DNA of 64,000 nucleotides from NCBI RefSeq assembly GCF_003664585.1, contig NZ_RCHI01000011.1, positions 62,001 through 126,000 on the forward strand, read 5' to 3'. A program made the translations under genes and the position numbers. Of this stretch, positions 1 through 64,000 are shown in pieces. Numbering within the stretch: the first letter of the stretch is position 1; every line of letters starts with the position of its first letter. Source of the DNA: Paenirhodobacter hankyongi. Lineage in GTDB: Bacteria > Pseudomonadota > Alphaproteobacteria > Rhodobacterales > Rhodobacteraceae. A model generated the notes under the pieces. The model saw nothing but the letters and a program-made list of their open reading frames with translations, was not told the DNA's origin and searched no databases.

Positions 1-366
1 CTCGCCACCGCGCTTTGCGTCATGGGGCTCGCCTTCTGGGCCTATCACGTGAACTATGCCACGCAGGACCGGCAGGGTGAGCTGCGTGCGCTGAAGAACG
101 AGATCGCCTCGCTGCAGGAGGGGCTGAGCGTGCTGCGCGCCGAATGGGCCTATCAGAACCGTCCCGACCGGCTGCGCGAACTCGTCAACATGAACTTCAC
201 CGAGCTGCAGCTGCTGCCGCTCGCGCCCGAGCAGTTCGGCGCAGTGGGGCAGGTCGCCTATCCGAGCCCGGATGCGCCCGCCGCCGAGACCGCCGCGCCG
301 CTTGCCGGGATGAAACCGATCGATGTCGTCAACGCGCCCGACGCGCTGCTGGAGGAAGGTCAATGA
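1..366 (+). CDS. ftsL: Cell division protein FtsL (5' end outside window)
   Basis: Small bitopic divisome protein that, in its family, bridges FtsQ/FtsB to FtsW-FtsI. The reading frame is open from base 1 and the first in-frame ATG (22) lies inside the hydrophobic segment, so the true start is upstream of the window. Visible residues give the end of a membrane helix (LATALCVMGLAFWAY), then a periplasmic helical stretch with regularly spaced leucines (GELRALKNEIASLQ) of coiled-coil type, and a variable Pro/Ala-rich tail. The stop codon overlaps the ATG of ftsI (ATGA), the classic ftsL-ftsI arrangement. Identity rests on position and topology because FtsL sequences diverge strongly. Confidence 0.88.
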   Translation, partial: LATALCVMGLAFWAYHVNYATQDRQGELRALKNEIASLQEGLSVLRAEWAYQNRPDRLRELVNMNFTELQLLPLAPEQFGAVGQVAYPSPDAPAAETAAPLAGMKPIDVVNAPDALLEEGQ

Positions 367-2162
367 TCCGCACGCCGCTTCGCCCGCTGGCCCGCATCCT
401 TGACGCCCGCGCCCGCGGCGAGAATCCCGACGCGATCGAGCGCGAGAACATCCGCCTGCGCGGCGAGGCGCTGCGCGAGCGCGCCCGCACCACCGCCGAG
501 GGCCGGCTCCTGATGATGGGCGTGCTGTTCCTTGCGGCCTTCGTCACCGTCGGGCTGCGGATGGGGACGCTTGCCGCCTCGACCCCCGAGGAGCCGCAGC
601 TGGGCGATTCCGCCCCCGCGATCCTCGCGCAGCGCGCCGACATCACCGACCGCGAGGGGCGGGTGCTGGCGACGAACCTCGTCACCCACGCGCTTTACGC
701 GCAGCCGCCGATGCTGGTCGATCCGGTCGGCACCGCCGACAAGCTGGTCAAGATCTTCCCCGACCTGAACCACGACCGCCTGGTCAAGGACTTCACCGGC
801 GCGCGCAAGTTCGTCTGGATCAAGAAGAAGATCTCGCCCGAGCAGCTGCAGGCGGTGCATGACATCGGCGATCCCGGGCTGCTGTTCGGCCCGCGCGAGA
901 TGCGGCTTTATCCGAATGGCTCGGTCGCGGCGCATGTCCTGGGGGGCGCGCGCTTCGGCGCCGAGGGCGTGAACTCGGCCGAGGTCGTCGGTGTCGCTGG
1001 CGTCGAGAAGGCCTTTGACGGCTGGCTGCGCGATCCGGCGAACAAGGGCGCGCCGCTACAGCTCTCGATCGATCTGACGGTGCAGGCGGCGCTCGAGGAA
1101 GTGCTCGACGGCGGCATGAAGCTGATGGATGCCAAGGGCGCCTCGGCGGTGGTGATGGATGTGCATACCGGCGAGATCGTTGCGATGGCCTCGCTGCCCG
1201 ATTTCGACCCGAACGACCGGCCGGCGCCGCTGACCAAGGGCGATGCCTCGGACAGCCCGCTGTTCAACCGCGCGGTGCAGGGCGTCTACGAACTCGGCTC
1301 GACCTTCAAGATCTTCGCGGTGGCACAGGCGCTGGAGCTTGGCCTCGTCAACCCCACGACGATGGTGCAGACGCAGTCGCCGATGGTCTTCGGTCGCTTC
1401 CGCATCCACGATTTCCACAATTACGGCCCGCAGCTGTCGGTCACCGACGTGATCGTCGAATCCTCGAACGTCGGCACCGCGCGCATCGTGCAGATGATCG
1501 GGCCCGACCGGCAGAAGGCCTTCCTCGAGAAGATGGGCTTCCTGGCCCCGACCCCGGTCGAGCTGAGCGAAGCGCCCACGGGCCGGCCGATCCTGCCGGC
1601 GAAATGGTCCGAGATCTCGGCGATGACGATCGGCTATGGCCATGGCCTCTCGGCCTCGCCGCTGCATCTGGCCGCCGCCTATTCGACGATCGCGAACGGC
1701 GGCCGCCGGGTCGAGCCGACGCTGGTGCACGACCCGCGCCATCAGGAAGGCGACCGGGTGCTGAGCGAGGAGACGGCCAAGCGTGCCCTCGCCATGATGC
1801 GCGCCGTGGTGACGCGCGGCACCGCCTCGTTCGGCGACGTGCGCGGCTATCAGGTCGCGGGCAAGACCGGCACCGCCGACAAGGTCAGCCCGACCGGCGG
1901 CTATTACAAGGACAAGGTGATGGCGACCTTCGCCGGCACCTTCCCGGTGACCGACCCCAAGTATGTGCTGGTCCTCAGCCTCGACGAGCCCTCGACCTTC
2001 GTGGCGGGCGAGAACCGCCGCACCGCCGGCTGGACCGCGGTGCCGGTCGCGGGCGAGGTAATCCGCCGTGTCGCGCCGCTTCTGGGCCTGCGCCCCGAGG
2101 GCAATACCCCCGACGTGCTTGACGGTATCCAGCTGGTCGTGGCGAAGGCCGGCAGCCACTGA
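363..2162 (+). CDS. ftsI: Septal peptidoglycan transpeptidase FtsI (PBP3)
   Basis: Class B penicillin-binding protein that cross-links septal peptidoglycan together with FtsW. The start at 363 is chosen because it forms an ATGA overlap with ftsL and gives 599 residues, a normal length; the longer upstream frame is a shadow of ftsL. A membrane helix lies at about residues 45-65 (LLMMGVLFLAAFVTVGL), followed by the PBP dimer domain and the transpeptidase domain. Catalytic motifs are visible: S313-T-F-K (nucleophile), S367-S-N, and K501-T-G-T. Downstream, 124 bases separate it from murE. Confidence 0.97.
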   Translation: MIRTPLRPLARILDARARGENPDAIERENIRLRGEALRERARTTAEGRLLMMGVLFLAAFVTVGLRMGTLAASTPEEPQLGDSAPAILAQRADITDREGRVLATNLVTHALYAQPPMLVDPVGTADKLVKIFPDLNHDRLVKDFTGARKFVWIKKKISPEQLQAVHDIGDPGLLFGPREMRLYPNGSVAAHVLGGARFGAEGVNSAEVVGVAGVEKAFDGWLRDPANKGAPLQLSIDLTVQAALEEVLDGGMKLMDAKGASAVVMDVHTGEIVAMASLPDFDPNDRPAPLTKGDASDSPLFNRAVQGVYELGSTFKIFAVAQALELGLVNPTTMVQTQSPMVFGRFRIHDFHNYGPQLSVTDVIVESSNVGTARIVQMIGPDRQKAFLEKMGFLAPTPVELSEAPTGRPILPAKWSEISAMTIGYGHGLSASPLHLAAAYSTIANGGRRVEPTLVHDPRHQEGDRVLSEETAKRALAMMRAVVTRGTASFGDVRGYQVAGKTGTADKVSPTGGYYKDKVMATFAGTFPVTDPKYVLVLSLDEPSTFVAGENRRTAGWTAVPVAGEVIRRVAPLLGLRPEGNTPDVLDGIQLVVAKAGSH

Positions 2163-2286
2163 TCCCGGGCCGTATGGGCGCGCCGCCGCCCGCGTCCGCC
2201 CTTTTCCGCTCGGTCGGGAAAGGGCGCGTTGACGCTTCGCGGCACTCTCCGGTAAATGGGCTGGCAATTTTGAAGGGGCACAAGAT

Positions 2287-3774
2287 ATGGGCGAAGCAGT
2301 CACGAAAGCCCTGAGCGATCTCGGTCTGACCGCCCGGCACGGCGAGGATGTCGCCGTCACCGGCCTGTCCGTCGACAGCCGTCAGGTCAGGCCCGGCCAT
2401 CTCTTCGCGGCGCTGCCCGGGGTGAAGGCGCATGGCGCGACCTTCCTGCCCGCGGCGCTCGAACGCGGGGCGGTGGCGGTGCTGACCGACCGCGCCGGCG
2501 AAGAGATCGCCCGGCCGCTGCTGGCCGGCAGCCCGGTCGCGCTGGTGGTGGTCGAGGATCCGCGCCAGAGCCTTGCCTATGCCGCCGCGCTGTGGTTCGG
2601 CGCGCAGCCCGCGACGGTGGTCGCGGTGACCGGTACCAACGGCAAGACCTCGGTCGCCACCTTCACCCGGCAGATCTGGCAGGCGCTCGGCCTCGAGGCG
2701 GCGAATATCGGCACCACCGGCGTCGAGGGCAGCTTCACCGCGCCTTCCGCCCATACCACGCCCGAGCCGATCACCCTGCACCGGCTGCTGGCCGAGATGG
2801 CCGAGGCCGGCGTCACCCATGCGGCGATGGAGGCGTCCTCGCACGGGCTCGCGCAGCGCCGCCTCGATGGCGTGCAGCTGTCCGCCGCGGCCTTCACCAA
2901 CTTCACCCAGGACCACCTCGATTATCACGCCACCTTCGAGGAGTATTTCGCCGCGAAGGCCGGGCTCTTCACCCGGGTGCTGCCCGAGGATGGCGTCGCG
3001 GTGGTCAATACCGACGACCCCAAGGGGCTGGAACTCTTCGATTTTGCCGTGGCGCGGGGGCAGAAGGTGATCCGCATCGGCCATGACGCGGGCTGCGAGA
3101 TGCGCCTTGGCGGACAGCGCTTCGACGCCGCGGGGCAGGACGTGCGCTTCATCTGGGAGGACGAGCCGCAGCTGGTCCGCCTGCCGCTGATCGGCGGGTT
3201 CCAGGCGATGAACGTGCTCACTGCCGCGGCGCTGGTCATCGCCTGCGGGGCGGAGCCGGCCGAGGTCTTTGCCGTGCTGCCGAAGCTGACGACCGTGCGT
3301 GGCCGGATGCAGCTTGCCGCGACGCGCACCAATGGCGCCACGGTCTTCGTCGATTACGCCCATACCCCCGACGCGGTCGAGACCGCGCTGAAGGCGCTGC
3401 GCCCGCATGTGCTGGGCCGGCTGGTGGCGATCGTCGGGGCGGGCGGCGATCGTGACCGCACGAAGCGGCCGCTGATGGGCCGCGCCGCCACCGCCTTCGC
3501 CGATCATGTCATCGTCACCGACGACAACCCCCGCACCGAGGACCCGGCCACGATCCGCGCCGCGGTGATGGAGGGCGCGGGGGCCGAGGCGCAGGAGGTG
3601 GGCGATCGCGCCGAGGCGATCCTGCGCGGCGTCGATGCGCTCGGCCCGGGCGATGCGCTCCTCATCATGGGCAAGGGGCACGAGCGGGGCCAGGTGATCG
3701 GCACCGACATCTTCCCCTTCGACGATGCCGAACAGGCCTCGATTGCCGTCGCGGCGCTGGATGGAAAGATCTGA
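2287..3774 (+). CDS. murE: UDP-MurNAc-L-Ala-D-Glu:meso-DAP ligase MurE
   Basis: Cytoplasmic Mur ligase adding the third residue of the peptidoglycan stem peptide. It has 495 residues, typical for MurE. The ATP-binding loop GTNGKT is at 116-121 and the DNPR motif at 413-416, which in this family marks meso-diaminopimelate rather than lysine as substrate. The central domain motif EASSHGL is also present. A purine-rich AAGGGGC sits upstream of the ATG. murF starts one base after the murE stop, so the two are very likely translated from one message. Confidence 0.97.
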   Translation: MGEAVTKALSDLGLTARHGEDVAVTGLSVDSRQVRPGHLFAALPGVKAHGATFLPAALERGAVAVLTDRAGEEIARPLLAGSPVALVVVEDPRQSLAYAAALWFGAQPATVVAVTGTNGKTSVATFTRQIWQALGLEAANIGTTGVEGSFTAPSAHTTPEPITLHRLLAEMAEAGVTHAAMEASSHGLAQRRLDGVQLSAAAFTNFTQDHLDYHATFEEYFAAKAGLFTRVLPEDGVAVVNTDDPKGLELFDFAVARGQKVIRIGHDAGCEMRLGGQRFDAAGQDVRFIWEDEPQLVRLPLIGGFQAMNVLTAAALVIACGAEPAEVFAVLPKLTTVRGRMQLAATRTNGATVFVDYAHTPDAVETALKALRPHVLGRLVAIVGAGGDRDRTKRPLMGRAATAFADHVIVTDDNPRTEDPATIRAAVMEGAGAEAQEVGDRAEAILRGVDALGPGDALLIMGKGHERGQVIGTDIFPFDDAEQASIAVAALDGKI

Positions 3775-3775
3775 C

Positions 3776-5227
3776 ATGGCCGTTCTGTGGACCTCTGCCG
3801 ATGCCGCCGCCGCGACAGACGGGCGCGCGACGCGCCCCTTCGCCGTCACCGGCCTCTCGATCGATACCCGCACGATCCGCCCGGGCGAGCTGTTCGTGGC
3901 GCTGAAGGACGTGCGCGACGGCCATGACTTCGTGCGCGACGCGCTCGCCCGCGGCGCCGCCGCCGCGCTGGTCAGCCGCATTCCGGACGGCTGCAGCGAC
4001 AGCGATCCGCTGCTTTTGGTCGAGGATGTGCTCACCGCTCTCGAGGCGCTTGGCCGGGCCGGGCGTGCCCGCACCCGGGCGCGGGTGATCGCGGTCACCG
4101 GTTCCGTCGGCAAGACCTCGTCGAAGGAGATGCTGCGCGCCGTGCTAAGCGCGCAGGGCAGGGTGCACGCCGCCGAGGCCAGCTTCAACAACCACTGGGG
4201 GGTGCCGATCACGCTTGCCCGGATGCCGGCCGACGCCGATTTCGCGGTGATCGAGATCGGCATGAACCACCCCGGCGAGATCGCGCCGCTTGCCCGCATG
4301 GCGCGCCCGCATGCGGCGATGATCACCACCGTCGCCCCGGCCCATCTCGAGGCCTTCGAATCGGTCGAGGGCATCGCCGATGAAAAGGCGACGATCTTCG
4401 AAGGGCTGGAACCTGGCGGCACGGCGGTCGTGCCCACGGGGCTGCCGGTGACGCCGATCCTGCTGGCAGCCGCGCAGGCCCATGCCGCGCAGATCGTCAC
4501 CTTCGGCCCCGCCGCGGGCTCGGACTATCGCCTGCTCACCGCCCGCATCGCGGGCGATGCGACGATCGTGCAGGCCGAGGCGAAGGGGCATCCGCTGCTC
4601 TTCAAGGTGATGACCCCGGGCGCGCATTTTGCCGCGAATGCGCTTGGCGTGCTGGCGCTGGCCGAGGCTGTGGGCGCCGACCCTGCCGTTGCCGCGCTGG
4701 ACCTTGGCACCTGGAGCCCGCCTGCCGGGCGTGGCACCCGCGAGCGGGTCTATCTCGACATCACCGACGAGGCGCAGAGCTTCGACCTGTTCGACGATGC
4801 CTTCAACGCCAACCCCGCCTCGATGGCGGCGGCGCTTGACGTGCTGGCCGCGACCGCGCCGCGCGATGGCATTGGCCGGGTGTCGCGCGGGCGCCGGGTG
4901 GCGATCCTCGGCGACATGCTCGAGCTTGGCCCCGACGAGCTGAAGCTGCACGCCGCCATCGCCCGGCTGCCGGCGATGGAGGCGGTCGACATCGTGCATT
5001 GTGCCGGCGTGCGGATGCGCGCGCTGTGGCAGGCGCTGCCGCAGGCGAAGCGCGGCGAATGGTTCGAGACCTCGACGGCCTTGGCCGAACGCGCCCGGCA
5101 TCTCGTCGACGCGGGCGACGTGGTGCTGGTGAAGGGCTCGAAGGGCTCGAAGGTCAGCCTCGTCGTCGGGGCACTGAAGAAACTCGGCCAGCCCGGTGCG
5201 GCCGAGGCGTTCAAGGGAAAAGAATAA
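3776..5227 (+). CDS. murF: UDP-MurNAc-tripeptide:D-Ala-D-Ala ligase MurF
   Basis: Completes UDP-MurNAc-pentapeptide by adding D-Ala-D-Ala in the cytoplasm. The ATG at 3776, one base after the murE stop, gives 483 residues; an in-frame start further upstream lies inside murE and is not needed. The P-loop GSVGKT is at 109-114, with [11 protein letters not shown] and [10 protein letters not shown] of the central domain and a C-terminal domain containing FNANPASM. The stop overlaps the mraY start by one base (TAATG). D-Ala-D-Ala comes from Ddl, encoded later in the same cluster. Confidence 0.96.
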
Positions 5228-6309
5228 TGCTGTATTGGCTTGCCCACCTGTCGAGCGGGGGCGATCTGTTCAACCTGTTTCGCTACATCACCTTCCGGGC
5301 GGGTGGCGCGTTCTTCACCGCGTTGATCTTCGGCTTCCTCTTCGGCCGGCCGCTGATCGACATGCTGCGTCGCAAGCAGGGCAAGGGCCAGCCGATCCGC
5401 ACCGACGGGCCGGCGACGCATTTCGCCAAGGCCGGCACGCCGACGATGGGGGGGCTGCTGATCCTCTCGGCGCTGCTCGTCTCGACGCTGCTCTGGGCGC
5501 GGCTCGACAACGGCTATATCTGGATCACCCTCGGCGTGACCTATGGCTATGCGCTGATCGGTTTCGCCGATGATTACGCCAAGGTGACGAAGCAGAACGT
5601 CAAGGGCGTCAGCTCGCGCACCCGGATGATCCTCGGGCTGCTGCTCGCGGCCGTCGCCGGTGCCGCTGCCGCCTGGATGCACCCGCCCGAGCTGACCAAT
5701 CAGCTTGCCCTGCCGGTGTTCAAGGATGCGCTGATCAACCTCGGCCTGTTCTTCGTGCCGTTCTCGATGCTGGTCATCGTCGGCGCGGCAAATGCGGTCA
5801 ACCTGACCGACGGGCTCGACGGGCTCGCGATCATGCCGGTGATGATTGCCGCGGGCACGCTCGGCGCCATCGCCTATGTCGTCGGCCGCGCCGACTTCAC
5901 CCAGTATCTCGGCGTGCATTTCGTGCCCGGCACCGGCGAGATACTGGTCTTCACCGCGGCGCTGATCGGCGGGGGGCTGGGCTTCCTGTGGTACAACGCC
6001 CCGCCGGCTGCGGTGTTCATGGGCGACACCGGTTCGCTTGCCCTTGGTGGCGCCCTTGGCGCCATCGCGGTCTGCACCAAGCACGAGCTGGTGCTCGCCA
6101 TCGTCGGCGGCCTCTTCGTGGTCGAGGCGATGTCGGTGATCATCCAGGTCGCCTATTTCAAGCGCACCGGCAAGCGGGTGTTCCTGATGGCGCCGATCCA
6201 CCACCATTTCGAGAAGAAGGGCTGGGGCGAGGCGCAGATCGTCATCCGCTTCTGGATCATCTCGCTCATCCTGGCGCTGATCGGCCTTGCCACGCTGAAG
6301 ATCCGCTGA
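5227..6309 (+). CDS. mraY: Phospho-MurNAc-pentapeptide translocase MraY
   Basis: Polytopic membrane enzyme moving phospho-MurNAc-pentapeptide from UDP to undecaprenyl phosphate to form lipid I. The start codon overlaps the murF stop (TAATG) and gives 360 residues, the same length as E. coli MraY. Signature segments are seen: GTPTMGG near the N-terminus, FADDYAKV (catalytic Asp pair), [10 protein letters not shown], and the late cytoplasmic [11 protein letters not shown] histidine loop. About ten hydrophobic helices are apparent. A palindrome-rich spacer of 269 bases follows before murD. Confidence 0.97.
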
Positions 6310-6399
6310 ACGCGCTTCCTTCGCAAACCGCTTCCCGCCTGCCGCTCCATGCGGCAGGCGGTGCCGTTTTCGCCCGCCGCGCTCCCCCGCCGACGGAGG

Positions 6400-6560
6400 G
6401 CTGCGGCGCCGGGGCAGGGGGGCGCTGCCCCCCTCTTTGCCCTGCAGGCAAATTCACCCCCCGAGGTATTTTTGCCAAGATGAATGCAGGGGAAGGGCCT
6501 TCCCCTTTCGCCTTGCTTCAAATACCTCACGGGGGTGCGGGGGTGTGAAACCCCCGCGTC
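6400..6560. repeat. Palindrome-rich intergenic element between mraY and murD
   Basis: The spacer is packed with inverted repeats: GGGGCAG/CTGCCCC (6411-6417/6425-6431), TTTGCC/GGCAAA (6436-6441/6447-6452), GGGGAAGGGCCTTCCCC (6489-6505), a hyphenated pair CCCCCGAGGTATTT / AAATACCTCACGGGGG (6458-6471/6520-6535), and a GCGGGGG/CCCCCGC stem just before murD. From memory, GAGGTATTT-containing intergenic palindromes are dispersed in Rhodobacteraceae genomes, so this is probably a REP-like element. That requires a genome-wide search. It may act as an mRNA processing or stability element within the operon. Confidence 0.6.
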
Positions 6561-6578
6561 CGACGCGAGGAAAAGCAG

Positions 6579-7979
6579 ATGATTCCGGTTCAGGGATACG
6601 AGGGGCACAAGGTCGCGGTTCTGGGGCTCGGGCGCTCCGGTCTGGCCACGGCGGCGGCGCTGAAGGCGGGGGGCGCGGTGCCGGTCCTGTGGGACGACAG
6701 CCCCGAGGCGCGCGCGAAGGCCGAGGAGGCGGGCTGGGCCTGCACCGATCTGGGCCGCGAGGGCGCCTTCGAGGGGATCTCGGCGCTGATCACCTCGCCG
6801 GGCATTCCGCATCTCTATCCGAAGATGAACCCGGTGATCGCGAAGGCGATGGCCGAGGGGATCCCGGTCGACAATGACATCGGGCTGTTCTTCCGGTCCT
6901 GGGCGACGGCCGACTGGGACAGTTTCGACGTGACGCCGCGCACGGTCTGCGTGACCGGCTCGAACGGCAAGTCGACGACCACGGCGCTGATCCACCACAT
7001 CCTGGCCCATGCCGGCCGGCCGACGCAGATGGCGGGCAACATCGGGCGCGGCGTGCTCGACATCGAGCCGGCGATCGACGGCGAGGTGGTGGTGCTCGAG
7101 CTCTCGAGCTATCAGACCGATCTCGCCCGCGCGCTGACCCCCGATATCGCGGTCTTCACCAATCTCTCGCCCGACCATCTCGACCGCCACGCCGGCTATG
7201 GCGGCTATTTCGCGGCGAAGCGGCGGTTGTTTGCCGAGGGCGGGCCGGATCGTGCGGTGATCGGGGTGGACGAGCCCGAGGGGGTCTATCTGGCCAATCA
7301 GATGGCCAGCTCGCGCGAGGATGACCGGGTGATCCGGGTCTCCTCGGCGCAGAAGCTTGGCGCCTTCGGCTGGTCGGTCTTTGCCCGCAAGGGGTTCCTG
7401 GCCGAGTGGCGCAAGGGCCGGCAGGTCGCCTCGATCGACCTGCGCGAGGTCACCGGCCTGCCCGGCGCGCACAACCACCAGAACGCCTGCGCGGCCTATG
7501 CCGCGTGCCGGTCGCTCGGTCTGGCGCCGCGGGTGATCGAGGAGGCCTTCCACAGCTTCGCCGGCCTGCCGCACCGCTCGCAGACGGTCGCGGAAAAGCG
7601 TGGCGTGCGCTATGTGAACGACAGCAAGGCCACCAATGTCGACAGCGCGGCGAAGGCGCTCGAGGCCTTTCCGAACATCCGCTGGATCGCCGGAGGGCTG
7701 GGCAAAGAGGGCGGTGTCGCTTCCCTGCGGCCGCTTCTGGGCGCGGTGAAGAAGGCCTATTTCATCGGCCATTCGGCGCGCGATTTCGCGCTGGAGCTGG
7801 CGCCGCTTGAGCACGAGATCTGCGAGACGATGGAGGCGGCGGTGGCGCGTGCGGCGGCCGAGGCGGAGCCGGGCGATACCGTGCTGCTGGCGCCGGCCGC
7901 GGCGAGCTTCGACCAGTACAAGAGCTTCGAGAAGCGGGGCGAGCATTTCGCCGCGCTGGTCGCGGCGCTGCCGGAGTGA
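6579..7979 (+). CDS. murD: UDP-MurNAc-L-alanine:D-glutamate ligase MurD
   Basis: Adds D-glutamate to UDP-MurNAc-L-Ala in the cytoplasm. It has 466 residues, with an N-terminal Rossmann-like UDP-binding domain ([14 protein letters not shown]), the ATP loop GSNGKSTT, the central ELSSYQTDL and [10 protein letters not shown] motifs, and the C-terminal YVNDSKATN segment typical of MurD. The start follows the sequence CGAGGAAAAGCAG, a usable ribosome site. It is separated from the next dcw gene (ftsW) by a minus-strand ldh-chrA pair of about 2 kb. Confidence 0.97.
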
Positions 7980-7983
7980 ACCG

Positions 7984-10112
<2,129 letters not shown>

Positions 10113-10197
10113 CTAGGCAGCCGCGTGGCGATGCGCTAGACTCGCCGTCAGACCCGGGAAAAACGGGCGTGTTCGAGGCAGTGACGGCGGTACGTCC

Positions 10198-11361
10198 ATG
10201 ACAGATATGGTGTTTGGCACCGTGCCCGTTCGGGCTGGTGAACCTGTTCTTCCCCGCTGGTGGCGGACGATCGACAAATGGGCGCTGTCCGCGATCCTGA
10301 TGCTGTTCGGCGTCGGCATGCTGCTTGGCCTTGCCGCCTCGGTTCCGCTGGCGGAAAAGAACGGGCTCGAACCCTTCTACTATGTCAAGCGTCAGGCCTT
10401 CTTCGGCTCGCTCGGCATCATCGCGATGCTGGTCATTTCGATGCTCAGCCCGACCCAGGTGCGGCGCATCGGGGTGATCGGCTTCCTCGGTGCCTTCCTG
10501 GCGCTGCTGGCGCTGCCGGTGATCGGTACCGATTTCGGCAAGGGCGCGGTGCGCTGGATCTCCTTCGGCTTCGCCTCGGTGCAGCCCTCCGAGTTCCTCA
10601 AGCCCGGCTTCGTCGTCATCGCCGCCTGGTTCATGGCCGCGGCGCATGAGGTCGCGGGACCGCCCGGCCGGCTCTACTCCTTCCTGCTCACCGTCCTCAT
10701 CGTGGTGCTGCTGGCGCTGCAGCCCGACTTCGGCCAGGCCTCGCTGGTCCTCTTCAGCTGGATGGTGATGTATTTCATCGCCGGTGCGCCGATTTTCCTG
10801 CTCACCGTCATTGCCGGGCTGACCGCGGCGGGCGGGCTTTTCGCCTATAACATGTCCGAGCACTTCGCCCGTCGTATCAACGGCTTCCTCAGCACCGAGA
10901 TCGACCCGCGCACGCAGATCGGCTATGCCACGAACGCGATCCAGGAGGGCGGTTTCTTCGGTGTCGGCGTCGGCGAGGGCACGGTGAAATGGTCGCTGCC
11001 CGATGCGCACACCGACTTCATCATCGCCGTCGCGGCCGAGGAATACGGCCTCATCCTGGTGATGATCATCATCGCGCTTTACGCGATCATCGTCGTGCGC
11101 TCGCTTCTGCGGCTGATGCGCGAGCGTGACCCCTTCACCCGGCTCGCGGGCTCGGGGCTTGCCTGCGCCTTCGGCGTGCAGGCGCTGATCAACATGGGCG
11201 TGGCGGTCCGGCTGCTGCCTGCGAAGGGGATGACGCTGCCCTTCGTCAGCTATGGCGGCTCGTCGGTCATCGCCTCGGGCATCGCGCTTGGCTTCCTCTT
11301 GGCGCTGACCCGCACCCGGCCGCAGGGCGAGATCTCCGACATCCTCGCCCGCCGCAAGTGA
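10198..11361 (+). CDS. ftsW: Septal peptidoglycan glycosyltransferase FtsW
   Basis: SEDS-family polytopic membrane protein that polymerises septal glycan with FtsI. It has 387 residues and about ten hydrophobic segments. SEDS signatures are visible: [18 protein letters not shown] (periplasmic loop with conserved Arg/Trp and QPSE), LQPDFGQAS with the catalytic-region Asp, and the C-terminal [12 protein letters not shown]. The ATG at 10198 follows a leader of about 190 bases after the divergent ldh gene, so a promoter probably lies between them. The stop is followed directly by the AAGGAGG ribosome site of murG. Confidence 0.96.
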
Positions 11362-11372
11362 AGGAGGCCGCG

Positions 11373-12476
11373 ATGGCCGCTCCGAAAGCTCCGCTTCTGC
11401 TGATCGCCGCGGGCGGCACCGGCGGGCACATGTTCCCGGCGCAGGCATTGGCCGAGGCGATGGTGCGCCGCGGCTGGCGGGTCAAGCTGTCGACGGATGC
11501 GCGCGGCGCGCGCTATACCGGCGGCTTTCCGCATGTCGTCCATGTCGAGGAGGTGGCCTCGGCGACCTTCGCGCGCGGCGGCGCGCTGGCGAAGCTTGCC
11601 GTGCCGTTCCGCATCCTTGGCGGCATCCTGACCGCGATCCGCCATGACCTGGCCGATCGCCCCGCCGCGGTGGTGGGCTTTGGCGGCTATCCGACGATCC
11701 CCGCGCTCGGCGCCGCGTGGCTGTTGCGCGTGCCGCGCGCGATCCACGAGCAGAACGGCGTGATGGGGCGGGTGAACCGGATCTTTGCGCGCCATGTCGA
11801 CGCCTTCGCCTGTGGCACCTGGCCCACCGACCTGCCGCCCGGCGTGGCGGGCGTGCACACCGGCAACCCGGTGCGCGCCGCGATCATCGACCGCGCCGCC
11901 ACGCCCTATGCCCCGTCCGGAGAGGGACCTTTGTCGGTTCTGGTGATCGGCGGCTCGCAAGGCGCGCGGGTGCTCTCGGACGTGGTGCCTGCGGCGCTGA
12001 CCGCGCTGCCCGCGCCGCTGCGCGCCCGGCTGCGCGTCGCCCACCAGGCCCGCCCCGAGGACATGGAGCGCGTGACCGCCGCCTATGCCGCGGCCGGCAT
12101 CGCCGCCGAGGTCGAACCCTTCTTCAAGGACGTGCCGCGCCGGCTGGCCGAGTGCCAGCTTGTGATCTCGCGCTCGGGCGCCTCCTCGGTCGCCGACATC
12201 TCGGTGATCGGCCGCCCCGCGATCCTGATCCCCTATGCCGCCGCCACCGGCGATCACCAGACGGCGAATGCCCGCGGCCTGACCGAGGCGGGCGCCGCGA
12301 TCCTCGTGCCCGAGGCGCAGGCCACCGCCGAGAGCATCTCGGCCCAGGTCGCGCTGGTTCTGGACAATCCCGAGGGTGCGGTGCAGATGGCGCAGGCCGC
12401 GCTCGGATACGGCATCCCCGATGCCACCGGGCGGCTGGTCGAAATCGTCGAGAAACTTGCAGGACAACCGAAATGA
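11373..12476 (+). CDS. murG: Lipid II synthase MurG (GlcNAc transferase)
   Basis: Peripheral membrane glycosyltransferase adding GlcNAc to lipid I. The start at ATG 11373 is preferred because AAGGAGG (11361-11367) is 5 bases upstream; a GTG at 11358 would overlap ftsW and precede that site. This gives 367 residues. GT28 signatures: [12 protein letters not shown] near the N-terminus, [22 protein letters not shown], and the UDP-binding C-domain with [10 protein letters not shown] and [13 protein letters not shown]. The final bases overlap the murC start as ATGA. Confidence 0.97.
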
Positions 12477-13894
12477 GCGCTGCCACGAAACTTCCCGGGG
12501 AACTGGGCCCGATCCACTTCATCGGCATCGGCGGCATCGGCATGTCGGGCATCGCCGAAGTGCTGATCACGCTCGGCTACAAGGTGCAGGGCTCGGACGC
12601 CAAGGCCTCGAAGATCACCGACCGGCTGGTCGAGCTGGGCGCGACCTTCCACGAGGGCCAGCGCGCCGAGAACATCACCGACGACGTCGCGGTGGTGGTG
12701 ATCTCCTCGGCGATCAAGAAGGGCAACCCCGAGCTGGAGGAGGCGCGCCGGCGCAAGCTGCCGGTGGTGCGCCGCGCCGAGATGCTGGCCGAGCTGATGC
12801 GGCTGAAGTCGAACATCGCGATCGCCGGCACCCATGGCAAGACCACGACGACGACGATGGTGGCGACGCTGCTCGACAAGGGCGGCTTCGATCCGACGGT
12901 CATCAACGGCGGCATCATCCACGCCTATGGCTCGAACGCGCGGGCGGGCGAGGGCGAGTGGATGGTGGTCGAGGCCGATGAATCCGACGGCTCGTTCAAC
13001 CGGCTGCCGGCGACCATCGCGATCGTCACCAACATCGACCCCGAGCACATGGAGCACTGGGGCACGATCGAGAACCTGCGGCAGGGCTTCTACGACTTCG
13101 TCACCAACATCCCGTTCTACGGCATGGCGGTGTGCTGCACCGACCATCCCGAGGTCCAGGCCCTTGTCGGTCGCGTCACCGACCGCCGCGTCACCACCTT
13201 CGGCTTCAACGCCCAGGCCGATGTGCGCGCGGTCAACCTCAGCTTCTCGGAAGGCCGGGCGCATTTCGACGTTCTGCTGCAAAACGAGGGACCCGAGGCG
13301 AAGATCGAGGGCTGCTCGCTGCCGATGCCGGGCAACCACAACGTCTCGAACAGCCTTGCAGCGATCGCCGTGGCGCGTCACCTCGGCATGAAGAAGGACG
13401 AGATCCGCGCCGCGCTCGCGCAGTTCGGCGGCGTCAACCGCCGCTTCACCAAGGTCGGCGAGGTGCTGGGCGGCGTCACCATCATCGACGATTACGGCCA
13501 CCACCCGGTCGAGATCGCGGCGGTGCTGAAGGCGGCGCGGCAATATGTGTCGGGCACGCCGGGCGCGCGGGTGATCGCGGCGCATCAGCCGCACCGCTAC
13601 TCGCGCCTGCACAACCTCTTCGACGATTTCTGCACCTGCTTCAACGAGGCCGATGTGGTGGCGATCGCCGATGTCTATGCGGCGGGCGAGGACCCGATCC
13701 CGGGCGCCACGCGCGACGACCTCGTCGCCGGGCTGATCCGCCACGGTCACCGCCACGCCCGCGCGCTTTTCCACGAGGAAGACCTGGCGCGGCTGGTGAA
13801 GGAGCAGGCGCGGCCCGGCGATATCGTCGTCTGCCTCGGTGCCGGCACGATCTCGGCCTGGGCGAACAACCTCCCCAACATCCTCGGCGCCTGA
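12473..13894 (+). CDS. murC: UDP-N-acetylmuramate:L-alanine ligase MurC
   Basis: First Mur ligase, adding L-Ala to UDP-MurNAc. The start at 12473 overlaps murG by four bases and gives 473 residues. The N-terminal Rossmann loop [15 protein letters not shown], the ATP loop [19 protein letters not shown], the [10 protein letters not shown] region and the C-terminal DDYGHHPVE are all diagnostic. One base separates its stop from the following permease gene, so that gene is probably read from the same transcript although unrelated in function. Confidence 0.97.
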
Positions 13895-13895
13895 G

Positions 13896-15080
13896 ATGGC
13901 GCAGGACGGGAAGCTGAAGCGTCGCCTCGGCCCCGTCCTGCTGACCGCCTATGGCGTGGGCGTCATGGTTGGCGCCGGCATCTATGTGCTGGTCGGCGCC
14001 GTGGCGGGCCATGCGGGCGGCTGGACGCCGCTTGCCTTCGTGCTGGCGGGCCTCATTGCCGCGCCCTCCGCACTCTCCTATGCCGAGCTCTCCACCCGCC
14101 TGCCCGAGGCTGCGGGCGAGGTCGCCTATGTCGAAGCGGGGCTTGCCTCGCGCGCGCTTGGCGTGCTGGTGGGGCTTGCCATCGTGCTCTCGGGCGTGAT
14201 CTCGGCCGCGGCGGTGCTGCGCGGCGGGGTCGGCTATCTGACGCTGCTGCTGCCGCTGCCCTCGCCGCCGCTGATCCTGGCGCTTGGTCTGCTGCTGACG
14301 GCGATCGCGCTCTGGGGGGTGCTGGAGTCGATCGGCTTTGCCGCGATCCTGACGGTGATCGAGGTCACCGGGCTTTTGCTGGTGATCTGGGCCGGGGCCA
14401 GCGTGCCCGCCGCGCCCGCGCTGGCGGCCGCCGTGCCGTGGTCGGGGATCGCCGCAGGCGCCGCGCTCGCCTTCTTCGCCTTCATCGGTTTCGAGGATAT
14501 CGTGAACATGGCCGAGGAGGTGCGTGACCCGACCCGCACCCTGCCGCGCGCGATCCTGGCGGCCCTTGCGATCACCACGCTCCTCTATGTTGCGGTCTCG
14601 GCCGCCGCGGTCCATGCCGTGGCGCCCGCCGATCTTGCCCTTTCGGAAAGCCCGCTCGCCACGGTCTGGGCCAGGGCCTCGGCGCCGCAGGCGCTGTTGC
14701 CGGCGATTGCGGTGGCGGCGGCACTGAACGGGGTGCTGGCGCAGATCGTGATGGCGGCGCGGGTGCTTTACGGCCTTGGCCGGCGGTTGCCGGCGCTCGG
14801 CGTCTTTCGCCACATCCACCCGCGGCTTGGCACGCCGGTGGCGGCGACGCTCTTGGCGGGCGGGCTGATGCTGGTCGCGGCGCTCGCGCTGCCGGTCGCG
14901 GCGCTGGCGCAGCTCACCACCACCGTGCTGCTGAGCGTCTTCGTGCTGGTGAACCTCGCGCTGATCGGGCTGAAGCGGCGCGCGCCCGCGGCGCCGTTCC
15001 GGGTGCCGATGGCGGTGCCGGTCTTCGGCGCGCTGGCCTCGGGCGCGGCGCTTGCCGCCTCGTTCGGGGGGCTGGCATGA
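13896..15080 (+). CDS. APC-superfamily amino acid permease
   Basis: Polytopic transporter of 394 residues with about 11-12 hydrophobic helices. The first helix carries the APC signature TAYGVGVMVGAGIYVLVG, where the GAGIY break binds the substrate amine in characterised homologues. The segment FFAFIGFEDIVNMAEEVRDP is the conserved APC helix 6 to loop region. It starts one base after the murC stop and ends in an ATGA overlap with the DUF2484 gene, so it is tightly embedded in the cell-wall operon. The substrate cannot be assigned; a role in supplying amino acids to wall synthesis would be speculation. Confidence 0.85.
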   Translation: MAQDGKLKRRLGPVLLTAYGVGVMVGAGIYVLVGAVAGHAGGWTPLAFVLAGLIAAPSALSYAELSTRLPEAAGEVAYVEAGLASRALGVLVGLAIVLSGVISAAAVLRGGVGYLTLLLPLPSPPLILALGLLLTAIALWGVLESIGFAAILTVIEVTGLLLVIWAGASVPAAPALAAAVPWSGIAAGAALAFFAFIGFEDIVNMAEEVRDPTRTLPRAILAALAITTLLYVAVSAAAVHAVAPADLALSESPLATVWARASAPQALLPAIAVAAALNGVLAQIVMAARVLYGLGRRLPALGVFRHIHPRLGTPVAATLLAGGLMLVAALALPVAALAQLTTTVLLSVFVLVNLALIGLKRRAPAAPFRVPMAVPVFGALASGAALAASFGGLA

Positions 15081-15331
15081 GCGCCGCGCTGATTGCCGCC
15101 TGCCTCTGGGCGCTGATCGCCACGCTGATCGGCCTCGCGCCGCGCCGCTTTCACTGGCCGGGCGGTATCGCGCTGATCGTCACCGGCCTGCCGCTGCTGG
15201 TCTGGGTCTTCGTGAGTGACGGGCCGGTGCCCGGCGTGTTGCTGCTTGCCGCGCAGGCCTCGGTGCTGCGCTGGCCGCTGCGCTTTCTCCTGCGCCGTCT
15301 GCTCCGCATCGGACGCAAGGCCGGGGGCTGA
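15077..15331 (+). CDS. DUF2484 family small membrane protein
   Basis: 84 residues, starting in an ATGA overlap with the permease. Two to three hydrophobic stretches (SAALIAACLWALIATLIGL, GIALIVTGLPLLVWVFV, PGVLLLAAQASVLRW) and a short basic tail (RFLLRRLLRIGRK) indicate an inner membrane protein with an internal C-terminus. I recognise it as the DUF2484 family, which from memory occurs in the murC-murB interval of Rhodobacterales. The function is unknown. Conserved location beside Mur genes suggests, but does not show, a role in envelope growth. Confidence 0.75.
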   Translation: MSAALIAACLWALIATLIGLAPRRFHWPGGIALIVTGLPLLVWVFVSDGPVPGVLLLAAQASVLRWPLRFLLRRLLRIGRKAGG

Positions 15332-15393
15332 GCACGGCACTGGTGCGCGCAGGCCTTGCGGCCTATCCTGCCCGGGCAAGGCAGGAGGCCCCG

Positions 15394-16224
15394 ATGCGCT
15401 TCACCATTCGCCACCTCACCCGCTACGGCTATTCCGCGCCGGTCCGGCTTGGCCCGCAGCGGCTGCGGCTCAGCCCGCGCACCGAGGGCGTGACGCTGCA
15501 TTCGGCCGAGATCGCGGTGACGCCGGCACCGGTGACCCGGGTCGACCGCACCGATGCCTGGGGCAACGGGGTGACCCGGCTGACCTTCGGCCGCAAGACC
15601 CGCGAACTGGTGATCGAGAGCCGCTTCACCCTCGACACCCATGCCCCGGCGCCGCTGGCCGTGGCGCTGCCGGGGCTGCCCTGGTCCGCGCCTGCGCCCT
15701 CGGCCTTCCTGCCGTCGGAGGCCATCGATCCCGAGGTCGCGGCTTTCGCGGCCAGCCTTGCCGCTGCCACCCGCGGCCGGGCCGAGGACTTTCTTGCCGC
15801 GCTGAACGAGACGCTGTTCACCCGCACCGACCGCCACATCCGCCTGACCGGCAATGCCCAGAGCCCGGCCGAGACGCTGGCGACGGCGAAGGGCGCCTGC
15901 CGCGACCTGACCATGCTGTTCATCGCCGCGGCGCGCACGCAGGGGATCCCGGCGCGCTTCGTCTCGGGCTATCAGGCGCAGGCCGAAAGCGTCGATGGCC
16001 GGCGCCACCTGCATGCCTGGCCCGAGGTGTGGCTGCCCGGGCAGGGCTGGCGCGGCTATGACCCGACGCATGGGCTGCCGGTGACGGACGGGCATGTGGC
16101 GCTGTGTGTCGCGCCGGGGCAGGCGGGCACGCTGCCGCTCGAGGGCGGGTTCCGCGGGCCCGAGGTGACGACGACGCTCGATTACGAGGTGGTGATCGAC
16201 GCCACCGAGCGGGCCGCCGACTGA
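15394..16224 (+). CDS. Transglutaminase-like cysteine peptidase family protein
   Basis: 276 residues from the ATG at 15394 with GCAGGAGG upstream. An N-terminal beta-rich domain (MRFTIRHLTRYGYSAPVRLG) of the bacterial transglutaminase N-domain type is followed by the papain-like core. The catalytic triad is readable: C169 in KGACRDLTMLF, H207 in HLHAWPEVW, and D223 in GYDPTHG. There is no signal peptide, so it is probably cytoplasmic. Its relatives include putative proteases and cross-linking enzymes whose substrates are mostly unknown. It sits between DUF2484 and murB. Confidence 0.87.
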   Translation: MRFTIRHLTRYGYSAPVRLGPQRLRLSPRTEGVTLHSAEIAVTPAPVTRVDRTDAWGNGVTRLTFGRKTRELVIESRFTLDTHAPAPLAVALPGLPWSAPAPSAFLPSEAIDPEVAAFAASLAAATRGRAEDFLAALNETLFTRTDRHIRLTGNAQSPAETLATAKGACRDLTMLFIAAARTQGIPARFVSGYQAQAESVDGRRHLHAWPEVWLPGQGWRGYDPTHGLPVTDGHVALCVAPGQAGTLPLEGGFRGPEVTTTLDYEVVIDATERAAD

Positions 16225-16276
16225 GCCCGGCGACTGACCTCTTGCCCGGCCGCCGGCGCCGGGCTAAGCGAGGGCC

Positions 16277-17203
16277 ATGGACAGCATCGCCTATACCCCG
16301 CGCGGCACGCTCAGCCGCAACCGCCCGCTTGCCGATCTCACCTGGCTGCGCGTCGGCGGCCCGGCCGACTGGTTCTTCCAGCCCGCCGATGCCGAGGATC
16401 TTGCGGCTTTCCTGGCCGCGCTGCCGGCCGAGGTGGCGGTCTTCCCGATGGGGGTGGGCTCGAACCTGATCGTGCGCGACGGCGGCATCCGGGCGGTGGT
16501 GATCCGCCTTGGCCGCGGTTTCAACGCGATCGAGGTCATGGCGGGCGAGGGCCGGGTGCGGGCGGGCGCCGCGGCGCTGGACGCCCATGTCGCGCGGCGC
16601 GCGGCCGAGGCGGGGCTCGACCTGACCTTCCTGCGTACCATCCCGGGCTCGATCGGCGGGGCGGTGCGGATGAATGCGGGCTGCTATGGCAGCTATACCG
16701 CCGACCACCTGATCGAGGTCGAGGCGGTGCTGCGCACCGGCGAGCGCGTGGTGATCCCCGCAGCCGATCTGCACCTTGCCTATCGCTCGAGCACGCTGCC
16801 CGAGGGGGCGGTGCTGACCGCCGCCATCTTCCGCGCCGAACGGGGCGAGCCCGCGGCGCTCGAGGCGCGGATGACCGATCAGATCGCGAAACGCGACGCC
16901 AGCCAGCCGACGAAAGAGCGCTCGGCCGGCTCGACCTTCCGCAACCCGGCGGGGTTCTCCTCGACCGGGCGGGCCGATGACGTGCACGATCTGAAGGCCT
17001 GGAAGGTGATCGACGAGGCCGGCATGCGCGGCGCGCGGCGCGGGGGCGCGCAGATGAGCGAGATGCACTCGAACTTCCTGATCAACACCGGCGGTGCCAC
17101 GGCACAAGATCTAGAGGGTCTGGGCGAGGACGTGCGCAAAAAGGTTTTGCAGACGCAGGGAATTTCGCTAGAGTGGGAAATCATGCGCGTCGGCGAATAT
17201 TGA
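16277..17203 (+). CDS. murB: UDP-N-acetylenolpyruvoylglucosamine reductase MurB
   Basis: FAD/NADPH enzyme producing UDP-MurNAc, 308 residues. FAD-binding features are [16 protein letters not shown] and [12 protein letters not shown], and the substrate domain has [17 protein letters not shown]. The catalytic Ser lies in the [11 protein letters not shown] segment and the acid in the [10 protein letters not shown] segment near the C-terminus. The compact length suggests the short type II MurB. Start ATG 16277; the preceding 52 bases separate it from the transglutaminase gene. Confidence 0.96.
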
Positions 17204-17265
17204 TCCGCGGCGCGCGGTCGTAGCGACAATTATTCCACGGGGGCGAAACCCCGGGAGAGGCGAAA

Positions 17266-18189
17266 GTGGCGGGCATGTCGAGCAGGGCATCCCACCTGGT
17301 GGCGGTCTTGATGGGTGGACCTTCCGCGGAGCGGGAAGTGTCTCTGTCGAGCGGGCGCGAATGCGCCAAGGCGCTCAGGGTGGCGGGATTCGAGGTCATC
17401 GAGATCGACGCGGGGCCGGACCTGCCGGCACAGCTGGCCGCTGCCAAGCCCGATTGCGTGTTCAATGCGCTGCATGGTCGCTGGGGCGAGGACGGCTGCG
17501 TCCAGGGGCTGCTCGAATGGCTGCGCCTGCCCTATACCCATTCGGGCGTGCTGGCCTCGGCGCTGGCGATGGACAAGACCCGCTCGAAATCCGCCTATCG
17601 CGCCGCCGGCCTGCCGGTGGTGGAAAGCGTGCTGGCCAGCAAGGCCGAGGTCTGTGCGCGCCACGTTCTGCCCGTGCCCTATGTGGTCAAGCCCAACAAC
17701 GAGGGCTCCTCGGTCGGCGTCTACATCGTCACCGAAGGCTCGAACGGGCCGCCGCAGCTCTCGGCCGCGATGCCCGAGACGGTGATGGTCGAGACCTATG
17801 CCCCGGGCCGCGAGCTGACCTGCTCGGTGATGGAGGATCACGCGCTGGCCGTGACCGAGATCATCACCACCGGCTGGTATGACTACACCGCCAAATATGC
17901 CGAGGGCGGCTCGCGCCATGTCTGCCCGGCGGAGCTGCCCGAGGACGTGTTCCGCGCCTGTCAGGAGTACGCCTTGCGCGCCCACAAGGCGCTTGGCTGC
18001 CGGGGCCTGTCGCGCACCGATTTCCGCTGGGACGACAGCCGCGGCGTCGAGGGCATCGTGCTGCTCGAGACCAACACCCAGCCCGGGATGACGCCGACCT
18101 CGCTTGCCCCGGAACAGGCGGCGGCCGAGGGGATCAGCTTCCCCGAGCTCTGCCGCTGGATGGTGGAGGGGGCCTCATGCGATCGCTGA
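17266..18189 (+). CDS. ddl: D-alanine:D-alanine ligase Ddl
   Basis: ATP-grasp ligase making D-Ala-D-Ala for MurF. The GTG at 17266 has GGGAGAGG about six bases upstream; an ATG at 17275 is the alternative and would remove three residues. N-terminal [17 protein letters not shown], the ATP-grasp loop [12 protein letters not shown], and the metal-binding [15 protein letters not shown] are diagnostic. 307 residues is a normal length. The last 13 bases overlap ftsQ. Confidence 0.95.
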
Positions 18190-19124
18190 AGGCCGAGCCG
18201 CGTTATCTGCAGCAGGCCGGCCAGCGCCGGGTGACGATCCGTTCGCGCTCGAACGGCGGGCGGCGCGATCCGGCGCCCTCGCGGCTCGCCTTCCGGTTGC
18301 AGCGGCTGTGGCTGACCCCCTTCGTGCGCGCCTTCACCCGCATCGGCGTGCCGGTCTTCGTCGTCACGCTCGCGCTCGGCCTGTGGCTGGGCGACGAGGG
18401 GCGACGGGCCGACGCGATGGCGAAGCTCGAGGACATCAAGCTCTCGATCCAGAACCGCCCCGAATTCCGCGTCTCGACCCTGACCGTCGAAGGCGCGAGC
18501 CCCGAGGTCGAACAGGCGGTGCGTGCGATGCTGCCGGTTCAGCTTCCGGCCTCGCGCTTTGCCATCGACCTTGTCGCCTATCACGACACCATCGCCCGTC
18601 TTGATGCGGTGAAGGATGTGTCGCTGATCGTGCGCACCGGTGGCGCGCTCGACATCAAGGTGACCGAGCGCGAGCCGGTGATCCTGTGGCGCACCCCCTC
18701 GGGGATCGAGATGCTCGACGAGATCGGCCACCGCACCGCCTCGCTCACCCGGCGCGACGCGCGCCCCGACCTGCCGCTGATCGCGGGGGAGGGGGCGGAT
18801 GCCGCCGTGCCCGAGGCGCTGCAGATCCTGGCCGCGGCGAAGCCGATCCTGCCGCGGGCGCGCGGCCTCGTGCGGATGGGCGAGCGGCGGTGGGACCTGG
18901 TCCTCGACCGCGATCAGCGCATCCTTCTGCCCGAGGAGAACCCGGTGCAGGCGGTCGAGCGGGTGCTGGCGCTTGATGCCGCCGAAGACCTGCTGAACCG
19001 CGATTTCACCCGGCTCGACATGCGCAATGCAGACCGTCCGACGATCCGTCTCAGCGCTCCGGCGCTGGCCCAGTATCAGGCGATCAGCGCCGGCGCGCTG
19101 AACAGTGTGAAGGTGTCCCAATGA
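18177..19124 (+). CDS. ftsQ: Cell division protein FtsQ
   Basis: Divisome assembly protein with a basic cytoplasmic N-terminus (about residues 1-55, rich in Arg), one membrane helix near 57-75 ([18 protein letters not shown]), then a POTRA-like domain beginning [13 protein letters not shown] and the FtsQ beta domain. 315 residues. It starts inside the end of ddl and ends in an ATGA overlap with ftsA, the ddl-ftsQ-ftsA order being standard. Individual residues diverge, as usual for FtsQ. Confidence 0.93.
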
Positions 19125-20455
19125 CCGATCTCTATCAGGCCCAGCGGGCGATGCGGAACATGCGCAAGGCGGCCCTTCAGCGCGGGGTCGTCGCCCTTCT
19201 CGACATCGGTTCGTCGAAGATCGCCTGCCTCGTGCTGCGTTTCGACAATGACGACGCGGTGCGCGAGGCCGAGGGCATCGGCTCGCTCGCCGGGCAGTCG
19301 AGCTTCCGCGTCATCGGTGCCGCCACCACCCGCTCGCGCGGCGTGCGCTTTGGCGAGATCGACGCCATGGCCGAGACCGAGCGCGCGATCCGCACCGCGG
19401 TGCAGGCGGCGCAGAAGATGGCCAACACCCGCGTCGACCACGTCATCGCCTGCTTCTCGGGCGCGGTGCCGCGCAGCTATGGCCTGGCCGGCGAGGTCGA
19501 GGTGATGGGCGCGCAGGTGGGCGAGCAGGACCTTGCCCGGGTGCTGGCGTCGTGCGACATGCCCGACATCGGGCAGGGGCGCGAGGTGCTGCACGCGCAC
19601 CCGGTCAATTTCGCGCTCGACCACCGCTCGGGGCTGAGCGATCCGCGCGGTCATGTGGGCGCGCGGCTGGCGGTGGACATGCACCTGCTGACCGTCGATG
19701 CGGCGGCGGTGCACAACCTGATCTATTGCATCCGGCGCTGCGACCTCGAACTCGCGGGGATCGCCTCCTCGGCCTATGTCTCGGGGATGAGCTCGCTCGT
19801 CGAGGACGAGCAGGAGCTGGGGTCCGCCTGCATCGACATGGGCGGCGGCGCCACCGCGGTGTCGATCTTCATGAAGAAGCACATGATCTTTGCCGATGCG
19901 GTGCGGATGGGCGGCGATCACGTCACCCGCGACATCGCGGCGGGGCTGCAGGTGCCGATGGCGACGGCCGAGCGGATCAAGACCTTCCACGGCGGCGTCG
20001 TCGCGACCGGGATGGACGACCGCGAGATGATCGAGCTCGCCGGCAATTCGGGCGACTGGGAAAAGGACCGCCGTCGGGTCAGCCGCGCCGAGCTGATCGG
20101 CATCATGCGCCCGCGCGTCGAGGAGATCCTCGAGGAGGTGCGCGCGCTGCTGGACGTCGCGGGCTTCGATCATCTGCCGAGCCAGCAGATCGTGCTGACC
20201 GGCGGGGCGAGCCAGATCCCCGGCCTTGACGGGCTGGCGGCGCGCATCCTCGGCCAGAACGTGCGCCTTGGCCGGCCGCTGCGGGTGCAGGGGCTGCCAC
20301 AGGCGGCGACGGGCTCGGGTTTTTCCTCGGTCGTCGGGCTCGCGCTTTTCGCGGCGCATCCGCAGGACGAATGGTGGGACTTCGAGGTCCCGGCGGAAAA
20401 GCTGGGCGGCAGGTCGTTCCGCCGCGCGCTGCGCTGGTTCCGCGACAACTGGTGA
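19121..20455 (+). CDS. ftsA: Cell division protein FtsA
   Basis: Actin-like ATPase tethering FtsZ to the membrane, 444 residues. Phosphate loop LLDIGSSKIACLV near the N-terminus, the second nucleotide motif CIDMGGGATAVSIF, and the adenosine motif QIVLTGGASQIPG are all present. The C-terminus ends in a basic amphipathic stretch (RSFRRALRWFRDNW) that fits the membrane-targeting sequence. The start overlaps ftsQ. A 213-base gap to ftsZ leaves room for a separate ftsZ promoter. Confidence 0.96.
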   Translation: MTDLYQAQRAMRNMRKAALQRGVVALLDIGSSKIACLVLRFDNDDAVREAEGIGSLAGQSSFRVIGAATTRSRGVRFGEIDAMAETERAIRTAVQAAQKMANTRVDHVIACFSGAVPRSYGLAGEVEVMGAQVGEQDLARVLASCDMPDIGQGREVLHAHPVNFALDHRSGLSDPRGHVGARLAVDMHLLTVDAAAVHNLIYCIRRCDLELAGIASSAYVSGMSSLVEDEQELGSACIDMGGGATAVSIFMKKHMIFADAVRMGGDHVTRDIAAGLQVPMATAERIKTFHGGVVATGMDDREMIELAGNSGDWEKDRRRVSRAELIGIMRPRVEEILEEVRALLDVAGFDHLPSQQIVLTGGASQIPGLDGLAARILGQNVRLGRPLRVQGLPQAATGSGFSSVVGLALFAAHPQDEWWDFEVPAEKLGGRSFRRALRWFRDNW

Positions 20456-20668
20456 AACGCAAGGGCCGGGGCTGGTCCGTTTCGTTTTCCACCAGATGCA
20501 GAGGTATGCGCGAAATACCGCTGAACGGGCTTTGCTGCGCTCCAGATTTTGTGTTTCCCCTGTGTTTTTTGGGTGACGTTTCCCGGATTCGCAGATAAAA
20601 CTAAGGGAATTACGGGGACGTTTCGGCCGGGGACAGGGCCGATCAGCACAAAACACAGGCGGAAACCC

Positions 20669-22279
20669 ATGACCTTGAATCTGATGATGTCGGATCACGA
20701 AGACCTCAAGCCGCGGATCACCGTGTTCGGCGTCGGTGGTGCGGGCGGCAACGCGGTCAACAACATGATCGAGAAGCAGCTCGACGGGGTCGAGTTCGTC
20801 GTGGCCAACACCGATGCGCAGGCGCTGCAGCAGTCGCGCTCGCAGGCGCGGGTTCAGATGGGCCTGAAGGTGACCGAGGGGCTGGGCGCCGGCGCGCGTC
20901 CCTCCGTCGGCGCCGCCGCCGCCGAGGAAAGCATCGAGGCGATCGTCGACCATCTCGCCGGGGCGCACATGTGCTTCATCACCGCCGGCATGGGCGGCGG
21001 CACCGGCACCGGCGCCGCGCCGATCATCGCGCAGGCTGCCCGTGAGCTCGGTGTGCTGACCGTCGGCGTGGTGACCAAGCCCTTCCAGTTCGAGGGCTCG
21101 AAGCGGATGCGTCAGGCCGAGCAGGGCATCGAGGCGCTGCAGAAGGTCGTCGACACGCTCATCATCATCCCGAACCAGAACCTGTTCCGTCTGGCGAACG
21201 AGCGCACCACCTTCACCGAGGCCTTCGCGATGGCCGACGACGTGCTCTATCAGGGCGTGAAGGGGATTTCCGACCTGATGGTGCGCCCGGGCCTGATCAA
21301 CCTCGACTTCGCCGACGTCCGCTCGGTGATGGACGAGATGGGCAAGGCGATGATGGGCACCGGCGACGCCTCGGGCGACGACCGCGCGATCCAGGCCGCC
21401 GAGAAGGCGATCGCCAACCCGCTGCTTGACGAGATTTCGCTCAAGGGCGCCAAGGGCGTGCTGATCAACATCACCGGCGGTTACGACCTGACGCTGTTCG
21501 AGCTGGACGAAGCCGCGAACCGCATCCGCGAAGAGGTCGACCCGGACGCGAACATCATCGTCGGCTCGACCCTCGATCCGGACATGGAAGGCATGATGCG
21601 GGTTTCGGTCGTCGCGACCGGGATCGACGCCGCCCCGGCCGCCGCCGAGGTGCCGGTGCCGCGCCGCTCGATGGCCGAGCCGCTGAAGGCGCACGAGCCC
21701 GCCCCGGCGCCGGTGCAGCAGGCCCCCGCCGCGCATCACGCGGCGCCGCAGCCCGCGCCGCAGCCGGCCGAGCGCAACCTCTTCGACGCGCCCGCCGCGG
21801 CTCCGCAGGCCCCGGTGCAGCAGCCCGCCGCGCGCGAGATGTCGGAAGAACTTCCGCCGCCCGCCTATCAGCCGCGCGCGACCGCCGCGCCGGCCCGCGA
21901 GCTGCATGTCGAGGAAGACGCCGGCTCCTTCGTCGCGCCGCGTCCGCGCGCCCCCGGCACGCCCTCGCCCGAGGCGCTCGCGCGTCTGCAGGCCGCGGTC
22001 AGCAAGGCCCCCTCGCAGCCCGGTCAGGCCCGTCCCGCGCCGCAGATGGGCGCCGGTCGCGCCCCCGCGCCGCAACCCGCCGCCGAGAAGCCGCGCTTCG
22101 GCATCAACTCGCTGATCAACCGCATGACCGGCCACGCCGCCGAGCCGCAGGCGCCGCAGCCGGCGCCGCAGCAGGCCTATCGTCCGGCCGCGCCGCAGCG
22201 TCCGAGCTATGACGAAGAGGTCGAGCAGGATCAGGACCGCATCGAGATCCCGGCTTTCCTGCGCCGTCAGGCGAACTGA
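20669..22279 (+). CDS. ftsZ: Cell division GTPase FtsZ
   Basis: Tubulin homologue that forms the Z ring. Start ATG 20669 gives 536 residues beginning MTLNLMMSD, the form I know from Rhodobacter. [15 protein letters not shown] opens the GTPase domain, the tubulin signature GMGGGTGTG lies at about 107-115, and the T7 loop NLDFADVR supplies the catalytic Asp. The GTPase core ends near residue 320. A long Pro/Ala/Gln-rich linker of about 200 residues follows, then the conserved C-terminal peptide [10 protein letters not shown] that binds FtsA. The long linker is typical of alphaproteobacteria. The 213-base leader contains one GANTC site (near 20586). Confidence 0.98.
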
Positions 22280-22300
22280 ACAGTTCACAAAATGTGAGTG

Positions 22301-22330
22301 AAAGAGCCGGGGAAACCCGGCTCTTTTTCT
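22301..22330 (+). terminator. Intrinsic terminator after ftsZ
   Basis: AAAGAGCCGGG (22301-22311) pairs perfectly with CCCGGCTCTTT (22316-22326) around a GAAA tetraloop, followed by a T-rich run. This ends the dcw transcript 22 bases after the ftsZ stop; lpxC then needs its own promoter in the following 165 bases. Confidence 0.9.
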
Positions 22331-22495
22331 TTTGATTTCAAGAGGTTCATGCCGAGTTGGCGGGGTTTTGCCGCACTGCCGCGGCAATGTTTCAGTTTGT
22401 TGCAAAGAGTGAATTGTGATGTCGGGTCCACCTGCCTAACTGACACTCGTGGACCCCGGCCTGGTCGGGGATCGCGGTGTAAACAGGAGACGCTC

Positions 22496-23416
22496 GTGCA
22501 GACGACCTTGGCAAATGCGGTGACTTTCGATGGCGTGGGCCTGCACTCGGGCGCCCCGGTGCGCATGGTGCTGCGTCCGGCGCCGGCGGGCACGGGCATC
22601 GTCTTCCACCGCACCGACGTCACCGATCGCGATCCGCGCGTCCCGGCCCGCTGGGATACGGTCACGCCGTCGAAGCTCTGCACGCTGATCGAGAACGCCG
22701 AGGGTGTCTCGGTCTCGACCATCGAGCACATCATGGCGGCGCTTGCCGGCCTTGGCATCCGCAACGCGGTGATCGACATCGACGGCCCCGAGGTTCCGAT
22801 CCTCGACGGCTCCTCGGCGCCTTTCGTGCGGGCGATCCGCCGCGCCGGCCTGCGCTCGCTGCCGGGAACGCTGCGCGCGATCCGCGTCCTGCGCCCGGTC
22901 GAGGTGCGCGAGGGCGAGGCGGTAGCACGGCTGGAACCGGCCGCCGAATTCGAGATCGATTTCACCATCGACTTCACCGACGCCGCGATCGGCCGTCAGG
23001 AAAAGCGGCTGAAGATGGCGAACGGCGCCTTCGTGCGCGAGCTGATGGACAGCCGCACCTTCTGCCGTCAGGCCGATGTGGATTACATGCAGTCGCACGG
23101 CCTCGCGCTTGGCGGCACCTACGAGAACGCGGTCGTCTTCGACGGCGACAAGGTGCTGAGCCCCGGCGGCCTGCGCCACGCGGACGAGGCGGTGCGCCAC
23201 AAGATGCTCGACGCCATGGGCGACCTCGCGCTTGCCGGCGCGCCGATCGTTGGCCGCTATGTCGGCACGCGCGCCGGCCATGCAATGACCAACCGGCTGC
23301 TGCGCGCGCTCTTTGCCGACCGCACCGCCTGGATCTGGGAAGACTGCACCCCCGCGCAGGTCCACAGCCTGCCCGGCGCGGGTGTCTGCCGGCCGGTGGC
23401 GGTCGCCGCGCGCTGA
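22496..23416 (+). CDS. lpxC: UDP-3-O-acyl-N-acetylglucosamine deacetylase LpxC
   Basis: Zinc deacetylase for the committed step of lipid A synthesis. The GTG at 22496, with CAGGAGA upstream, gives MQTTLANAVTFDGVGLHSG and 306 residues, matching known LpxC; the frame extends further upstream without a start that fits. Zinc ligands are visible in VSTIEHIMAALAG and in HKMLDAMGDLAL. The catalytic general-base region is in the VPILDGSSAPFV segment. Position downstream of ftsZ is common in proteobacteria. A GTG start may moderate expression, as LpxC levels are tightly controlled in other bacteria. Confidence 0.95.
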   Translation: MQTTLANAVTFDGVGLHSGAPVRMVLRPAPAGTGIVFHRTDVTDRDPRVPARWDTVTPSKLCTLIENAEGVSVSTIEHIMAALAGLGIRNAVIDIDGPEVPILDGSSAPFVRAIRRAGLRSLPGTLRAIRVLRPVEVREGEAVARLEPAAEFEIDFTIDFTDAAIGRQEKRLKMANGAFVRELMDSRTFCRQADVDYMQSHGLALGGTYENAVVFDGDKVLSPGGLRHADEAVRHKMLDAMGDLALAGAPIVGRYVGTRAGHAMTNRLLRALFADRTAWIWEDCTPAQVHSLPGAGVCRPVAVAAR

Positions 23417-23574
23417 GCTTGGCGGCGATGCGCGCGCAGGGCTCCTCCGGCGCGAAAGGCGTTTTGCGCCCCGGATTTTTCTGTGCTAGGAGGAGCGAAG
23501 CAGCCGCCCCGCGGGGCGGGCTTGGCAGGGCACCGGGGCTGAAACTCCCGGGCGGAATCGGGAAGAGGCAGGGC

Positions 23575-24423
23575 ATGGCACTGGGCAGAACCGCGGCGCT
23601 TCGGGTCGGTAGTTTCGTGCTCGTCGCGGCGCTGGCCGCCTGTGGCGGCGGCTCGAGCAAGGAACCGCCGCTCGAGAACTTCACCGCCCAGCAGATCTAT
23701 GAACGCGGCGAATACGAGCTCGAGGTCGGCAACCCCCGCCGCCCGGCCGAGGCGCTGCGCTATTTCTCCGAGGTCGAGCGGCTTTATCCCTATTCCGAAT
23801 GGGCCAAGCGCGCGCTGATCATGGAAGTCTATGCCCAGCACAAGGCGAAGAAATACGAGGACGCGCGGTCCTCGGCACAGCGCTTCCTCGACACCTATCC
23901 GGGCGATGAGGACGCCGCCTATGCGAAATACCTGCTCGCGCTGAGCTATTACGACCAGATCGACGAGGTTGGCCGCGATCAGGGCCTGACTTTCCAGGCG
24001 CTGCAGTCGCTGCGCGAGGTGATCGAGCAATATCCCGACAGCGATTATGCGCGCTCGGCGATGCTGAAGTTCGACCTCGCCTTCGACCATCTCGCGGCGA
24101 AGGAAATGGAGATCGGGCGCTATTACCTGAAGCAGGGCCATTACACCGCCGCCATCAACCGCTTCCGCGTGGTGGTCGAGCAGTTCCAGACCACGACGCA
24201 GACGCCCGAGGCGCTCGAACGTCTGGTCGAGGCCTATCTCGCCCTCGGCATCACCGACGAGGCGCAGACGGCCGGCGCGATCCTTGGCCACAACTTCCAG
24301 TCCTCGCCCTTCTACGACGACGCCTATCGCCAGCTGAAGAAGCAGGGGCTGAGCCCCGAGGCGAAGGGCGACAGCTGGCTGTCCAAGATCTATCGCCAGG
24401 TGATCAAGGGCGAGTGGCTCTGA
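23575..24423 (+). CDS. bamD: Outer membrane assembly lipoprotein BamD
   Basis: TPR lipoprotein of the beta-barrel assembly machine. ATG 23575 gives 282 residues with a signal peptide and lipobox LAAC, lipidation Cys at residue 23 (followed by GGGSS). Tandem helical repeats follow (ERGEYELEVGNPRRPAEALRY, LDTYPGDEDAAYAKYLLALSYY, LREVIEQYPDSDYARSAM), characteristic of BamD/ComL. recN begins 23 bases after its stop, the conserved bamD-recN neighbourhood of alphaproteobacteria. Confidence 0.94.
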   Translation: MALGRTAALRVGSFVLVAALAACGGGSSKEPPLENFTAQQIYERGEYELEVGNPRRPAEALRYFSEVERLYPYSEWAKRALIMEVYAQHKAKKYEDARSSAQRFLDTYPGDEDAAYAKYLLALSYYDQIDEVGRDQGLTFQALQSLREVIEQYPDSDYARSAMLKFDLAFDHLAAKEMEIGRYYLKQGHYTAAINRFRVVVEQFQTTTQTPEALERLVEAYLALGITDEAQTAGAILGHNFQSSPFYDDAYRQLKKQGLSPEAKGDSWLSKIYRQVIKGEWL

Positions 24424-24446
24424 CCGCGCACGCCTGAGGGGCCGAC

Positions 24447-26096
24447 ATGCTGCGCACGCTCGACATCCGCGACATGCTTCTGATCGACCGGCTGGAACTC
24501 GATTTCCGGCCGGGCCTCACCGTGCTCACCGGCGAGACCGGGGCGGGCAAGTCGATCCTGCTCGATTGCCTCGGCTTCGTGCTGGGCTGGCGCGGCCGGG
24601 CCGAGCTTGTGCGCAAGGGCGCCGAGCAGGGCGAGGTCACCGCCGTGTTCGAGCTGCCCGCAGGCCATGCCGCGCGGGCCGTGCTGGACGAGGCCGGCAT
24701 CCCGGTGGGCGAGGAGCTGATCCTGCGCCGGGTGAATGCGCTTGATGGCCGCAAGACCGCCTGGATCAACGACCGCCGCGCCTCCGGCGAGGTGCTGCGT
24801 GCGGTCTCGGCGACCCTCGTCGAACTGCACGGTCAGCAGGACGACGGCGGGCTTCTGAACGCGCGCGGGCACCGCGCCCTGCTCGATGCCTTCGCCGGTC
24901 ACGAAGATCTGATCTCCGCCACCCGCAGCGCCTGGAGCGCGCGGGCCGGGGCGGCAAAGCGCCTTGCCGCGGCGCAGGCGGCGCTGGCCGCGGTGAAGGA
25001 GGAAGAGGACTTCCTGCGCCATGCCGTGGCCGAGCTCGATATGCTCGACCCGCAGCCGGGCGAGGAGGCGACGCTCGACGCCGCCCGCCGCTCGATGCAG
25101 GGCGCCGAGCGGATCCGTGCCGATGTCGCCCGCGCGCTGCAGATCCTTGGCCCCGAGGGCGCCGAGGGCGCGCTGCGCGATGCCGACCGCTGGTTGCAGG
25201 GCGCGGCCGAGAAGGCCGAGGGCCGGCTGGATGCCCCGCTCGCCGCGCTTGACCGGGCACTGATCGAGCTCGGTGAGGCGGCGCAGGGGGTGGAGATCGC
25301 GCTTGACGCGCTGAACTTCGATCCGCGCGCGCTCGAGTCCTGCGAGGAGCGGCTTTTCGCGATCCGGGCGCTCGCCCGCAAGCACGGCGTACTGCCCGAC
25401 GAACTTTGCGGGTTCGCGGGTGAGCTGCGTGCCCGTCTCGCTGCACTCGATGCCGGCGAGGCGGGGATTGCCGCGCTCGAGGTCGAGGTCGCGGCCTGCG
25501 AAGCCGCCTATCGCGCGGCGGCGGCCACGCTGTCCGCGGCGCGGGCCGAGGCCTCGGTGCGGCTCGATGCGGCGATGGCGGCCGAGCTGGCGCCGCTGAA
25601 ACTTGAACGCGCGGTCTTCGAGACGCAGATCGCGCCGGGCGAGGCCGGCCCCGAGGGCACCGACGCCGTGGCCTTCACCGTGGCGACGAACCCGGGCGCG
25701 CCGGCGGGGCCCTTGAACCGCATCGCCTCGGGCGGCGAGCTCTCGCGTTTCCTGCTGGCGCTCAAGGTCGTTCTGGCGCGCGGCGCCGATGCGCTGACCC
25801 TGATCTTCGACGAGATCGACCGCGGTGTCGGCGGGGCGACGGCGGATGCCGTGGGCCGGCGTCTGGCGAAGCTGTCGCTGAGTGCCCAGGTGCTCGTCGT
25901 CACCCACAGCCCGCAGGTGGCAGCGCGTGGCAACACCCATTTCCGCGTGGCGAAATCGGTCAGCGACGGCATGACCACCTCGCGCGTCAGCGTGCTGAGC
26001 GCGGCCGAACGGGTGGACGAGATCGCCCGGATGATCTCGGGCGCCGAGGTCACCGGGGCGGCCCGCGCCGCGGCGCAGGAACTGATCGCGGGTTAG
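24447..26096 (+). CDS. recN: DNA repair protein RecN
   Basis: SMC-like ATPase in double-strand break repair, 549 residues. Walker A GETGAGKS at 29-36, Q-loop region LVELHGQQDDG, central coiled-coil rich in Ala/Glu, the ABC signature ASGGELSRFLLALK, and Walker B TLIFDEIDRGVGG are all present. Its stop codon overlaps the stop of the convergent moeA gene, leaving no room for a separate terminator. Confidence 0.96.
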   Translation: MLRTLDIRDMLLIDRLELDFRPGLTVLTGETGAGKSILLDCLGFVLGWRGRAELVRKGAEQGEVTAVFELPAGHAARAVLDEAGIPVGEELILRRVNALDGRKTAWINDRRASGEVLRAVSATLVELHGQQDDGGLLNARGHRALLDAFAGHEDLISATRSAWSARAGAAKRLAAAQAALAAVKEEEDFLRHAVAELDMLDPQPGEEATLDAARRSMQGAERIRADVARALQILGPEGAEGALRDADRWLQGAAEKAEGRLDAPLAALDRALIELGEAAQGVEIALDALNFDPRALESCEERLFAIRALARKHGVLPDELCGFAGELRARLAALDAGEAGIAALEVEVAACEAAYRAAAATLSAARAEASVRLDAAMAAELAPLKLERAVFETQIAPGEAGPEGTDAVAFTVATNPGAPAGPLNRIASGGELSRFLLALKVVLARGADALTLIFDEIDRGVGGATADAVGRRLAKLSLSAQVLVVTHSPQVAARGNTHFRVAKSVSDGMTTSRVSVLSAAERVDEIARMISGAEVTGAARAAAQELIAG

Positions 26097-27274
26097 AGCG
26101 GCAGGAACTCGACCACGTCGCCGGCCTTGCGCGGGCCATCGCCCAGCGGCCGGATCAGCAGCGCATCGGCCTCGGCCAGAAGCCGCATCCGCGCCGAATC
26201 CTGACTTTCGACCGGCAGGATCTGCGGCAGGCTCTCGCCCGGCAGCAGGCGGGCGCGCATGTAATGGGTGCGCGGACCGGTCGGGCCAACATCGGCACCC
26301 AGAACCGCGCGGGCGGGCACCGGGCGGCCGTCGAAGCCCTGCATCTTCGCCAGCATCGGGCGCAGGAACAGCAGGGCGCAGACCGTGGCCGAGACCGGGT
26401 TTCCGGGCAGGCCAAGCAGCACCGCATCGCCCATCCGCCCCGCCATCAGCGGCTTGCCCGGGCGCATCGCGATCTTCCAGAAGGCGCGCTCGAGGCCGAG
26501 ATCCGCCGCGACGGCGCCGACAAGATCGTGCTCGCCGACCGAAGCACCGCCCGCGGTGACGACAAGGTCGGCCCCTTCGGCCAGCGAGAAGGCAAAGCGC
26601 AGGCTGTCTTCGGTGTCGCGCGCAATCGGCAGCATCCGCACCTCGGCGCCGGCCTCCTCGGCCAGGGCCGCCAGCACGAAGCTGTTCGAGCTGAGGATCT
26701 GGTCGGGGCCCGGCGCCTCGCCCGGCATCACCAGCTCGTCGCCGGTCGCGATCAGCGCGACGACGGGGCGGCGGTGCACCGACAGCGTGGCGACGTTCAT
26801 CGCCGCGATCAGGCCGAGATCGCGCGCGGTCAGCGGCGCGCGGGGGAAATACTCCATCCCCTCGGCGAAATCCTGTCCGCGCGGGCGGATGTTGTCGGCA
26901 GGCGACAGCGTCTCGGGCAGGGTGATCGTGTCGCCCTCGCGCGTGACGTCCTCCTGCAGCACCACCACGCCGCCCGGGGCGGGGCAGGGAGCGCCGGTGA
27001 AGATCCGCACCGCCTGACCGGGGGCAAGCGGGCCGGCATAGCCGCGGCCGGCGGCAGCCTCGCCCGCGACGCGCAGGCGCGCGCCCGGGCGGTGATCGGC
27101 GGTGGCAAGCCAATAGCCATCCATCGCCGAGGCGTCGAAGGGCGGCTGCGTCAGCATGGCATGCACCGGCGCGGCGAGCACCCGGCCAAGCCCCGCGCGC
27201 AGCGGCACCGTCTCGGCCGGCAGCGGCGCGACGAGCGCCAGAACCTTGTCGAGCGCCTCGGCCACCGGGATCAT
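26093..27274 (-). CDS. moeA: Molybdopterin molybdenumtransferase MoeA
   Basis: Inserts molybdate into adenylylated molybdopterin. 393 residues: N-terminal [11 protein letters not shown] motif, the substrate loop [19 protein letters not shown], the MoeA/MogA fold segment [14 protein letters not shown], and GLPGNPVSA. The start overlaps the moaC stop as ATGA. Co-orientation with moaC and the trp genes suggests a single long transcript trpG-trpD-trpC-moaC-moeA. Confidence 0.95.
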
Positions 27275-27750
27275 CGCGTCACCTCGTAGCGGCCGGACTT
27301 GCCGCCGTCCTTCAGAACCACGCGGATGCCCTCGATCCGCATCGACTTCTCGACCGCCTTCAGCATGTCATAGATCGTCAGCGCGGCGGTGGTGACGGCG
27401 GTCAGCGCCTCCATCTCGACCCCGGTCTGGCCCGAGGTTTTCACCGTCGCCTCGATCCGCACGCCGGGCAGGCTGGCGTCCGGCGTCAGCTCGACCGAGA
27501 CCTTGGTGATCGGCAGCGGGTGGCACAGCGGAATGAGATCCGAGGTGCGCTTTGCCCCCATGATCGCGGCGACGCGGGCGATGCCCAGAACGTCGCCCTT
27601 CTTCGCGGTGCCGGCGGTGACATGGGCGAGCGTCTCGGGCGTCATCACCACATGGCCCTCGGCCACCGCAACGCGGTCGGTCACGGGTTTTGCCGAGACG
27701 TCGACCATATGCGCCTGCCCCTGCGCGTCGAAATGGCTGAGCCCGGTCAT
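27271..27750 (-). CDS. moaC: Cyclic pyranopterin monophosphate synthase MoaC
   Basis: Catalyses, with MoaA, the first steps of molybdenum cofactor synthesis. 159 residues starting [19 protein letters not shown], with [18 protein letters not shown]-type active-site sequence ([17 protein letters not shown]) and [18 protein letters not shown]. Four-base overlaps join it to trpC upstream and moeA downstream. Confidence 0.96.
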
Positions 27751-28541
27751 GCGGCCTCCAGCAGGGCCTTCGTCGCGGCGGTGACGTCCGCCTGCCGCAT
27801 CAGGCTTTCGCCGATCAGGAAGCGGCGGGCGCCGACCTCGGCCATCGCCGCCATGTCGGCACGGGTGAAGATGCCGCTTTCGCAGACGAGATCGCGGCCC
27901 TCGGCCAGGATCGTCGGCGCCAGCCGGCGGGTGACGTCCAGCGTCACCTCGAAGGTCTTCAGGTTGCGGTTGTTCACGCCCAGAAGCGGCGATTTCAGCA
28001 CCGTCAGCGCGCGCTCCATCTCGGCCTCGTCATGCACCTCGACGAGCACATCCATGCCCCAGCCGACGGCCGCATCCTCGAGCTCGGTGGCCAGCCCGTC
28101 CTCGACCGAGGCCATGATGATCAGGATGCAATCAGCGCCCCAGGCCCGCGCCTCGGCGACCTGATAGGTGTCGTAAAGGAAATCCTTGCGCAGCGCGGGC
28201 AGGCTGCAGGCGCCGCGCGCCGCGACCAGGAACTCGGGCGCGCCCTGGAACGAGGGGGCGTCGGTCAGCACCGACAGGCAGGCCGCGCCGCCCGCCTCAT
28301 AGGCGCGCGCAAGCGCCGGCGGGTCGAAATCGGGGCGGATCAGCCCTTTCGAGGGCGAGGCCTTCTTGATCTCGGCAATCAGCCCGTAGCCGGTCGCGGA
28401 TTTGGCCGCGAGCGCCTGCGCGAAGCCCCGGGTCGGGGCCTGCGCGCGGGCCTCGGCCTCGACCGTGGCGAGGGGGCGTGCGGTCTTCGCCGCCACCACT
28501 TCCTCGAGCTTGTAGGCCTTGATCTTGTCGAGAATGTTCAT
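27747..28541 (-). CDS. trpC: Indole-3-glycerol phosphate synthase TrpC
   Basis: Tryptophan pathway TIM-barrel enzyme, 264 residues, monofunctional (no TrpF domain). Motifs: [12 protein letters not shown] (phosphate/catalytic Lys region), [34 protein letters not shown] and ESGIFTRAD. It starts nine bases after trpD and overlaps moaC. The trpD-trpC-moaC-moeA linkage is widespread in Rhodobacterales. Confidence 0.96.
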
Positions 28542-28550
28542 CCTGCCCCC

Positions 28551-29558
28551 TCAGGCCATGGCGCGCTTGAGCGCCTCGAGCTTGCCGCGCGCGGCGCCCG
28601 AGTCGATGCTTTCGGCCGCCATCCGCGCGCCGTCCTTCAGGTTGGCGACCTTGCCCGCCACGACCAGCGTCGCCGCCGCGTTCAGGCACACCGCGTCGCG
28701 ATAGCCGCCGCGCATGCCGTCCAGCAGCGCCGCGAAGGCCTCGGCATTCTCGTGCGGCTCGCCGCCGATGATCTCCTCGAACGGGTGGACCGGCAGGCCG
28801 GCATCCTCGGGGTGCACCTCGAACTCGCGGATCTCGCCGGCCTCGAGCGCCGCGACCCAGCTCACGCCGGCGATCGACAGCTCGTCGGTGCCGTCGCCGC
28901 CATGGACCAGCCAGGCCGCGTCGGAGCCGAGCGTGCGCAGCACCTCGGCCATCGGCCGGATCCAGGCGCGCGAATAGGTGCCGGTGAGCTGACGCTTGAC
29001 GCCCGCCGGGTTGGTCAGCGGCCCGAGCAGGTTGAAGATGGTGCGGGTGCCCAGTTCCACGCGGGTCGGGCCGATGTGGCGCATCGCCGGGTGGTGGATC
29101 GGCGCCATCAGGAAGGCGATGCCGATCTCGGCCAGCGCGCGCTCGGACACCTCGGCGCCCTTCATCACGTCAAGCCCCATCGCGCCAAGCGCATCGGCGG
29201 CGCCGGATTTCGAGCTGAGGTTGCGGTTGCCGTGCTTCGCCACCGGCACGCCCGCGCCCGCGACGACGAAGGCGGTGGCGGTCGAGATGTTCAGCGTGCC
29301 CTTGCCGTCGCCGCCGGTGCCGACGATGTCGATGGCGCCCGCGGGGGCGGAAATGCGGTTCATCTTCGCGCGCATCACTGCCGCCGCGGCGGCGATCTCG
29401 TCCACCGTCTCGCCCCGGGTGCGCAGCGCCATCAGGAAGCCGCCCATCTGGGCGGGCGTCGCCGTGCCCTCGAAGAAGGTCTCGAAGGCGGTCTCTGCTT
29501 CCGTCCGGGTCAGGGTGCGTTCGGCCGCGACGCCGATCAGGGGTTTCAGCTCGCTCAT
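28551..29558 (-). CDS. trpD: Anthranilate phosphoribosyltransferase TrpD
   Basis: Transfers phosphoribosyl to anthranilate. The ATG at 29558 makes an ATGA overlap with trpG and gives 335 residues; the longer frame is a shadow of trpG. PRPP-binding [34 protein letters not shown] and the metal-binding [10 protein letters not shown] are intact. Confidence 0.96.
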
Positions 29559-30142
29559 GCCGTCACCTTCACTTTCGCCTCGTCGAGGAAGTTGCGCAGC
29601 ATCTGGTGGCCGTGCTCGGAGGCGATGGATTCGGGGTGGAACTGCACCCCCTCGATCAGCCGCTCCTTGTGGCGCAGCCCCATGATCATGCCGTCCTCGA
29701 GCCAGGCGGTGACCTCGAGGCAGTCGGGCAGGCTTTCGCGCTCGACGATCAGCGAGTGATAGCGGGTGGCCTGGAAGGGCGAGGGCAGGCCCTTGAACAC
29801 GCCCTGGCCGGCGTGGTGGATGGTGCCCATCTTGCCGTGCACGATCTCGCCGGCGCGCACCACCTTGCCGCCGAAGGCCTCGCCGATGGTCTGATGGCCG
29901 AGGCACACGCCCAGCAGCGGCACCCCGGCCTCGGCCGCGGCGAGCGTCAGCGGCAGGCAGATGCCTGCCTGGGCAGGGTCGCAGGGCCCGGGGCTCAGCA
30001 CGATCGCCTCGGCCCCCATCCCCATCGCCGCCTGCACATCCATCGCGTCGTTGCGCACGACCTTCACATCGGCGCCGAGCTCGCCGAAATAATGGACGAG
30101 GTTGTAGGTGAAGCTGTCGTAATTATCGATGAGCAGGAGCAT
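29555..30142 (-). CDS. trpG: Anthranilate synthase glutamine amidotransferase TrpG
   Basis: Class I glutaminase subunit supplying ammonia to TrpE, 195 residues. Start [16 protein letters not shown]; oxyanion loop LSPGPCDP; nucleophile Cys in [16 protein letters not shown]; catalytic His-x-Glu in [10 protein letters not shown]. First gene of the trpGDC-moaC-moeA unit. trpE is not in this operon but lies about 1.9 kb away beyond an intervening plus-strand gene. No leader peptide or attenuator was recognised in the 165-base gap upstream. Confidence 0.95.
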
Positions 30143-30307
30143 GGGGCGTTTCCTTCTGCCGCCCGGGATCCGCGACGAGATTCAGGGGATGAACCGGGGC
30201 TTGCGTCGGGCTATAGATGCTCAGAGCGGCGCGCCGGGGTCAAGGGCCGGAGGGCGGTTTGAGGGCCCTTCGGGGGTGCGCGGGACAGATTCGAGAGGGC
30301 GGAACGC

Positions 30308-31951
30308 ATGGTTCGTGGATTGATCGCGGGGCTGGGCACGGGCGGCGTGGTCGCAGTGCTGGGGCTCGGGGCGCTGTCGCTGGTGGCGCCGCTGCCGCAG
30401 CCGCAGCGGACCCCGCCGGCCTCGGCCGCGGGCGAGGACGCTCCGGCCACCCGCGATGCGGTCCAGCGCGCGCCGCATCTGCCCGCGCCCGCGAACAGCC
30501 CGGCTCCGATTGCCGCTGCGCCCGCCGCGCCCGTTCCGACCCCGCCCGCAGCTGCGCCGGCCCCCGCACCCGCCCCGGTGGCGCCGGTCGCGTCCGCGCC
30601 GGCCGCGCCGTCGGTGGTCGCCGCCGACAGCGCAGGCGATGCCGCGCCGGTCGCGCCGGCCGGGGAGGGGGCGCCTGCCGAGGTCGCCGCGCCCGCCGCC
30701 CCCGCGGCGGTGGCCGAACCGCCCGCCGCGCCGCTGCCCGGCACCGAGAGCGCCGCGCGCCCCGATGCCGTGGCCATCGCACCGCAATCGCCCGCGGTGC
30801 CCGAGCCGCCGCTTGCGATGCTCGAACCCGGGGCCGAGGCGCCGGTGCCGGTGCCGCCGCCGGGCGAGGTGGTGGCGCCCGAGCTGCCGCAGGCCGAGGC
30901 CGACGGGACTGCCGCCAGCGCCGAAGCGCCGGTGGCAAAGACGCCCGCGACGCCGATGGCGCCCGAGCCCGGGCAGGAGATCGTGCTGATGCCCGATGGC
31001 GCGATCGTGTCGCCCGAGCCGCAGCTGCCGCGCGTGTTCAGCCCCGGCGCCGATCCGCAGGGCTTTGCCAACGCACCCGGCACCACGGTGAACCGGCTGC
31101 CGACAATCGGCGACGAGACGCAGGTGGCCACCGCCCCCGCGCCGGGTTTCCAGCGCCCGCCGGGGGCCGAGGCGCCGGCCGGGGCCTTGCCCGGCGTGAT
31201 GCCGCCGCCCACCACCACGACCGTGCCCGAGGCGGCCGCACCTGCGCCCGAGGGCGACGGGGCGCCGATCCGTCGCTTTGGCGCGGCCTTCACGCCCGAG
31301 CCCGGCAAGCCGCTGTTCTCGGTCGTGCTGATCGATACGGGCACCGCGGCGGGCGGGCTCGATGCGGGCACCATCACCTCGCTCGGCCTGCCGCTGACCG
31401 TTGCCATCGACCCGACCCGGCCTGATGCCGCCACCGCCGCCGCCGCCTATCGCGCCGCGGGGCTCGAGGTGGCGATCCTGGCCTCACCGTTGCCCGCAGG
31501 TGCGACGGCGCAGGATCTCGAGGTTGCGATCGAGGCCTGGCGGGCGGTGCTGCCCGAAGCCGTTGCCGTGGTCGAGCCGCCGGCTCCGGTGGTGCAGAAC
31601 AACCGGCTGCTGTCGCAGGATCTGGTGGCGGTGCTGGCGCGCGAGGGGCTGGGGCTGGTGACGCAAAGCAGCGGCACCAATGCGGCCGAACAGCTGGCGC
31701 GTGCGGCAGGCCTGCCCGAGGTGCGGGTCTGGCGCGTGCTCGATGCCGATCGCGAGCGCGGCGCGGTGGTCGAGCGCACCCTTGCCCGCGCGGCCTTCGA
31801 GGCGGCACGCGATGGCGCCGTGACGGTGATGCTGAGCGCCTGGCCCGAGTCGGTCGCGGGGCTGACGAGCTGGTCGGTGGGCGCCACTGGCACGGTCAGC
31901 CTTGCGCCGGTCTCGGCGCTCGCCCTGGCGGCAACGCAAAACGGGGGCTGA
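30308..31951 (+). CDS. Divergent polysaccharide deacetylase family protein
   Basis: 547 residues. An N-terminal hydrophobic helix (about 1-25, GLIAGLGTGGVVAVLGLGAL) is an uncleaved anchor or signal peptide. Residues about 30-330 are Pro/Ala-rich low-complexity sequence, probably periplasmic. The C-terminal region from about 335 (PLFSVVLIDTG, LPLTVAIDPTRPDA, VAILASPLP, VEPPAPVVQNNRLLSQDLV, LGLVTQSSG) resembles the divergent polysaccharide deacetylase (YibQ-like) NodB-fold family. Catalytic metal ligands of true deacetylases are not evident, so enzymatic activity is uncertain. It lies between trpG and trpE on the opposite strand, and a terminator hairpin overlaps its stop. Confidence 0.75.
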   Translation: MVRGLIAGLGTGGVVAVLGLGALSLVAPLPQPQRTPPASAAGEDAPATRDAVQRAPHLPAPANSPAPIAAAPAAPVPTPPAAAPAPAPAPVAPVASAPAAPSVVAADSAGDAAPVAPAGEGAPAEVAAPAAPAAVAEPPAAPLPGTESAARPDAVAIAPQSPAVPEPPLAMLEPGAEAPVPVPPPGEVVAPELPQAEADGTAASAEAPVAKTPATPMAPEPGQEIVLMPDGAIVSPEPQLPRVFSPGADPQGFANAPGTTVNRLPTIGDETQVATAPAPGFQRPPGAEAPAGALPGVMPPPTTTTVPEAAAPAPEGDGAPIRRFGAAFTPEPGKPLFSVVLIDTGTAAGGLDAGTITSLGLPLTVAIDPTRPDAATAAAAYRAAGLEVAILASPLPAGATAQDLEVAIEAWRAVLPEAVAVVEPPAPVVQNNRLLSQDLVAVLAREGLGLVTQSSGTNAAEQLARAAGLPEVRVWRVLDADRERGAVVERTLARAAFEAARDGAVTVMLSAWPESVAGLTSWSVGATGTVSLAPVSALALAATQNGG

Positions 31952-31966
31952 GCGCCCCCGTTCGGT
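31940..31966. terminator. Bidirectional terminator hairpin
   Basis: AACGGGGGC (31940-31948) pairs with GCCCCCGTT (31954-31962) around a five-base loop. The plus-strand stop codon lies in the loop. It sits between convergent genes (the deacetylase-like gene and trpE) and could stop both; the following T-run is weak (TTCGGTT), and the minus strand has AAAA/TTTT next to the stem. Confidence 0.65.
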
Positions 31967-31993
31967 TCCTGTGATGCCCGGCGGGGCAGGGGC

Positions 31994-33502
31994 TCAGGCG
32001 TTGCCCTGGCGCACGAACAGGCCCGCCTCCTCGGCCGCCTTGCGCAGCGCCTTCGACTTGTTGACCGATTCCTGATACTCGCCCTCGGGATCGCTGTCGA
32101 AGACGACGCCGCCGCCCGCCTGGATGTAGAGCGTCTGATCCTTCACCACTGCGGTGCGCAGCGCGATGCACATGTCCATCTCGCCATTCGCCGCGAAATA
32201 GCCGACGCCGCCGCCGTAGATGCCGCGCTTCTCGGGTTCGAGCTCGTCGATGATCTCCATCGCCCGCACCTTCGGCGCGCCCGAGACGGTGCCCGCGGGC
32301 AGACCGGCGAGCAGCGCCGAGAGCGCATCCTCGCCGTCTGCCAGTTCGCCCACCACGTTCGAGACGATGTGCATGACGTGGGAATAGCGCTCGATGATGA
32401 ATTTCTCGGTCGGATGCACCGTGCCGATCTTCGCCACCCGGCCGACGTCGTTGCGGCCGAGGTCGAGCAGCATCAGGTGCTCGGCCAGTTCCTTCTTGTC
32501 GGCCAGCAGCTCTTCTTCCAGCGCCTTGTCCTCGGCCGGCGTCGCACCACGCGGGCGGGTGCCGGCGATCGGGCGGATCGTCACCTCGCCTTCGCGCAGC
32601 CGCACCAGGATCTCGGGGCTGGCACCGACGATCTGGAAGCCGCCGAAGTTCAGGAAGAACATGAAGGGCGAGGGGTTGGTGCGCCGCAGCGAGCGATAGA
32701 GCGCGAAGGGCGGCAGCGGGAAATCCGCGCGCCAGCGCTGCGCCGGCACCACCTGGAAGATGTCGCCCGCGCGGATGTAGTCCTTGGCCTTCTCGACCGC
32801 GGCCTTGTAGCCCTCGGCGGTGAAGTTCGACACCAGCGGGCCGACCTTCGCGGTCTCGCCCATCTCGCGGCTCTGGTTCGGCGCGCGGTCGAGGTCGCGC
32901 AGCGCGTCCATCACCCGCTCGGCCGCCTGGGCATAGGCCGCCCGCGCCGACAGGCCCGAGCTCTGGAACGCCGGCGCGCAGAGGATCACGTCGCCCTTCA
33001 CCCCGTCGAGCACCGCGACGACCGAGGGCCGCAGCAGCACCGCATCGGGCACGCCGAGCGGGTCGGGATTGCCGCCGGGCAGCTTCTCGACCAGCCGGAT
33101 CATGTCATAGCCGAGATAGCCGAACAGGCCGGCCGCCGCGGCGGGCAGGCCCTCGGGCATCTCGATCCGGCTTTCGGCGATCAGCGCGCGCAGGCTGTCG
33201 AACGGGTGGCCGGGCAGCTCCTCGAAGCGCTCTTCGAACCGCGCCTGGCGGTTGATGCGGGCTGTCTCGCCGCGGCATTCCCAGATCACGTCGGGCTTCA
33301 TGCCGATGATCGAATAGCGCCCGCGGACCTCGCCGCCGGTGACGGATTCGAACATGAAGCTGTTCTCGCGCGCATCGGCCAGCTTCAGCATCAGCGACAC
33401 GGGCGTGTCGAGATCGGCCGCGAGGCGGGCGAAGACGAGCTGGTTGCGGCCCTGTTGCCAGGCGCGCTCGAACTCTTCGAAGCTGGGGGAAAGAGCTGCC
33501 AC
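31994..33502 (-). CDS. trpE: Anthranilate synthase component I TrpE
   Basis: Makes anthranilate from chorismate with TrpG. The GTG at 33502 has TAAGGAGG seven bases upstream and gives 502 residues, normal for TrpE; the frame continues upstream into nonsense. Motifs: N-terminal ELGDLDTPVS-like feedback region (ADLDTPVSLMLKLAD), FQVVPAQRW, PIAGTRPRG, HLMLLDLGRNDVGRV, and GTVSGAPKVRAMEIIDELE. It begins ten bases after the PpiD-like gene, so the two probably share a transcript. Confidence 0.96.
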   Translation of the reverse strand: MAALSPSFEEFERAWQQGRNQLVFARLAADLDTPVSLMLKLADARENSFMFESVTGGEVRGRYSIIGMKPDVIWECRGETARINRQARFEERFEELPGHPFDSLRALIAESRIEMPEGLPAAAAGLFGYLGYDMIRLVEKLPGGNPDPLGVPDAVLLRPSVVAVLDGVKGDVILCAPAFQSSGLSARAAYAQAAERVMDALRDLDRAPNQSREMGETAKVGPLVSNFTAEGYKAAVEKAKDYIRAGDIFQVVPAQRWRADFPLPPFALYRSLRRTNPSPFMFFLNFGGFQIVGASPEILVRLREGEVTIRPIAGTRPRGATPAEDKALEEELLADKKELAEHLMLLDLGRNDVGRVAKIGTVHPTEKFIIERYSHVMHIVSNVVGELADGEDALSALLAGLPAGTVSGAPKVRAMEIIDELEPEKRGIYGGGVGYFAANGEMDMCIALRTAVVKDQTLYIQAGGGVVFDSDPEGEYQESVNKSKALRKAAEEAGLFVRQGNA

Positions 33503-33512
33503 GACCGCCTCC

Positions 33513-35363
33513 TTACTGCATCTGCGCCTGCACTGCGTTGATCGCGGTGCTGTCGATGGTGAGCCCGGCCTCGGTTTCCGAAGCGCGGGCGAAAAGCTCG
33601 GCAAGATCGCCCGACATCGACTGCTCGAGCCGGGTCGAGAGCACGTCATGCACCTGCCTGGTGTCGGTGGCCTGCGGATCGGCCTCGGTCACCTTGACCG
33701 GCACCACGACGAAGACGGCCTCGTCCTGCGCCACCACGGCGGCGGCGCCGGGCCTGGTGTCGAAGGCGGTGGCCAGCAGGGTCGCGGGCGCGCCCTCGAC
33801 GAAGCCCGAGCGTTCGAGCCCGGTCGCGTTCGAGACCAGAAGGCCCTGATCGGCGAGGCTCGCCCCGGCCGAGACGGCGGCGACGATCTCCTCGGCGCGG
33901 TCGGTCTTCAGCTTCTTCAGCTGCGCGGCCTTCCAGCTTGCCACGACCTTGTCGCGGACCTGATCGAAGGGGATCAGCGCGGCGGGCGTCACGCCATCGA
34001 GGCGCAGCGCGAAGACGCCGCCATCCTCGAGAGTGCCGAGTTCGGGGAAGTCCTGCTCGGTCACCTTGGCGGCGGCGGTGCGGAAGCTCTCATAGGCGGC
34101 GATGCCGTCGGTGGTGTCGGGCGCCATCGAGATATGGCCCGGCTGCATGTCGGTTTCCTTCGCCATCTCCTCGAGCGTCGCGCCCGAGGCAAGCCGGTCC
34201 TCGAGACCCGAGGTCATGTCGGAGACCATCCGCCGCGCACGGTCCATCACCGCCTCGGTCTCGAGGTCGGGCTTGGCCTGTTCGAAGGTGGTCTCCTCGG
34301 CGGGCAGGATGCCGTTCATCTGGTAAAGCGCGGGGCCGAGGTCGCTGTCGATCGGGCCCACGGTGCCGGGCGCGGTCAGCGCGAAGACCGCATCGCCGGC
34401 GCTGCCGAGCTCGTCCTTCGAGACCTCGCCCAGATCGGTGTCGGCAAGGGTCAGGCCGCGCTCCTTGGCGATGTCGGAAAAGCTCGCGGTGCCGGCGTCG
34501 AGCTTCTGCTTCGCCGCCTCGGCCTCTGCCCTGGTCGGGAAGACGAGCTTGTCGACAAGGCGCTTCTCGGGCTGGACGAACTCGCTTTTCCGCTCCTCAT
34601 AGGCCGCGCGCAGCGTCGCCTCGTCGGGCTGCACCTTGTCCTTCAGCATCTCGGGGGTGAGCCAGACATAGCTGATCTCGCGCGTCTCGGGCTTGGTGAA
34701 CTCCGCCGCATGATCCGCGTGCCAGGCCTTCAGCTCGTCCTCGCTGGGCTCGGGCAGGGTGGCGGTCAGATCCGCCTTGGTGATCTCGGCGAAGGCGATG
34801 TCGCGCTTCTCGGTGACGTATTTGGTATAGGCCGCGGCCAGCGCCTCGGGCGCCTTCACGCCGCCGGCCACCGCGCCCTGCAGGATCGAGCGCGCCACGT
34901 CCGAACGCAGGCGGGTCTCGAACTGGGCCTCGGTATAGCCCTGCTGGCGCAGCGCCATGCGATAGACCTCGCGGTCGAACTTGCCGTCGACGCCCTGGAA
35001 GCTGCGGATCGCCTGCACCTGGCGGCCGACCTCGGCATTGCCGACGGAAATGCCGAGCCGGCGGGCCTGTTCGCTCACCGCGGCCTCGGCGAAGACCTGC
35101 GCCTGCACCTGCCGGTCGAGGCCGAGCGCCTTCGCCTCGGCGAAGGTCAGCGGCCGGCCGAGCTGGGCCTGCGCGGCACTCATTCCTGAGCGCAGCGCGC
35201 GGGCATAATCGTTGATCGAGATCTCGGTCTTGCCGACCGAACCGATCGACTGCACCCGGCCCGAGAAGTTCGAGACGCCGAAGCCGCCAAGGCCAAGGAC
35301 AAGCATCGCGAGCAACACCCAGACGACGACGCCCTTGCCATGGCTGCGCAGCTTGTTCGACAT
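33513..35363 (-). CDS. PpiD/SurA-like periplasmic peptidyl-prolyl isomerase
   Basis: Membrane-anchored periplasmic folding factor, 616 residues from ATG 35363, which is seven bases after GGGAGGA; an ATG six bases further upstream (35369) is too close to that site. The topology matches PpiD: short basic N-terminus (MSNKLRSHGKG), one helix (VVVWVLLAMLVLGLGGFGV), then a SurA-N-like domain with repeated helical segments (VDGKFDREVYRMALRQQGYTE). A parvulin-like PPIase domain lies mid-protein (about 240-370: ISYVWLTPEML, FSDIAKERGL, GPIDSDLGPALYQMN), degenerate in places. trpE follows in the same orientation. Confidence 0.86.
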   Translation of the reverse strand: MSNKLRSHGKGVVVWVLLAMLVLGLGGFGVSNFSGRVQSIGSVGKTEISINDYARALRSGMSAAQAQLGRPLTFAEAKALGLDRQVQAQVFAEAAVSEQARRLGISVGNAEVGRQVQAIRSFQGVDGKFDREVYRMALRQQGYTEAQFETRLRSDVARSILQGAVAGGVKAPEALAAAYTKYVTEKRDIAFAEITKADLTATLPEPSEDELKAWHADHAAEFTKPETREISYVWLTPEMLKDKVQPDEATLRAAYEERKSEFVQPEKRLVDKLVFPTRAEAEAAKQKLDAGTASFSDIAKERGLTLADTDLGEVSKDELGSAGDAVFALTAPGTVGPIDSDLGPALYQMNGILPAEETTFEQAKPDLETEAVMDRARRMVSDMTSGLEDRLASGATLEEMAKETDMQPGHISMAPDTTDGIAAYESFRTAAAKVTEQDFPELGTLEDGGVFALRLDGVTPAALIPFDQVRDKVVASWKAAQLKKLKTDRAEEIVAAVSAGASLADQGLLVSNATGLERSGFVEGAPATLLATAFDTRPGAAAVVAQDEAVFVVVPVKVTEADPQATDTRQVHDVLSTRLEQSMSGDLAELFARASETEAGLTIDSTAINAVQAQMQ

Positions 35364-35429
35364 GCTCATTCCTCCCGGGGATCAGGCCTTTTGCGGGTGT
35401 TTAGGGCTTTGACGGGGGCGCCGCAAGGC

Positions 35430-36611
35430 TCAGGGCGCCACCGTGGCAAGGCGGCGGATCAATTCCGCGATGCCGGCGGTGTCGACATTCGCGAAGGCGA
35501 TGCGCAGGCCGCGATCGCCCTGCACCGTGCCCTCGGGCATGAACATCGTGCCGGGCAGCAGCAGCACCCCCGCCTCGCGCACCAGACGCCGCGCGAAGTC
35601 GGGCGAGGCGTCGTGGCCCGGGTGGTCGACCCAGGCGAAATAGGCGCCGCAGCCATGCAGGTGCCAGCCCTCGAGCGCGCCGAACCCCTCGGTCAGCGCG
35701 GCGCGGCGCGCAAGCAGCTCGGCGCGTTCGCCGGCGACCCATTGCGCGAGGTTGCGCATCCCCCACAGCGCGCCGATCTGGCCAAGCTGGTTCGGGCAGA
35801 TTGCCACGGTGTCGAGGAATTTCTCGACCTCGGCCAGACGCGCGGGTGAGGCGACGATGGCGCCGACGCGGTGGCCGGTCAGCCGGTAGGCCTTCGAGAA
35901 GGAGTAAAGATGGATGAAGGCCTCGTCCCAGTCGGGATCGGTGAACAGGTCATGCGGCGCGCCGGTGCGGCTGTCGAAGTCGCGATAGGTCTCGTCGACG
36001 ATCAGCGCGAGGCCGCGCGACCGGGCAAGATCGTGGAAGGCGCGCACCAGCGCGGCCGGGTATTCCGCCCCGCCCGGGTTGTTGGGCGAGATCAGCACGA
36101 TCGCCCTGGTGCGCGGCGTGATCCGCGCGGCGGCCTCCTCGGGGTCGGGCAGAAGGCCCGCGCCGGTGGGCAGCGGCACGGCCCGGACCGAGGCCATGTC
36201 GCACCACATCTTGTGGTTGAAATACCAGGGCGTCGGCAGCAGCACCTCGTCGCCCGGACCGGCAAGCGTCGCCATCACCGCGCAGAAGGCCTGGTTGCAG
36301 CCCTGGGTGATCGCCACCTGGCTTTCGGAAATCGTGCCGCCATAGGCCGTGGACCATTGCGCCGCGATCTCGGCGCGCAGCTCGGCCATGCCAAGCACCG
36401 GGCCGTAGAGATGGGCGGCGGGGTTGTCGAGCGCGGCTTCGGCGATGGCGCGGCGCAGCCCCTCGGGCGGCGGATCGACCGGCGCGGCCTGGCTGACGTT
36501 GAGGAGCGGCCGCTCGGGCGGGAAGCTCACCCCCTCGAGCCAGCGCCGCGCCTCCATCACCGGCGGCGCGAAGGTGGCGGCAAGGGCGGGGTTCAGCGGG
36601 CTGAGCGGCAT
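35430..36611 (-). CDS. PLP-dependent aminotransferase, class I/II
   Basis: Fold-type I aminotransferase of 393 residues; ATG 36611 follows GGAGACACCG. Visible motifs: cofactor-binding TQGCNQAFCA, ISPNNPGGAEYP (conserved NNP), LIVDETYRDF (Asp holding the pyridine N), the Schiff-base Lys in LYSFSKAYRLTGHRVG, and the substrate carboxylate Arg near the C-terminus (GLRIAFAN). The amino-acid substrate cannot be specified from sequence alone. Confidence 0.88.
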   Translation of the reverse strand: MPLSPLNPALAATFAPPVMEARRWLEGVSFPPERPLLNVSQAAPVDPPPEGLRRAIAEAALDNPAAHLYGPVLGMAELRAEIAAQWSTAYGGTISESQVAITQGCNQAFCAVMATLAGPGDEVLLPTPWYFNHKMWCDMASVRAVPLPTGAGLLPDPEEAAARITPRTRAIVLISPNNPGGAEYPAALVRAFHDLARSRGLALIVDETYRDFDSRTGAPHDLFTDPDWDEAFIHLYSFSKAYRLTGHRVGAIVASPARLAEVEKFLDTVAICPNQLGQIGALWGMRNLAQWVAGERAELLARRAALTEGFGALEGWHLHGCGAYFAWVDHPGHDASPDFARRLVREAGVLLLPGTMFMPEGTVQGDRGLRIAFANVDTAGIAELIRRLATVAP

Positions 36612-36637
36612 CGGTGTCTCCTGAGTGTCGCGCGACA

Positions 36638-37132
36638 CTAGGACCGCGGCGGCGCGAAGGAAACCCCCCGGCGGCGGCGCCATTCCTCCCAGGTCAGGGC
36701 GATCACCACGAGGTCGAGCCCGGTCAGCGCCAGCAGCACCACAGAATGGTCGAGGCTCCACAGGTGCAGCTGATAGAGGATGAAGGCGGAGAGCAGCACG
36801 ATCGCGCCCGGATAGGCCCAGAGCACCCCGCGGGCAAGCAGCACCACGACGATCAGCTTCAGCCCGCCATGGCTGAGGAAATAGAGCGCATAGAAGCTTT
36901 GCGCCTCGACCGAGAAGCGCTGCGCGGCATGCAGCAGCGCATTGGCGAGGAAATCGCTCGCATCCTCGGAAAGCTCATGCGCCGTCAGCCGCTGTGCAAG
37001 CGCGACCAGCGCGCCCTGATGCAGCACCAGCAGGACCAGGCCCGAAAGCGTCTCGGCCGCGGCGAAGAGGCCCTTGGCCAGCAGGCTCGCCTCGAAGGCC
37101 GCGTGCAGCACCCGGCCGAGACGGGCTCGCAT
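36638..37132 (-). CDS. DUF2127 family integral membrane protein
   Basis: 164 residues starting MRARLGRVLHAAFEASLLAKG, four predicted membrane helices (GLFAAAETLSGLVLLVLHQ, FYALYFLSHGGLKLIVVVLLA, AYPGAIVLLSAFILYQLHLW, VVLLALTGLDLVVIALTW). The N-terminal HAAFEASLLAKG and the central HGGLK motifs match DUF2127, of unknown function. It starts four bases after the gpt stop and is probably co-transcribed with gpt. Confidence 0.8.
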   Translation of the reverse strand: MRARLGRVLHAAFEASLLAKGLFAAAETLSGLVLLVLHQGALVALAQRLTAHELSEDASDFLANALLHAAQRFSVEAQSFYALYFLSHGGLKLIVVVLLARGVLWAYPGAIVLLSAFILYQLHLWSLDHSVVLLALTGLDLVVIALTWEEWRRRRGVSFAPPRS

Positions 37133-37136
37133 CGGC

Positions 37137-37640
37137 TCAGTCCACGCCCCGGTAGGGCTGCACATATTGCAGCGCGGTGTCCCAGGGGAAGAAGATCCAG
37201 GTGTCCTGGCTGACCTCGGTGATGAAGGTGTCCGCCTGCAGCCGGCCCTTGGGCTTGGCGTAGATCGTGGCGAAATGCGCCTTCGGATAGAGCGTGCGGA
37301 CAAGCTCCATCGTCTTGCCCGAGTCGACGAGGTCGTCGACGATCAGGATGCCTTCGCCGTCGCCCATCAGATCCGCCTGCGGCGCCTTGATGACGGCCGG
37401 CGGGTGCTGGGTCTGGTGGTTGTAGCCCTTGACCGAGATCGTGTCGATCACGCGGATGTTCAGCTCGCGCGCGATGATCGCCGCGGGCACCAGGCCGCCG
37501 CGGGTGATGCCGACGATGGCACGCCAGGCGCCGTTGTCCGGGCCCTTGCCGTCCAGCCGCCAGGCCAGCGCGCGCGCGTCGCGATGGAGCTGGTCCCAGC
37601 TGACCAGAAAGCCCTTCTCGTGGGGAAGACGTTCGGACAT
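37137..37640 (-). CDS. gpt: Xanthine (guanine) phosphoribosyltransferase Gpt
   Basis: Purine salvage enzyme, 167 residues. The PRPP-binding motif [13 protein letters not shown] is intact, with [21 protein letters not shown] upstream (flexible-loop side) and the C-terminal WIFFPWD segment typical of Gpt, involved in base recognition. The start has only weak purine sequence upstream. Followed closely by the DUF2127 gene. Confidence 0.94.
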
Positions 37641-37650
37641 GACAAGCCTC

Positions 37651-38268
37651 TCAGGTGAGTGCGAGTTTCAGGCCGAGGAGGGCGAGCAGCCCGCCAAAGC
37701 CACGCTCGATCGCGGTTTTCAGGCGCAGATAGCCGCGCCGGGTGCGCTCGAGCGAAAAGATGCGCGACACGAGCACGTTCCAGCCCGCGTCGTTGACGAA
37801 GATGATGCCGAGGATCGCGGCATAGGCCCAGAGCGGCGCCTGCGGCGGCACGAAGGTCAGGAAGATCGTGCCGAAGAAGACCGCGGGCTTCGGATTGGCG
37901 AGCTGCGTCGCGATGCCGAGCCAGACGAGGCCGAGGGGCGAGCGCGCCGAGGCGGTCTCGGTGATCTCGGCGTCGAAGGGGTCGGGGGCGTGGCGCCACA
38001 TCTTCACCGCAAGGTAAATCAGATAGGCGGCGCCCGCGAATTTCAGCGCGGTGAGCAGGGCGGGGGCGATGCGGAACAGCACCGCCAGCCCGAACAGCGC
38101 GGCGCAGGCCCACAGGCAGGCGCCAAGCCCGATGCCGACCGACAGCCACGCCCCCCGCGCCATCCCTTCGCGCAGGCTGGTATGCGCGGCCATCAGGACG
38201 GCCGGCCCGGGCGAGATCGCCGCGGCCAGATGCACGAAGTAGATCGCGAGGAAGGCGGAAAGCGTCAT
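37651..38268 (-). CDS. LysE/RhtB family amino-acid exporter
   Basis: 205 residues with about six hydrophobic helices. N-terminal [30 protein letters not shown] is the LysE/RhtB signature (SPGP), and the later [20 protein letters not shown] contains the conserved NPK motif. Substrate is unknown; members export lysine, homoserine, threonine or other small solutes. Lies between fabI and gpt with ten-base gaps either side. Confidence 0.88.
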
Positions 38269-38277
38269 CGCCGGGAC

Positions 38278-39102
38278 TCAGGCGTCCTTGCGGCCGGTGA
38301 CGACGTCGATGTCGGGCGCATCGACCGCCTTCATGCCGACGACGTGATAGCCCGCATCGACGTGCAGGATCTCGCCCGTGGTGCCCGAGCCGAGATCGGA
38401 GAGCAGGTAGAGCGCGGCCTTGCCGACCTCTTCCTGGGTCACGTTGCGGCGCAGCGGCGAGTTCAGCTCGTTCCACTTCATGATGTAGCGGAAGTCGCCG
38501 ATGCCCGAGGCGGCGAGCGTCTTGATCGGGCCGGCCGAGATCGCGTTGCAGCGGATGCCGTCCTTGCCCAGATCCTCGGCGATGTATTTCACCGAAGCCT
38601 CGAGCGCGGCCTTGGCGATGCCCATCACGTTGTAATGCGGCATCACCTGCTCGGCGCCGTAATAGGTCAGCGTCAGCAGCGACCCGCCCTCGGGCATCAG
38701 CTCGGCGGCGCGGCGGGCAACGGCGGTGAACGAATAGACCGAGATGTCCATCGTCATCTTGAAGTTGTCCGACGAGGTGTCGACGTAGCGGCCGCGCAGC
38801 TCGTTCTTGTCGGAGAAGCCGATGGCGTGCACGACGAAGTCGATCGTGCCCCATTTCTCCTTCAGCGCGGCGAAGAGCGCATCGAGGCTTTCCTGGTTCG
38901 ACACGTCGCATTCGATCATCGTGTCGGCGCCGATCGAGCCGGCCAGCGGTTCGACCCGCTTCTTCAGGGCTTCGCCCTGGTAGGAGAAGGCCAGCTCGGC
39001 CCCTGCATCGGCGCAGGCCTTTGCGATCCCCCAGGCAATCGACTTGTCGTTGGCGAGGCCCATGATCAGCCCGCGCTTGCCCGACATCAGGGTGTTCGTC
39101 AT
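38278..39102 (-). CDS. fabI: Enoyl-[acyl-carrier-protein] reductase FabI
   Basis: NADH-dependent last step of each fatty-acid elongation round. ATG 39102 gives 274 residues. N-terminal GLIMGLANDKSIAWGIAKA is the FabI-type nucleotide loop; the active site Tyr-x6-Lys is seen in PHYNVMGIAKAALE with the second Tyr in TLTYYGAEQ. The substrate-binding AASGIGDF segment follows. Divergent from pdxH, with 128 bases between starts. Confidence 0.95.
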   Translation of the reverse strand: MTNTLMSGKRGLIMGLANDKSIAWGIAKACADAGAELAFSYQGEALKKRVEPLAGSIGADTMIECDVSNQESLDALFAALKEKWGTIDFVVHAIGFSDKNELRGRYVDTSSDNFKMTMDISVYSFTAVARRAAELMPEGGSLLTLTYYGAEQVMPHYNVMGIAKAALEASVKYIAEDLGKDGIRCNAISAGPIKTLAASGIGDFRYIMKWNELNSPLRRNVTQEEVGKAALYLLSDLGSGTTGEILHVDAGYHVVGMKAVDAPDIDVVTGRKDA

Positions 39103-39230
39103 GTCAGGTTTCCCCCGCTTCCCTCTGGTAAGTGCGCAAGCATTAGGCGAAAGATCTGGGGGCATCAAGGCTGGACAGGGGCAGGGCAGGGGCCTTGCCC
39201 GCAGGGAAGGCCGCCACGATGGAGGATCGG

Positions 39231-39854
39231 ATGAGCGACAGAACCGGGATCTTTGCGGGCGATGACCCGTTTGCACTGGCCAGCGCCTGGCTGGCCGAGG
39301 CGGAAAAGACCGAGATCAACGATCCGAACGCGATCGCCATCGCCTCGGTCGATGCCGAGGGCATGCCGAATGTGCGCATGGTGCTCCTGAAGGAGATCGA
39401 GGGGCGCGACGCGCCCTCGGGCGGCGCCTTCGTCGTCTATACCAACTACACCTCCCGCAAGGGCGAGGAGATCCTGGGCGCCGGCAAGGCGGCCTTCGTG
39501 ATGCACTGGAAGAGCCTGCGCCGGCAGATCCGGGTGCGCGGCCTGGTGACCAAGGAGGACGGTCCGCAGGCCGACGCCTATTACGCCTCGCGCGCGCTGA
39601 CCTCGCGGCTCGGGGCCTGGGCCTCGCACCAGAGCCAGCCGCTTTCCTCGCGCACCGCGCTGATGGCCGAGGTGGCGAAGGTGACCGCGCAGAAGGGGCC
39701 GAACCCGCCGCGTCCGCCGTTCTGGGGCGGGCTGCGGATCACCCCGCTCGAGATCGAATTCTGGGCCGACGGCGCCTTCCGGCTGCACGACCGCTTCCGC
39801 TGGACCCGGCCCGATGCGACCTCGGAGTGGCAGATTCAGCGCCTGAATCCGTAA
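39231..39854 (+). CDS. pdxH: Pyridoxamine 5'-phosphate oxidase PdxH
   Basis: FMN flavoprotein making pyridoxal phosphate. ATG 39231, with GGAGG seven bases upstream, gives 207 residues; ATG 39219 would overlap that ribosome site. Motifs: [25 protein letters not shown]-equivalent [16 protein letters not shown] (FMN phosphate contact), the C-terminal [14 protein letters not shown] and RLHDRFRW. Ends 6 bases before a strong terminator hairpin. Confidence 0.95.
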
Positions 39855-39860
39855 AAAAAT

Positions 39861-39900
39861 CGCGCATTTCACGCTTCGTGAAATGCGCGGGTCGGGTTTT
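39861..39900. terminator. Intrinsic terminator after pdxH
   Basis: CGCGCATTTCACG (39861-39873) pairs perfectly with CGTGAAATGCGCG (39877-39889) around a CTT loop, preceded by seven A and followed by GGTCGGGTTTT. The flanking A- and T-runs could let it work in both directions. Confidence 0.85.
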
Positions 39901-40003
39901 CCTTACTTTTTTCGCTTGAATCCGTCTGCCTTGCTGTGACACTTGGGCAAGGCGGAGGACTCCGCTCCGGCTTGCGCCGGATCGAAGTGATGGACGGATA
40001 GCG

Positions 40004-40534
40004 ATGAACGATTTGAGGGCCGAAGCCCGGACCGTGACGGGGCGCGTGAAATGGTTCGATCCGGGCAAGGGGTTCGGCTTTATCGTCGATCAGGAGGGCG
40101 GTCCTGACATCTTGCTGCATGCCAATGTGCTGCGCAATTTCGGGCAGGGCTCGGTGGCGGACAATGCCGGCATCACGGTCGTGGTGCAGGCGACGCCGCG
40201 CGGCGCGCAGGCGGTCGAGGTGATCGAGATCGTGCCGCCCGAGGCCGAGGGACGCCCGGCCCCGATCGAGGATCTGGGCGAGACCGACCCCGAGGCGCTG
40301 GCGGCGCTGCCGCTTGAACCGGCGCGGGTGAAGTGGTTTGACAAGGGCAAGGGCTTCGGCTTTGCCAACGTCTGGGGGCGACCCGAGGACGTGTTCATCC
40401 ACATCGAGGTGCTGCGCCGGTCGGGCTTTGCCGATCTCGCGGCCGGGGAGGCGGTATGTCTGCGGGTGATCGAGGGGCGGCGTGGCCGCATGGCGGCGCA
40501 GGTCGTCGCCTGGGATATGGCGCTCTCGCGCTGA
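40004..40534 (+). CDS. Tandem cold-shock domain protein
   Basis: 176 residues holding two cold-shock domains: residues about 6-70 (TGRVKWFDPGKGFGFI, DILLHANVL) and about 107-172 (ARVKWFDKGKGFGFAN, EDVFIHIEVL). Each has the RNP1-like KGFGFI/A and RNP2-like DI/VF(L)IH motifs that bind single-stranded RNA or DNA. Double-CSD proteins of this size are common in Rhodobacteraceae. The 100-base leader contains short hairpins, as often in CSP mRNAs. The last 79 bases overlap the DUF192 gene in another frame. Confidence 0.92.
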   Translation: MNDLRAEARTVTGRVKWFDPGKGFGFIVDQEGGPDILLHANVLRNFGQGSVADNAGITVVVQATPRGAQAVEVIEIVPPEAEGRPAPIEDLGETDPEALAALPLEPARVKWFDKGKGFGFANVWGRPEDVFIHIEVLRRSGFADLAAGEAVCLRVIEGRRGRMAAQVVAWDMALSR

Positions 40535-40986
40535 GCCTGCTGCTGGCCGCGGCCCCTGTGGCTGCGGCGCCGGTGTGCCGCGACGACAGTGCGATCCTCC
40601 AGCGCGCCGATGGCACGCCGATCGCCACCTTCACCGTCGAGATCGCCGATGACGCAGCCGAGCGCGAGCGGGGCCTGATGCAGCGCCCCTCGCTGCCGAA
40701 GGCGGCGGGGATGCTCTTCGTCTACCCGTCCGAGCGGCCGGTCGCCTTCTGGATGCATGACACGCTGATTCCGCTCGACATCATCTTCCTGGACGGGGCG
40801 GGGCGGGTGATCTCGGTGCAGGCCGAGGCGCGGCCGCGCGATGACACGCCGCTGCCCTCGCAAGGCGCGGCGCAGTATGTTCTCGAAATCAATGGCGGCC
40901 TTGCTGACCGGCTGGGGATCGGTGCGGGCACGGTGCTCTCGCATCCGGCGATTGCGGCCGGGCGCGCGGCGATCCCCTGTCGCTGA
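40456..40986 (+). CDS. DUF192 family exported protein
   Basis: 176 residues. The only plausible ATG (40456) lies 79 bases inside the cold-shock gene, giving an N-terminus that ends in a hydrophobic signal segment (ALALSLLLAAAPVAAAP) and a likely cleavage after AAA-P or VAAA. The mature part has the DUF192 core: FTVEIADDAAERERGLMQR, FVYPSERPVAFWMHDTLIPLDIIFLD, and RPRDDTPLPSQGAAQYVLEINGG. Small beta-barrel family of unknown function. It continues directly to tRNA-Pro with a 41-base gap. Confidence 0.87.
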   Translation: MSAGDRGAAWPHGGAGRRLGYGALALSLLLAAAPVAAAPVCRDDSAILQRADGTPIATFTVEIADDAAERERGLMQRPSLPKAAGMLFVYPSERPVAFWMHDTLIPLDIIFLDGAGRVISVQAEARPRDDTPLPSQGAAQYVLEINGGLADRLGIGAGTVLSHPAIAAGRAAIPCR

Positions 40987-41027
40987 CCCCTTTTCACCGG
41001 CGCCCGCCGCCTGTAGGAAGAACCCGT

Positions 41028-41104
41028 CGGGGCGTAGCGCAGCCTGGTAGCGCGTCTGTTTTGGGTACAGAAGGCCGTGAGTTCGAATCTCGCCGCCCCG
41101 ACCA
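41028..41104 (+). tRNA. tRNA-Pro(TGG)
   Basis: 77-base cloverleaf: acceptor arm CGGGGCG pairs with CGCCCCG, D-arm with GCGCAGCCTGGTAGCGC, anticodon arm TCTGT-TTTGGGT-ACAGA giving anticodon TGG (reads CCA), T-arm with GTTCGAATC, and encoded CCA. Its last 17 bases are the left attachment repeat of the adjacent integrated element, and the gene stays intact. Confidence 0.97.
41088..41104 (+). repeat. attL core (tRNA-Pro 3' end)
   Basis: TCTCGCCGCCCCGACCA, identical to 57542-57558. Flanking bases differ on both sides, so the identity is exactly 17 bp. It covers the acceptor 3' strand, discriminator base and CCA, the usual tyrosine-integrase target. Confidence 0.92.
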
Positions 41105-41418
41105 TCTAAAATTTCCGTTGCGAATCAATGACTTGAGTCAATCTTGTCGCCGCCATGTGTTACAGTCGCGTGGGTGTAACACATGGGCCATGCGAGCCTA
41201 GTGTGACTCGTCCGGCAGCTGGCAACTCGAAATGGAAAAGGGCGAGGCCGTGAAGCCCCGCCCTCTCACGGATAAAGTTCTGAGCACCGCGCAGCCAGAG
41301 AATAGCCGCCGTGCCATGTCGGGGTTGATGGATGCCCTCCGCGCACTGTTCCGACTGATCGCAGCTCGCTAGTGGGTAAGGAACCACAGGGGCGGGCCAG
41401 CCCTATTCAGTTGTCAGT
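41105..41418. other. Non-coding left end of the element with integrase arm-site-like repeats
   Basis: No convincing gene. Contains a perfect inverted repeat ATGTGTTACA (41155-41164) / TGTAACACAT (41175-41184) and an imperfect TGACT/AGTCA pair at 41129-41140. The same TGTGTTACAG word occurs twice as a direct repeat near the right end (57447-57456 and 57460-57469). Sharing of this word by both element ends, close to the cores, suggests arm-type binding sites of the integrase. Confidence 0.6.
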
Positions 41419-41595
41419 TCACGCGGCGATCTGCGCCACGCCCTCGCAATCGTCCCGACAGCCCTCGGGCATGACGCCCGCGTTCGCCAGCACGATCTTG
41501 ACTGCACTCTCGGGGTCCGCCGGGTGCTGCGCGGCCTCCACCAGATCGGCGGCGAGGCGGTGCCAGACTTCATCGCTGAGATAGATGTTCTTCAT
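41419..41595 (-). CDS. Hypothetical 58-residue protein beside attL
   Basis: ATG 41595 preceded by GGGAGCC; reads MKNIYLSDEVWHRLAADL and continues with an acidic/Ala-rich helical stretch to CEGVAQIAA. N-terminal segment resembles the start of a ribbon-helix-helix fold (beta strand then helix), but the protein is too short and divergent for a firm call. It is the last gene before the left attachment site and opposite the integrase end, so a directionality factor or small regulator is possible. A weak promoter-like pair (TAGAAT at 41623-41628, TTGCGC at 41647-41652, spacer 18) lies upstream. Confidence 0.55.
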   Translation of the reverse strand: MKNIYLSDEVWHRLAADLVEAAQHPADPESAVKIVLANAGVMPEGCRDDCEGVAQIAA

Positions 41596-41622
41596 TGGTG
41601 GCTCCCTGTTTCGATAGGCCAG

Positions 41623-41652
41623 ATTCTAGACCGCGGCGGATTCGGAGCGCAA
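41623..41652 (-). promoter_or_regulatory. Weak sigma70-like promoter for the 58-residue ORF
   Basis: On the minus strand: TTGCGC (3/6 to the -35 consensus), 18-base spacer, TAGAAT (5/6 to the -10 consensus), 28 bases before the ATG. An inverted repeat GATTAG/CTAATC (41680-41685/41702-41707) lies further upstream. Confidence 0.35.
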
Positions 41653-41701
41653 GAGGAAATTCCCGTAAAGCCATGAAATGATTAGTGATTATCGCTAAGC
41701 G

Positions 41702-42538
41702 CTAATCCATGTCGATCTGATCCATCAGGGCGTCAAGCTTGGCAATCGCGGCGGCCTCGGCGGCGGCTTCGATCATATCCAGCTCTTCGTCAGTCAGCTC
41801 CGCCGGGGCCGGTGCTGCGCTCGGCTTACCCTACCTGAGAACGATCACGGCACCATCCTTGCGAATGGCTTTGGCCGTGCGCAGTGTCTCAATTGCGCCA
41901 CCCACGAGCTTCCGCACCGCGTCCTCGGTGATGCTCAGTTTTTGCGCGAGGTCACTGACCACCGGGTCATTGATCGGATCGAACCGGCCCATCTCAAGCA
42001 ACCGAGCGCACACCATAAAGGCGACGTGTTGCTTGCTCGGGGCGAAGGGGTTTTGACCGCGGCCAATAGCGGTGCGGATGTGTTCGCGGCGCTTCTCGTT
42101 GCGCTCATTGCGCTCTGTCTTCTTTTGATCGGGCGTCAGCGTGACGTTGCGCCGGTATGATCTGACCTCGCGACCCTCTGCCTCGGCCCGGTCGGCATAC
42201 TCCATCCGCGTCTTGGCGAGCTTCGTCTGATATTCAGGATCTGCGGCGCGTGCCCTGGCGCGGGCGGCCTTCACCTTCGGGTCGGTGCGCTTCTGCCGGT
42301 TCGCGTCCGCGAGCAACTTCTCTTGAAAGTCGGTGAGACTGGAATACCAATCTTGCTCGCCCGCGGGGTCTTCCTCCCGGTCGGGCTTGGTCTTGTAAAG
42401 CTCGCGAGCGTAGGCGCGCGAACTCTTCGCGGTGATGCCATTGGGGTATTTGGCGCGAAACCACGTCAGCGTTTCCGCGTCGGGTTGCCCGGCATAGAGC
42501 TTCGGCACTAGCGGCTTGATCGTGGTCGCGGTGGTCAT
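41702..42538 (-). CDS. Unknown element protein, 235 residues, with in-frame amber then 42 more open codons
   Basis: ATG 42538 (MTTATTIKPLVPKLY) to a TAG at 41831-41833 gives 235 residues: a charged, Lys/Arg-rich helical middle (KKTERNERNEKRREHIRTAI) and a C-terminal helix-turn-helix-like segment (DLAQKLSITEDAVRKLVGG) ending VIVLR. The same frame stays open after the TAG for 42 codons (ELTDEELDMIEAAAEAA and on), ending at TAG 41702-41704; the tail looks like a genuine acidic helix. The coordinates cover both parts. Either a nonsense mutation, readthrough, or chance. A start at 42595 (ATGA overlap with the previous gene) would translate through a hairpin and low-quality sequence, so 42538 is preferred. 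Function unknown; DNA binding is plausible. Confidence 0.6.
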
Positions 42539-42562
42539 GAAAGTGCCCGTTGTAGAGGGGGC

Positions 42563-42588
42563 GGGCCGAGCGCCGCAACGCTCGGCCC
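42563..42588. other. Perfect hairpin between two element genes
   Basis: GGGCCGAGCG (42563-42572) pairs with CGCTCGGCCC (42579-42588) around a six-base loop. No T-run follows on the minus strand, so it is better described as a strong mRNA stem than a complete intrinsic terminator. It lies directly downstream of the ribbon-helix-helix gene and could protect or partly terminate its message. Confidence 0.6.
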
Positions 42589-42591
42589 CAC

Positions 42592-43041
42592 TCATTCGGC
42601 GGTCTTGTCGATCTGATTTGCCAGATCAACAGCAACGTCCAAGTTCAGCGGGAACTCGCGCTTCGTGATGGGCGACACGATCTTCACGCCGTTACCTGCG
42701 CGCTTCACCTTGACGCCGGTCAGAGCGCCGAGACCTTCGAGCCACCGCGCCTTGCGCTCGGGGTCCGAGGGGGTCAGCTCGCCAGACTCGCGCAGGAGGT
42801 CCGCGAGGGTCGGGCCTTCGCCAAGCGGGATCGTTACTTCAAAGCCGGACGCGGCCTTCACCACGATCTCGGGGCCGGTCTTGGTCACGTCGAGGCCGGG
42901 AATGTCGGCGGGGATCGTGCCTTTCGCGATCTCGGCCCGGACGAAATCGGCGATCACTTCGGGGATGGTCTGGCTCTTGGCGCGCGCGATCATGCGGAGC
43001 TGTTCCGCGCGTTCATTGGGGAGGCTGATATGGGTCGGCAT
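42592..43041 (-). CDS. Ribbon-helix-helix N-terminal protein, putative element regulator
   Basis: ATG 43041 gives 149 residues. An ATG at 43083 is in frame but would place the start on top of the promoter -10 box, so it is rejected. N-terminus MPTHISLPNERAEQLRMIAR followed by KSQTIPEVIADFVRAEIAKG has the strand-helix-helix pattern of ribbon-helix-helix (CopG/Arc-type) DNA-binding proteins; the remaining 100 residues (FEVTIPLGEGPTLADLL, VKRAGNGVKIVSP) are unfamiliar. The promoter in front carries a 14-bp palindrome between -35 and -10, so autorepression is likely by inference. Confidence 0.6.
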   Translation of the reverse strand: MPTHISLPNERAEQLRMIARAKSQTIPEVIADFVRAEIAKGTIPADIPGLDVTKTGPEIVVKAASGFEVTIPLGEGPTLADLLRESGELTPSDPERKARWLEGLGALTGVKVKRAGNGVKIVSPITKREFPLNLDVAVDLANQIDKTAE

Positions 43042-43072
43042 TGTATCTTCGATAGGTTGATGAACTGACTTC

Positions 43073-43101
43073 AACATAAACACTTAAGTGTTATGTGTCA
43101 A
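43073..43101 (-). promoter_or_regulatory. Sigma70-type promoter with palindromic operator
   Basis: Minus strand: TTGACA (43101-43096, perfect -35), 17-base spacer, TATGTT (43078-43073, 4/6 -10). The spacer begins at -10 with the perfect palindrome AACACTTAAGTGTT (43079-43092), with ACATA/TATGT outside it forming a longer imperfect dyad. A protein bound there would block RNA polymerase. The transcript would start about 43066 and read the ribbon-helix-helix gene. Confidence 0.75.
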
Positions 43102-43718
43102 TGGGTGACCGAAGGATATTTGTGTTTCTCCGAATTTCTTGGAACCCATTTCGCTGGCCGGAATGGGAAAAGACATGTCAGCATTCCTTTCCAGTCTTAC
43201 GAAGGCGCACCCGGAGGTGATACGGTTTTGCACGTTACGGAGCCGAGGGGGGACGGAACCGAAGAGGAAGAAAACTGCACGATACCGCACCCGAAGAGGA
43301 AGAAAACTGCACGTTACGGCACCCGGAGGTGAGGGTGAGACAAATTTCTTCTAGGTGTTGAAGTCGCACCCGGAGGAGAGAAAGAGACACCCGGAGGCGT
43401 GTGAGACAAATTTCTTCCTATTATAGGTAATTCTCTTAGTAAGAGGTATTCACTAAGATAGGCGGAAATTTGTCTCACGTTTGCTTCCGTTCCCATCCCC
43501 GGCTGCGAAGAAAGCTACCTTTCTTCTCACACCCTCCCTCGGTCCCGAAAGGGGAGGCTCCCGGCTCAAACAAAGACGCACCCGGCACCCAACGCGGTCG
43601 TGTCGTCGCCAGACTCAACAGGAGAGTCACAGGCGCGCATCTAGGGGTCTCCGGCCACCCCACCACCCGGAAGCCCCTCGAGACTCACCCACGAGCCTAA
43701 AAACGGCCTCTGCGTCGA
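43102..43718. other. Non-coding segment of about 600 bases between the phage genes and the regulator
   Basis: Short ORFs on both strands here have repetitive, family-less translations and no good ribosome sites, so I treat the segment as non-coding. Its first half (43207-43478) is dense in direct and inverted repeats. It includes an AT-rich patch (43408-43476) unlike the surrounding DNA, with CCTATTATAGG (43417-43427) and CTCTTAGTAAGAG (43433-43445). The second half (43480-43718) shows nothing I can name. Confidence 0.6.
43207..43478. repeat. Iteron-like repeat cluster
   Basis: Three repeat families interleave. (1) CACCCGGAGG at 43208-43217, 43320-43329, 43367-43376 and 43388-43397, with a CACCCGAAG variant at 43288-43296. 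(2) A 23-bp perfect direct repeat at 43259-43281 and 43291-43313 (32-bp period), whose 3' end GCACG recurs with TTACGG at 43230-43240 and 43309-43319. (3) GTGAGACAAATTTCTTC at 43335-43351 and 43401-43417, with its inverted form GAAATTTGTCTCAC at 43465-43478. The arrangement next to an AT-rich patch resembles a replication origin or a multi-site operator. Confidence 0.7.
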
Positions 43719-44069
43719 TCAGGTTAGAATCGTGAAGTTCTCCACCAGTGTCGCAGTGAAGGTGCAGGGCGCCGCGTCTGTCATGCTCCACTCGGCGCAC
43801 GTCCACTTCCTCGGCGCCGTTTCGCCGTTTAGCACAAAATAGAACGGCACGTTCCCGCCTTGTCCGATGAAGAACGTGTCCAGCGCAAACGCCTCGTCGC
43901 GGGTCAGCGCATCCCACTTCAAGGTGATCTGCTTGCGGATGTGGTTGAGGCCAGCCGGTGCCGAGAGAGTGTAGCCGTCGCCAAAGTCAGCCGTGCGCAG
44001 GCTGACCTTGTTTGCGATACCTGTTCCGGGTGACGGACGGGGCGACGGGTCGAAGGTGTTCAGGGCCAT
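43719..44069 (-). CDS. Phage minor tail protein M-like
   Basis: 116 residues. The pattern NKVSLRTADFGDGYTLSAPAGLNHIRKQITLKW followed by EAFALDTFF and a C-terminal WTCAEWSMTDAAPCTFTATLVE matches the lambda gpM / phage minor tail family, which in lambda acts at the tail tip complex. Last clear structural gene of the element's morphogenesis block; follows the tape measure gene by 18 bases, the normal order. Confidence 0.72.
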   Translation of the reverse strand: MALNTFDPSPRPSPGTGIANKVSLRTADFGDGYTLSAPAGLNHIRKQITLKWDALTRDEAFALDTFFIGQGGNVPFYFVLNGETAPRKWTCAEWSMTDAAPCTFTATLVENFTILT

Positions 44070-44087
44070 GTCAGCGTCTCCCGTCGA

Positions 44088-46445
44088 TCAGCGCAGCATC
44101 CCGCCGGGGCGCATCTGGTTCACAAGTTCTTTCTGCACCAGTGCCCGGAACATGCGTTCAGCCTGTTCTGCCATCTGGGCGGCAAGGTCAGCGTTCTGGG
44201 CAGGTGTGCCGCCGGTCGCGTTGACAGTGATCGGGGCGCTGATCGTGACGGCCTGCGCGGGACTCCCAGAGCGCCCGAGAGTGCCCTTGCTGATCGCCGG
44301 GGCATCACCTACCAGCCCGCCCCCGGAATAGCCTCTGAGCGCCCGCGTATGAAGCGTGTCGAGGGCGTCCACGCCAAGGCGCTGCACCGCGGTCTTGGAC
44401 ATGACAAACTCGCCCTTGTGAACGATGCCCGCCGGCTGAAACTTCCCACCGTCGCCAGTATAGCCACCGGCCGCGAAGCCCAGCAGGCCACCGAGGCCCG
44501 CTGCCAGATCGGTTCCACTGAACATGCCGACGAACATCTTGTTCAGCTGCGCCTTGGCGAGCTCCGCCAGGAGCTGGACGAGGGCTTCCTCGGCGGTCAT
44601 GGCCCCCGTCGCGACGGCGGTGAAGACATCCGCCAGTGACTGGGCGCCAGCTTTCCCGGCCTCGTCGGCCTTCCTGAGCTTGGCGGCGGCCCTCTCGGCC
44701 TCGCTCCCGGCTTGCGCATAGCCCTGCGCCATCGCGTCAATCTGCGCCGTCAGCTCGGGCGTGATCTGCTTGCCCTCGGCCTGCGCCGCGGCCAAGAGCT
44801 TCGCCTTCGCATGGGCGGCATCCAGAGCGACGGCATAGTCAGAGCCCGCAGCCGCAGCGGCCACCAGCGCCACCGCCTCGGCGTCGAGCGCGGCCTTCTC
44901 GCGTTCAAGGTCAGCGACGGCCGCCGCGTAGCTGTCATGCGACCGACCACCAGCACCGCCGCCACCCCCCTTGCCAGATCCGCCGCCGACATTCTCGGAA
45001 ATCATCGCAGGCGCAGCCTTCGGACGCGGCGAGGCCTCGGGCGCATATTGCCCCGGGGGCAGCTCGATCTCCGCAGCTGTCAGGCCGGTTCCGGTGGTCA
45101 TGGGGAGTGACCCACCCGGCAGTGCCTCACGGGCCTCGCGGGCCTTCTGGCGAAGCGCTTCGAGTGCATCCCAGAGCCCGCCCAACCGTTCGATGACCTT
45201 CGAAAAGCGCGGGTTGTCGTCAATCTCATTCACCGAGGCCAGCGCGTCCTGCGCCTTGCGGATCAGCTCGGCCATGCGCTTCTCGAAATCGCCAGCGCTG
45301 ATCTCGCCTCGATCAAGCTGACCGGAAAGCGTCTGCATTGACAGGGCGGCATCTTCCAGCGCCTCACCGGCGCCGGTGTCGCCCATCCGCCGCAGCTCGC
45401 CACCGAACCGCGTGAGGATTGGCGCAAGCGTGTCGGCCTGCGACGCGAAGCGCTCGTAAAGGCTCAGCAGATCGCCGATGGCCTGCGCGTTGTCGGCGAC
45501 GGCCTGCCCGTTGCCTTCAAGCGCCCCGTTGACGTTCGGCCCGAGGATCTGGGGAGCCTGCGCGCGATTGCGGAACAGGTCCGAGGCCGCGAGCTTGTCG
45601 GTTTCGATCTGCGCGTTCAGCACCTGGGCAACAAAATCGGCGACGCCAAGCGCAGTCCGCTGCCAGCCCCGATGAATGCTATCGGTGAGCGCCGTATAGC
45701 GCCGGTCGAGCTGATCGGCTTTGTCGATCTGCTCTTGGGTGAGCACCGAGGCCCGCCCCATCATCGCCGAAATCCCACGCTCGCCGCGTCCAAGCATCTC
45801 AACGAGGCGCTCGCCGCCGGTGCCGCCGAATACCTCGTCGGCGATGCGGATCTGTGCGGCCTTGTCGAAGCCTTCGAGGCGCCTAATGATTTCGAGCATG
45901 AGCGCCGAGGGGTCTTTCAGACGCTTGGCAAGGTCGGTTGCCGAAAATCCGAGGCGCTTGAACGCATCCGCGCCCGAGCCGCTGCCTGTGGTGACGAACT
46001 CGTCAGCGCGCAGCGACAGCTCCTTGAAGCCATCGGTCAGCGCATCAATCGAAATCCGGTTCTGTGTGGCGACGTAGCTCCACCGCTGGAAGGCTTCGGC
46101 CTCCACGCCCGCGCGCCGGGCTTCGTTGCCGATCTCGGCAATGCCCCTCACCGTCTCGCGGATCTGGCCCGCTGCGGTGCCCAGAGCTGCACCGATGCCA
46201 GCACCCGCCAGCCCCGCGATGCCGACGCCGACGCCGGGCAGCGGAATGCTCTTGAAAGCGCCCGCCATCTTCGAGCCGAGGCCGGTATAGGTCGCGGCCA
46301 TGCGGTCTGCCGACCGCTTCGCGCGGGTTTCCATGTCGCGGGCGAACTTCGATTGCGTTTGGCTCGCGCGCTTCAGCGCCCTTTCCAGCTTGTCCACGCG
46401 CGCTTCAACCGGGACGATCAGGCCGGGCAGTGCAATATCAGTCAT
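44088..46445 (-). CDS. Phage tail tape measure protein
   Basis: 785 residues. N-terminal domain with Lys/Arg-rich helix (VDKLERALKRASQTQSKFARDMETRAKR), a Gly/Ala-rich hydrophobic patch (VGIAGLAGAGIGAALGTAAG), long helical coiled-coil regions, and a C-terminal segment FAAGGYTGDGGKFQPAGIVHKGEFVMSK characteristic of tape measure proteins of lambda-like siphophages. Its length would predict a tail of roughly 110-120 nm by the usual 0.15 nm per residue rule. TerL immediately precedes it, which is not the canonical neighbour. Confidence 0.88.
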   Translation of the reverse strand: MTDIALPGLIVPVEARVDKLERALKRASQTQSKFARDMETRAKRSADRMAATYTGLGSKMAGAFKSIPLPGVGVGIAGLAGAGIGAALGTAAGQIRETVRGIAEIGNEARRAGVEAEAFQRWSYVATQNRISIDALTDGFKELSLRADEFVTTGSGSGADAFKRLGFSATDLAKRLKDPSALMLEIIRRLEGFDKAAQIRIADEVFGGTGGERLVEMLGRGERGISAMMGRASVLTQEQIDKADQLDRRYTALTDSIHRGWQRTALGVADFVAQVLNAQIETDKLAASDLFRNRAQAPQILGPNVNGALEGNGQAVADNAQAIGDLLSLYERFASQADTLAPILTRFGGELRRMGDTGAGEALEDAALSMQTLSGQLDRGEISAGDFEKRMAELIRKAQDALASVNEIDDNPRFSKVIERLGGLWDALEALRQKAREAREALPGGSLPMTTGTGLTAAEIELPPGQYAPEASPRPKAAPAMISENVGGGSGKGGGGGAGGRSHDSYAAAVADLEREKAALDAEAVALVAAAAAGSDYAVALDAAHAKAKLLAAAQAEGKQITPELTAQIDAMAQGYAQAGSEAERAAAKLRKADEAGKAGAQSLADVFTAVATGAMTAEEALVQLLAELAKAQLNKMFVGMFSGTDLAAGLGGLLGFAAGGYTGDGGKFQPAGIVHKGEFVMSKTAVQRLGVDALDTLHTRALRGYSGGGLVGDAPAISKGTLGRSGSPAQAVTISAPITVNATGGTPAQNADLAAQMAEQAERMFRALVQKELVNQMRPGGMLR

Positions 46446-46461
46446 TTCAAAATCTCACTCG

Positions 46462-48069
46462 TCAAAACACATAGAGTCCGCCCGCACCGGGCGCGTTGTA
46501 GGCACTGGAATTGCCGCCGCTCAGCGCAAGCCGCCCGACTGCCATCGCAGCCGCCACCGATCCGTCAATATGGCCGTGCTTCTTGTCGGCCTTGTCCTGC
46601 CAGATCAGGCCGTTTCGTTCGACGGCATACACACCTTCGAAGTGCCGGCGCAGAACCGCGTTGCCGTCATGCCGGATCAGGCGACCATTCACGGCGCGCA
46701 CAAGCTCACCATTGGCAGGCCCCATCTGCGTCAGGTTCTGCCGAAACTGCACCATCGGCAGGCCGTCGGTGTAAAGCTCGGCTGCCATCGCTTGCAGCTT
46801 GTGCGGGTCATAGGCGACCTCTTGGACGTTATGGCGCGCACAGATTTCCACGATCTTGTCGGCCACCACCTGTTGCGGGACCACCGGGCCGGGGACCGCT
46901 TCAATCAGCCCATCCCTGACCCATTGCTTATAGGGCAGACCTTCGAGGCGTTCGCGCTCTTCCAGCGTCTCGGCCTGCACATAGAACCACGGCTTAATCG
47001 TGATTTGCCCGTCAGGATGCGCCCACGCTGCGACGATAGCCGAGAGGTCGCCAGAGGACGCATAGTCAACGCCTACCCAGCAATCCAGCGCCTCAAGGTC
47101 GGCTTCGTCGTTATCAAACCGACGCGCGTCGAAGGTGTCCATGTTGAACAGGGGCGCGGTGCTGTTGCCCAGCCATTCGTTCAGGGCGTATTGCCGGAAG
47201 GAATATGCCTCGGAAGGGTTTTCCCTGGCCTCGGTCGCCTTCGTGCGCAGCTCGGACAAGACCGGGTAGCCGTAGCTCAGGCCGGGGTTGACCTTGTGCC
47301 ACGTCGCCTCATCCAGCCAATCGTCATCTTCTCCGGGCTCGAAGATGACCGGCAGGATTTCCGGGTTCACGATCTCGCCGAGGGCGATCTTGCGCACGTA
47401 GCTGTAACGATCATACGCCAGCCCCTCGCGGCCCCGGCCTGCGGTCGTCGCGGTGATCCAGAGACCACCGGCGCGCTTGGTCATACCGGATCGCAGGGCC
47501 TCCCAGAGGTCACGCCCCTTCCAGACGTGAACCTCATCGGCGAGAACGAATGTCGGCGTTGTGCCGTGCATCGCCTTGCCGTCGCTCGACACCGCCTTGA
47601 GCGTCGAGCCGTCGCGGGTGCTCCTGATCGTCTTCGGCGCGTTGTTCGCGTCATAGACCTTCGTCACGGCTGCAACGCGCGCGTCCTGACGGATGATCTC
47701 GGCAGCCTCGCGAAAGCCGATGCCAGCTTGTTCACGATCCGAAGCGGCAAAGATGATCTGACCGGCAGGCACGCGTTCGGGTCCAATCAAGTGCAACAGC
47801 GCCAGCGCAGCCGCGAGCGAGGTCTTCCGGTTGCCACGGGGAACCTGCAACCAGACTTCCTTGACGATCCGCGAGCCGTCCGCGTTGCGCGGCCCATAGA
47901 TGCGCCGAACGATCCGCTCTTGCCACGGGTCGAGCTGAAAGGCGCGCTTCGGTTCCGTGCTGGCCGGGTGGCGCAGACGGCGCAGGAACTGCACGGCGCG
48001 CTCGCCATGGCCGAGGGGGTCGGGGATCGGCGAGTTATCGAAGACCCATTCAGGATAGGTGCTTGCCAT
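46462..48069 (-). CDS. terL: Phage terminase large subunit
   Basis: 535 residues. ATPase domain with Walker A-like VPRGNRKTS (76-84) and Walker B FVLADE (174-179); nuclease domain with the first catalytic Asp in VGVDYASSGDLSAIV (D335) and a late acidic motif in HIDGSVAAAMAVG. Sequence style is that of HK97/lambda-like cos or P27-type terminases. Starts three bases after TerS. Apparently complete and intact. Confidence 0.93.
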   Translation of the reverse strand: MASTYPEWVFDNSPIPDPLGHGERAVQFLRRLRHPASTEPKRAFQLDPWQERIVRRIYGPRNADGSRIVKEVWLQVPRGNRKTSLAAALALLHLIGPERVPAGQIIFAASDREQAGIGFREAAEIIRQDARVAAVTKVYDANNAPKTIRSTRDGSTLKAVSSDGKAMHGTTPTFVLADEVHVWKGRDLWEALRSGMTKRAGGLWITATTAGRGREGLAYDRYSYVRKIALGEIVNPEILPVIFEPGEDDDWLDEATWHKVNPGLSYGYPVLSELRTKATEARENPSEAYSFRQYALNEWLGNSTAPLFNMDTFDARRFDNDEADLEALDCWVGVDYASSGDLSAIVAAWAHPDGQITIKPWFYVQAETLEERERLEGLPYKQWVRDGLIEAVPGPVVPQQVVADKIVEICARHNVQEVAYDPHKLQAMAAELYTDGLPMVQFRQNLTQMGPANGELVRAVNGRLIRHDGNAVLRRHFEGVYAVERNGLIWQDKADKKHGHIDGSVAAAMAVGRLALSGGNSSAYNAPGAGGLYVF

Positions 48070-48072
48070 GCG

Positions 48073-48462
48073 TCACACCGCCAGCGGGTCGTCGTCGTCG
48101 GGATCATCGGGCGCAGCCGAACCGATCCGGGCGCGCGACGTGGGGGTGAGGCCGTATTCGCTCGCGAGCTGGCGCGCGGTCTGTGCGTAGCGGATTTGAA
48201 GCCCGCCCAGCTTCAAATCGGGCACCGGGTTCTGTGCGAGGATTTTGGCGATCTGGCGCACCGCACCGGCAGCAACACAGTAGTTCTCCACGCCCGCGAG
48301 GTCGCCCTTCGTGATGATCCGGCGCGCGATCAGTTGGGGCATGACACGCTTCCACTCAGCCTTTGCATAAGCCGAGAGCCACGAGGGCGCGGGCGGTGCC
48401 TTCGCCAGTGCTTCGGTGTCGGGTGCCAGTGCGGGCTTGATGCCACGTTGATGCACGCTCAT
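48073..48462 (-). CDS. terS: Phage terminase small subunit (P27-type)
   Basis: 129 residues, starting in an ATGA overlap with the head closure gene. N-terminal PPAPSWLSAYAKAEWKRVMPQLIARRIITKGDLAGVENYCVA and QIRYAQTARQLASEYGLTPTSRARI are typical of the P27 family small terminase, which recognises packaging sites on phage DNA. Directly upstream of TerL. Confidence 0.88.
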   Translation of the reverse strand: MSVHQRGIKPALAPDTEALAKAPPAPSWLSAYAKAEWKRVMPQLIARRIITKGDLAGVENYCVAAGAVRQIAKILAQNPVPDLKLGGLQIRYAQTARQLASEYGLTPTSRARIGSAAPDDPDDDDPLAV

Positions 48463-48770
48463 GCCGCTACCGCCCGCAGCTCAAGGCCGCGCCTGCGCCC
48501 GATCTCGGCAATGGCGACGATGTTCCACGCCTTGCCGCCGTGAAGGATGCGATCGGCCACCGACACGCCCGGAATCCACCGGATCAGAAACACCGCGTTG
48601 TTCTCGGTGCCTTCAATCGCGGTCGTCAGGAACTCGGAAATCCCGGCCTGCCGAAGCTCAGCACGCCCGGTCGCATAGGTTTCCCATGCGCTCGACACGG
48701 CACCCGAGGCCGCGACGGTCTCGGTCTGCCGTTGCAGCTCGATCAGGTTTTGAAGTTTGCCCGACTGCAT
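48459..48770 (-). CDS. Phage head closure / head-tail joining protein
   Basis: 103 residues from ATG 48770, eight bases after GGAGGG; a GTG at 48785 overlaps that site. N-terminus MQSGKLQNLIELQRQTETV and the W-E-T-Y-A-T-G-RAELRQ, FLIRWIPGVSVADRI pattern match the HK97 gp7/SPP1 gp16-like head closure family that seals the connector. Located between DUF3168 and TerS instead of directly after the capsid gene. Confidence 0.82.
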   Translation of the reverse strand: MQSGKLQNLIELQRQTETVAASGAVSSAWETYATGRAELRQAGISEFLTTAIEGTENNAVFLIRWIPGVSVADRILHGGKAWNIVAIAEIGRRRGLELRAVAA

Positions 48771-48772
48771 GG

Positions 48773-49195
48773 TCACACCCTCCACCGCACCACGGCCTCA
48801 AGGACCATCGCGCCATGCGTCAGGCTCAGCTCGGGTTTGGGGTCGCGCAGCCACACCGTGCTCGGCGCGTGCCATTCGTCCACGATCAGCTCGGGCGTGT
48901 CCTTCGGGCCGAACTCAAGCGCACCATGCACAGCCGCCCCGATCATCCGGGCGGTGTCGGCGCCGTCTTCCTGCGCCCAGATGTGCAACGTGATGAACAC
49001 CCGCGCCACGCGCTGCGAACCGGCAGCCCGACCGAGGTATTCGGTGCGTGCATCGCCGAGCACCACCGAGGGCAGACGCTCAGGGCGCACCGCACCGGCC
49101 CGGATGTTCTCGGGCGTCACCAGCGCGACCACCGCGGGCGAGCCGATCAGCGTCGAGCGCACAGCGGTCTGAAAGGCAAGGGCGGGGTCAATCAT
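48773..49195 (-). CDS. DUF3168 tail terminator-like protein
   Basis: 140 residues: MIDPALAFQTAVRSTLIGSPAVVALV, VVLGDARTEYLG, ITLHIWAQEDG and a C-terminal VLEAVVRWRV, the pattern of the DUF3168 family, whose members act as tail terminator or tail completion proteins in siphophages. Overlaps the gp10-like gene by eight bases. Confidence 0.83.
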   Translation of the reverse strand: MIDPALAFQTAVRSTLIGSPAVVALVTPENIRAGAVRPERLPSVVLGDARTEYLGRAAGSQRVARVFITLHIWAQEDGADTARMIGAAVHGALEFGPKDTPELIVDEWHAPSTVWLRDPKPELSLTHGAMVLEAVVRWRV

Positions 49196-49667
49196 TGCCG
49201 CCTGCCTGCGCCGCTTCGCGCACGGCCTTGCCCACGGCCCGGCCGATCCGGCGCTTCGCCCGGTCCTGCGTCAGACGCGCCGCCGGCAGGAGGAACGGCT
49301 GCGCCTCGGTGCCGGGGTGCTGCGTGCCAGCGAAGAGTCCGCCGTTCTCGTGCGGCTTCGTGCCGAACTCGACAAGGTGGCCGTGCCGCTGCTCGGGGTT
49401 GCCCGCAGTGACAAGCGCCTGATTGTCGGCAGCGATGCGACGACCGCCGCCCTCGGCATAGGCGGGTGTTTCCGCACCGGGCGGCGTGACCGCGATGCTC
49501 GCTTTCAGATCGCCCGAGTCCTCGGGGGCGAGACTGCGCGCCACCTGGGCGAGGTCTTCGGCGGACTGCACCAGCGCAGGGCGCACCGCCGCAAGGATGG
49601 CCACGGGGATCGCTTCGAGGCGCTTCGCCAGCCGCGCGGCCTGTGCGTTCAGGTCGAACTCGGCCAT
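49188..49667 (-). CDS. HK97 gp10-like head-tail/tail completion protein
   Basis: 159 residues from ATG 49667, which shares one base with the connector stop (TGATG). AEDLAQVARSLAPEDSGDLKASIAVT and GHLVEFGTKPHENGGLFAGTQHPGTEAQPFLLPA are the conserved HK97 gp10 signatures (SGDLK; VEFGT; PFLLPA). Confidence 0.85.
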   Translation of the reverse strand: MAEFDLNAQAARLAKRLEAIPVAILAAVRPALVQSAEDLAQVARSLAPEDSGDLKASIAVTPPGAETPAYAEGGGRRIAADNQALVTAGNPEQRHGHLVEFGTKPHENGGLFAGTQHPGTEAQPFLLPAARLTQDRAKRRIGRAVGKAVREAAQAGGND

Positions 49668-49951
49668 CACACCGCCCACGCGCGTTGCGATTGCAGGAGG
49701 TCATGCACGCCGAACGGGACCGAGTAGGCGTTGCCACCAGTCAGCGCAGCCTCGCGCTGCTCATACCAGAAGGCCGAGAGCATGAGCACGGCCTGCCGGA
49801 TCGTGGCCGGGAGAGGGTCAGGAAGGGGCGCGCCGATGAAGCTCGAAGCATAGGCCTCGGCAGCGTCGATCTTCGCGGCCAGCAAGGCGTCATCCAGATC
49901 GGAATCAAGATTGAGCTGAGCTTTCAGCTCGGCGATGGTAACAACGGACAT
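49667..49951 (-). CDS. Phage head-tail connector (gp6-like)
   Basis: 94 residues: VTIAELKAQLNLDSDLDDALLAAKIDAAEAYASSFIG and a C-terminal AVLMLSAFWYEQREA...YSVPFGVHDLLQSQR, the classic phage connector 1 (HK97 gp6) pattern. First gene of a block connector-gp10-DUF3168-closure-TerS-TerL-tape measure-M, with its own promoter-like sequence upstream. Confidence 0.88.
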   Translation of the reverse strand: MSVVTIAELKAQLNLDSDLDDALLAAKIDAAEAYASSFIGAPLPDPLPATIRQAVLMLSAFWYEQREAALTGGNAYSVPFGVHDLLQSQRAWAV

Positions 49952-49983
49952 ACTCGAAAACTCGTAAGCGGAACAATTGGGGT

Positions 49984-50021
49984 ATCATAGCACCTTATGG
50001 AAGGCACTTGAATACATAAGG
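49984..50021 (-). promoter_or_regulatory. Promoter-like sequence with inverted repeat before the connector gene
   Basis: Minus strand: TTCAAG (50012-50007, weak -35), 17-base spacer, TATGAT (49989-49984, 5/6 -10). An inverted repeat CCTTATG / CATAAGG (49993-49999 / 50015-50021) spans the -35 and spacer, a possible operator. The 170-base gap from 49952 to 50121 holds no gene. Confidence 0.5.
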
Positions 50022-50048
50022 AAAAGTTATTTCGTGCACATCCTGCGC

Positions 50049-50068
50049 GGACCTCCCCCCGCCGGTCC
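50049..50068. other. GC-rich inverted repeat, possible packaging (cos) site
   Basis: GGACC (50049-50053) and GGTCC (50064-50068) flank a ten-base C-rich core, inside the only non-coding gap between the HNH gene pair and the connector/terminase block. A cos site is often found close to HNH and terminase genes in HK97-like phages. The assignment is speculative. Confidence 0.3.
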
Positions 50069-50121
50069 CTAAAAAGGGCGCAAATTGGAGACCACCCCGG
50101 CACCTTGACCGGCGTCAGGCT

Positions 50122-50802
50122 TCAGGCTCTTCTGCGCTTGTCGGACGGATCCAGAGCCTCGGCAATCGAGCGACCAGCTCGCAGGCGGTTCTTGATCGTC
50201 AGCACCTTCAGGCCGGTGCGCGCTGACCACTCAGCGAGTGTCAGGGTCTCGCCCTCATGGGTGAGGCGCTTTGCCGGGGTGCCGCGCGCCCAAGTGCCGC
50301 CCGTCGCCGCAGCCTTCGAGCGTTCCCTCGCCTCTTCAACCGAAGTCGTCAGTGCTTCCTCGACTGACCAGCCTGACCGCAGCCGCCCGTTCAGCGTATG
50401 GAATTTGATGCCGGTGCGCGCTGACCACTCTTCGAGCGTCAGGGTCTCGCCTTCAAAGGTGTAACGAATAGGCTCTGGCTTGACCTTCGGGGCAGGGGCT
50501 GGCTCGCGTTTCGCAAGGCTGCGCACATCACGCGGTTCAGCGACCAGCTCTTCAGGCGAAGGGGCCGCTGCGATCCGAGGCCCCATGCGCTCGATCAGCG
50601 CTTGCATGTCGATACCGGCTAGGCTGCACGCCTTAGCCAGATCAGAACTCGGCGTTGTTAGGTAGTCACGCGCACGACGGCACTCAAGCAAACGCGCCCT
50701 TGCTTTGCCGACTTCAGAGCCGGGGCCATAAAGCGCGTCTTCAACTGCCAGTAAGAGAACCGATTGCCAAAGACGTTTCTCAGCATCAGGTGCCGACGAC
50801 AT
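50122..50802 (-). CDS. Putative DNA-binding protein with duplicated HTH-like motif
   Basis: 226 residues. N-terminal helical domain (EKRLWQSVLLLAVEDALYG, ARARLLECRRARDYLTTPS, KACSLAGIDMQALIERMGP) resembles a conserved phage regulator type. The C-terminal half has two copies of a 37-residue unit: FEGETLTLEEWSARTGIKFHT with LNGRLRSGWSVEEAL, and HEGETLTLAEWSARTGLKVLT with IKNRLRAGRSIAEAL. Such units look like minimal helix-turn-helix repeats seen in phage and homing-endonuclease-associated proteins. Overlaps the HNH gene by 17 bases. Function beyond nucleic acid binding is not assignable. Confidence 0.6.
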   Translation of the reverse strand: MSSAPDAEKRLWQSVLLLAVEDALYGPGSEVGKARARLLECRRARDYLTTPSSDLAKACSLAGIDMQALIERMGPRIAAAPSPEELVAEPRDVRSLAKREPAPAPKVKPEPIRYTFEGETLTLEEWSARTGIKFHTLNGRLRSGWSVEEALTTSVEEARERSKAAATGGTWARGTPAKRLTHEGETLTLAEWSARTGLKVLTIKNRLRAGRSIAEALDPSDKRRRA

Positions 50803-51139
50803 GGCTTGCGCGCTCTTCGCGTTGCTTGTGGCGGTTGTGACAGGGCGCGCAGAGCGGTTGCCAGTTGTGGCGGTCCCAGAAGAGCGCCTTGTTTCCCCGG
50901 TGCGGGATGATGTGATCGACCACCGTCGCAGGCGCACCGCACATAGCGCAATCGGGGTGTGCGGCAAGGAACGCCTTGCGCTCCTTCTGCCAGTCGGTCG
51001 TGTATCCACGCTCGCGGGCTGAGGGGCGTTTCGCATCGTGGCGGCGGTTCCGGGCGCGGGTGCTGGCGATCTGGCAGGCGCAACGCGCGCCATGGGCGAC
51101 CAAGCGGCCACAGGTGCAGATATGGGGCGGGCGAGGCAT
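50786..51139 (-). CDS. HNH endonuclease
   Basis: 117 residues. A cysteine-rich N-terminus (CTCGRLVAHGARCAC) followed by a standard HNH core: CAMCGAPATVVDHIIPHRGN with CxxC and DH, then WQPLCAPCHNRHKQ with N/H and CxxCH zinc ligands. Free-standing HNH proteins of this size help TerL cut cos DNA in HK97-like phages. Starts by one-base overlap (TGATG) with the tail protein I gene. Confidence 0.85.
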   Translation of the reverse strand: MPRPPHICTCGRLVAHGARCACQIASTRARNRRHDAKRPSARERGYTTDWQKERKAFLAAHPDCAMCGAPATVVDHIIPHRGNKALFWDRHNWQPLCAPCHNRHKQREERASHVVGT

Positions 51140-51861
51140 CAGTGATCGCTTTGGAAGAAGATCGGCGGCAGCCCGTTGTTGCCGCTGGTCTCGGTAGTCT
51201 TTTGCTCGTCCGTTGCTTTGTTGGTGAACGGCGCGAAGAGAGTCTTCACATCGAGCGTGGTTTTCTGCTTGCCCTTCGGCCCGACCTTGGTGGTCAGGAT
51301 ACCGTTGATCATGGTGCCGCCGCAGACGACTTCACCGTATGCGATCGGAACGATGCCGCCCTCGCGGGTAGTGGTGACGGGGCCAGACGAGGAGTAGTTC
51401 GGATCTTCCTTCTCGGTCTCTTGCTGGGGCGCGATAAGCGAGGCCACGCCGGTCAGAAGCAGGCCGGTGCCCAATGACCCTATAACCGAAGCCGTTGACA
51501 TAGTGCCGCCTGCAAACAGTGGCGCTGCAAGCGCAGCGCCACCGAAAGCAGAAAGGCCAATCAGAGCGATGCCGGCGATGACCTTACCGATGCCGCCGCG
51601 CTTAGAGCCCTTCAGGACCGGAACGATGTGCAGATCTTGCTTGCCGAGCTTGAAGCCGGGCAGGTCTTCCTCGCCCAGTTCGAGACCGTTCTTCTCGGTC
51701 TTGCCGACGACAACGCGGTAGAAGCCTTCGCGAATATGGTTGGCAAAGCCTGCGAAGTTCGCCCGCAAGGCTTGAATAGCCTCGGGGACAGTATCGACGG
51801 CGAATTGATGACTACGGCCAAAGGTCTTGCCGATGTTTCCGTGAAGATGAATCGTGCGCAT
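51139..51861 (-). CDS. Phage tail assembly protein I-like (TipI)
   Basis: 240 residues. N-terminal ubiquitin-like segment MRTIHLHGNIGKTFGRSHQFAV, VPEAIQALRANFAGF and the HIVPVLKGSKRGGIGKVIAGIALIG start of a Gly/Ala-rich hydrophobic region match the lambda gpI family. The C-terminus (VPIAYGEVVCGGTMINGILTT) resembles gpI/gpJ junction sequences. In lambda-type phages it is followed by the host-specificity protein J; here an HNH gene follows and J is absent. Confidence 0.8.
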   Translation of the reverse strand: MRTIHLHGNIGKTFGRSHQFAVDTVPEAIQALRANFAGFANHIREGFYRVVVGKTEKNGLELGEEDLPGFKLGKQDLHIVPVLKGSKRGGIGKVIAGIALIGLSAFGGAALAAPLFAGGTMSTASVIGSLGTGLLLTGVASLIAPQQETEKEDPNYSSSGPVTTTREGGIVPIAYGEVVCGGTMINGILTTKVGPKGKQKTTLDVKTLFAPFTNKATDEQKTTETSGNNGLPPIFFQSDH

Positions 51862-52488
51862 TTACATGGCTTTCAGGCGAGCCAGCCCAGCCCGGTCGAA
51901 GTCAGGATCGAGACCCGCTTCAGTGTTGGCTTGGCGCTGTGCTGCGGTTTGTTTTGAATTGGTTTGACCCGGTGCGCTTTGATCCGACCCGCCGTTGACC
52001 GCGATCAGGTGCGCAATCTTGCCCTCAAAAGCCTGTGCGATCTCGGCGGGGGTGGCGGCCCAGGTCTCGGCGGGCGACCATCCGAGCCACCCGGTGCCAA
52101 GGCGAAACAGCTCTGCATAGGTCTCGGACCACGGCTTCGGCTGCGTCAGCGCGGGCGACGTCTTTTCGCCTGTGTCGTCGCCATCCAGCGGGGAGAGGAA
52201 CAGCGCCATCAGCTCGGCCAGAGGCTCGGCCGCGGCGGCCTTGATCTCGGCAAGCGGGCGGTTCTCGAAGGAATGCAGAAGGGCCTCGGCGGCGAACCCA
52301 GAAACCGCAGAGGCCCGAATGAGCGCTTGCACCGTTTCGAGCGAGAACTGACCGAGGCGAACCACAAACCTCGGCCAGCCATCGTGCAAGCGCTCAAGCG
52401 TCATCGCCGCGCGCAGGGTGGGCCGGAGCGTCACGACATGGGGGCCGTGGCGCACCGTCACCTCAGAACTGCGCGCGAGCGGGTTCAT
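51862..52488 (-). CDS. Tail assembly chaperone-like protein (second copy)
   Basis: 208 residues, starting two bases after the capsid stop. N-terminal VTLRPTLRAAMTLERLHDGW with SLETVQALIRAS and LLHSFENRPLAEIKAAAAEPL; C-terminal part ELFRLGTGWLGWSPAETWAATPAEIAQAFEG is a motif familiar from GTA/phage tail assembly chaperone extensions. Tail chaperones normally sit between the tail tube and tape measure genes; this one follows the capsid gene. The family call is by eye and moderate. Confidence 0.6.
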   Translation of the reverse strand: MNPLARSSEVTVRHGPHVVTLRPTLRAAMTLERLHDGWPRFVVRLGQFSLETVQALIRASAVSGFAAEALLHSFENRPLAEIKAAAAEPLAELMALFLSPLDGDDTGEKTSPALTQPKPWSETYAELFRLGTGWLGWSPAETWAATPAEIAQAFEGKIAHLIAVNGGSDQSAPGQTNSKQTAAQRQANTEAGLDPDFDRAGLARLKAM

Positions 52489-52490
52489 GC

Positions 52491-53993
52491 TCAGGCCGCG
52501 AGCTTGAGCTTCGCCAGAGCCTCACCAAGCACGACACGGCCACCGACGCGGCGACGGGCGTGCAGCTTGACGATGCCATTCGCGGCGCCGGTGTAGTCGT
52601 CGCGCATGATCTCGAAGCCGGTGCGGTCGGCAATGGTGTAGCCCTCGGCGAAGTCGCCGAAGATGATCGGCGACTTGCCAGCGGTCGGCGCGTCCATGTC
52701 CACAGCTTCGTAGACCGGACGGCCCAGAAGGGTGGCGGGCTGGCCTGCGGTGAGCGCGGGCTGCCAGAGGAACGAACCGTTCGCGTCGGTGAGCTGACGA
52801 ATAACAGCCATCGTCGCACGGTTCATCAGCCACGCGCCGTTGTTCGAGTAGGCCGTTTTCAGCGAATAGAAATGGTCAATCAGGGCGGCGGCGGTAATCG
52901 CGGCCACTTCGTTCTCCACGACCTCGGTCGAGGTCATCACGCCTTCGGCGGCGGTGGTGCCGTTGCCGGTGACGAACCATCGCGCCTCGATCTGGCCGAA
53001 GCGGCGGGCGATGTGGTTCGAGAGGTAGGCGTTCAGGTCAACCTGTGCGTCTTCCAGAAGAATGCGCGTGACCGGCACGATGACGGCCATTTCAAACGGC
53101 TTGAGGTCGATCTGTTCAAAGGTCGGCTCAGACTCGGGGCGCGCTCCGGTCTCGGTGACATGGGCGGGCTGCACTTCATCCACCAGACGGGGCAGTTGCA
53201 GAAGCGGGCCGCCCATGCTGATCGCCGAGGCAAGGCCGCGCAGAGGCGACTGTTCCGCGATTTTCTCGATGATCGACGCCGAGACGGTTTCCGGGGCGAG
53301 AATGCTGCCGGTCGAGGGCGCGCTGTAAGCGAGGTTCTTGCGCTCGCCGGTGCGCAGGTAGTCGGTGAAGCCCTTCACCTCGTCTTCGCCCATCACCGGG
53401 TTCTGGGTGCCGGAGGCGATGATGCCGGGGCGGTTGCCCTTGGCTTCGAGCTTGTCGAGGCGGGTCTTGATCTCGTCAAAGGCTTTGGTGTCGATCTGCG
53501 GCACCTGAGCCGCGGTCGTTTCGTTTTCCACGGGTGAAAGTTCCTTGTTCAAAAAAGTAGATTTCAAAGAGGTGATCTGCGCGCCGGGGTGGGCCGGAAC
53601 GGCAACAATGCTGATTTCGTGAAGCTCAAGGGCGGTGATGCGACGGCCTTTTCCTTCGCGCTTGGCGTCCTTGGTGACAAAGCCGATGGACAGGCCCGAG
53701 ACGGCACCCGCCTTGACCATCGCGCGCACCTCACGGGCGCGCTCCACGTCTTCAATCAGGAGGCGGCCTTTCACCGTCAGGCCCGCGTCGGTCTCGGCGA
53801 TCTCATCCCAGACGCCGACGACCTGGCCCTGATCGTGCGCGAAGAGCATGGGCAGCGTGGCCGGGCCGGTGAAGGCGCCCTTGACGATCACGTCGCCCAC
53901 CCGGTCGGCAGAACCGAACGGCCAAGCGATGCCGGTGATCTCGCCGGAATCGCTGACGCTCAGGTCGGCCTTGATCTCAAGTCGCTCGGTCAC
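52491..53993 (-). CDS. Prohead protease-major capsid protein fusion (HK97 type)
   Basis: 500 residues. Residues 1-140 form a HK97-type prohead protease: EITGIAWPFGSADRVGDVI, catalytic His in LPMLFAHDQGQVVG (H53), catalytic Ser in GAVSGLSIGF (S99), and LHEISIVAVPAHPGAQI. A helical scaffold-like delta segment (about 155-190) leads to a HK97-fold capsid domain (about 200-500: GSILAPETVSASIIEKI, MAVIVPVTRILLEDAQVDL, ARRFGQIEARWFVTGNG, LLGRPVYEAVDMDAPTAGKSPIIFGDF). Start overlaps the upstream chaperone gene as ATGA. Confidence 0.9.
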   Translation of the reverse strand: MTERLEIKADLSVSDSGEITGIAWPFGSADRVGDVIVKGAFTGPATLPMLFAHDQGQVVGVWDEIAETDAGLTVKGRLLIEDVERAREVRAMVKAGAVSGLSIGFVTKDAKREGKGRRITALELHEISIVAVPAHPGAQITSLKSTFLNKELSPVENETTAAQVPQIDTKAFDEIKTRLDKLEAKGNRPGIIASGTQNPVMGEDEVKGFTDYLRTGERKNLAYSAPSTGSILAPETVSASIIEKIAEQSPLRGLASAISMGGPLLQLPRLVDEVQPAHVTETGARPESEPTFEQIDLKPFEMAVIVPVTRILLEDAQVDLNAYLSNHIARRFGQIEARWFVTGNGTTAAEGVMTSTEVVENEVAAITAAALIDHFYSLKTAYSNNGAWLMNRATMAVIRQLTDANGSFLWQPALTAGQPATLLGRPVYEAVDMDAPTAGKSPIIFGDFAEGYTIADRTGFEIMRDDYTGAANGIVKLHARRRVGGRVVLGEALAKLKLAA

Positions 53994-54340
53994 GCCGCCA
54001 CCTTGAGCGCGGGCGCTTCCGCCTCAGGCTGCGCGACGCCGTTCCAGCGCGCTTCCATCACCTCGAAGGCCAGCGGGAAAATCTCGGCGAGCGGGCGGTT
54101 CGCGACATAGGCCGCGCAGAGGTGTTTTGCCTCTTCGGGATCTGTGCCGCCACCGATCAGGCCGAGGCGGATGATTTCGCCCAGCACGTTCGCCGGATAG
54201 GCGAGGTTCACGAGCTGGAAATAGAGCGCGCCCACGCCGAGGTCGGTGAGGCGTTCCAGCTCGGCAAGCATGGGGTCAGTGAGGGCGAAGGCGCGCTCCT
54301 TGTCACCAAAGAACGTGTGGAGGGTAATGAGGTCAGTCAT
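53990..54340 (-). CDS. GTA-gp10-like tail assembly chaperone
   Basis: 116 residues from ATG 54340. FFGDKERAFALTDPMLAELERLTDLGVGAL, EIIRLGLIGGGTDPEEA and YVANRPLAEIFPLAFEVM match the gene-transfer-agent gp10 / phage tail chaperone family very well, notably IRLGLIGGG and RPLAE. Placement between portal and protease genes is abnormal for this family. Overlaps the portal gene by eight bases. Confidence 0.75.
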   Translation of the reverse strand: MTDLITLHTFFGDKERAFALTDPMLAELERLTDLGVGALYFQLVNLAYPANVLGEIIRLGLIGGGTDPEEAKHLCAAYVANRPLAEIFPLAFEVMEARWNGVAQPEAEAPALKVAA

Positions 54341-55523
54341 TCGAAGGGGCTTTCTGAGAAGTAGGCGCCGAGGGGGCGGCGCTGGTCGTGTAAGGATTTT
54401 CGAGGGTGTCGCCGTCCGCATGGGGCGGCAGGTTCAGACCGGCCCGGACCTCGTTCGCGGTCATCGCACCCATGCTGCGATATTGGCCGTAGGCGTTCGC
54501 CCGCGCCGCGGTGTCGGTGGTGGTCAGGTCGTCGGTGACGAACTCCACATAGAGGTCACGCCGTTCCTCGGGCGTCAGCAGGCACCGGGCATAGGCCCAT
54601 GCCCAGGTCGCGAGCCACGGCTTGAGTGTCACTTGCAGGAACTGGCGGGCCATTTCCTCGGTGTTTGACCATGTGCCGCGCGTCAGCTCGAAGAGCATCG
54701 TCGGCGGAACCCGGAACACGCGAGCGATTTCGCGGATCTGTTCAAGGCGGTTGTCGGCGAATTGGCTATCGGCGAGCGTCATCGTGACAGTCTCGAAGGA
54801 CATGCCTTCATCGAGAATGGCGGTGCCACCCGAACGGCCCGAGCCATGCGCTGCGGTCCAGCTCGCGGCCAGGTTGGCCTTCGCCTGATCGCCAAGCGTC
54901 TTCTCGGTCTTGAGAATGCCACCGGGCTTGCCACCGTTCGCGAAGAGCTTGGCAATGTGCTCTTCGAACGCCAGAGCAAGGCCGATTGCCTCACGCCCGA
55001 GGGTGATCGGCGAGGCACCCCCGAAGGCGCTGACGTGCAGAATGTCGGTGAAGGCGTAGCGGTGACGGCCGTCCGCGAGCTGCACGAGATAGCTCGGTTC
55101 GCCGCTCGCGTCGGTTTCAATCTGAACTTGCGTCGGGTCGAGCCGGTGCAGCTCGACAGGTTCGCCCGCACCGTTGCGCACCACGAGGGCGAAGCCATGA
55201 CCGCGCAAGAGGGCATCAGTCGTGAGCTGCACCCGCAGTGCCTCGGCAGAGGTCCAAGGGTTCGCCTCGTCGTGCATGAGGGAATAGGCGGGGTGGTCGG
55301 TGATCGTGGCGCGGCCATCGCGCTCGAAGAGCTTCACCGGCAGCGAGCCGACAGTCTCGGCGATCAGGGCAACGGCACAGGCAACAGCGGGGACACGCAG
55401 GGCACTTTCTGCCGTGACGGTCTTGCCGGTCAGGGTCGGGACGATACCGAAAATCGGAAGGGCGGTGGGGTCTGAGACCGCCACCGCCTTCCTCGTGAGA
55501 AAGGAAAGGGCTTTCTGAAACAA
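54333..55523 (-). CDS. Phage portal protein (HK97 type)
   Basis: 396 residues. VTAESALRVPAVACAVALIAETVGSLPVKLFER, then GHGFALVVRNGAGEPVELHRLDPTQVQ and FRVPPTMLFELTRGTWSNTEEMARQFLQVTLKPW are classic HK97 portal signatures. The start codon appears to be TTG at 55523, with an in-frame stop two codons upstream; a GTG 13 codons later with AGGAAGG in front is the alternative. Promoter-like boxes lie 37-65 bases upstream. Confidence 0.92.
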   Translation of the reverse strand: MFQKALSFLTRKAVAVSDPTALPIFGIVPTLTGKTVTAESALRVPAVACAVALIAETVGSLPVKLFERDGRATITDHPAYSLMHDEANPWTSAEALRVQLTTDALLRGHGFALVVRNGAGEPVELHRLDPTQVQIETDASGEPSYLVQLADGRHRYAFTDILHVSAFGGASPITLGREAIGLALAFEEHIAKLFANGGKPGGILKTEKTLGDQAKANLAASWTAAHGSGRSGGTAILDEGMSFETVTMTLADSQFADNRLEQIREIARVFRVPPTMLFELTRGTWSNTEEMARQFLQVTLKPWLATWAWAYARCLLTPEERRDLYVEFVTDDLTTTDTAARANAYGQYRSMGAMTANEVRAGLNLPPHADGDTLENPYTTSAAPSAPTSQKAPSND

Positions 55524-55559
55524 AGGTCACTCGAAACAGGGGCACTCGTAATAGGTGTT

Positions 55560-55588
55560 ATATTACCCCATGCGGGGCAGAATGTGAA
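55560..55588 (-). promoter_or_regulatory. Sigma70-type promoter with inverted repeat, upstream of portal gene
   Basis: Minus strand: TTCACA (55588-55583, 5/6 -35), 17-base spacer, TAATAT (55565-55560, 4/6 -10). The spacer contains the inverted repeat CCCC-GCAT-GGGG. Just upstream, ATCCCC/GGGGAT arms (55588-55607) form a second hairpin beyond the integrase stop. Confidence 0.6.
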
Positions 55589-55614
55589 TCCCCTAATCGA
55601 AGGGGATCACGATT

Positions 55615-57420
55615 TCATTGCGCTAGGTGGTCGAGGTTCAAGCCGGGGTAGGCGATCGCGTTAATCAGCTCCACGCGCTGCTCAAGCATCCCTTGCGGCA
55701 TCTGCCCGTAACGGCCAGTCATGGACGCTTCGGCATGTCCGAGGATGAAACCGAACTGATTGTCGAGGTAGCCAGCCCGACGCAGGGCGTCGGCGGCACC
55801 ATGCCGGAAAGAGTAGAGCGACAGGCCGCGGCCTTCCTTGAGGCCGATGCGCTTGAGATACTTTCCGAACTCGCGCGAGAACTCGGCCATCATCTGACCA
55901 CGTTCATTCCTCTTCGCACCGGGGAAAAGCTGCTTGTCACCGGCCTTCACGCGGTCGGCGTGGTAACCGAGGAAGCCGAGCCGGATCAACTCGGGATGCA
56001 CGGGCACGACGCGCATTGACCCTTCGGTTTTGACCGACTTGCCTTGCTCAGTCTGATCGCCCTCGGTGGTGATGTGAAACACCCAATGGCCGTGCAGCTC
56101 GCGCACGTCATTGGTCGCGAGCTGGCCGATTTCGCCATTCCGTGCGCCAGAGAACAGCATGACGAGCGGCACCCAATAGCGGTGGTCGCGGATCTGCACG
56201 TCACCGGGCCGGGAGATATACCGCCACTCACCTTCCTTGTCGCTCTGTGCCCCGGTGAAGAGGGGAGAGCTGAACAGGATGTTCAACTGCTCTGACGTGA
56301 AGGTCTGGGTCTTGGATCTCTTCTCCTTCGGCAGCGACATGCCCGACACGGGATTTTGTGCGAGGTAGCCGTTCGACACGAGCCAGTTGCAGAAGGCCCC
56401 GAGGCTAGAGAGGTAGCGGTTCACCGTGCGGTCGGACAGGACCGGGCGACCGAGCTTTTCGTTCGCCTTGACGATCTGGTGAATATTCATGCCTTTGAAG
56501 TCGTTCACCTCTGACGCGCGGACGGGATACTTGACGAGAAGGGCCTTCCAGTCGCGCACGGCCACCTTGTCGATAGCGTGAACCGGGAAGCTCGCCCCGA
56601 CGCATTCAACGAAGGTGCCCACGTCGCGCCGGGTTTGGTCGAGACGATCTTGAGCAACGCGGCGCGGGTTCTCGCGAGCGAATATCTCGAAAACTTCCAT
56701 GATCTTCTCGCCGGGTTTCGCTACCTCGCGGCGAGGGCCGGTTGCAGGCTTCACCAGAGGGTCGCGGGGCTGGCCCGAGTAGTCGCCCCGGTCGCGCTCT
56801 ATGGCGCGGTCAAGGGCTTCGATCTCGGCGCGCATCATATGTCGGGCGAGGCTGATCCAATCAGGCGTGCCACGTTCCACCAGAAGGCGGTTCTCGTCCA
56901 GATAGGCGTCAACCTCGTGAGCGATCAGTGCCGTCTCGCCCTGCGCGAGCTGCCGGCGCATATCCGCGACCTTCACCTTGCGAGCCTCCGAAGCCACCGC
57001 GCTCGCTTCCTGCTTGGCTTTGAGGTCAAGCGAGGCGTCGAGAATCACAAGAGGGTCGGCGCTGGCGATCTCGCCACGCTGTGCCCGCCCGATCAGTTCG
57101 GACCTCGCTTGCTCAATCTCAGTCTCGCCGGGGAGATTCGCGCGCTCTGCTTCATCTCGCTCCATGGTGGCGGTGTAGTGATCCCAAACCGCGTGCTCAC
57201 GGTCCGCAGGCACCAAAGAGCGACGTGAACGAAGGTCGTCAAAGCCTCGCTGCCATTCAGAAATTACTGGATAGAGGCGGCGCTTTGCTTCGGCTTCGTC
57301 ATTGGTGCCAAGCGCCTTCACCAGCTCACGCTTGCCGATGATCTGCACCAGATCAAGCGGAACGCGAATCCGGGCAGAGTAGGCGGCGCCGCGACGGATG
57401 AGGTGACTAATGCGAGCCAT
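55615..57420 (-). CDS. int: Tyrosine site-specific integrase
   Basis: 601 residues, long for the family. N-terminal DUF6538-like segment (ISHLIRRGAAYSARIRVPLDLVQIIGKRELVKAL) and long helical middle. SAM-like core-binding domain precedes the catalytic domain. Catalytic residues: R427 in LFSGARNGEIGQL, R539 and H540 in YSFRHGAADAL, H562 in ILGHAEASM, and the nucleophile Y571 in TGRYGQ. The first His of the usual HxxR box is replaced by Tyr (Y536). It lies 121 bases from attR, opposite the intact tRNA. Confidence 0.92.
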   Translation of the reverse strand: MARISHLIRRGAAYSARIRVPLDLVQIIGKRELVKALGTNDEAEAKRRLYPVISEWQRGFDDLRSRRSLVPADREHAVWDHYTATMERDEAERANLPGETEIEQARSELIGRAQRGEIASADPLVILDASLDLKAKQEASAVASEARKVKVADMRRQLAQGETALIAHEVDAYLDENRLLVERGTPDWISLARHMMRAEIEALDRAIERDRGDYSGQPRDPLVKPATGPRREVAKPGEKIMEVFEIFARENPRRVAQDRLDQTRRDVGTFVECVGASFPVHAIDKVAVRDWKALLVKYPVRASEVNDFKGMNIHQIVKANEKLGRPVLSDRTVNRYLSSLGAFCNWLVSNGYLAQNPVSGMSLPKEKRSKTQTFTSEQLNILFSSPLFTGAQSDKEGEWRYISRPGDVQIRDHRYWVPLVMLFSGARNGEIGQLATNDVRELHGHWVFHITTEGDQTEQGKSVKTEGSMRVVPVHPELIRLGFLGYHADRVKAGDKQLFPGAKRNERGQMMAEFSREFGKYLKRIGLKEGRGLSLYSFRHGAADALRRAGYLDNQFGFILGHAEASMTGRYGQMPQGMLEQRVELINAIAYPGLNLDHLAQ

Positions 57421-57541
57421 CGGGCGCGCTCCATGTGGAAGGGCTGTGTGTTACAGTCATGTGTTACAGATTGACGGGAAATCTGCAAGCGATTACATAT
57501 TGTTAGTTGAAAATAACGGCTTGCGGAAAACGTTATTATGT
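57421..57541. promoter_or_regulatory. Integrase upstream region with direct repeats (right arm sites)
   Basis: TGTGTTACAG occurs at 57447-57456 and 57460-57469 (13-bp period), the same word as the left-end inverted pair. An ATAACG/CGTTAT inverted pair follows near 57510-57537. Likely holds both the integrase promoter and arm-type binding sites, allowing integrase autoregulation. Confidence 0.6.
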
Positions 57542-57558
57542 TCTCGCCGCCCCGACCA
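57542..57558 (+). repeat. attR core
   Basis: Second copy of TCTCGCCGCCCCGACCA, exactly matching the 3' end of tRNA-Pro. No remaining tRNA sequence accompanies it, as expected for the distal end of a tRNA-integrated element. Confidence 0.9.
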
Positions 57559-58122
57559 CTTCCCCAGCCGCTGATCCCTCCCTCTGCACCCCCTAGATCT
57601 GGTGTGCCATTTCGGGAGCGATTCTCCCTTTCCCTGGCCCCGCACGGGATTCGGGAACATATTTTGGGCATGCTGCGCCGCGGCGCTTCGGGCATCGGCC
57701 AAAACCGGCCAGCTATCCACAAGATCTTGTGGGCTGTGGATGAAATTCATCCGATTTGTCATCTTCCTGTCGGAAATCCCAGTGGCACAAGGGGAATCCT
57801 CCTTGGGGCGGGAACCGCGCCGGGAGGGGGGATTGTGGAGGAATCGAGCCCGTCCGCCGCTCTGTCAAAGCGGCTTTCCCGTCAATAGAAAAAAGCCCGG
57901 CTGCGCCGCCAAAGTTCTGTTGACCCTTTCGTGAGCCTACGCCAGTTTGTGGACGTCAGCTGAGAAGCCACCAGATGTAGTGGCGCTGCGGGCGCGGGAC
58001 GGAGCCTCACTTTCTGCTCGATCGGAAACGAGACGGCGCCTCCGGGACCACACCCCGGGGTTGGTCCCTGTGTCCATGCGTACCGGCGCGGCGGGTTTGT
58101 TTTTGAACACGGGACAGTGCAG
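57559..58122 (+). promoter_or_regulatory. Non-coding region upstream of nrdJ with NrdR box and DnaA-box-like sites
   Basis: No gene seen. A perfect 16-bp palindrome CCACAAGATCTTGTGG (57717-57732) matches the NrdR-box consensus at most positions. It is flanked by DnaA-box-like CTATCCACA (57713-57721) and TGTGGATGA (57735-57743, inverted). A strong hairpin in the leader (58044-58068: GGGACCA/TGGTCCC with ACCCCGGGGT between) lies about 55 bases before the start. A weak stem GCCGCT/AGCGGC is at 57856-57874. I looked for a cobalamin riboswitch and did not find its conserved core. Confidence 0.6.
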
Positions 58123-61100
58123 ATGAAGATCGAACGCAAGTTCACCTCGGCCAAGACCGGCGCCTATGGCGAGATCGCCTTCACCACCACCACTTCGGAA
58201 ATTCGCAACCCCGATGGCAAGGTCGTGTTCCACAACGACTGCGTCGAGGTGCCCGAGGGCTGGAGCCAGGTTGCCTCCGACGTGCTTGCGCAGAAATACT
58301 TCCGCAAGGCCGGCGTTCCCGCGGCGCTGAAGACGGTGCGCGAGAAGGGCGTGCCCGAGTTCCTGTGGCGCTCGGTTCCGGATACCGAGGCGCTCGAGAA
58401 CCTGCCGGAAGATCAGCGCATTGTGGGCGAAACTTCAGCCAAGCAGGTGTTCGACCGGATGGCCGGCGCCTGGACCTACTGGGGCTGGAAGGGCGGCTAT
58501 TTCAGCACCGAGGACGATGCGCGCGCCTATTACGACGAGATGCGCTTCATGCTGGCCGAGCAGATGGCCGCGCCGAACAGCCCGCAGTGGTTCAACACCG
58601 GCCTGCACTGGGCCTATGGCATCGACGGCCCGTCGCAGGGCCACTATTACGTCGACCACGTCACCGGCAAGCTGACGAAATCGGCCTCGGCCTATGAACA
58701 CCCGCAGCCGCATGCCTGCTTCATCCAGTCGGTGCGGGACGATCTGGTGGGCGAGGGCGGGATCATGGACCTGTGGGTCCGGGAAGCGCGTCTGTTCAAA
58801 TACGGCTCGGGCACCGGCACCAATTTCTCGAGCCTGCGCGCCGAGGGCGAGAAGCTCTCGGGCGGCGGCAAGTCCTCGGGGCTGATGGGCTTCCTGAAGA
58901 TCGGCGACCGGGCGGCCGGCGCGATCAAGTCGGGCGGCACCACGCGGCGCGCGGCGAAGATGGTGATCTGCGACATGGATCACCCCGATATCGAGGCCTT
59001 CATCAACTGGAAGGTGATCGAGGAGCAGAAGGTCGCCTCGCTGGTGGCCGGCTCGAAGATGCACGAGCGCGAGCTGAACAGGATCTTCGACGCGATCCGC
59101 GTCTGGGACGGCTCGGAGGAGGGCCGCGTCGATCCGGGCGTCAACGCGGGGCTGAAGGCCGCGATCCGCTCGGCCAAGAAGGCGCTGATCCCGGAAACCT
59201 ATATCAACCGCGTCCTGCAATACGCGCGGCAGGGCTTCGACAGCATCGAATTCCCGACCTATGACACCGATTGGGACAGCGAGGCCTATATCTCGGTCTC
59301 GGGACAGAACTCGAACAACTCGGTGCGCGTCACCAACGCCTTCCTGAAGGCGGTGAAGGAGGATGCGCCGTGGGAGCTGCTGCGCCGCACCGACGGCAAG
59401 GTGGCGAAGACGGTGCGGGCGCGCGAACTCTGGGATCAGGTCGGTCACGCCGCCTGGGCCTGTGCCGACCCGGGCATCCAGTTCCACGACACGGTGAACG
59501 AGTGGCACACCTGCCCCGAGGACGGTCCGATCCGCGGCTCGAACCCCTGCTCGGAATACATGTTCCTCGACGACACGGCGTGCAACCTTGCCTCGATGAA
59601 TCTGCTGACCTTCCACAAGGGCGGCAAGTTCGACGCGGATGCCTATGTGCATGCCACCCGGCTGTGGACCATCACGCTCGAGATCTCGGTGCTGATGGCG
59701 CAGTTCCCGAGCCAGGAGATCGCACAGCGCTCCTATGACTTCCGCACGCTGGGCCTAGGCTATGCCAATATCGGCGGGCTGCTGATGACCATGGGCCTTG
59801 GCTATGACTCGGACGAGGGCCGGGCACTGTGCGCCGCGCTGACCGCGGTGATGACCGGCGTCGCCTATGCGACCTCGGCCGAGATGGCGGCCGAGCTGGG
59901 CGCCTTCCCGGGCCATGCGAAGAACGCCGCGCACATGCTGCGGGTGATCCGCAACCACCGTACCGCGGCGCATGGGCTGTCGACGGGCTATGAGGGGCTC
60001 GAGGTGAAACCCGTGCCGCTCGATGCCGCGAACTGCCCTGATCCGGCGCTGGTGACGCTGGCGAAATCGGCCTGGGACGAGGCGCTGGCGCTTGGCGAGG
60101 CGCATGGCTTCCGCAACGCGCAGGTCTCGGTGATCGCGCCCACCGGCACCATCGGCCTGGTGATGGATTGCGACACGACGGGCATCGAGCCGGACTTCGC
60201 GCTGGTGAAGTTCAAGAAGCTCGCCGGCGGCGGTTACTTCAAGATCATCAACCGTTCGGTGCCCGCCGCGCTCGAGTCGCTGGGCTACCCCTCGGCGCAG
60301 ATCGAGGAGATCATCGCCTCTGCGGTCGGCCACGGGTCCTTGGGCAATTGCCCGGCGATCAACCGCACGTCGCTCATCGGCCATGGCTTCGGCGCGGCCG
60401 AGATCGAGAAGATCGAGGCGGCGCTGCCCTCGGCCTTCGACATCCGCTTCGTCTTCAACCAGTGGACGCTGGGCGAGGATTTCTGCACCGGGACGCTGGG
60501 CATCCCGGTCGAGAAGCTGAACGACCCGTCCTTCGACATGCTGCGCCACCTCGGCTTCACCAAGGCGCAGATCGACGCGGCGAACGACCATGTCTGCGGC
60601 ACGATGACCCTCGAGGGCGCGCCCTTCCTGAAGCCCGAGCATTACGCCGTCTTCGACTGCGCCAATGCCTGCGGCAAGAAGGGCACGCGCTACCTGTCGG
60701 TCGACAGCCACATCCGGATGATGGCGGCGGCGCAGTCGTTCATCTCGGGCGCGATCTCGAAGACGATCAACATGCCGAACACGGCGACGATCGAGGATGC
60801 GCTCGCCGCCTATGAGCTGAGCTGGTCGCTCGGCATCAAGGCGAACGCGCTTTACCGCGACGGTTCCAAGCTGAGCCAGCCGCTCGCCGCGGCGCTGGTC
60901 GAGGATGACGAGGAGGCCGAGGAGATCCTCGCCACCGGCAGCCAGCAGGAAAAGGCCGTCACCCTTGCCGAGAAGATCGTCGAGAAGGTGGTGGTGAAGG
61001 AGATCGTCCGTTCGCACCGCGAAAAGCTGCCGTCGCGCCGCAAGGGCTACACCCAGAAGGCGATCGTCGGCGGTCACAAGGTCTATCTGCGCACCGGCGA

Positions 61101-61815
61101 ATACGATGACGGCTCGCTCGGCGAGATCTTCATCGACATGCACAAGGAAGGCGCGGGCTTCCGCGCGATGATGAACAACTTCGCCATCGCGGTCTCGGTC
61201 GGTCTGCAATACGGCGTGCCGCTCGAGGAATTCGTCGACGCCTTCACCTTCACCAAGTTCGAGCCGGCCGGCATGGTGCAGGGCAACGACTCGATCAAGA
61301 ACGCGACCTCGATCCTCGATTATGTCTTCCGCGAACTGGCGGTCAGCTATCTCGACCGCACCGACCTCGCCCATATCAAGCCGAAGGGGACCGCCTTCGA
61401 CGATCTGGGCGGCGGCAAGGACGAGGGCAAGCGCAACGTCGAGCCGGTGAGCGAGTCGGCGGCGTCGAAATCGCTCGAGGTGCTGCGGCAGATCTCGTCC
61501 TCGGGCTATCTGCGCAAGCGGCTGCCGCAGGAACTGGTGGTGCTGCGCGGTGGCGCGGCGGGCGGCATGGCGCTGTCGGGCGCGGCCGATCCGATCGCGG
61601 CGCTGAACACGCTGGTGCCGGAAACCGCGAAGGCGCCGGGCGCCGCGGCGACGACCTCGCTCGCCTCGGGGGTCGTCACCATGGATGCGCGCACCAAGGC
61701 GAAGCTGCAGGGCTACGAGGGCGAGGCCTGCGGCGAATGCGGCAACTACACGCTGGTGCGCAACGGCACCTGCATGAAGTGCAACACCTGCGGCGCCACC
61801 TCGGGCTGCAGCTGA
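58123..61815 (+). CDS. nrdJ: B12-dependent (class II) ribonucleotide reductase NrdJ
   Basis: Adenosylcobalamin-dependent reductase converting ribonucleotides to deoxyribonucleotides, 1230 residues from ATG 58123 (a GTG at 58117 is the alternative). Large catalytic barrel motifs: [49 protein letters not shown] with active-site Cys, and [21 protein letters not shown]. The C-terminus has the redox/zinc-ribbon part [10 protein letters not shown] with [13 protein letters not shown]. Regulation by NrdR is suggested by the upstream palindrome. Class II enzymes work with or without oxygen, suiting a metabolically flexible host. Confidence 0.97.
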
Positions 61816-61837
61816 GGGCCGCGCGCGGCCTGAGCAA

Positions 61838-61859
61838 GGCCCGGCCACGAAGCCGGGCC
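61838..61859 (+). terminator. GC hairpin after nrdJ
   Basis: GGCCCGGC (61838-61845) pairs with GCCGGGCC (61852-61859) around a six-base loop; the palindrome GGCCGCGCGCGGCC lies just before it. No T-run, so termination efficiency is unclear. Confidence 0.5.
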
Positions 61860-61916
61860 GCAACGAAGACCACGGACGCCCGCAAGGGCAGCACGGAAGA
61901 CAGAAGGACGCCCCAG

Positions 61917-62165
61917 GTGGAGCTGATCGTCGGAAACAAACGGATTGCGGCCAAGGCGCTGCGGCGGATCCCGGGCGGGGTCGTGGCGCAGCTCGCGGGC
62001 GACGCGCTGACCTCGGTGCTGGACGCGACCTTCCGCGGCGGCGCCTCGATCGAGCTGCTGGGGGGCGATCTCGACCACCACACGCTTGACGTCACCGACA
62101 TCCGCATGGCGGGCGCCTCGACCACTGTCACGCTGCTGACCAGCGGCGCGGTGGCCCTGCATTGA
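61917..62165 (+). CDS. Hypothetical protein, 82 residues
   Basis: GTG start at 61917 with AGAAGGA seven to thirteen bases upstream. Reads M(GTG)ELIVGNKRIAAKALRRIPG and continues VVAQLAGDALTSVLDATFRGG, ending GAVALH. Alternating hydrophobic pattern suggests a small alpha/beta domain. Host-like codon use supports it as real. I do not recognise a family; it follows nrdJ at 101 bases. Confidence 0.6.
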   Translation: MELIVGNKRIAAKALRRIPGGVVAQLAGDALTSVLDATFRGGASIELLGGDLDHHTLDVTDIRMAGASTTVTLLTSGAVALH

Positions 62166-62262
62166 GATCCGGGGCGGGTGCGCTCGCCCCAGACGCCGAG
62201 AAGGCCCAGGCGAAACCATAGACACCTCGGGCGGTGCATCAACGAGCCTGATCGGCGAACCT

Positions 62263-62296
62263 GGCCCCCTCCCTCAAGGAGGGGGTCATTTTCTTT
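62263..62296 (+). terminator. Intrinsic terminator
   Basis: CCCCCTCC (62265-62272) pairs with GGAGGGGG (62278-62285) around CTCAA, followed by TCATTTTCTTTT. Ends the transcript of the small hypothetical gene before the tRNA-Asp pair. Confidence 0.8.
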
Positions 62297-62430
62297 TGGA
62301 AATCAGGGGTTTCCGGAAAATGGGGCAGGGGCGAAAGAAAAACCGGAACTTTTCTCACGCAGGCGCTTGACGGGGCGCGCGGGCCTGCGTAAACACGCCC
62401 CACGCTCGGACAGCGATCGGGCGGAGGTGA

Positions 62431-62507
62431 GCGGTTGTAGCTCAGTTGGTTAGAGTACCGGCCTGTCACGCCGGGGGTCGCGGGTTCGAGCCCCGTCAAC
62501 CGCGCCA
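62431..62507 (+). tRNA. tRNA-Asp(GTC), copy 1
   Basis: 77-base cloverleaf: GCGGTTG acceptor pairs with CAACCGC, anticodon stem CCGGC/GCCGG with loop CTGTCAC giving GTC, T-arm with GGTTCGAGCC, encoded CCA. Confidence 0.97.
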
Positions 62508-62535
62508 CCTCCCCGATCGCCGAGCGCTGAAATGC

Positions 62536-62612
62536 GCGGTTGTAGCTCAGTTGGTTAGAGTACCGGCCTGTCACGCCGGGGGTCGCGGGTTCGAGCCCCG
62601 TCAACCGCGCCA
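62536..62612 (+). tRNA. tRNA-Asp(GTC), copy 2
   Basis: Sequence identical over all 77 bases to copy 1, 28 bases downstream. Probably one transcript with it. The identical tandem copies suggest recent duplication or gene conversion. Confidence 0.97.
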
Positions 62613-62744
62613 TTTCCCTCCCTTCCGGAACATGATCTTGCTCCGTGCGGCCCGAAAGCTGCGCATTGGCCCCTCGGGGCCTCTTGCGCGCTTGCCCGGT
62701 TTCCGCGCCGGTCCTATATCGGACCGACAGCGAAGGAGCCTGCC

Positions 62745-64000
62745 ATGACGGACGCATTTGACGCCAAGAGCCTGATCGACACCATGGGCGCCGCCGCGCG
62801 CGCCGCGGCCGCCGAGCTTGCCTATGCGCCAGCGGCGGCCAAGGAGGCGGCGCTGACCGCGGCCGCCGATGCGGTGCTGGCACATCTGGACGAGATTCTC
62901 GCCGCCAATGCCGAGGACATGGCCTTCGGGGCCGAAAAGGGGCTGACGCCCGCGATGCTCGACCGGCTGAAGCTCGACGAGGGGCGGGTGGCCTCGATCG
63001 TCGCCGGGCTGCGCGCGGTTGCCGCGCAACCCGATCCGGTCGGCACGGTGATCGCCGAATGGGACCGGCCCACCGGGCTGCACATCCAGCGCGTGCGCAC
63101 GCCGCTGGGCGTGATCGGGGTGATCTACGAATCGCGGCCGAACGTGACGGCGGATGCCGGCGCGCTGTGCCTGAAGGCCGGCAATGCGGTGATCCTGCGC
63201 GGCGGCTCGGAAAGCTTCCATTCGAGCCGGGCGATTCACGCCTGCATGGTCGAGGGGCTGCGCGCCGCGGGCCTGCCCGAGGCGGCGATCCAGCTGGTGC
63301 CCACCCGCGACCGCGCGGTGGTGACCGAGATGCTGCATGCCGTGGCCTATATCGACGTGATCGTGCCGCGCGGCGGCAAGGGGCTTGTCGGCCTTGTGCA
63401 GCGCGAGGCACGGGTGCCGGTCTTTGCCCATCTCGAGGGGATCTGCCACATCTATGCCGATGGCGCGGCCGATGTCGCCAAGGCACGGCGCGTGGTACTG
63501 AACGCCAAGACCCGGCGCACCGGGATCTGCGGCGCGATGGAATGCCTGCTGATCGACCGCGCCTTCTATGAGAAGCACGGGCCGGTTCTGGTCGAGGATC
63601 TGGTCGCGGCCGGCGTCGAGGTCCGCACCGAGGGCGATCTGCTGAAGGTGCCGGGCACGGTTCCCGCCGCCCCCGACGATTTCGGTCGCGAGTTCCTCGA
63701 CATGATCTGCGCGGCGAAGATCGTCGACGGTGTCGACGGCGCCATCGCCCATATCCGCCGCTATGGTTCGAACCACACCGAATCGATCCTGACCGAGGAT
63801 GACGCCGCCGCGGCACGCTTCTTCCAGCGGCTCGATTCGGCGATCCTGATGCGCAACGCCTCGACCCAGTTCGCCGATGGCGGCGAATTCGGCATGGGCG
63901 GCGAGATCGGCATCGCCACCGGCAAGCTGCACGCGCGCGGGCCGGTGGGGGCGGAACAGCTGACCTCGTTCAAGTATCTGGTCACCGGCGACGGCACCTG
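62745..64000 (+). CDS. proA: Gamma-glutamyl phosphate reductase ProA (3' end outside window)
   Basis: Second step of proline synthesis. ATG 62745 follows GAAGGAGCC. The frame is open to the window edge for 418 codons, so only a few residues are missing. Motifs: [35 protein letters not shown] (cofactor/substrate loop), the catalytic Cys in [13 protein letters not shown], and [20 protein letters not shown] at the C-terminus. Downstream of the two tRNA-Asp genes. Confidence 0.96.

Follow-up and report, generated by a model that had tools for sequence, protein, structure and literature searches.

A tRNA-Pro-integrated element of Paenirhodobacter hankyongi, probably one of a conserved group of capsid-forming phage satellites with a tape measure gene

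The window analysed here is a stretch of 64,000 nucleotides from Paenirhodobacter hankyongi. A sequence-only reading had proposed that it contains a reshuffled, incomplete phage-like element of about 16.45 kb, lying in a tRNA-Pro gene between intact att core repeats. Two exact copies of a 17-bp repeat (TCTCGCCGCCCCGACCA) are indeed present at 41088-41104 and 57542-57558. When the flanks were joined and aligned to a genome of the same genus, an unbroken alignment of 1857 columns (89.7%) with G046:C7, the empty site, was obtained; therefore, the insert corresponds to 41105-57558 (16,454 bp). The features of the locus are as follows (locus counts refer to the relatives described below).

41028-41104, plus strand: tRNA-Pro (TGG), the integration target, found by ARAGORN
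41088-41104, plus strand: 17-bp att core repeat inside the tRNA 3' end, identical to 57542-57558
41419-41595, minus strand: 58-aa protein, function unassigned, kept in the family (homologue in 95/160 loci; cluster in 79/111 loci)
41831-42538, minus strand: 235-aa protein, hardly conserved (homologue in 1/160 loci; no convincing family hits)
42592-43041, minus strand: putative ribbon-helix-helix-like regulator, labelled by eye (homologue in 63/160 loci)
43199-43490, no strand: non-coding iteron-like region with a 32-bp tandem pair, CACCCGG repeats and inverted repeats
43719-44069, minus strand: minor tail protein M-like (PF05939, 1.8e-12)
44088-46445, minus strand: full-length tail tape measure protein, 785 aa (phrog_10574, 3.6e-114, residues 7-767; PF10145)
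46462-48069, minus strand: terminase large subunit, TerL (PF03354, 2.7e-23; PF20441, 2.1e-26)
48073-48462, minus strand: terminase small subunit, TerS (PF05119, 1.3e-15)
48459-48785, minus strand: head completion/closure protein (PF05521, 8.7e-16)
48773-49195, minus strand: tail completion protein gp17, DUF3168 (PF11367, 3.1e-16)
49188-49679, minus strand: HK97-gp10-like neck protein (PF04883, 4.8e-9)
49667-49951, minus strand: head-tail connector Ad1, gp6-like (PF05135, 4.9e-15)
50122-50802, minus strand: ORF overlapping the HNH gene, with an internal repeat, kept in the family (homologue in 103/160 loci)
50786-51139, minus strand: HNH endonuclease (PF01844, 1.6e-7, above cut-off)
51139-51861, minus strand: lambda tail assembly protein I-like (phrog_32, 8.4e-45; Pfam sub-threshold)
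51862-52488, minus strand: long tail assembly chaperone, TAC_6 (PF09550, 5.4e-7)
52491-53993, minus strand: fused prohead protease and HK97 major capsid protein (PF04586, 1.5e-23; PF05065, 1.2e-71)
53990-54340, minus strand: short tail assembly chaperone, TAC_11, GTA-gp10-like (PF11836, 1.2e-21)
54333-55523, minus strand: portal protein (PF04860, 1e-95)
55615-57420, minus strand: tyrosine integrase with DUF6538 N-domain (PF00589, 1.2e-6; PF20172, 6.8e-19)
57542-57558, plus strand: second copy of the att core repeat (exact match; a relative has the empty site)

The integrase, head and packaging genes had been described as intact and as running from portal and capsid to TerL and tape measure, and this description holds. 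The portal, protease-capsid, connector, HK97-gp10, gp17, closure, TerS, TerL and tape measure genes all score above the Pfam cut-offs and have no internal stops. The earlier gene list was right in the core genes and their order and had overlooked the two tail assembly chaperones. What it called the HNH gene is really two overlapping ORFs, the endonuclease gene itself and the ORF at 50122-50802, which matches phrog_3377 (3.3e-17) on a stretch slightly longer than the ORF. The tail I-like call stands on its strong PHROGs match, its Pfam score being just below the cut-off (22.0 vs 23.8 bits). The product of the putative regulator gene gave no match in Pfam, PHROG or NCBIfam. An 18-nt motif of the iteron-like region was found 4 times in the relative L171 with a spacing of 32-51 bp, and the region is a candidate origin, regulatory or packaging site.

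No accepted match to a tail tube, L, K or J, primase families or a separate lysis gene was obtained in the scanned ORFs of the element, in agreement with the absence of tube, tip, lysis and replication genes noted before, apart from two labels that we discounted. The phrog_1768 'endolysin' label sits only on the C-terminal region of the tape measure protein, and we read it as recognising the tape measure itself. The phrog_8985 'tail tube protein' label falls on the TAC_11 protein, whose predicted fold is helical with a beta hairpin (pLDDT 87), as is that of TAC_6 (pLDDT 86). PDB fold searches with both proteins gave nothing significant, the TAC_6 protein showing a weak match to an HK97 chaperone (E 6.9). 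The Pfam text for PF11836 also calls the family tail tube; predicted secondary structure, position and family names point to a chaperone. If the gene at 53990-54340 encoded a tube, the borrowing from a helper would be smaller. The element is thus seen to carry a complete-looking set of head, neck and packaging genes, a tape measure and two putative chaperones, with no recognisable tube or tip.

Loci encoding a related TerL number 289 in genomes and at least 584 in IMG/VR, and the best 80 TerL relatives from each collection were examined, giving 160 loci, each reaching at most 10 kb on either side of TerL. Portal, capsid and TerL were all present in 135 of them, and the order of the core genes was identical in 135/135; these 135 loci (106 TerL clusters) are best TerL matches from partly overlapping collections and do not represent 135 independent events. 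All nine core genes were found in 114 of the 135, and the relatives with this order come from both Rhodobacterales and Hyphomicrobiales. The same gene order, which had been proposed for a search in other genomes, is therefore widely found, and the word 'reshuffled' fits the element when it is set beside ordinary phages and does not point to an event peculiar to this strain. The outcomes named beforehand as speaking against a satellite were absent as well: TerL lay upstream of the portal in 0/135 loci, the relatives share the order, and tip seeds (J, K and L of a lambdoid prophage and GTA g12-15) gave 0 phmmer hits at 1e-5 among 21,271 ORFs of the 160 loci.

Annotated phages offered no close ancestor. 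None of 1560 matching records had a TerL of at least 60% identity (best listed, 32%), and the best listed capsid identity was about 35%. For the tape measure, 0/537 matching records reached at least 80% coverage and one fell in the 60-80% band, a short-stretch match being that to phi2LM21 (54% over 21%). The TerL tree comprised 33 selected rows, among them 4 phages and an E. coli row on a long branch, and leaves the separation from all phages unproven.

The reading that the element is a decaying prophage, derived from a once complete siphophage by loss of the tip, lysis and replication genes and by rearrangement in this strain, was weighed against these results. Ordinary siphophages carry such genes, and the M-like and tail I-like genes of the window are sporadic, being present in 15 and 12 of 117 group A loci, respectively (groups A and B were set by our own profiles, with the window, G046, pMPOP02 and the tail clusters of G000 and G046 as seeds). 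Some copies of the family do decay, because in G016 TerL is truncated and the tape measure is absent, and in G031 TerL is interrupted. Against this reading, the same core order is kept in Rhodobacterales and Hyphomicrobiales with no TerL-first locus, and the relatives have similar sizes and many tRNA sites, with an empty site in one relative and purifying selection. As compared with the closest relative L171, in which counterparts of the tail I-like, M-like and 235-aa genes were not found, dN/dS was 0.19 for portal, 0.18 for capsid, 0.15 for TerL, 0.27 for tape measure and 0.085 for gp17, with a range of 0.03-0.37 over the structural and packaging genes (TAC_6, 0.37) and 0.60 for the 58-aa ORF. 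These estimates show purifying selection on the structural genes, the tape measure included, which appears weaker on TAC_6 and the 58-aa ORF. The uninterrupted frames had been taken as an argument against simple decay; with no broken frames, no relaxed structural selection and a conserved order, the element behaves as a conserved unit and not as a defective remnant. We consider decay very improbable, since the conserved family already largely refutes it.

Elements of the family are similar in size. Repeats derived from tRNA genes bound 39 of the 80 genome loci, enclosing 16.5-18.9 kb (median 17.9) at 14 tRNA anticodon types; with TerL flanks of 10 kb, the search could detect elements of up to about 21 kb, and random segments used as control matched in 19 of 1423 trials. 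By an eye count, 79 of the 80 IMG/VR contigs are not longer than 20.2 kb. Two relatives, in Paracoccus marcusii and Methylorubrum populi, are circular plasmids, one of 17.5 kb with a Rep_3 initiator and one of 23.4 kb with a Tn3 element inside.

A tape measure gene lies within 1.5 kb after TerL in 68/76 genome loci and 68/72 IMG/VR loci with room downstream (136/148), and across the family both ends of the protein are conserved and its middle is variable. Six loci have portal, capsid and TerL without a tape measure, of which L230, L240 and L243 stop within 334 bases after TerL and are uninformative; L153, L225 and L237 have none despite 2.0-10.0 kb of sequence after TerL. A tube gene was found in 12/12 group B loci, and one sister element combines two tube genes with AlpA, a prim-pol, tape measure and chaperones. 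Tape measure matches on E. coli and Shigella plasmids were set aside: the genes of pMY504-4 stand in an ordinary lambda-like order, and those listed for the Shigella plasmid include one for a baseplate and none for a head. Profiles for AlpA and PrimPol, each built from few sequences, matched 0/117 group A loci, and no AlpA or Stl-like regulator or primase module was matched in the scanned ORFs of the window; how group A elements replicate and are induced is therefore a guess. In 24/111 loci there is a Rep-like ORF in which a histidine motif was recognised by eye, with PF23343 below cut-off.

Capsid-forming satellites of the cf-PICI type generally have an AlpA or Stl-like regulator and a primase module. 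The element shares with them capsid, protease, portal, connectors, TerS, TerL, HNH, integrase and att site, and differs in lacking a match to that regulator and module and in having tail genes, namely the tape measure, two chaperones, and tail I-like and M-like genes. According to PMC10690885, cf-PICIs encode their own major capsid, protease, portal, head-tail connectors and terminases, and the helper supplies the tails; the word 'tape' does not occur in the text of that paper. Among PMC titles and abstract openings, we found no satellite with a tape measure, and an earlier description in the main cf-PICI papers is possible.

The element at NZ_CP008957.1:1680329-1694760 in E. coli EDL933, which we take to be EcCIEDL933, is about 14 kb long and resembles ours in having the integrase at one end, head genes before the terminase, connector, closure, HNH and a P27-family TerS followed by TerL. 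Its order (MCP-protease-portal-closure-connector-HNH-TerS-TerL) differs from that of the window. It has no annotated tail gene, and gp10, gp17, chaperone and tape measure, all present in the window, are not annotated there; its DUF927 gene, single-stranded DNA-binding protein and HTH regulator have no match in the window. L153 (Ensifer sesbaniae), L225 and L237 (both from IMG/VR) belong to the same TerL clade as the element and show the order portal-MCP-Ad1-closure-TerS-TerL, with a large DUF3987 or Prim-Pol type gene (above the Pfam cut-off in L225 and L237, below it in L153); unlike the element, they have no tape measure or chaperone profile match. In PMC13230959, the Vibrio satellite-plasmids called cf-PISPs, which are capsid-forming satellites kept as plasmids, are placed among gammaproteobacterial cf-PICIs and are said to be without tail genes; P. 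marcusii and M. populi likewise have members of the present family, probably capsid-forming satellites, in plasmid form. The Streptomyces phage satellites MulchRoom and MiniFlayer, as portrayed in PMC10690885, resemble the element in encoding head and terminase proteins of their own but not a primase, and differ in being parasites of virulent phages and, for MiniFlayer, in having a tail fibre gene. The family thus looks like a living one, close in logic to cf-PICIs yet carrying a tape measure and chaperones.

It could be asked whether the element is an ordinary cf-PICI whose tape measure and chaperones do not form part of the particle but are either carried along as passengers or used to sabotage helper tails. 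The cf-PICIs follow the same logic of own head and terminases with helper tails (PMC10690885), and L153, L225 and L237, if alive, manage without a tape measure. The position of the tape measure after TerL in 136 of 148 loci and its conserved ends argue against this, and a structural role is suggested because sister elements carry tube, tape measure and chaperones together. We judge this reading unlikely.

Helper dependence is suggested by the absent genes and is read here from gene content. Tape measure searches of the genome that holds the window found only the satellite and the GTA, and neither a phrog_31 J nor a sheath was detected there, the sole PF13550 match lying in the GTA cluster. The genome also has three GpA terminase loci, which may belong to prophages; their tails were not found, which does not establish the absence of a helper, two of the loci being on short, identically ended contigs with untraceable neighbours. 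That the element puts tails or tips of the host gene transfer agent on its own heads would fit the genome's only other tape measure match and only PF13550 match falling in the GTA cluster, the GTA-gp10 family of the short chaperone, and a spike base protein of the RCAP_Rcc01079 family encoded by some relatives. However, the 160 loci have no sequence match to the GTA tip seeds, the GTA tape measure is about 217 aa as against 785 aa, and helpers need not be resident, with the three terminase loci possibly belonging to prophages. We regard this use of the GTA as hardly credible. A GTA itself is an immobile, host-integrated cluster without integrase or att site of its own. The GTA-like cluster of this genome lies elsewhere, and the element, which shares a GTA-gp10 type chaperone and an HK97-type capsid with RcGTA-like agents, has integrase, att repeats, an empty site in a relative and its own TerS, with relatives at many sites. 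Nor does it correspond to a complete temperate siphophage, for which no accepted tube, tip or separate lysis gene was found in the scanned ORFs.

Taken together, the element is probably one member of a conserved alphaproteobacterial family of integrating phage satellites that form their own capsids, and its tail would be a hybrid with helper parts. Upon growth of a siphophage in the cell, the element would excise and replicate, with the iteron region (43.2-43.5 kb) as a possible origin, and its own terminase would fill its own small heads with about 17-18 kb. The satellite chaperones may hold the satellite tape measure while helper tube protein polymerises around it; the conserved C-terminal part of the tape measure would dock on the helper tip, and the N-terminal part would fit the satellite gp17 and neck. 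Particles would be completed by helper tail parts and released by helper lysis, and the satellite would set the length and the head end of the hybrid tail. We tentatively propose, as a possibility falling a little short of an even chance, a graded series of tail independence, from head only, through tape measure and chaperones with hybrid tails, to those with a tube in addition; in the middle class, with the same reservation, the satellite tape measure and neck would work in a helper tube on a helper tip. If so, the satellite, rather than the helper, sets the tail length. Such a series would mean that the part of a tail owned by a satellite can be of any size instead of nil, and would offer a natural system for asking how tape measure, chaperone, tube and tip have to fit one another. 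Many alphaproteobacterial sequences that might otherwise be classed as small viruses or damaged prophages are suggested to form one coherent, helper-dependent satellite family; given tails that they can use, its members could transfer DNA between marine and soil bacteria, including rhizobia.

Relatives of the element are also carried by Phaeovulum vinaykumarii and Celeribacter neptunius.

The window corresponds to G000:C3:62001-126000. The element spans positions 41105-57558 (16,454 bp), is inserted in tRNA-Pro(TGG), and is flanked at each end by a 17-bp direct repeat. Joined together, its flanks gave a single continuous alignment of 1857 columns with 89.7% identity to a genome of the same genus, and because that genome shows the empty attachment site, the boundaries of the element are fixed. 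The GC content, about 0.69 in much of the window, is about 0.60-0.67 over the element and its right flank. We consider the element to be real, conserved and informative. Its genes, all on the minus strand, are listed below in the order read from the integrase.

Gene content of the element
Genes 1-6, minus strand: integrase, portal, chaperone TAC_11, protease-capsid fusion, chaperone TAC_6, tail I-like gene
After the tail I-like gene, minus strand: HNH, second ORF, connector Ad1, HK97-gp10, gp17, head closure
After head closure, minus strand: TerS, TerL, tape measure, M-like gene
After the M-like gene: non-coding repeat region, then a putative ribbon-helix-helix regulator (labelled by eye)
Last, after the putative regulator, minus strand: 235-aa ORF, then 58-aa conserved ORF

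The tape measure matches phrog_10574 nearly end to end, and it is present together with the M gene, as the sequence-only reading had reported. That reading had also found no tail tip, lysis or replication genes; this was borne out, as the element ORFs scanned gave no match to a tail tip, primase or AlpA family, nor to a separate lysis gene. In PHROGs, TAC_11 receives the label 'tail tube protein' and the tape measure the label 'endolysin'. The 58-aa protein (41419-41595) has homologues in 95 of 160 loci taken around TerL relatives, and is a gene that the family widely conserves, with an unexplained role.

Searching 295 family genomes for the capsid retrieved 12 regions. The run from portal to tape measure occurs in identical order in seven of these genomes (G252, G026, G025, G031, G046, G250 and G047), with TerL interrupted in G031. 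At this site (L035:17274-18284), TerL is split by about 1.1 kb carrying a reverse-strand 336-aa ORF. In G016 TerL is truncated and the tape measure absent; contig ends truncate G091 and a second region of G026; G245 retains only a capsid fragment, and G294 only portal and capsid. Several of the 12 regions adjoin differing tRNA genes.

In an alignment search with TerL, genome contigs yielded 289 relatives and IMG/VR at least 584, and the best 80 of each were examined by searching profiles from seeds of the window, G046 and the plasmid pMPOP02 against all ORFs of the 160 loci. Portal, capsid and TerL are present in 135 loci (70 genome, 65 IMG/VR), whose TerL proteins form 106 clusters. Whichever of the nine core genes a locus carries, their order is identical in all 135, and 114 loci carry all nine; TerL lies upstream of the portal in none. 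The possibility raised earlier, that no relative would have this order, was thus not what we observed. A tape measure match is absent from 6 of the 135 loci, three of which end within 334 bases past TerL. Judging from genus names in record titles, most genome relatives presumably belong to the orders Rhodobacterales and Hyphomicrobiales; one, a MAG, bears the title Exiguobacterium, which may be a mislabel.

The window's type, group A, comprises 117 of the 135 loci (TAC_11 in 108, TAC_6 in 116, HNH in 101, integrase in 109, tail tube in 2), and group B, with tube and other chaperones, 12. The group B element of G046, a genome of the same genus, starts with integrase, Arc-like regulator, AlpA and prim-pol, continues with portal, chaperone and protease-capsid, and then has two tail tube proteins, connectors, terminases, tape measure and chaperone; it adds tail shaft genes, and no tip gene was seen in it. 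AlpA and primase are features of phage-inducible chromosomal islands (PICIs), and this element shares both with them. Elements of a third kind, L153 (Ensifer sesbaniae), L225 and L237 (both IMG/VR), run portal-capsid-connector-closure-TerS-TerL; no tape measure was found in them despite 2.0-10.0 kb past TerL. Prim-Pol is matched above the Pfam cut-off in L237, and DUF3987 above it in L225 and below it in L153. In a TerL tree all 28 rows from the three kinds group together (100/100), apart from four phages and an E. coli element. Inside the family the groups are not cleanly separate: group A row L159 falls among the tape-less elements and group B row L168 stands alone. The tree supports one shared lineage, falling short of proof against all phages, given only four phage rows and a very long branch for E. 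coli.

Capsid-forming PICIs (cf-PICIs) are described, in passages of PMC10690885, PMC13230959 and PMC11389934, as encoding their own capsid, protease, portal, connectors, both terminases and HNH, and as borrowing tails. The EDL933 element fits this description, with no tape measure annotated. The window's element follows the cf-PICI logic but carries tail genes, and AlpA and primase were not matched in it. Because of these two differences we file it as a variant working like a cf-PICI, not as a member. The passages of the same three papers and of PMC13345588, PMC5537653, PMC11476347, PMC13386836 and PMC11409702 contain no description of elements like it.

When stretches allowing element sizes up to about 21 kb were searched for att repeats, tRNA-derived repeats of 14 anticodon types were found to bound 39 of the 80 genome loci, giving lengths of 16.5-18.9 kb with a median of 17.9 kb. 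Random 72-nt segments, used as a control, matched a 15-nt copy on the opposite side in 19 of 1423 trials. Counted by eye, 79 of the 80 IMG/VR contigs are 20.2 kb or shorter, the remaining one being 30.5 kb. The Paracoccus marcusii relative is a circular plasmid of 17,494 bp that encodes a Rep_3 initiator and lacks an annotated integrase; that of Methylorubrum populi, pMPOP02, is a circular plasmid of 23,392 bp that contains a Tn3 element and, between capsid and TAC_6, a tube gene. Two more small plasmids (16.1 and 16.9 kb) have TerL at 38-39%. The structural and packaging proteins of the closest relative, L171, are 86-99% identical to those of the window, with dN/dS of 0.03-0.37 for their genes (tape measure 0.27); for the 58-aa ORF the value is 0.60. 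L171 lacks counterparts of tail I, M and the 235-aa ORF, and the two integrases are not close (30% identity within the matched part). The element behaves like a living mobile element.

Tip seeds, namely J, K and L from a lambdoid G046 prophage and GTA (gene transfer agent) g12-15, where K, L and the GTA numbers are our assignments made partly by position, gave no match among the 21,271 ORFs of the 160 loci. Recurrent leftover ORFs in the gaps of group A did not match tube profiles. The structures predicted for TAC_11 and TAC_6 (pLDDT 87 and 86) are helical bundles plus a beta hairpin, not a beta-rich tube fold. The TAC_6 model resembles that of TAC_11 plus a helical extension, and PDB fold searches with both gave nothing significant. 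Lambda G and GT are a short and long tail chaperone pair, of which TAC_11 and TAC_6 may be the analogues. Counting against a chaperone role, the TAC_11 family is called 'tail tube' in PHROGs and in the text of Pfam, where the family name is TAC. In an alignment with 138 relatives, tape measure residues 121-240 and 641-785 are conserved and 281-520 variable, a pattern that fits a functional ruler docking at both of its ends. In its C-terminal part it is similar to the tape measure encoded by the G046 prophage (group B protein, 57.6% over 59 residues).

Beside the demonstrated gene content, gene order, family, mobility traces and selection, a mode of action may be proposed. Because tip and lysis genes are missing, the element would depend on a helper; its size and gene set suggest that it makes its own small head; and since tape measure and chaperones are present without tube or tip, the tail would be a hybrid of satellite and helper parts. 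The iteron region, whose 18-nt motif has 2 copies in the window and 4 in L171 (spaced 32-51 bp), may serve as origin or packaging site.

Neither phrog_31 (J) nor sheath was found in the window's genome; one PF13550 match and one other tape measure both lie inside a GTA-like cluster at contig C5. The genome has three further GpA terminase loci, whose tails were not found, the assembly being broken there; in this assembly no resident helper was found. Among 10 carrier genomes, phrog_31 is matched in 6, strongly in G046 and G047 only. These three GpA-type terminase clusters, which include head genes, lie at G000:C49:65.6-76.5 kb (L273, L274), G000:C22 (L276) and G000:C24 (L275), the last matching lambda-family portal and head-tail attachment; the ends of C22 (16.2 kb) and of C24 (14.6 kb) are identical in sequence. 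No tail genes were recognised near these clusters, which may be further tail-less satellites or assembly-split prophages.

Some relatives encode, after TAC_6, a spike base protein belonging to the family RCAP_Rcc01079 (L098:6551-6841 and L051:5602-6009; NCBIfam NF048002, above cut-off), which we take to be the GTA head-spike base. The stretch from TAC_6 to Ad1 may therefore be a place for exchangeable genes, either of the head surface or cargo. A Rep-like ORF with an H-x-H motif seen by eye (PF23343, below the Pfam cut-off) occurs in 24 of 111 group A loci, e.g. L201:13863-14414, and is a possible rolling-circle initiator in part of the family. Past the head closure gene, 5 of 111 loci have a reverse-strand ORF of 120-129 aa (e.g. 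L172:9175-9549), weakly chagasin-like below cut-off and possibly a cargo gene. In some members a 213-aa gene separates head closure from TerS; that at L055:13271-13912 has no Pfam match, and that at L033:15805-16446 matches the phage DNA methyltransferase family phrog_757 (9e-56).
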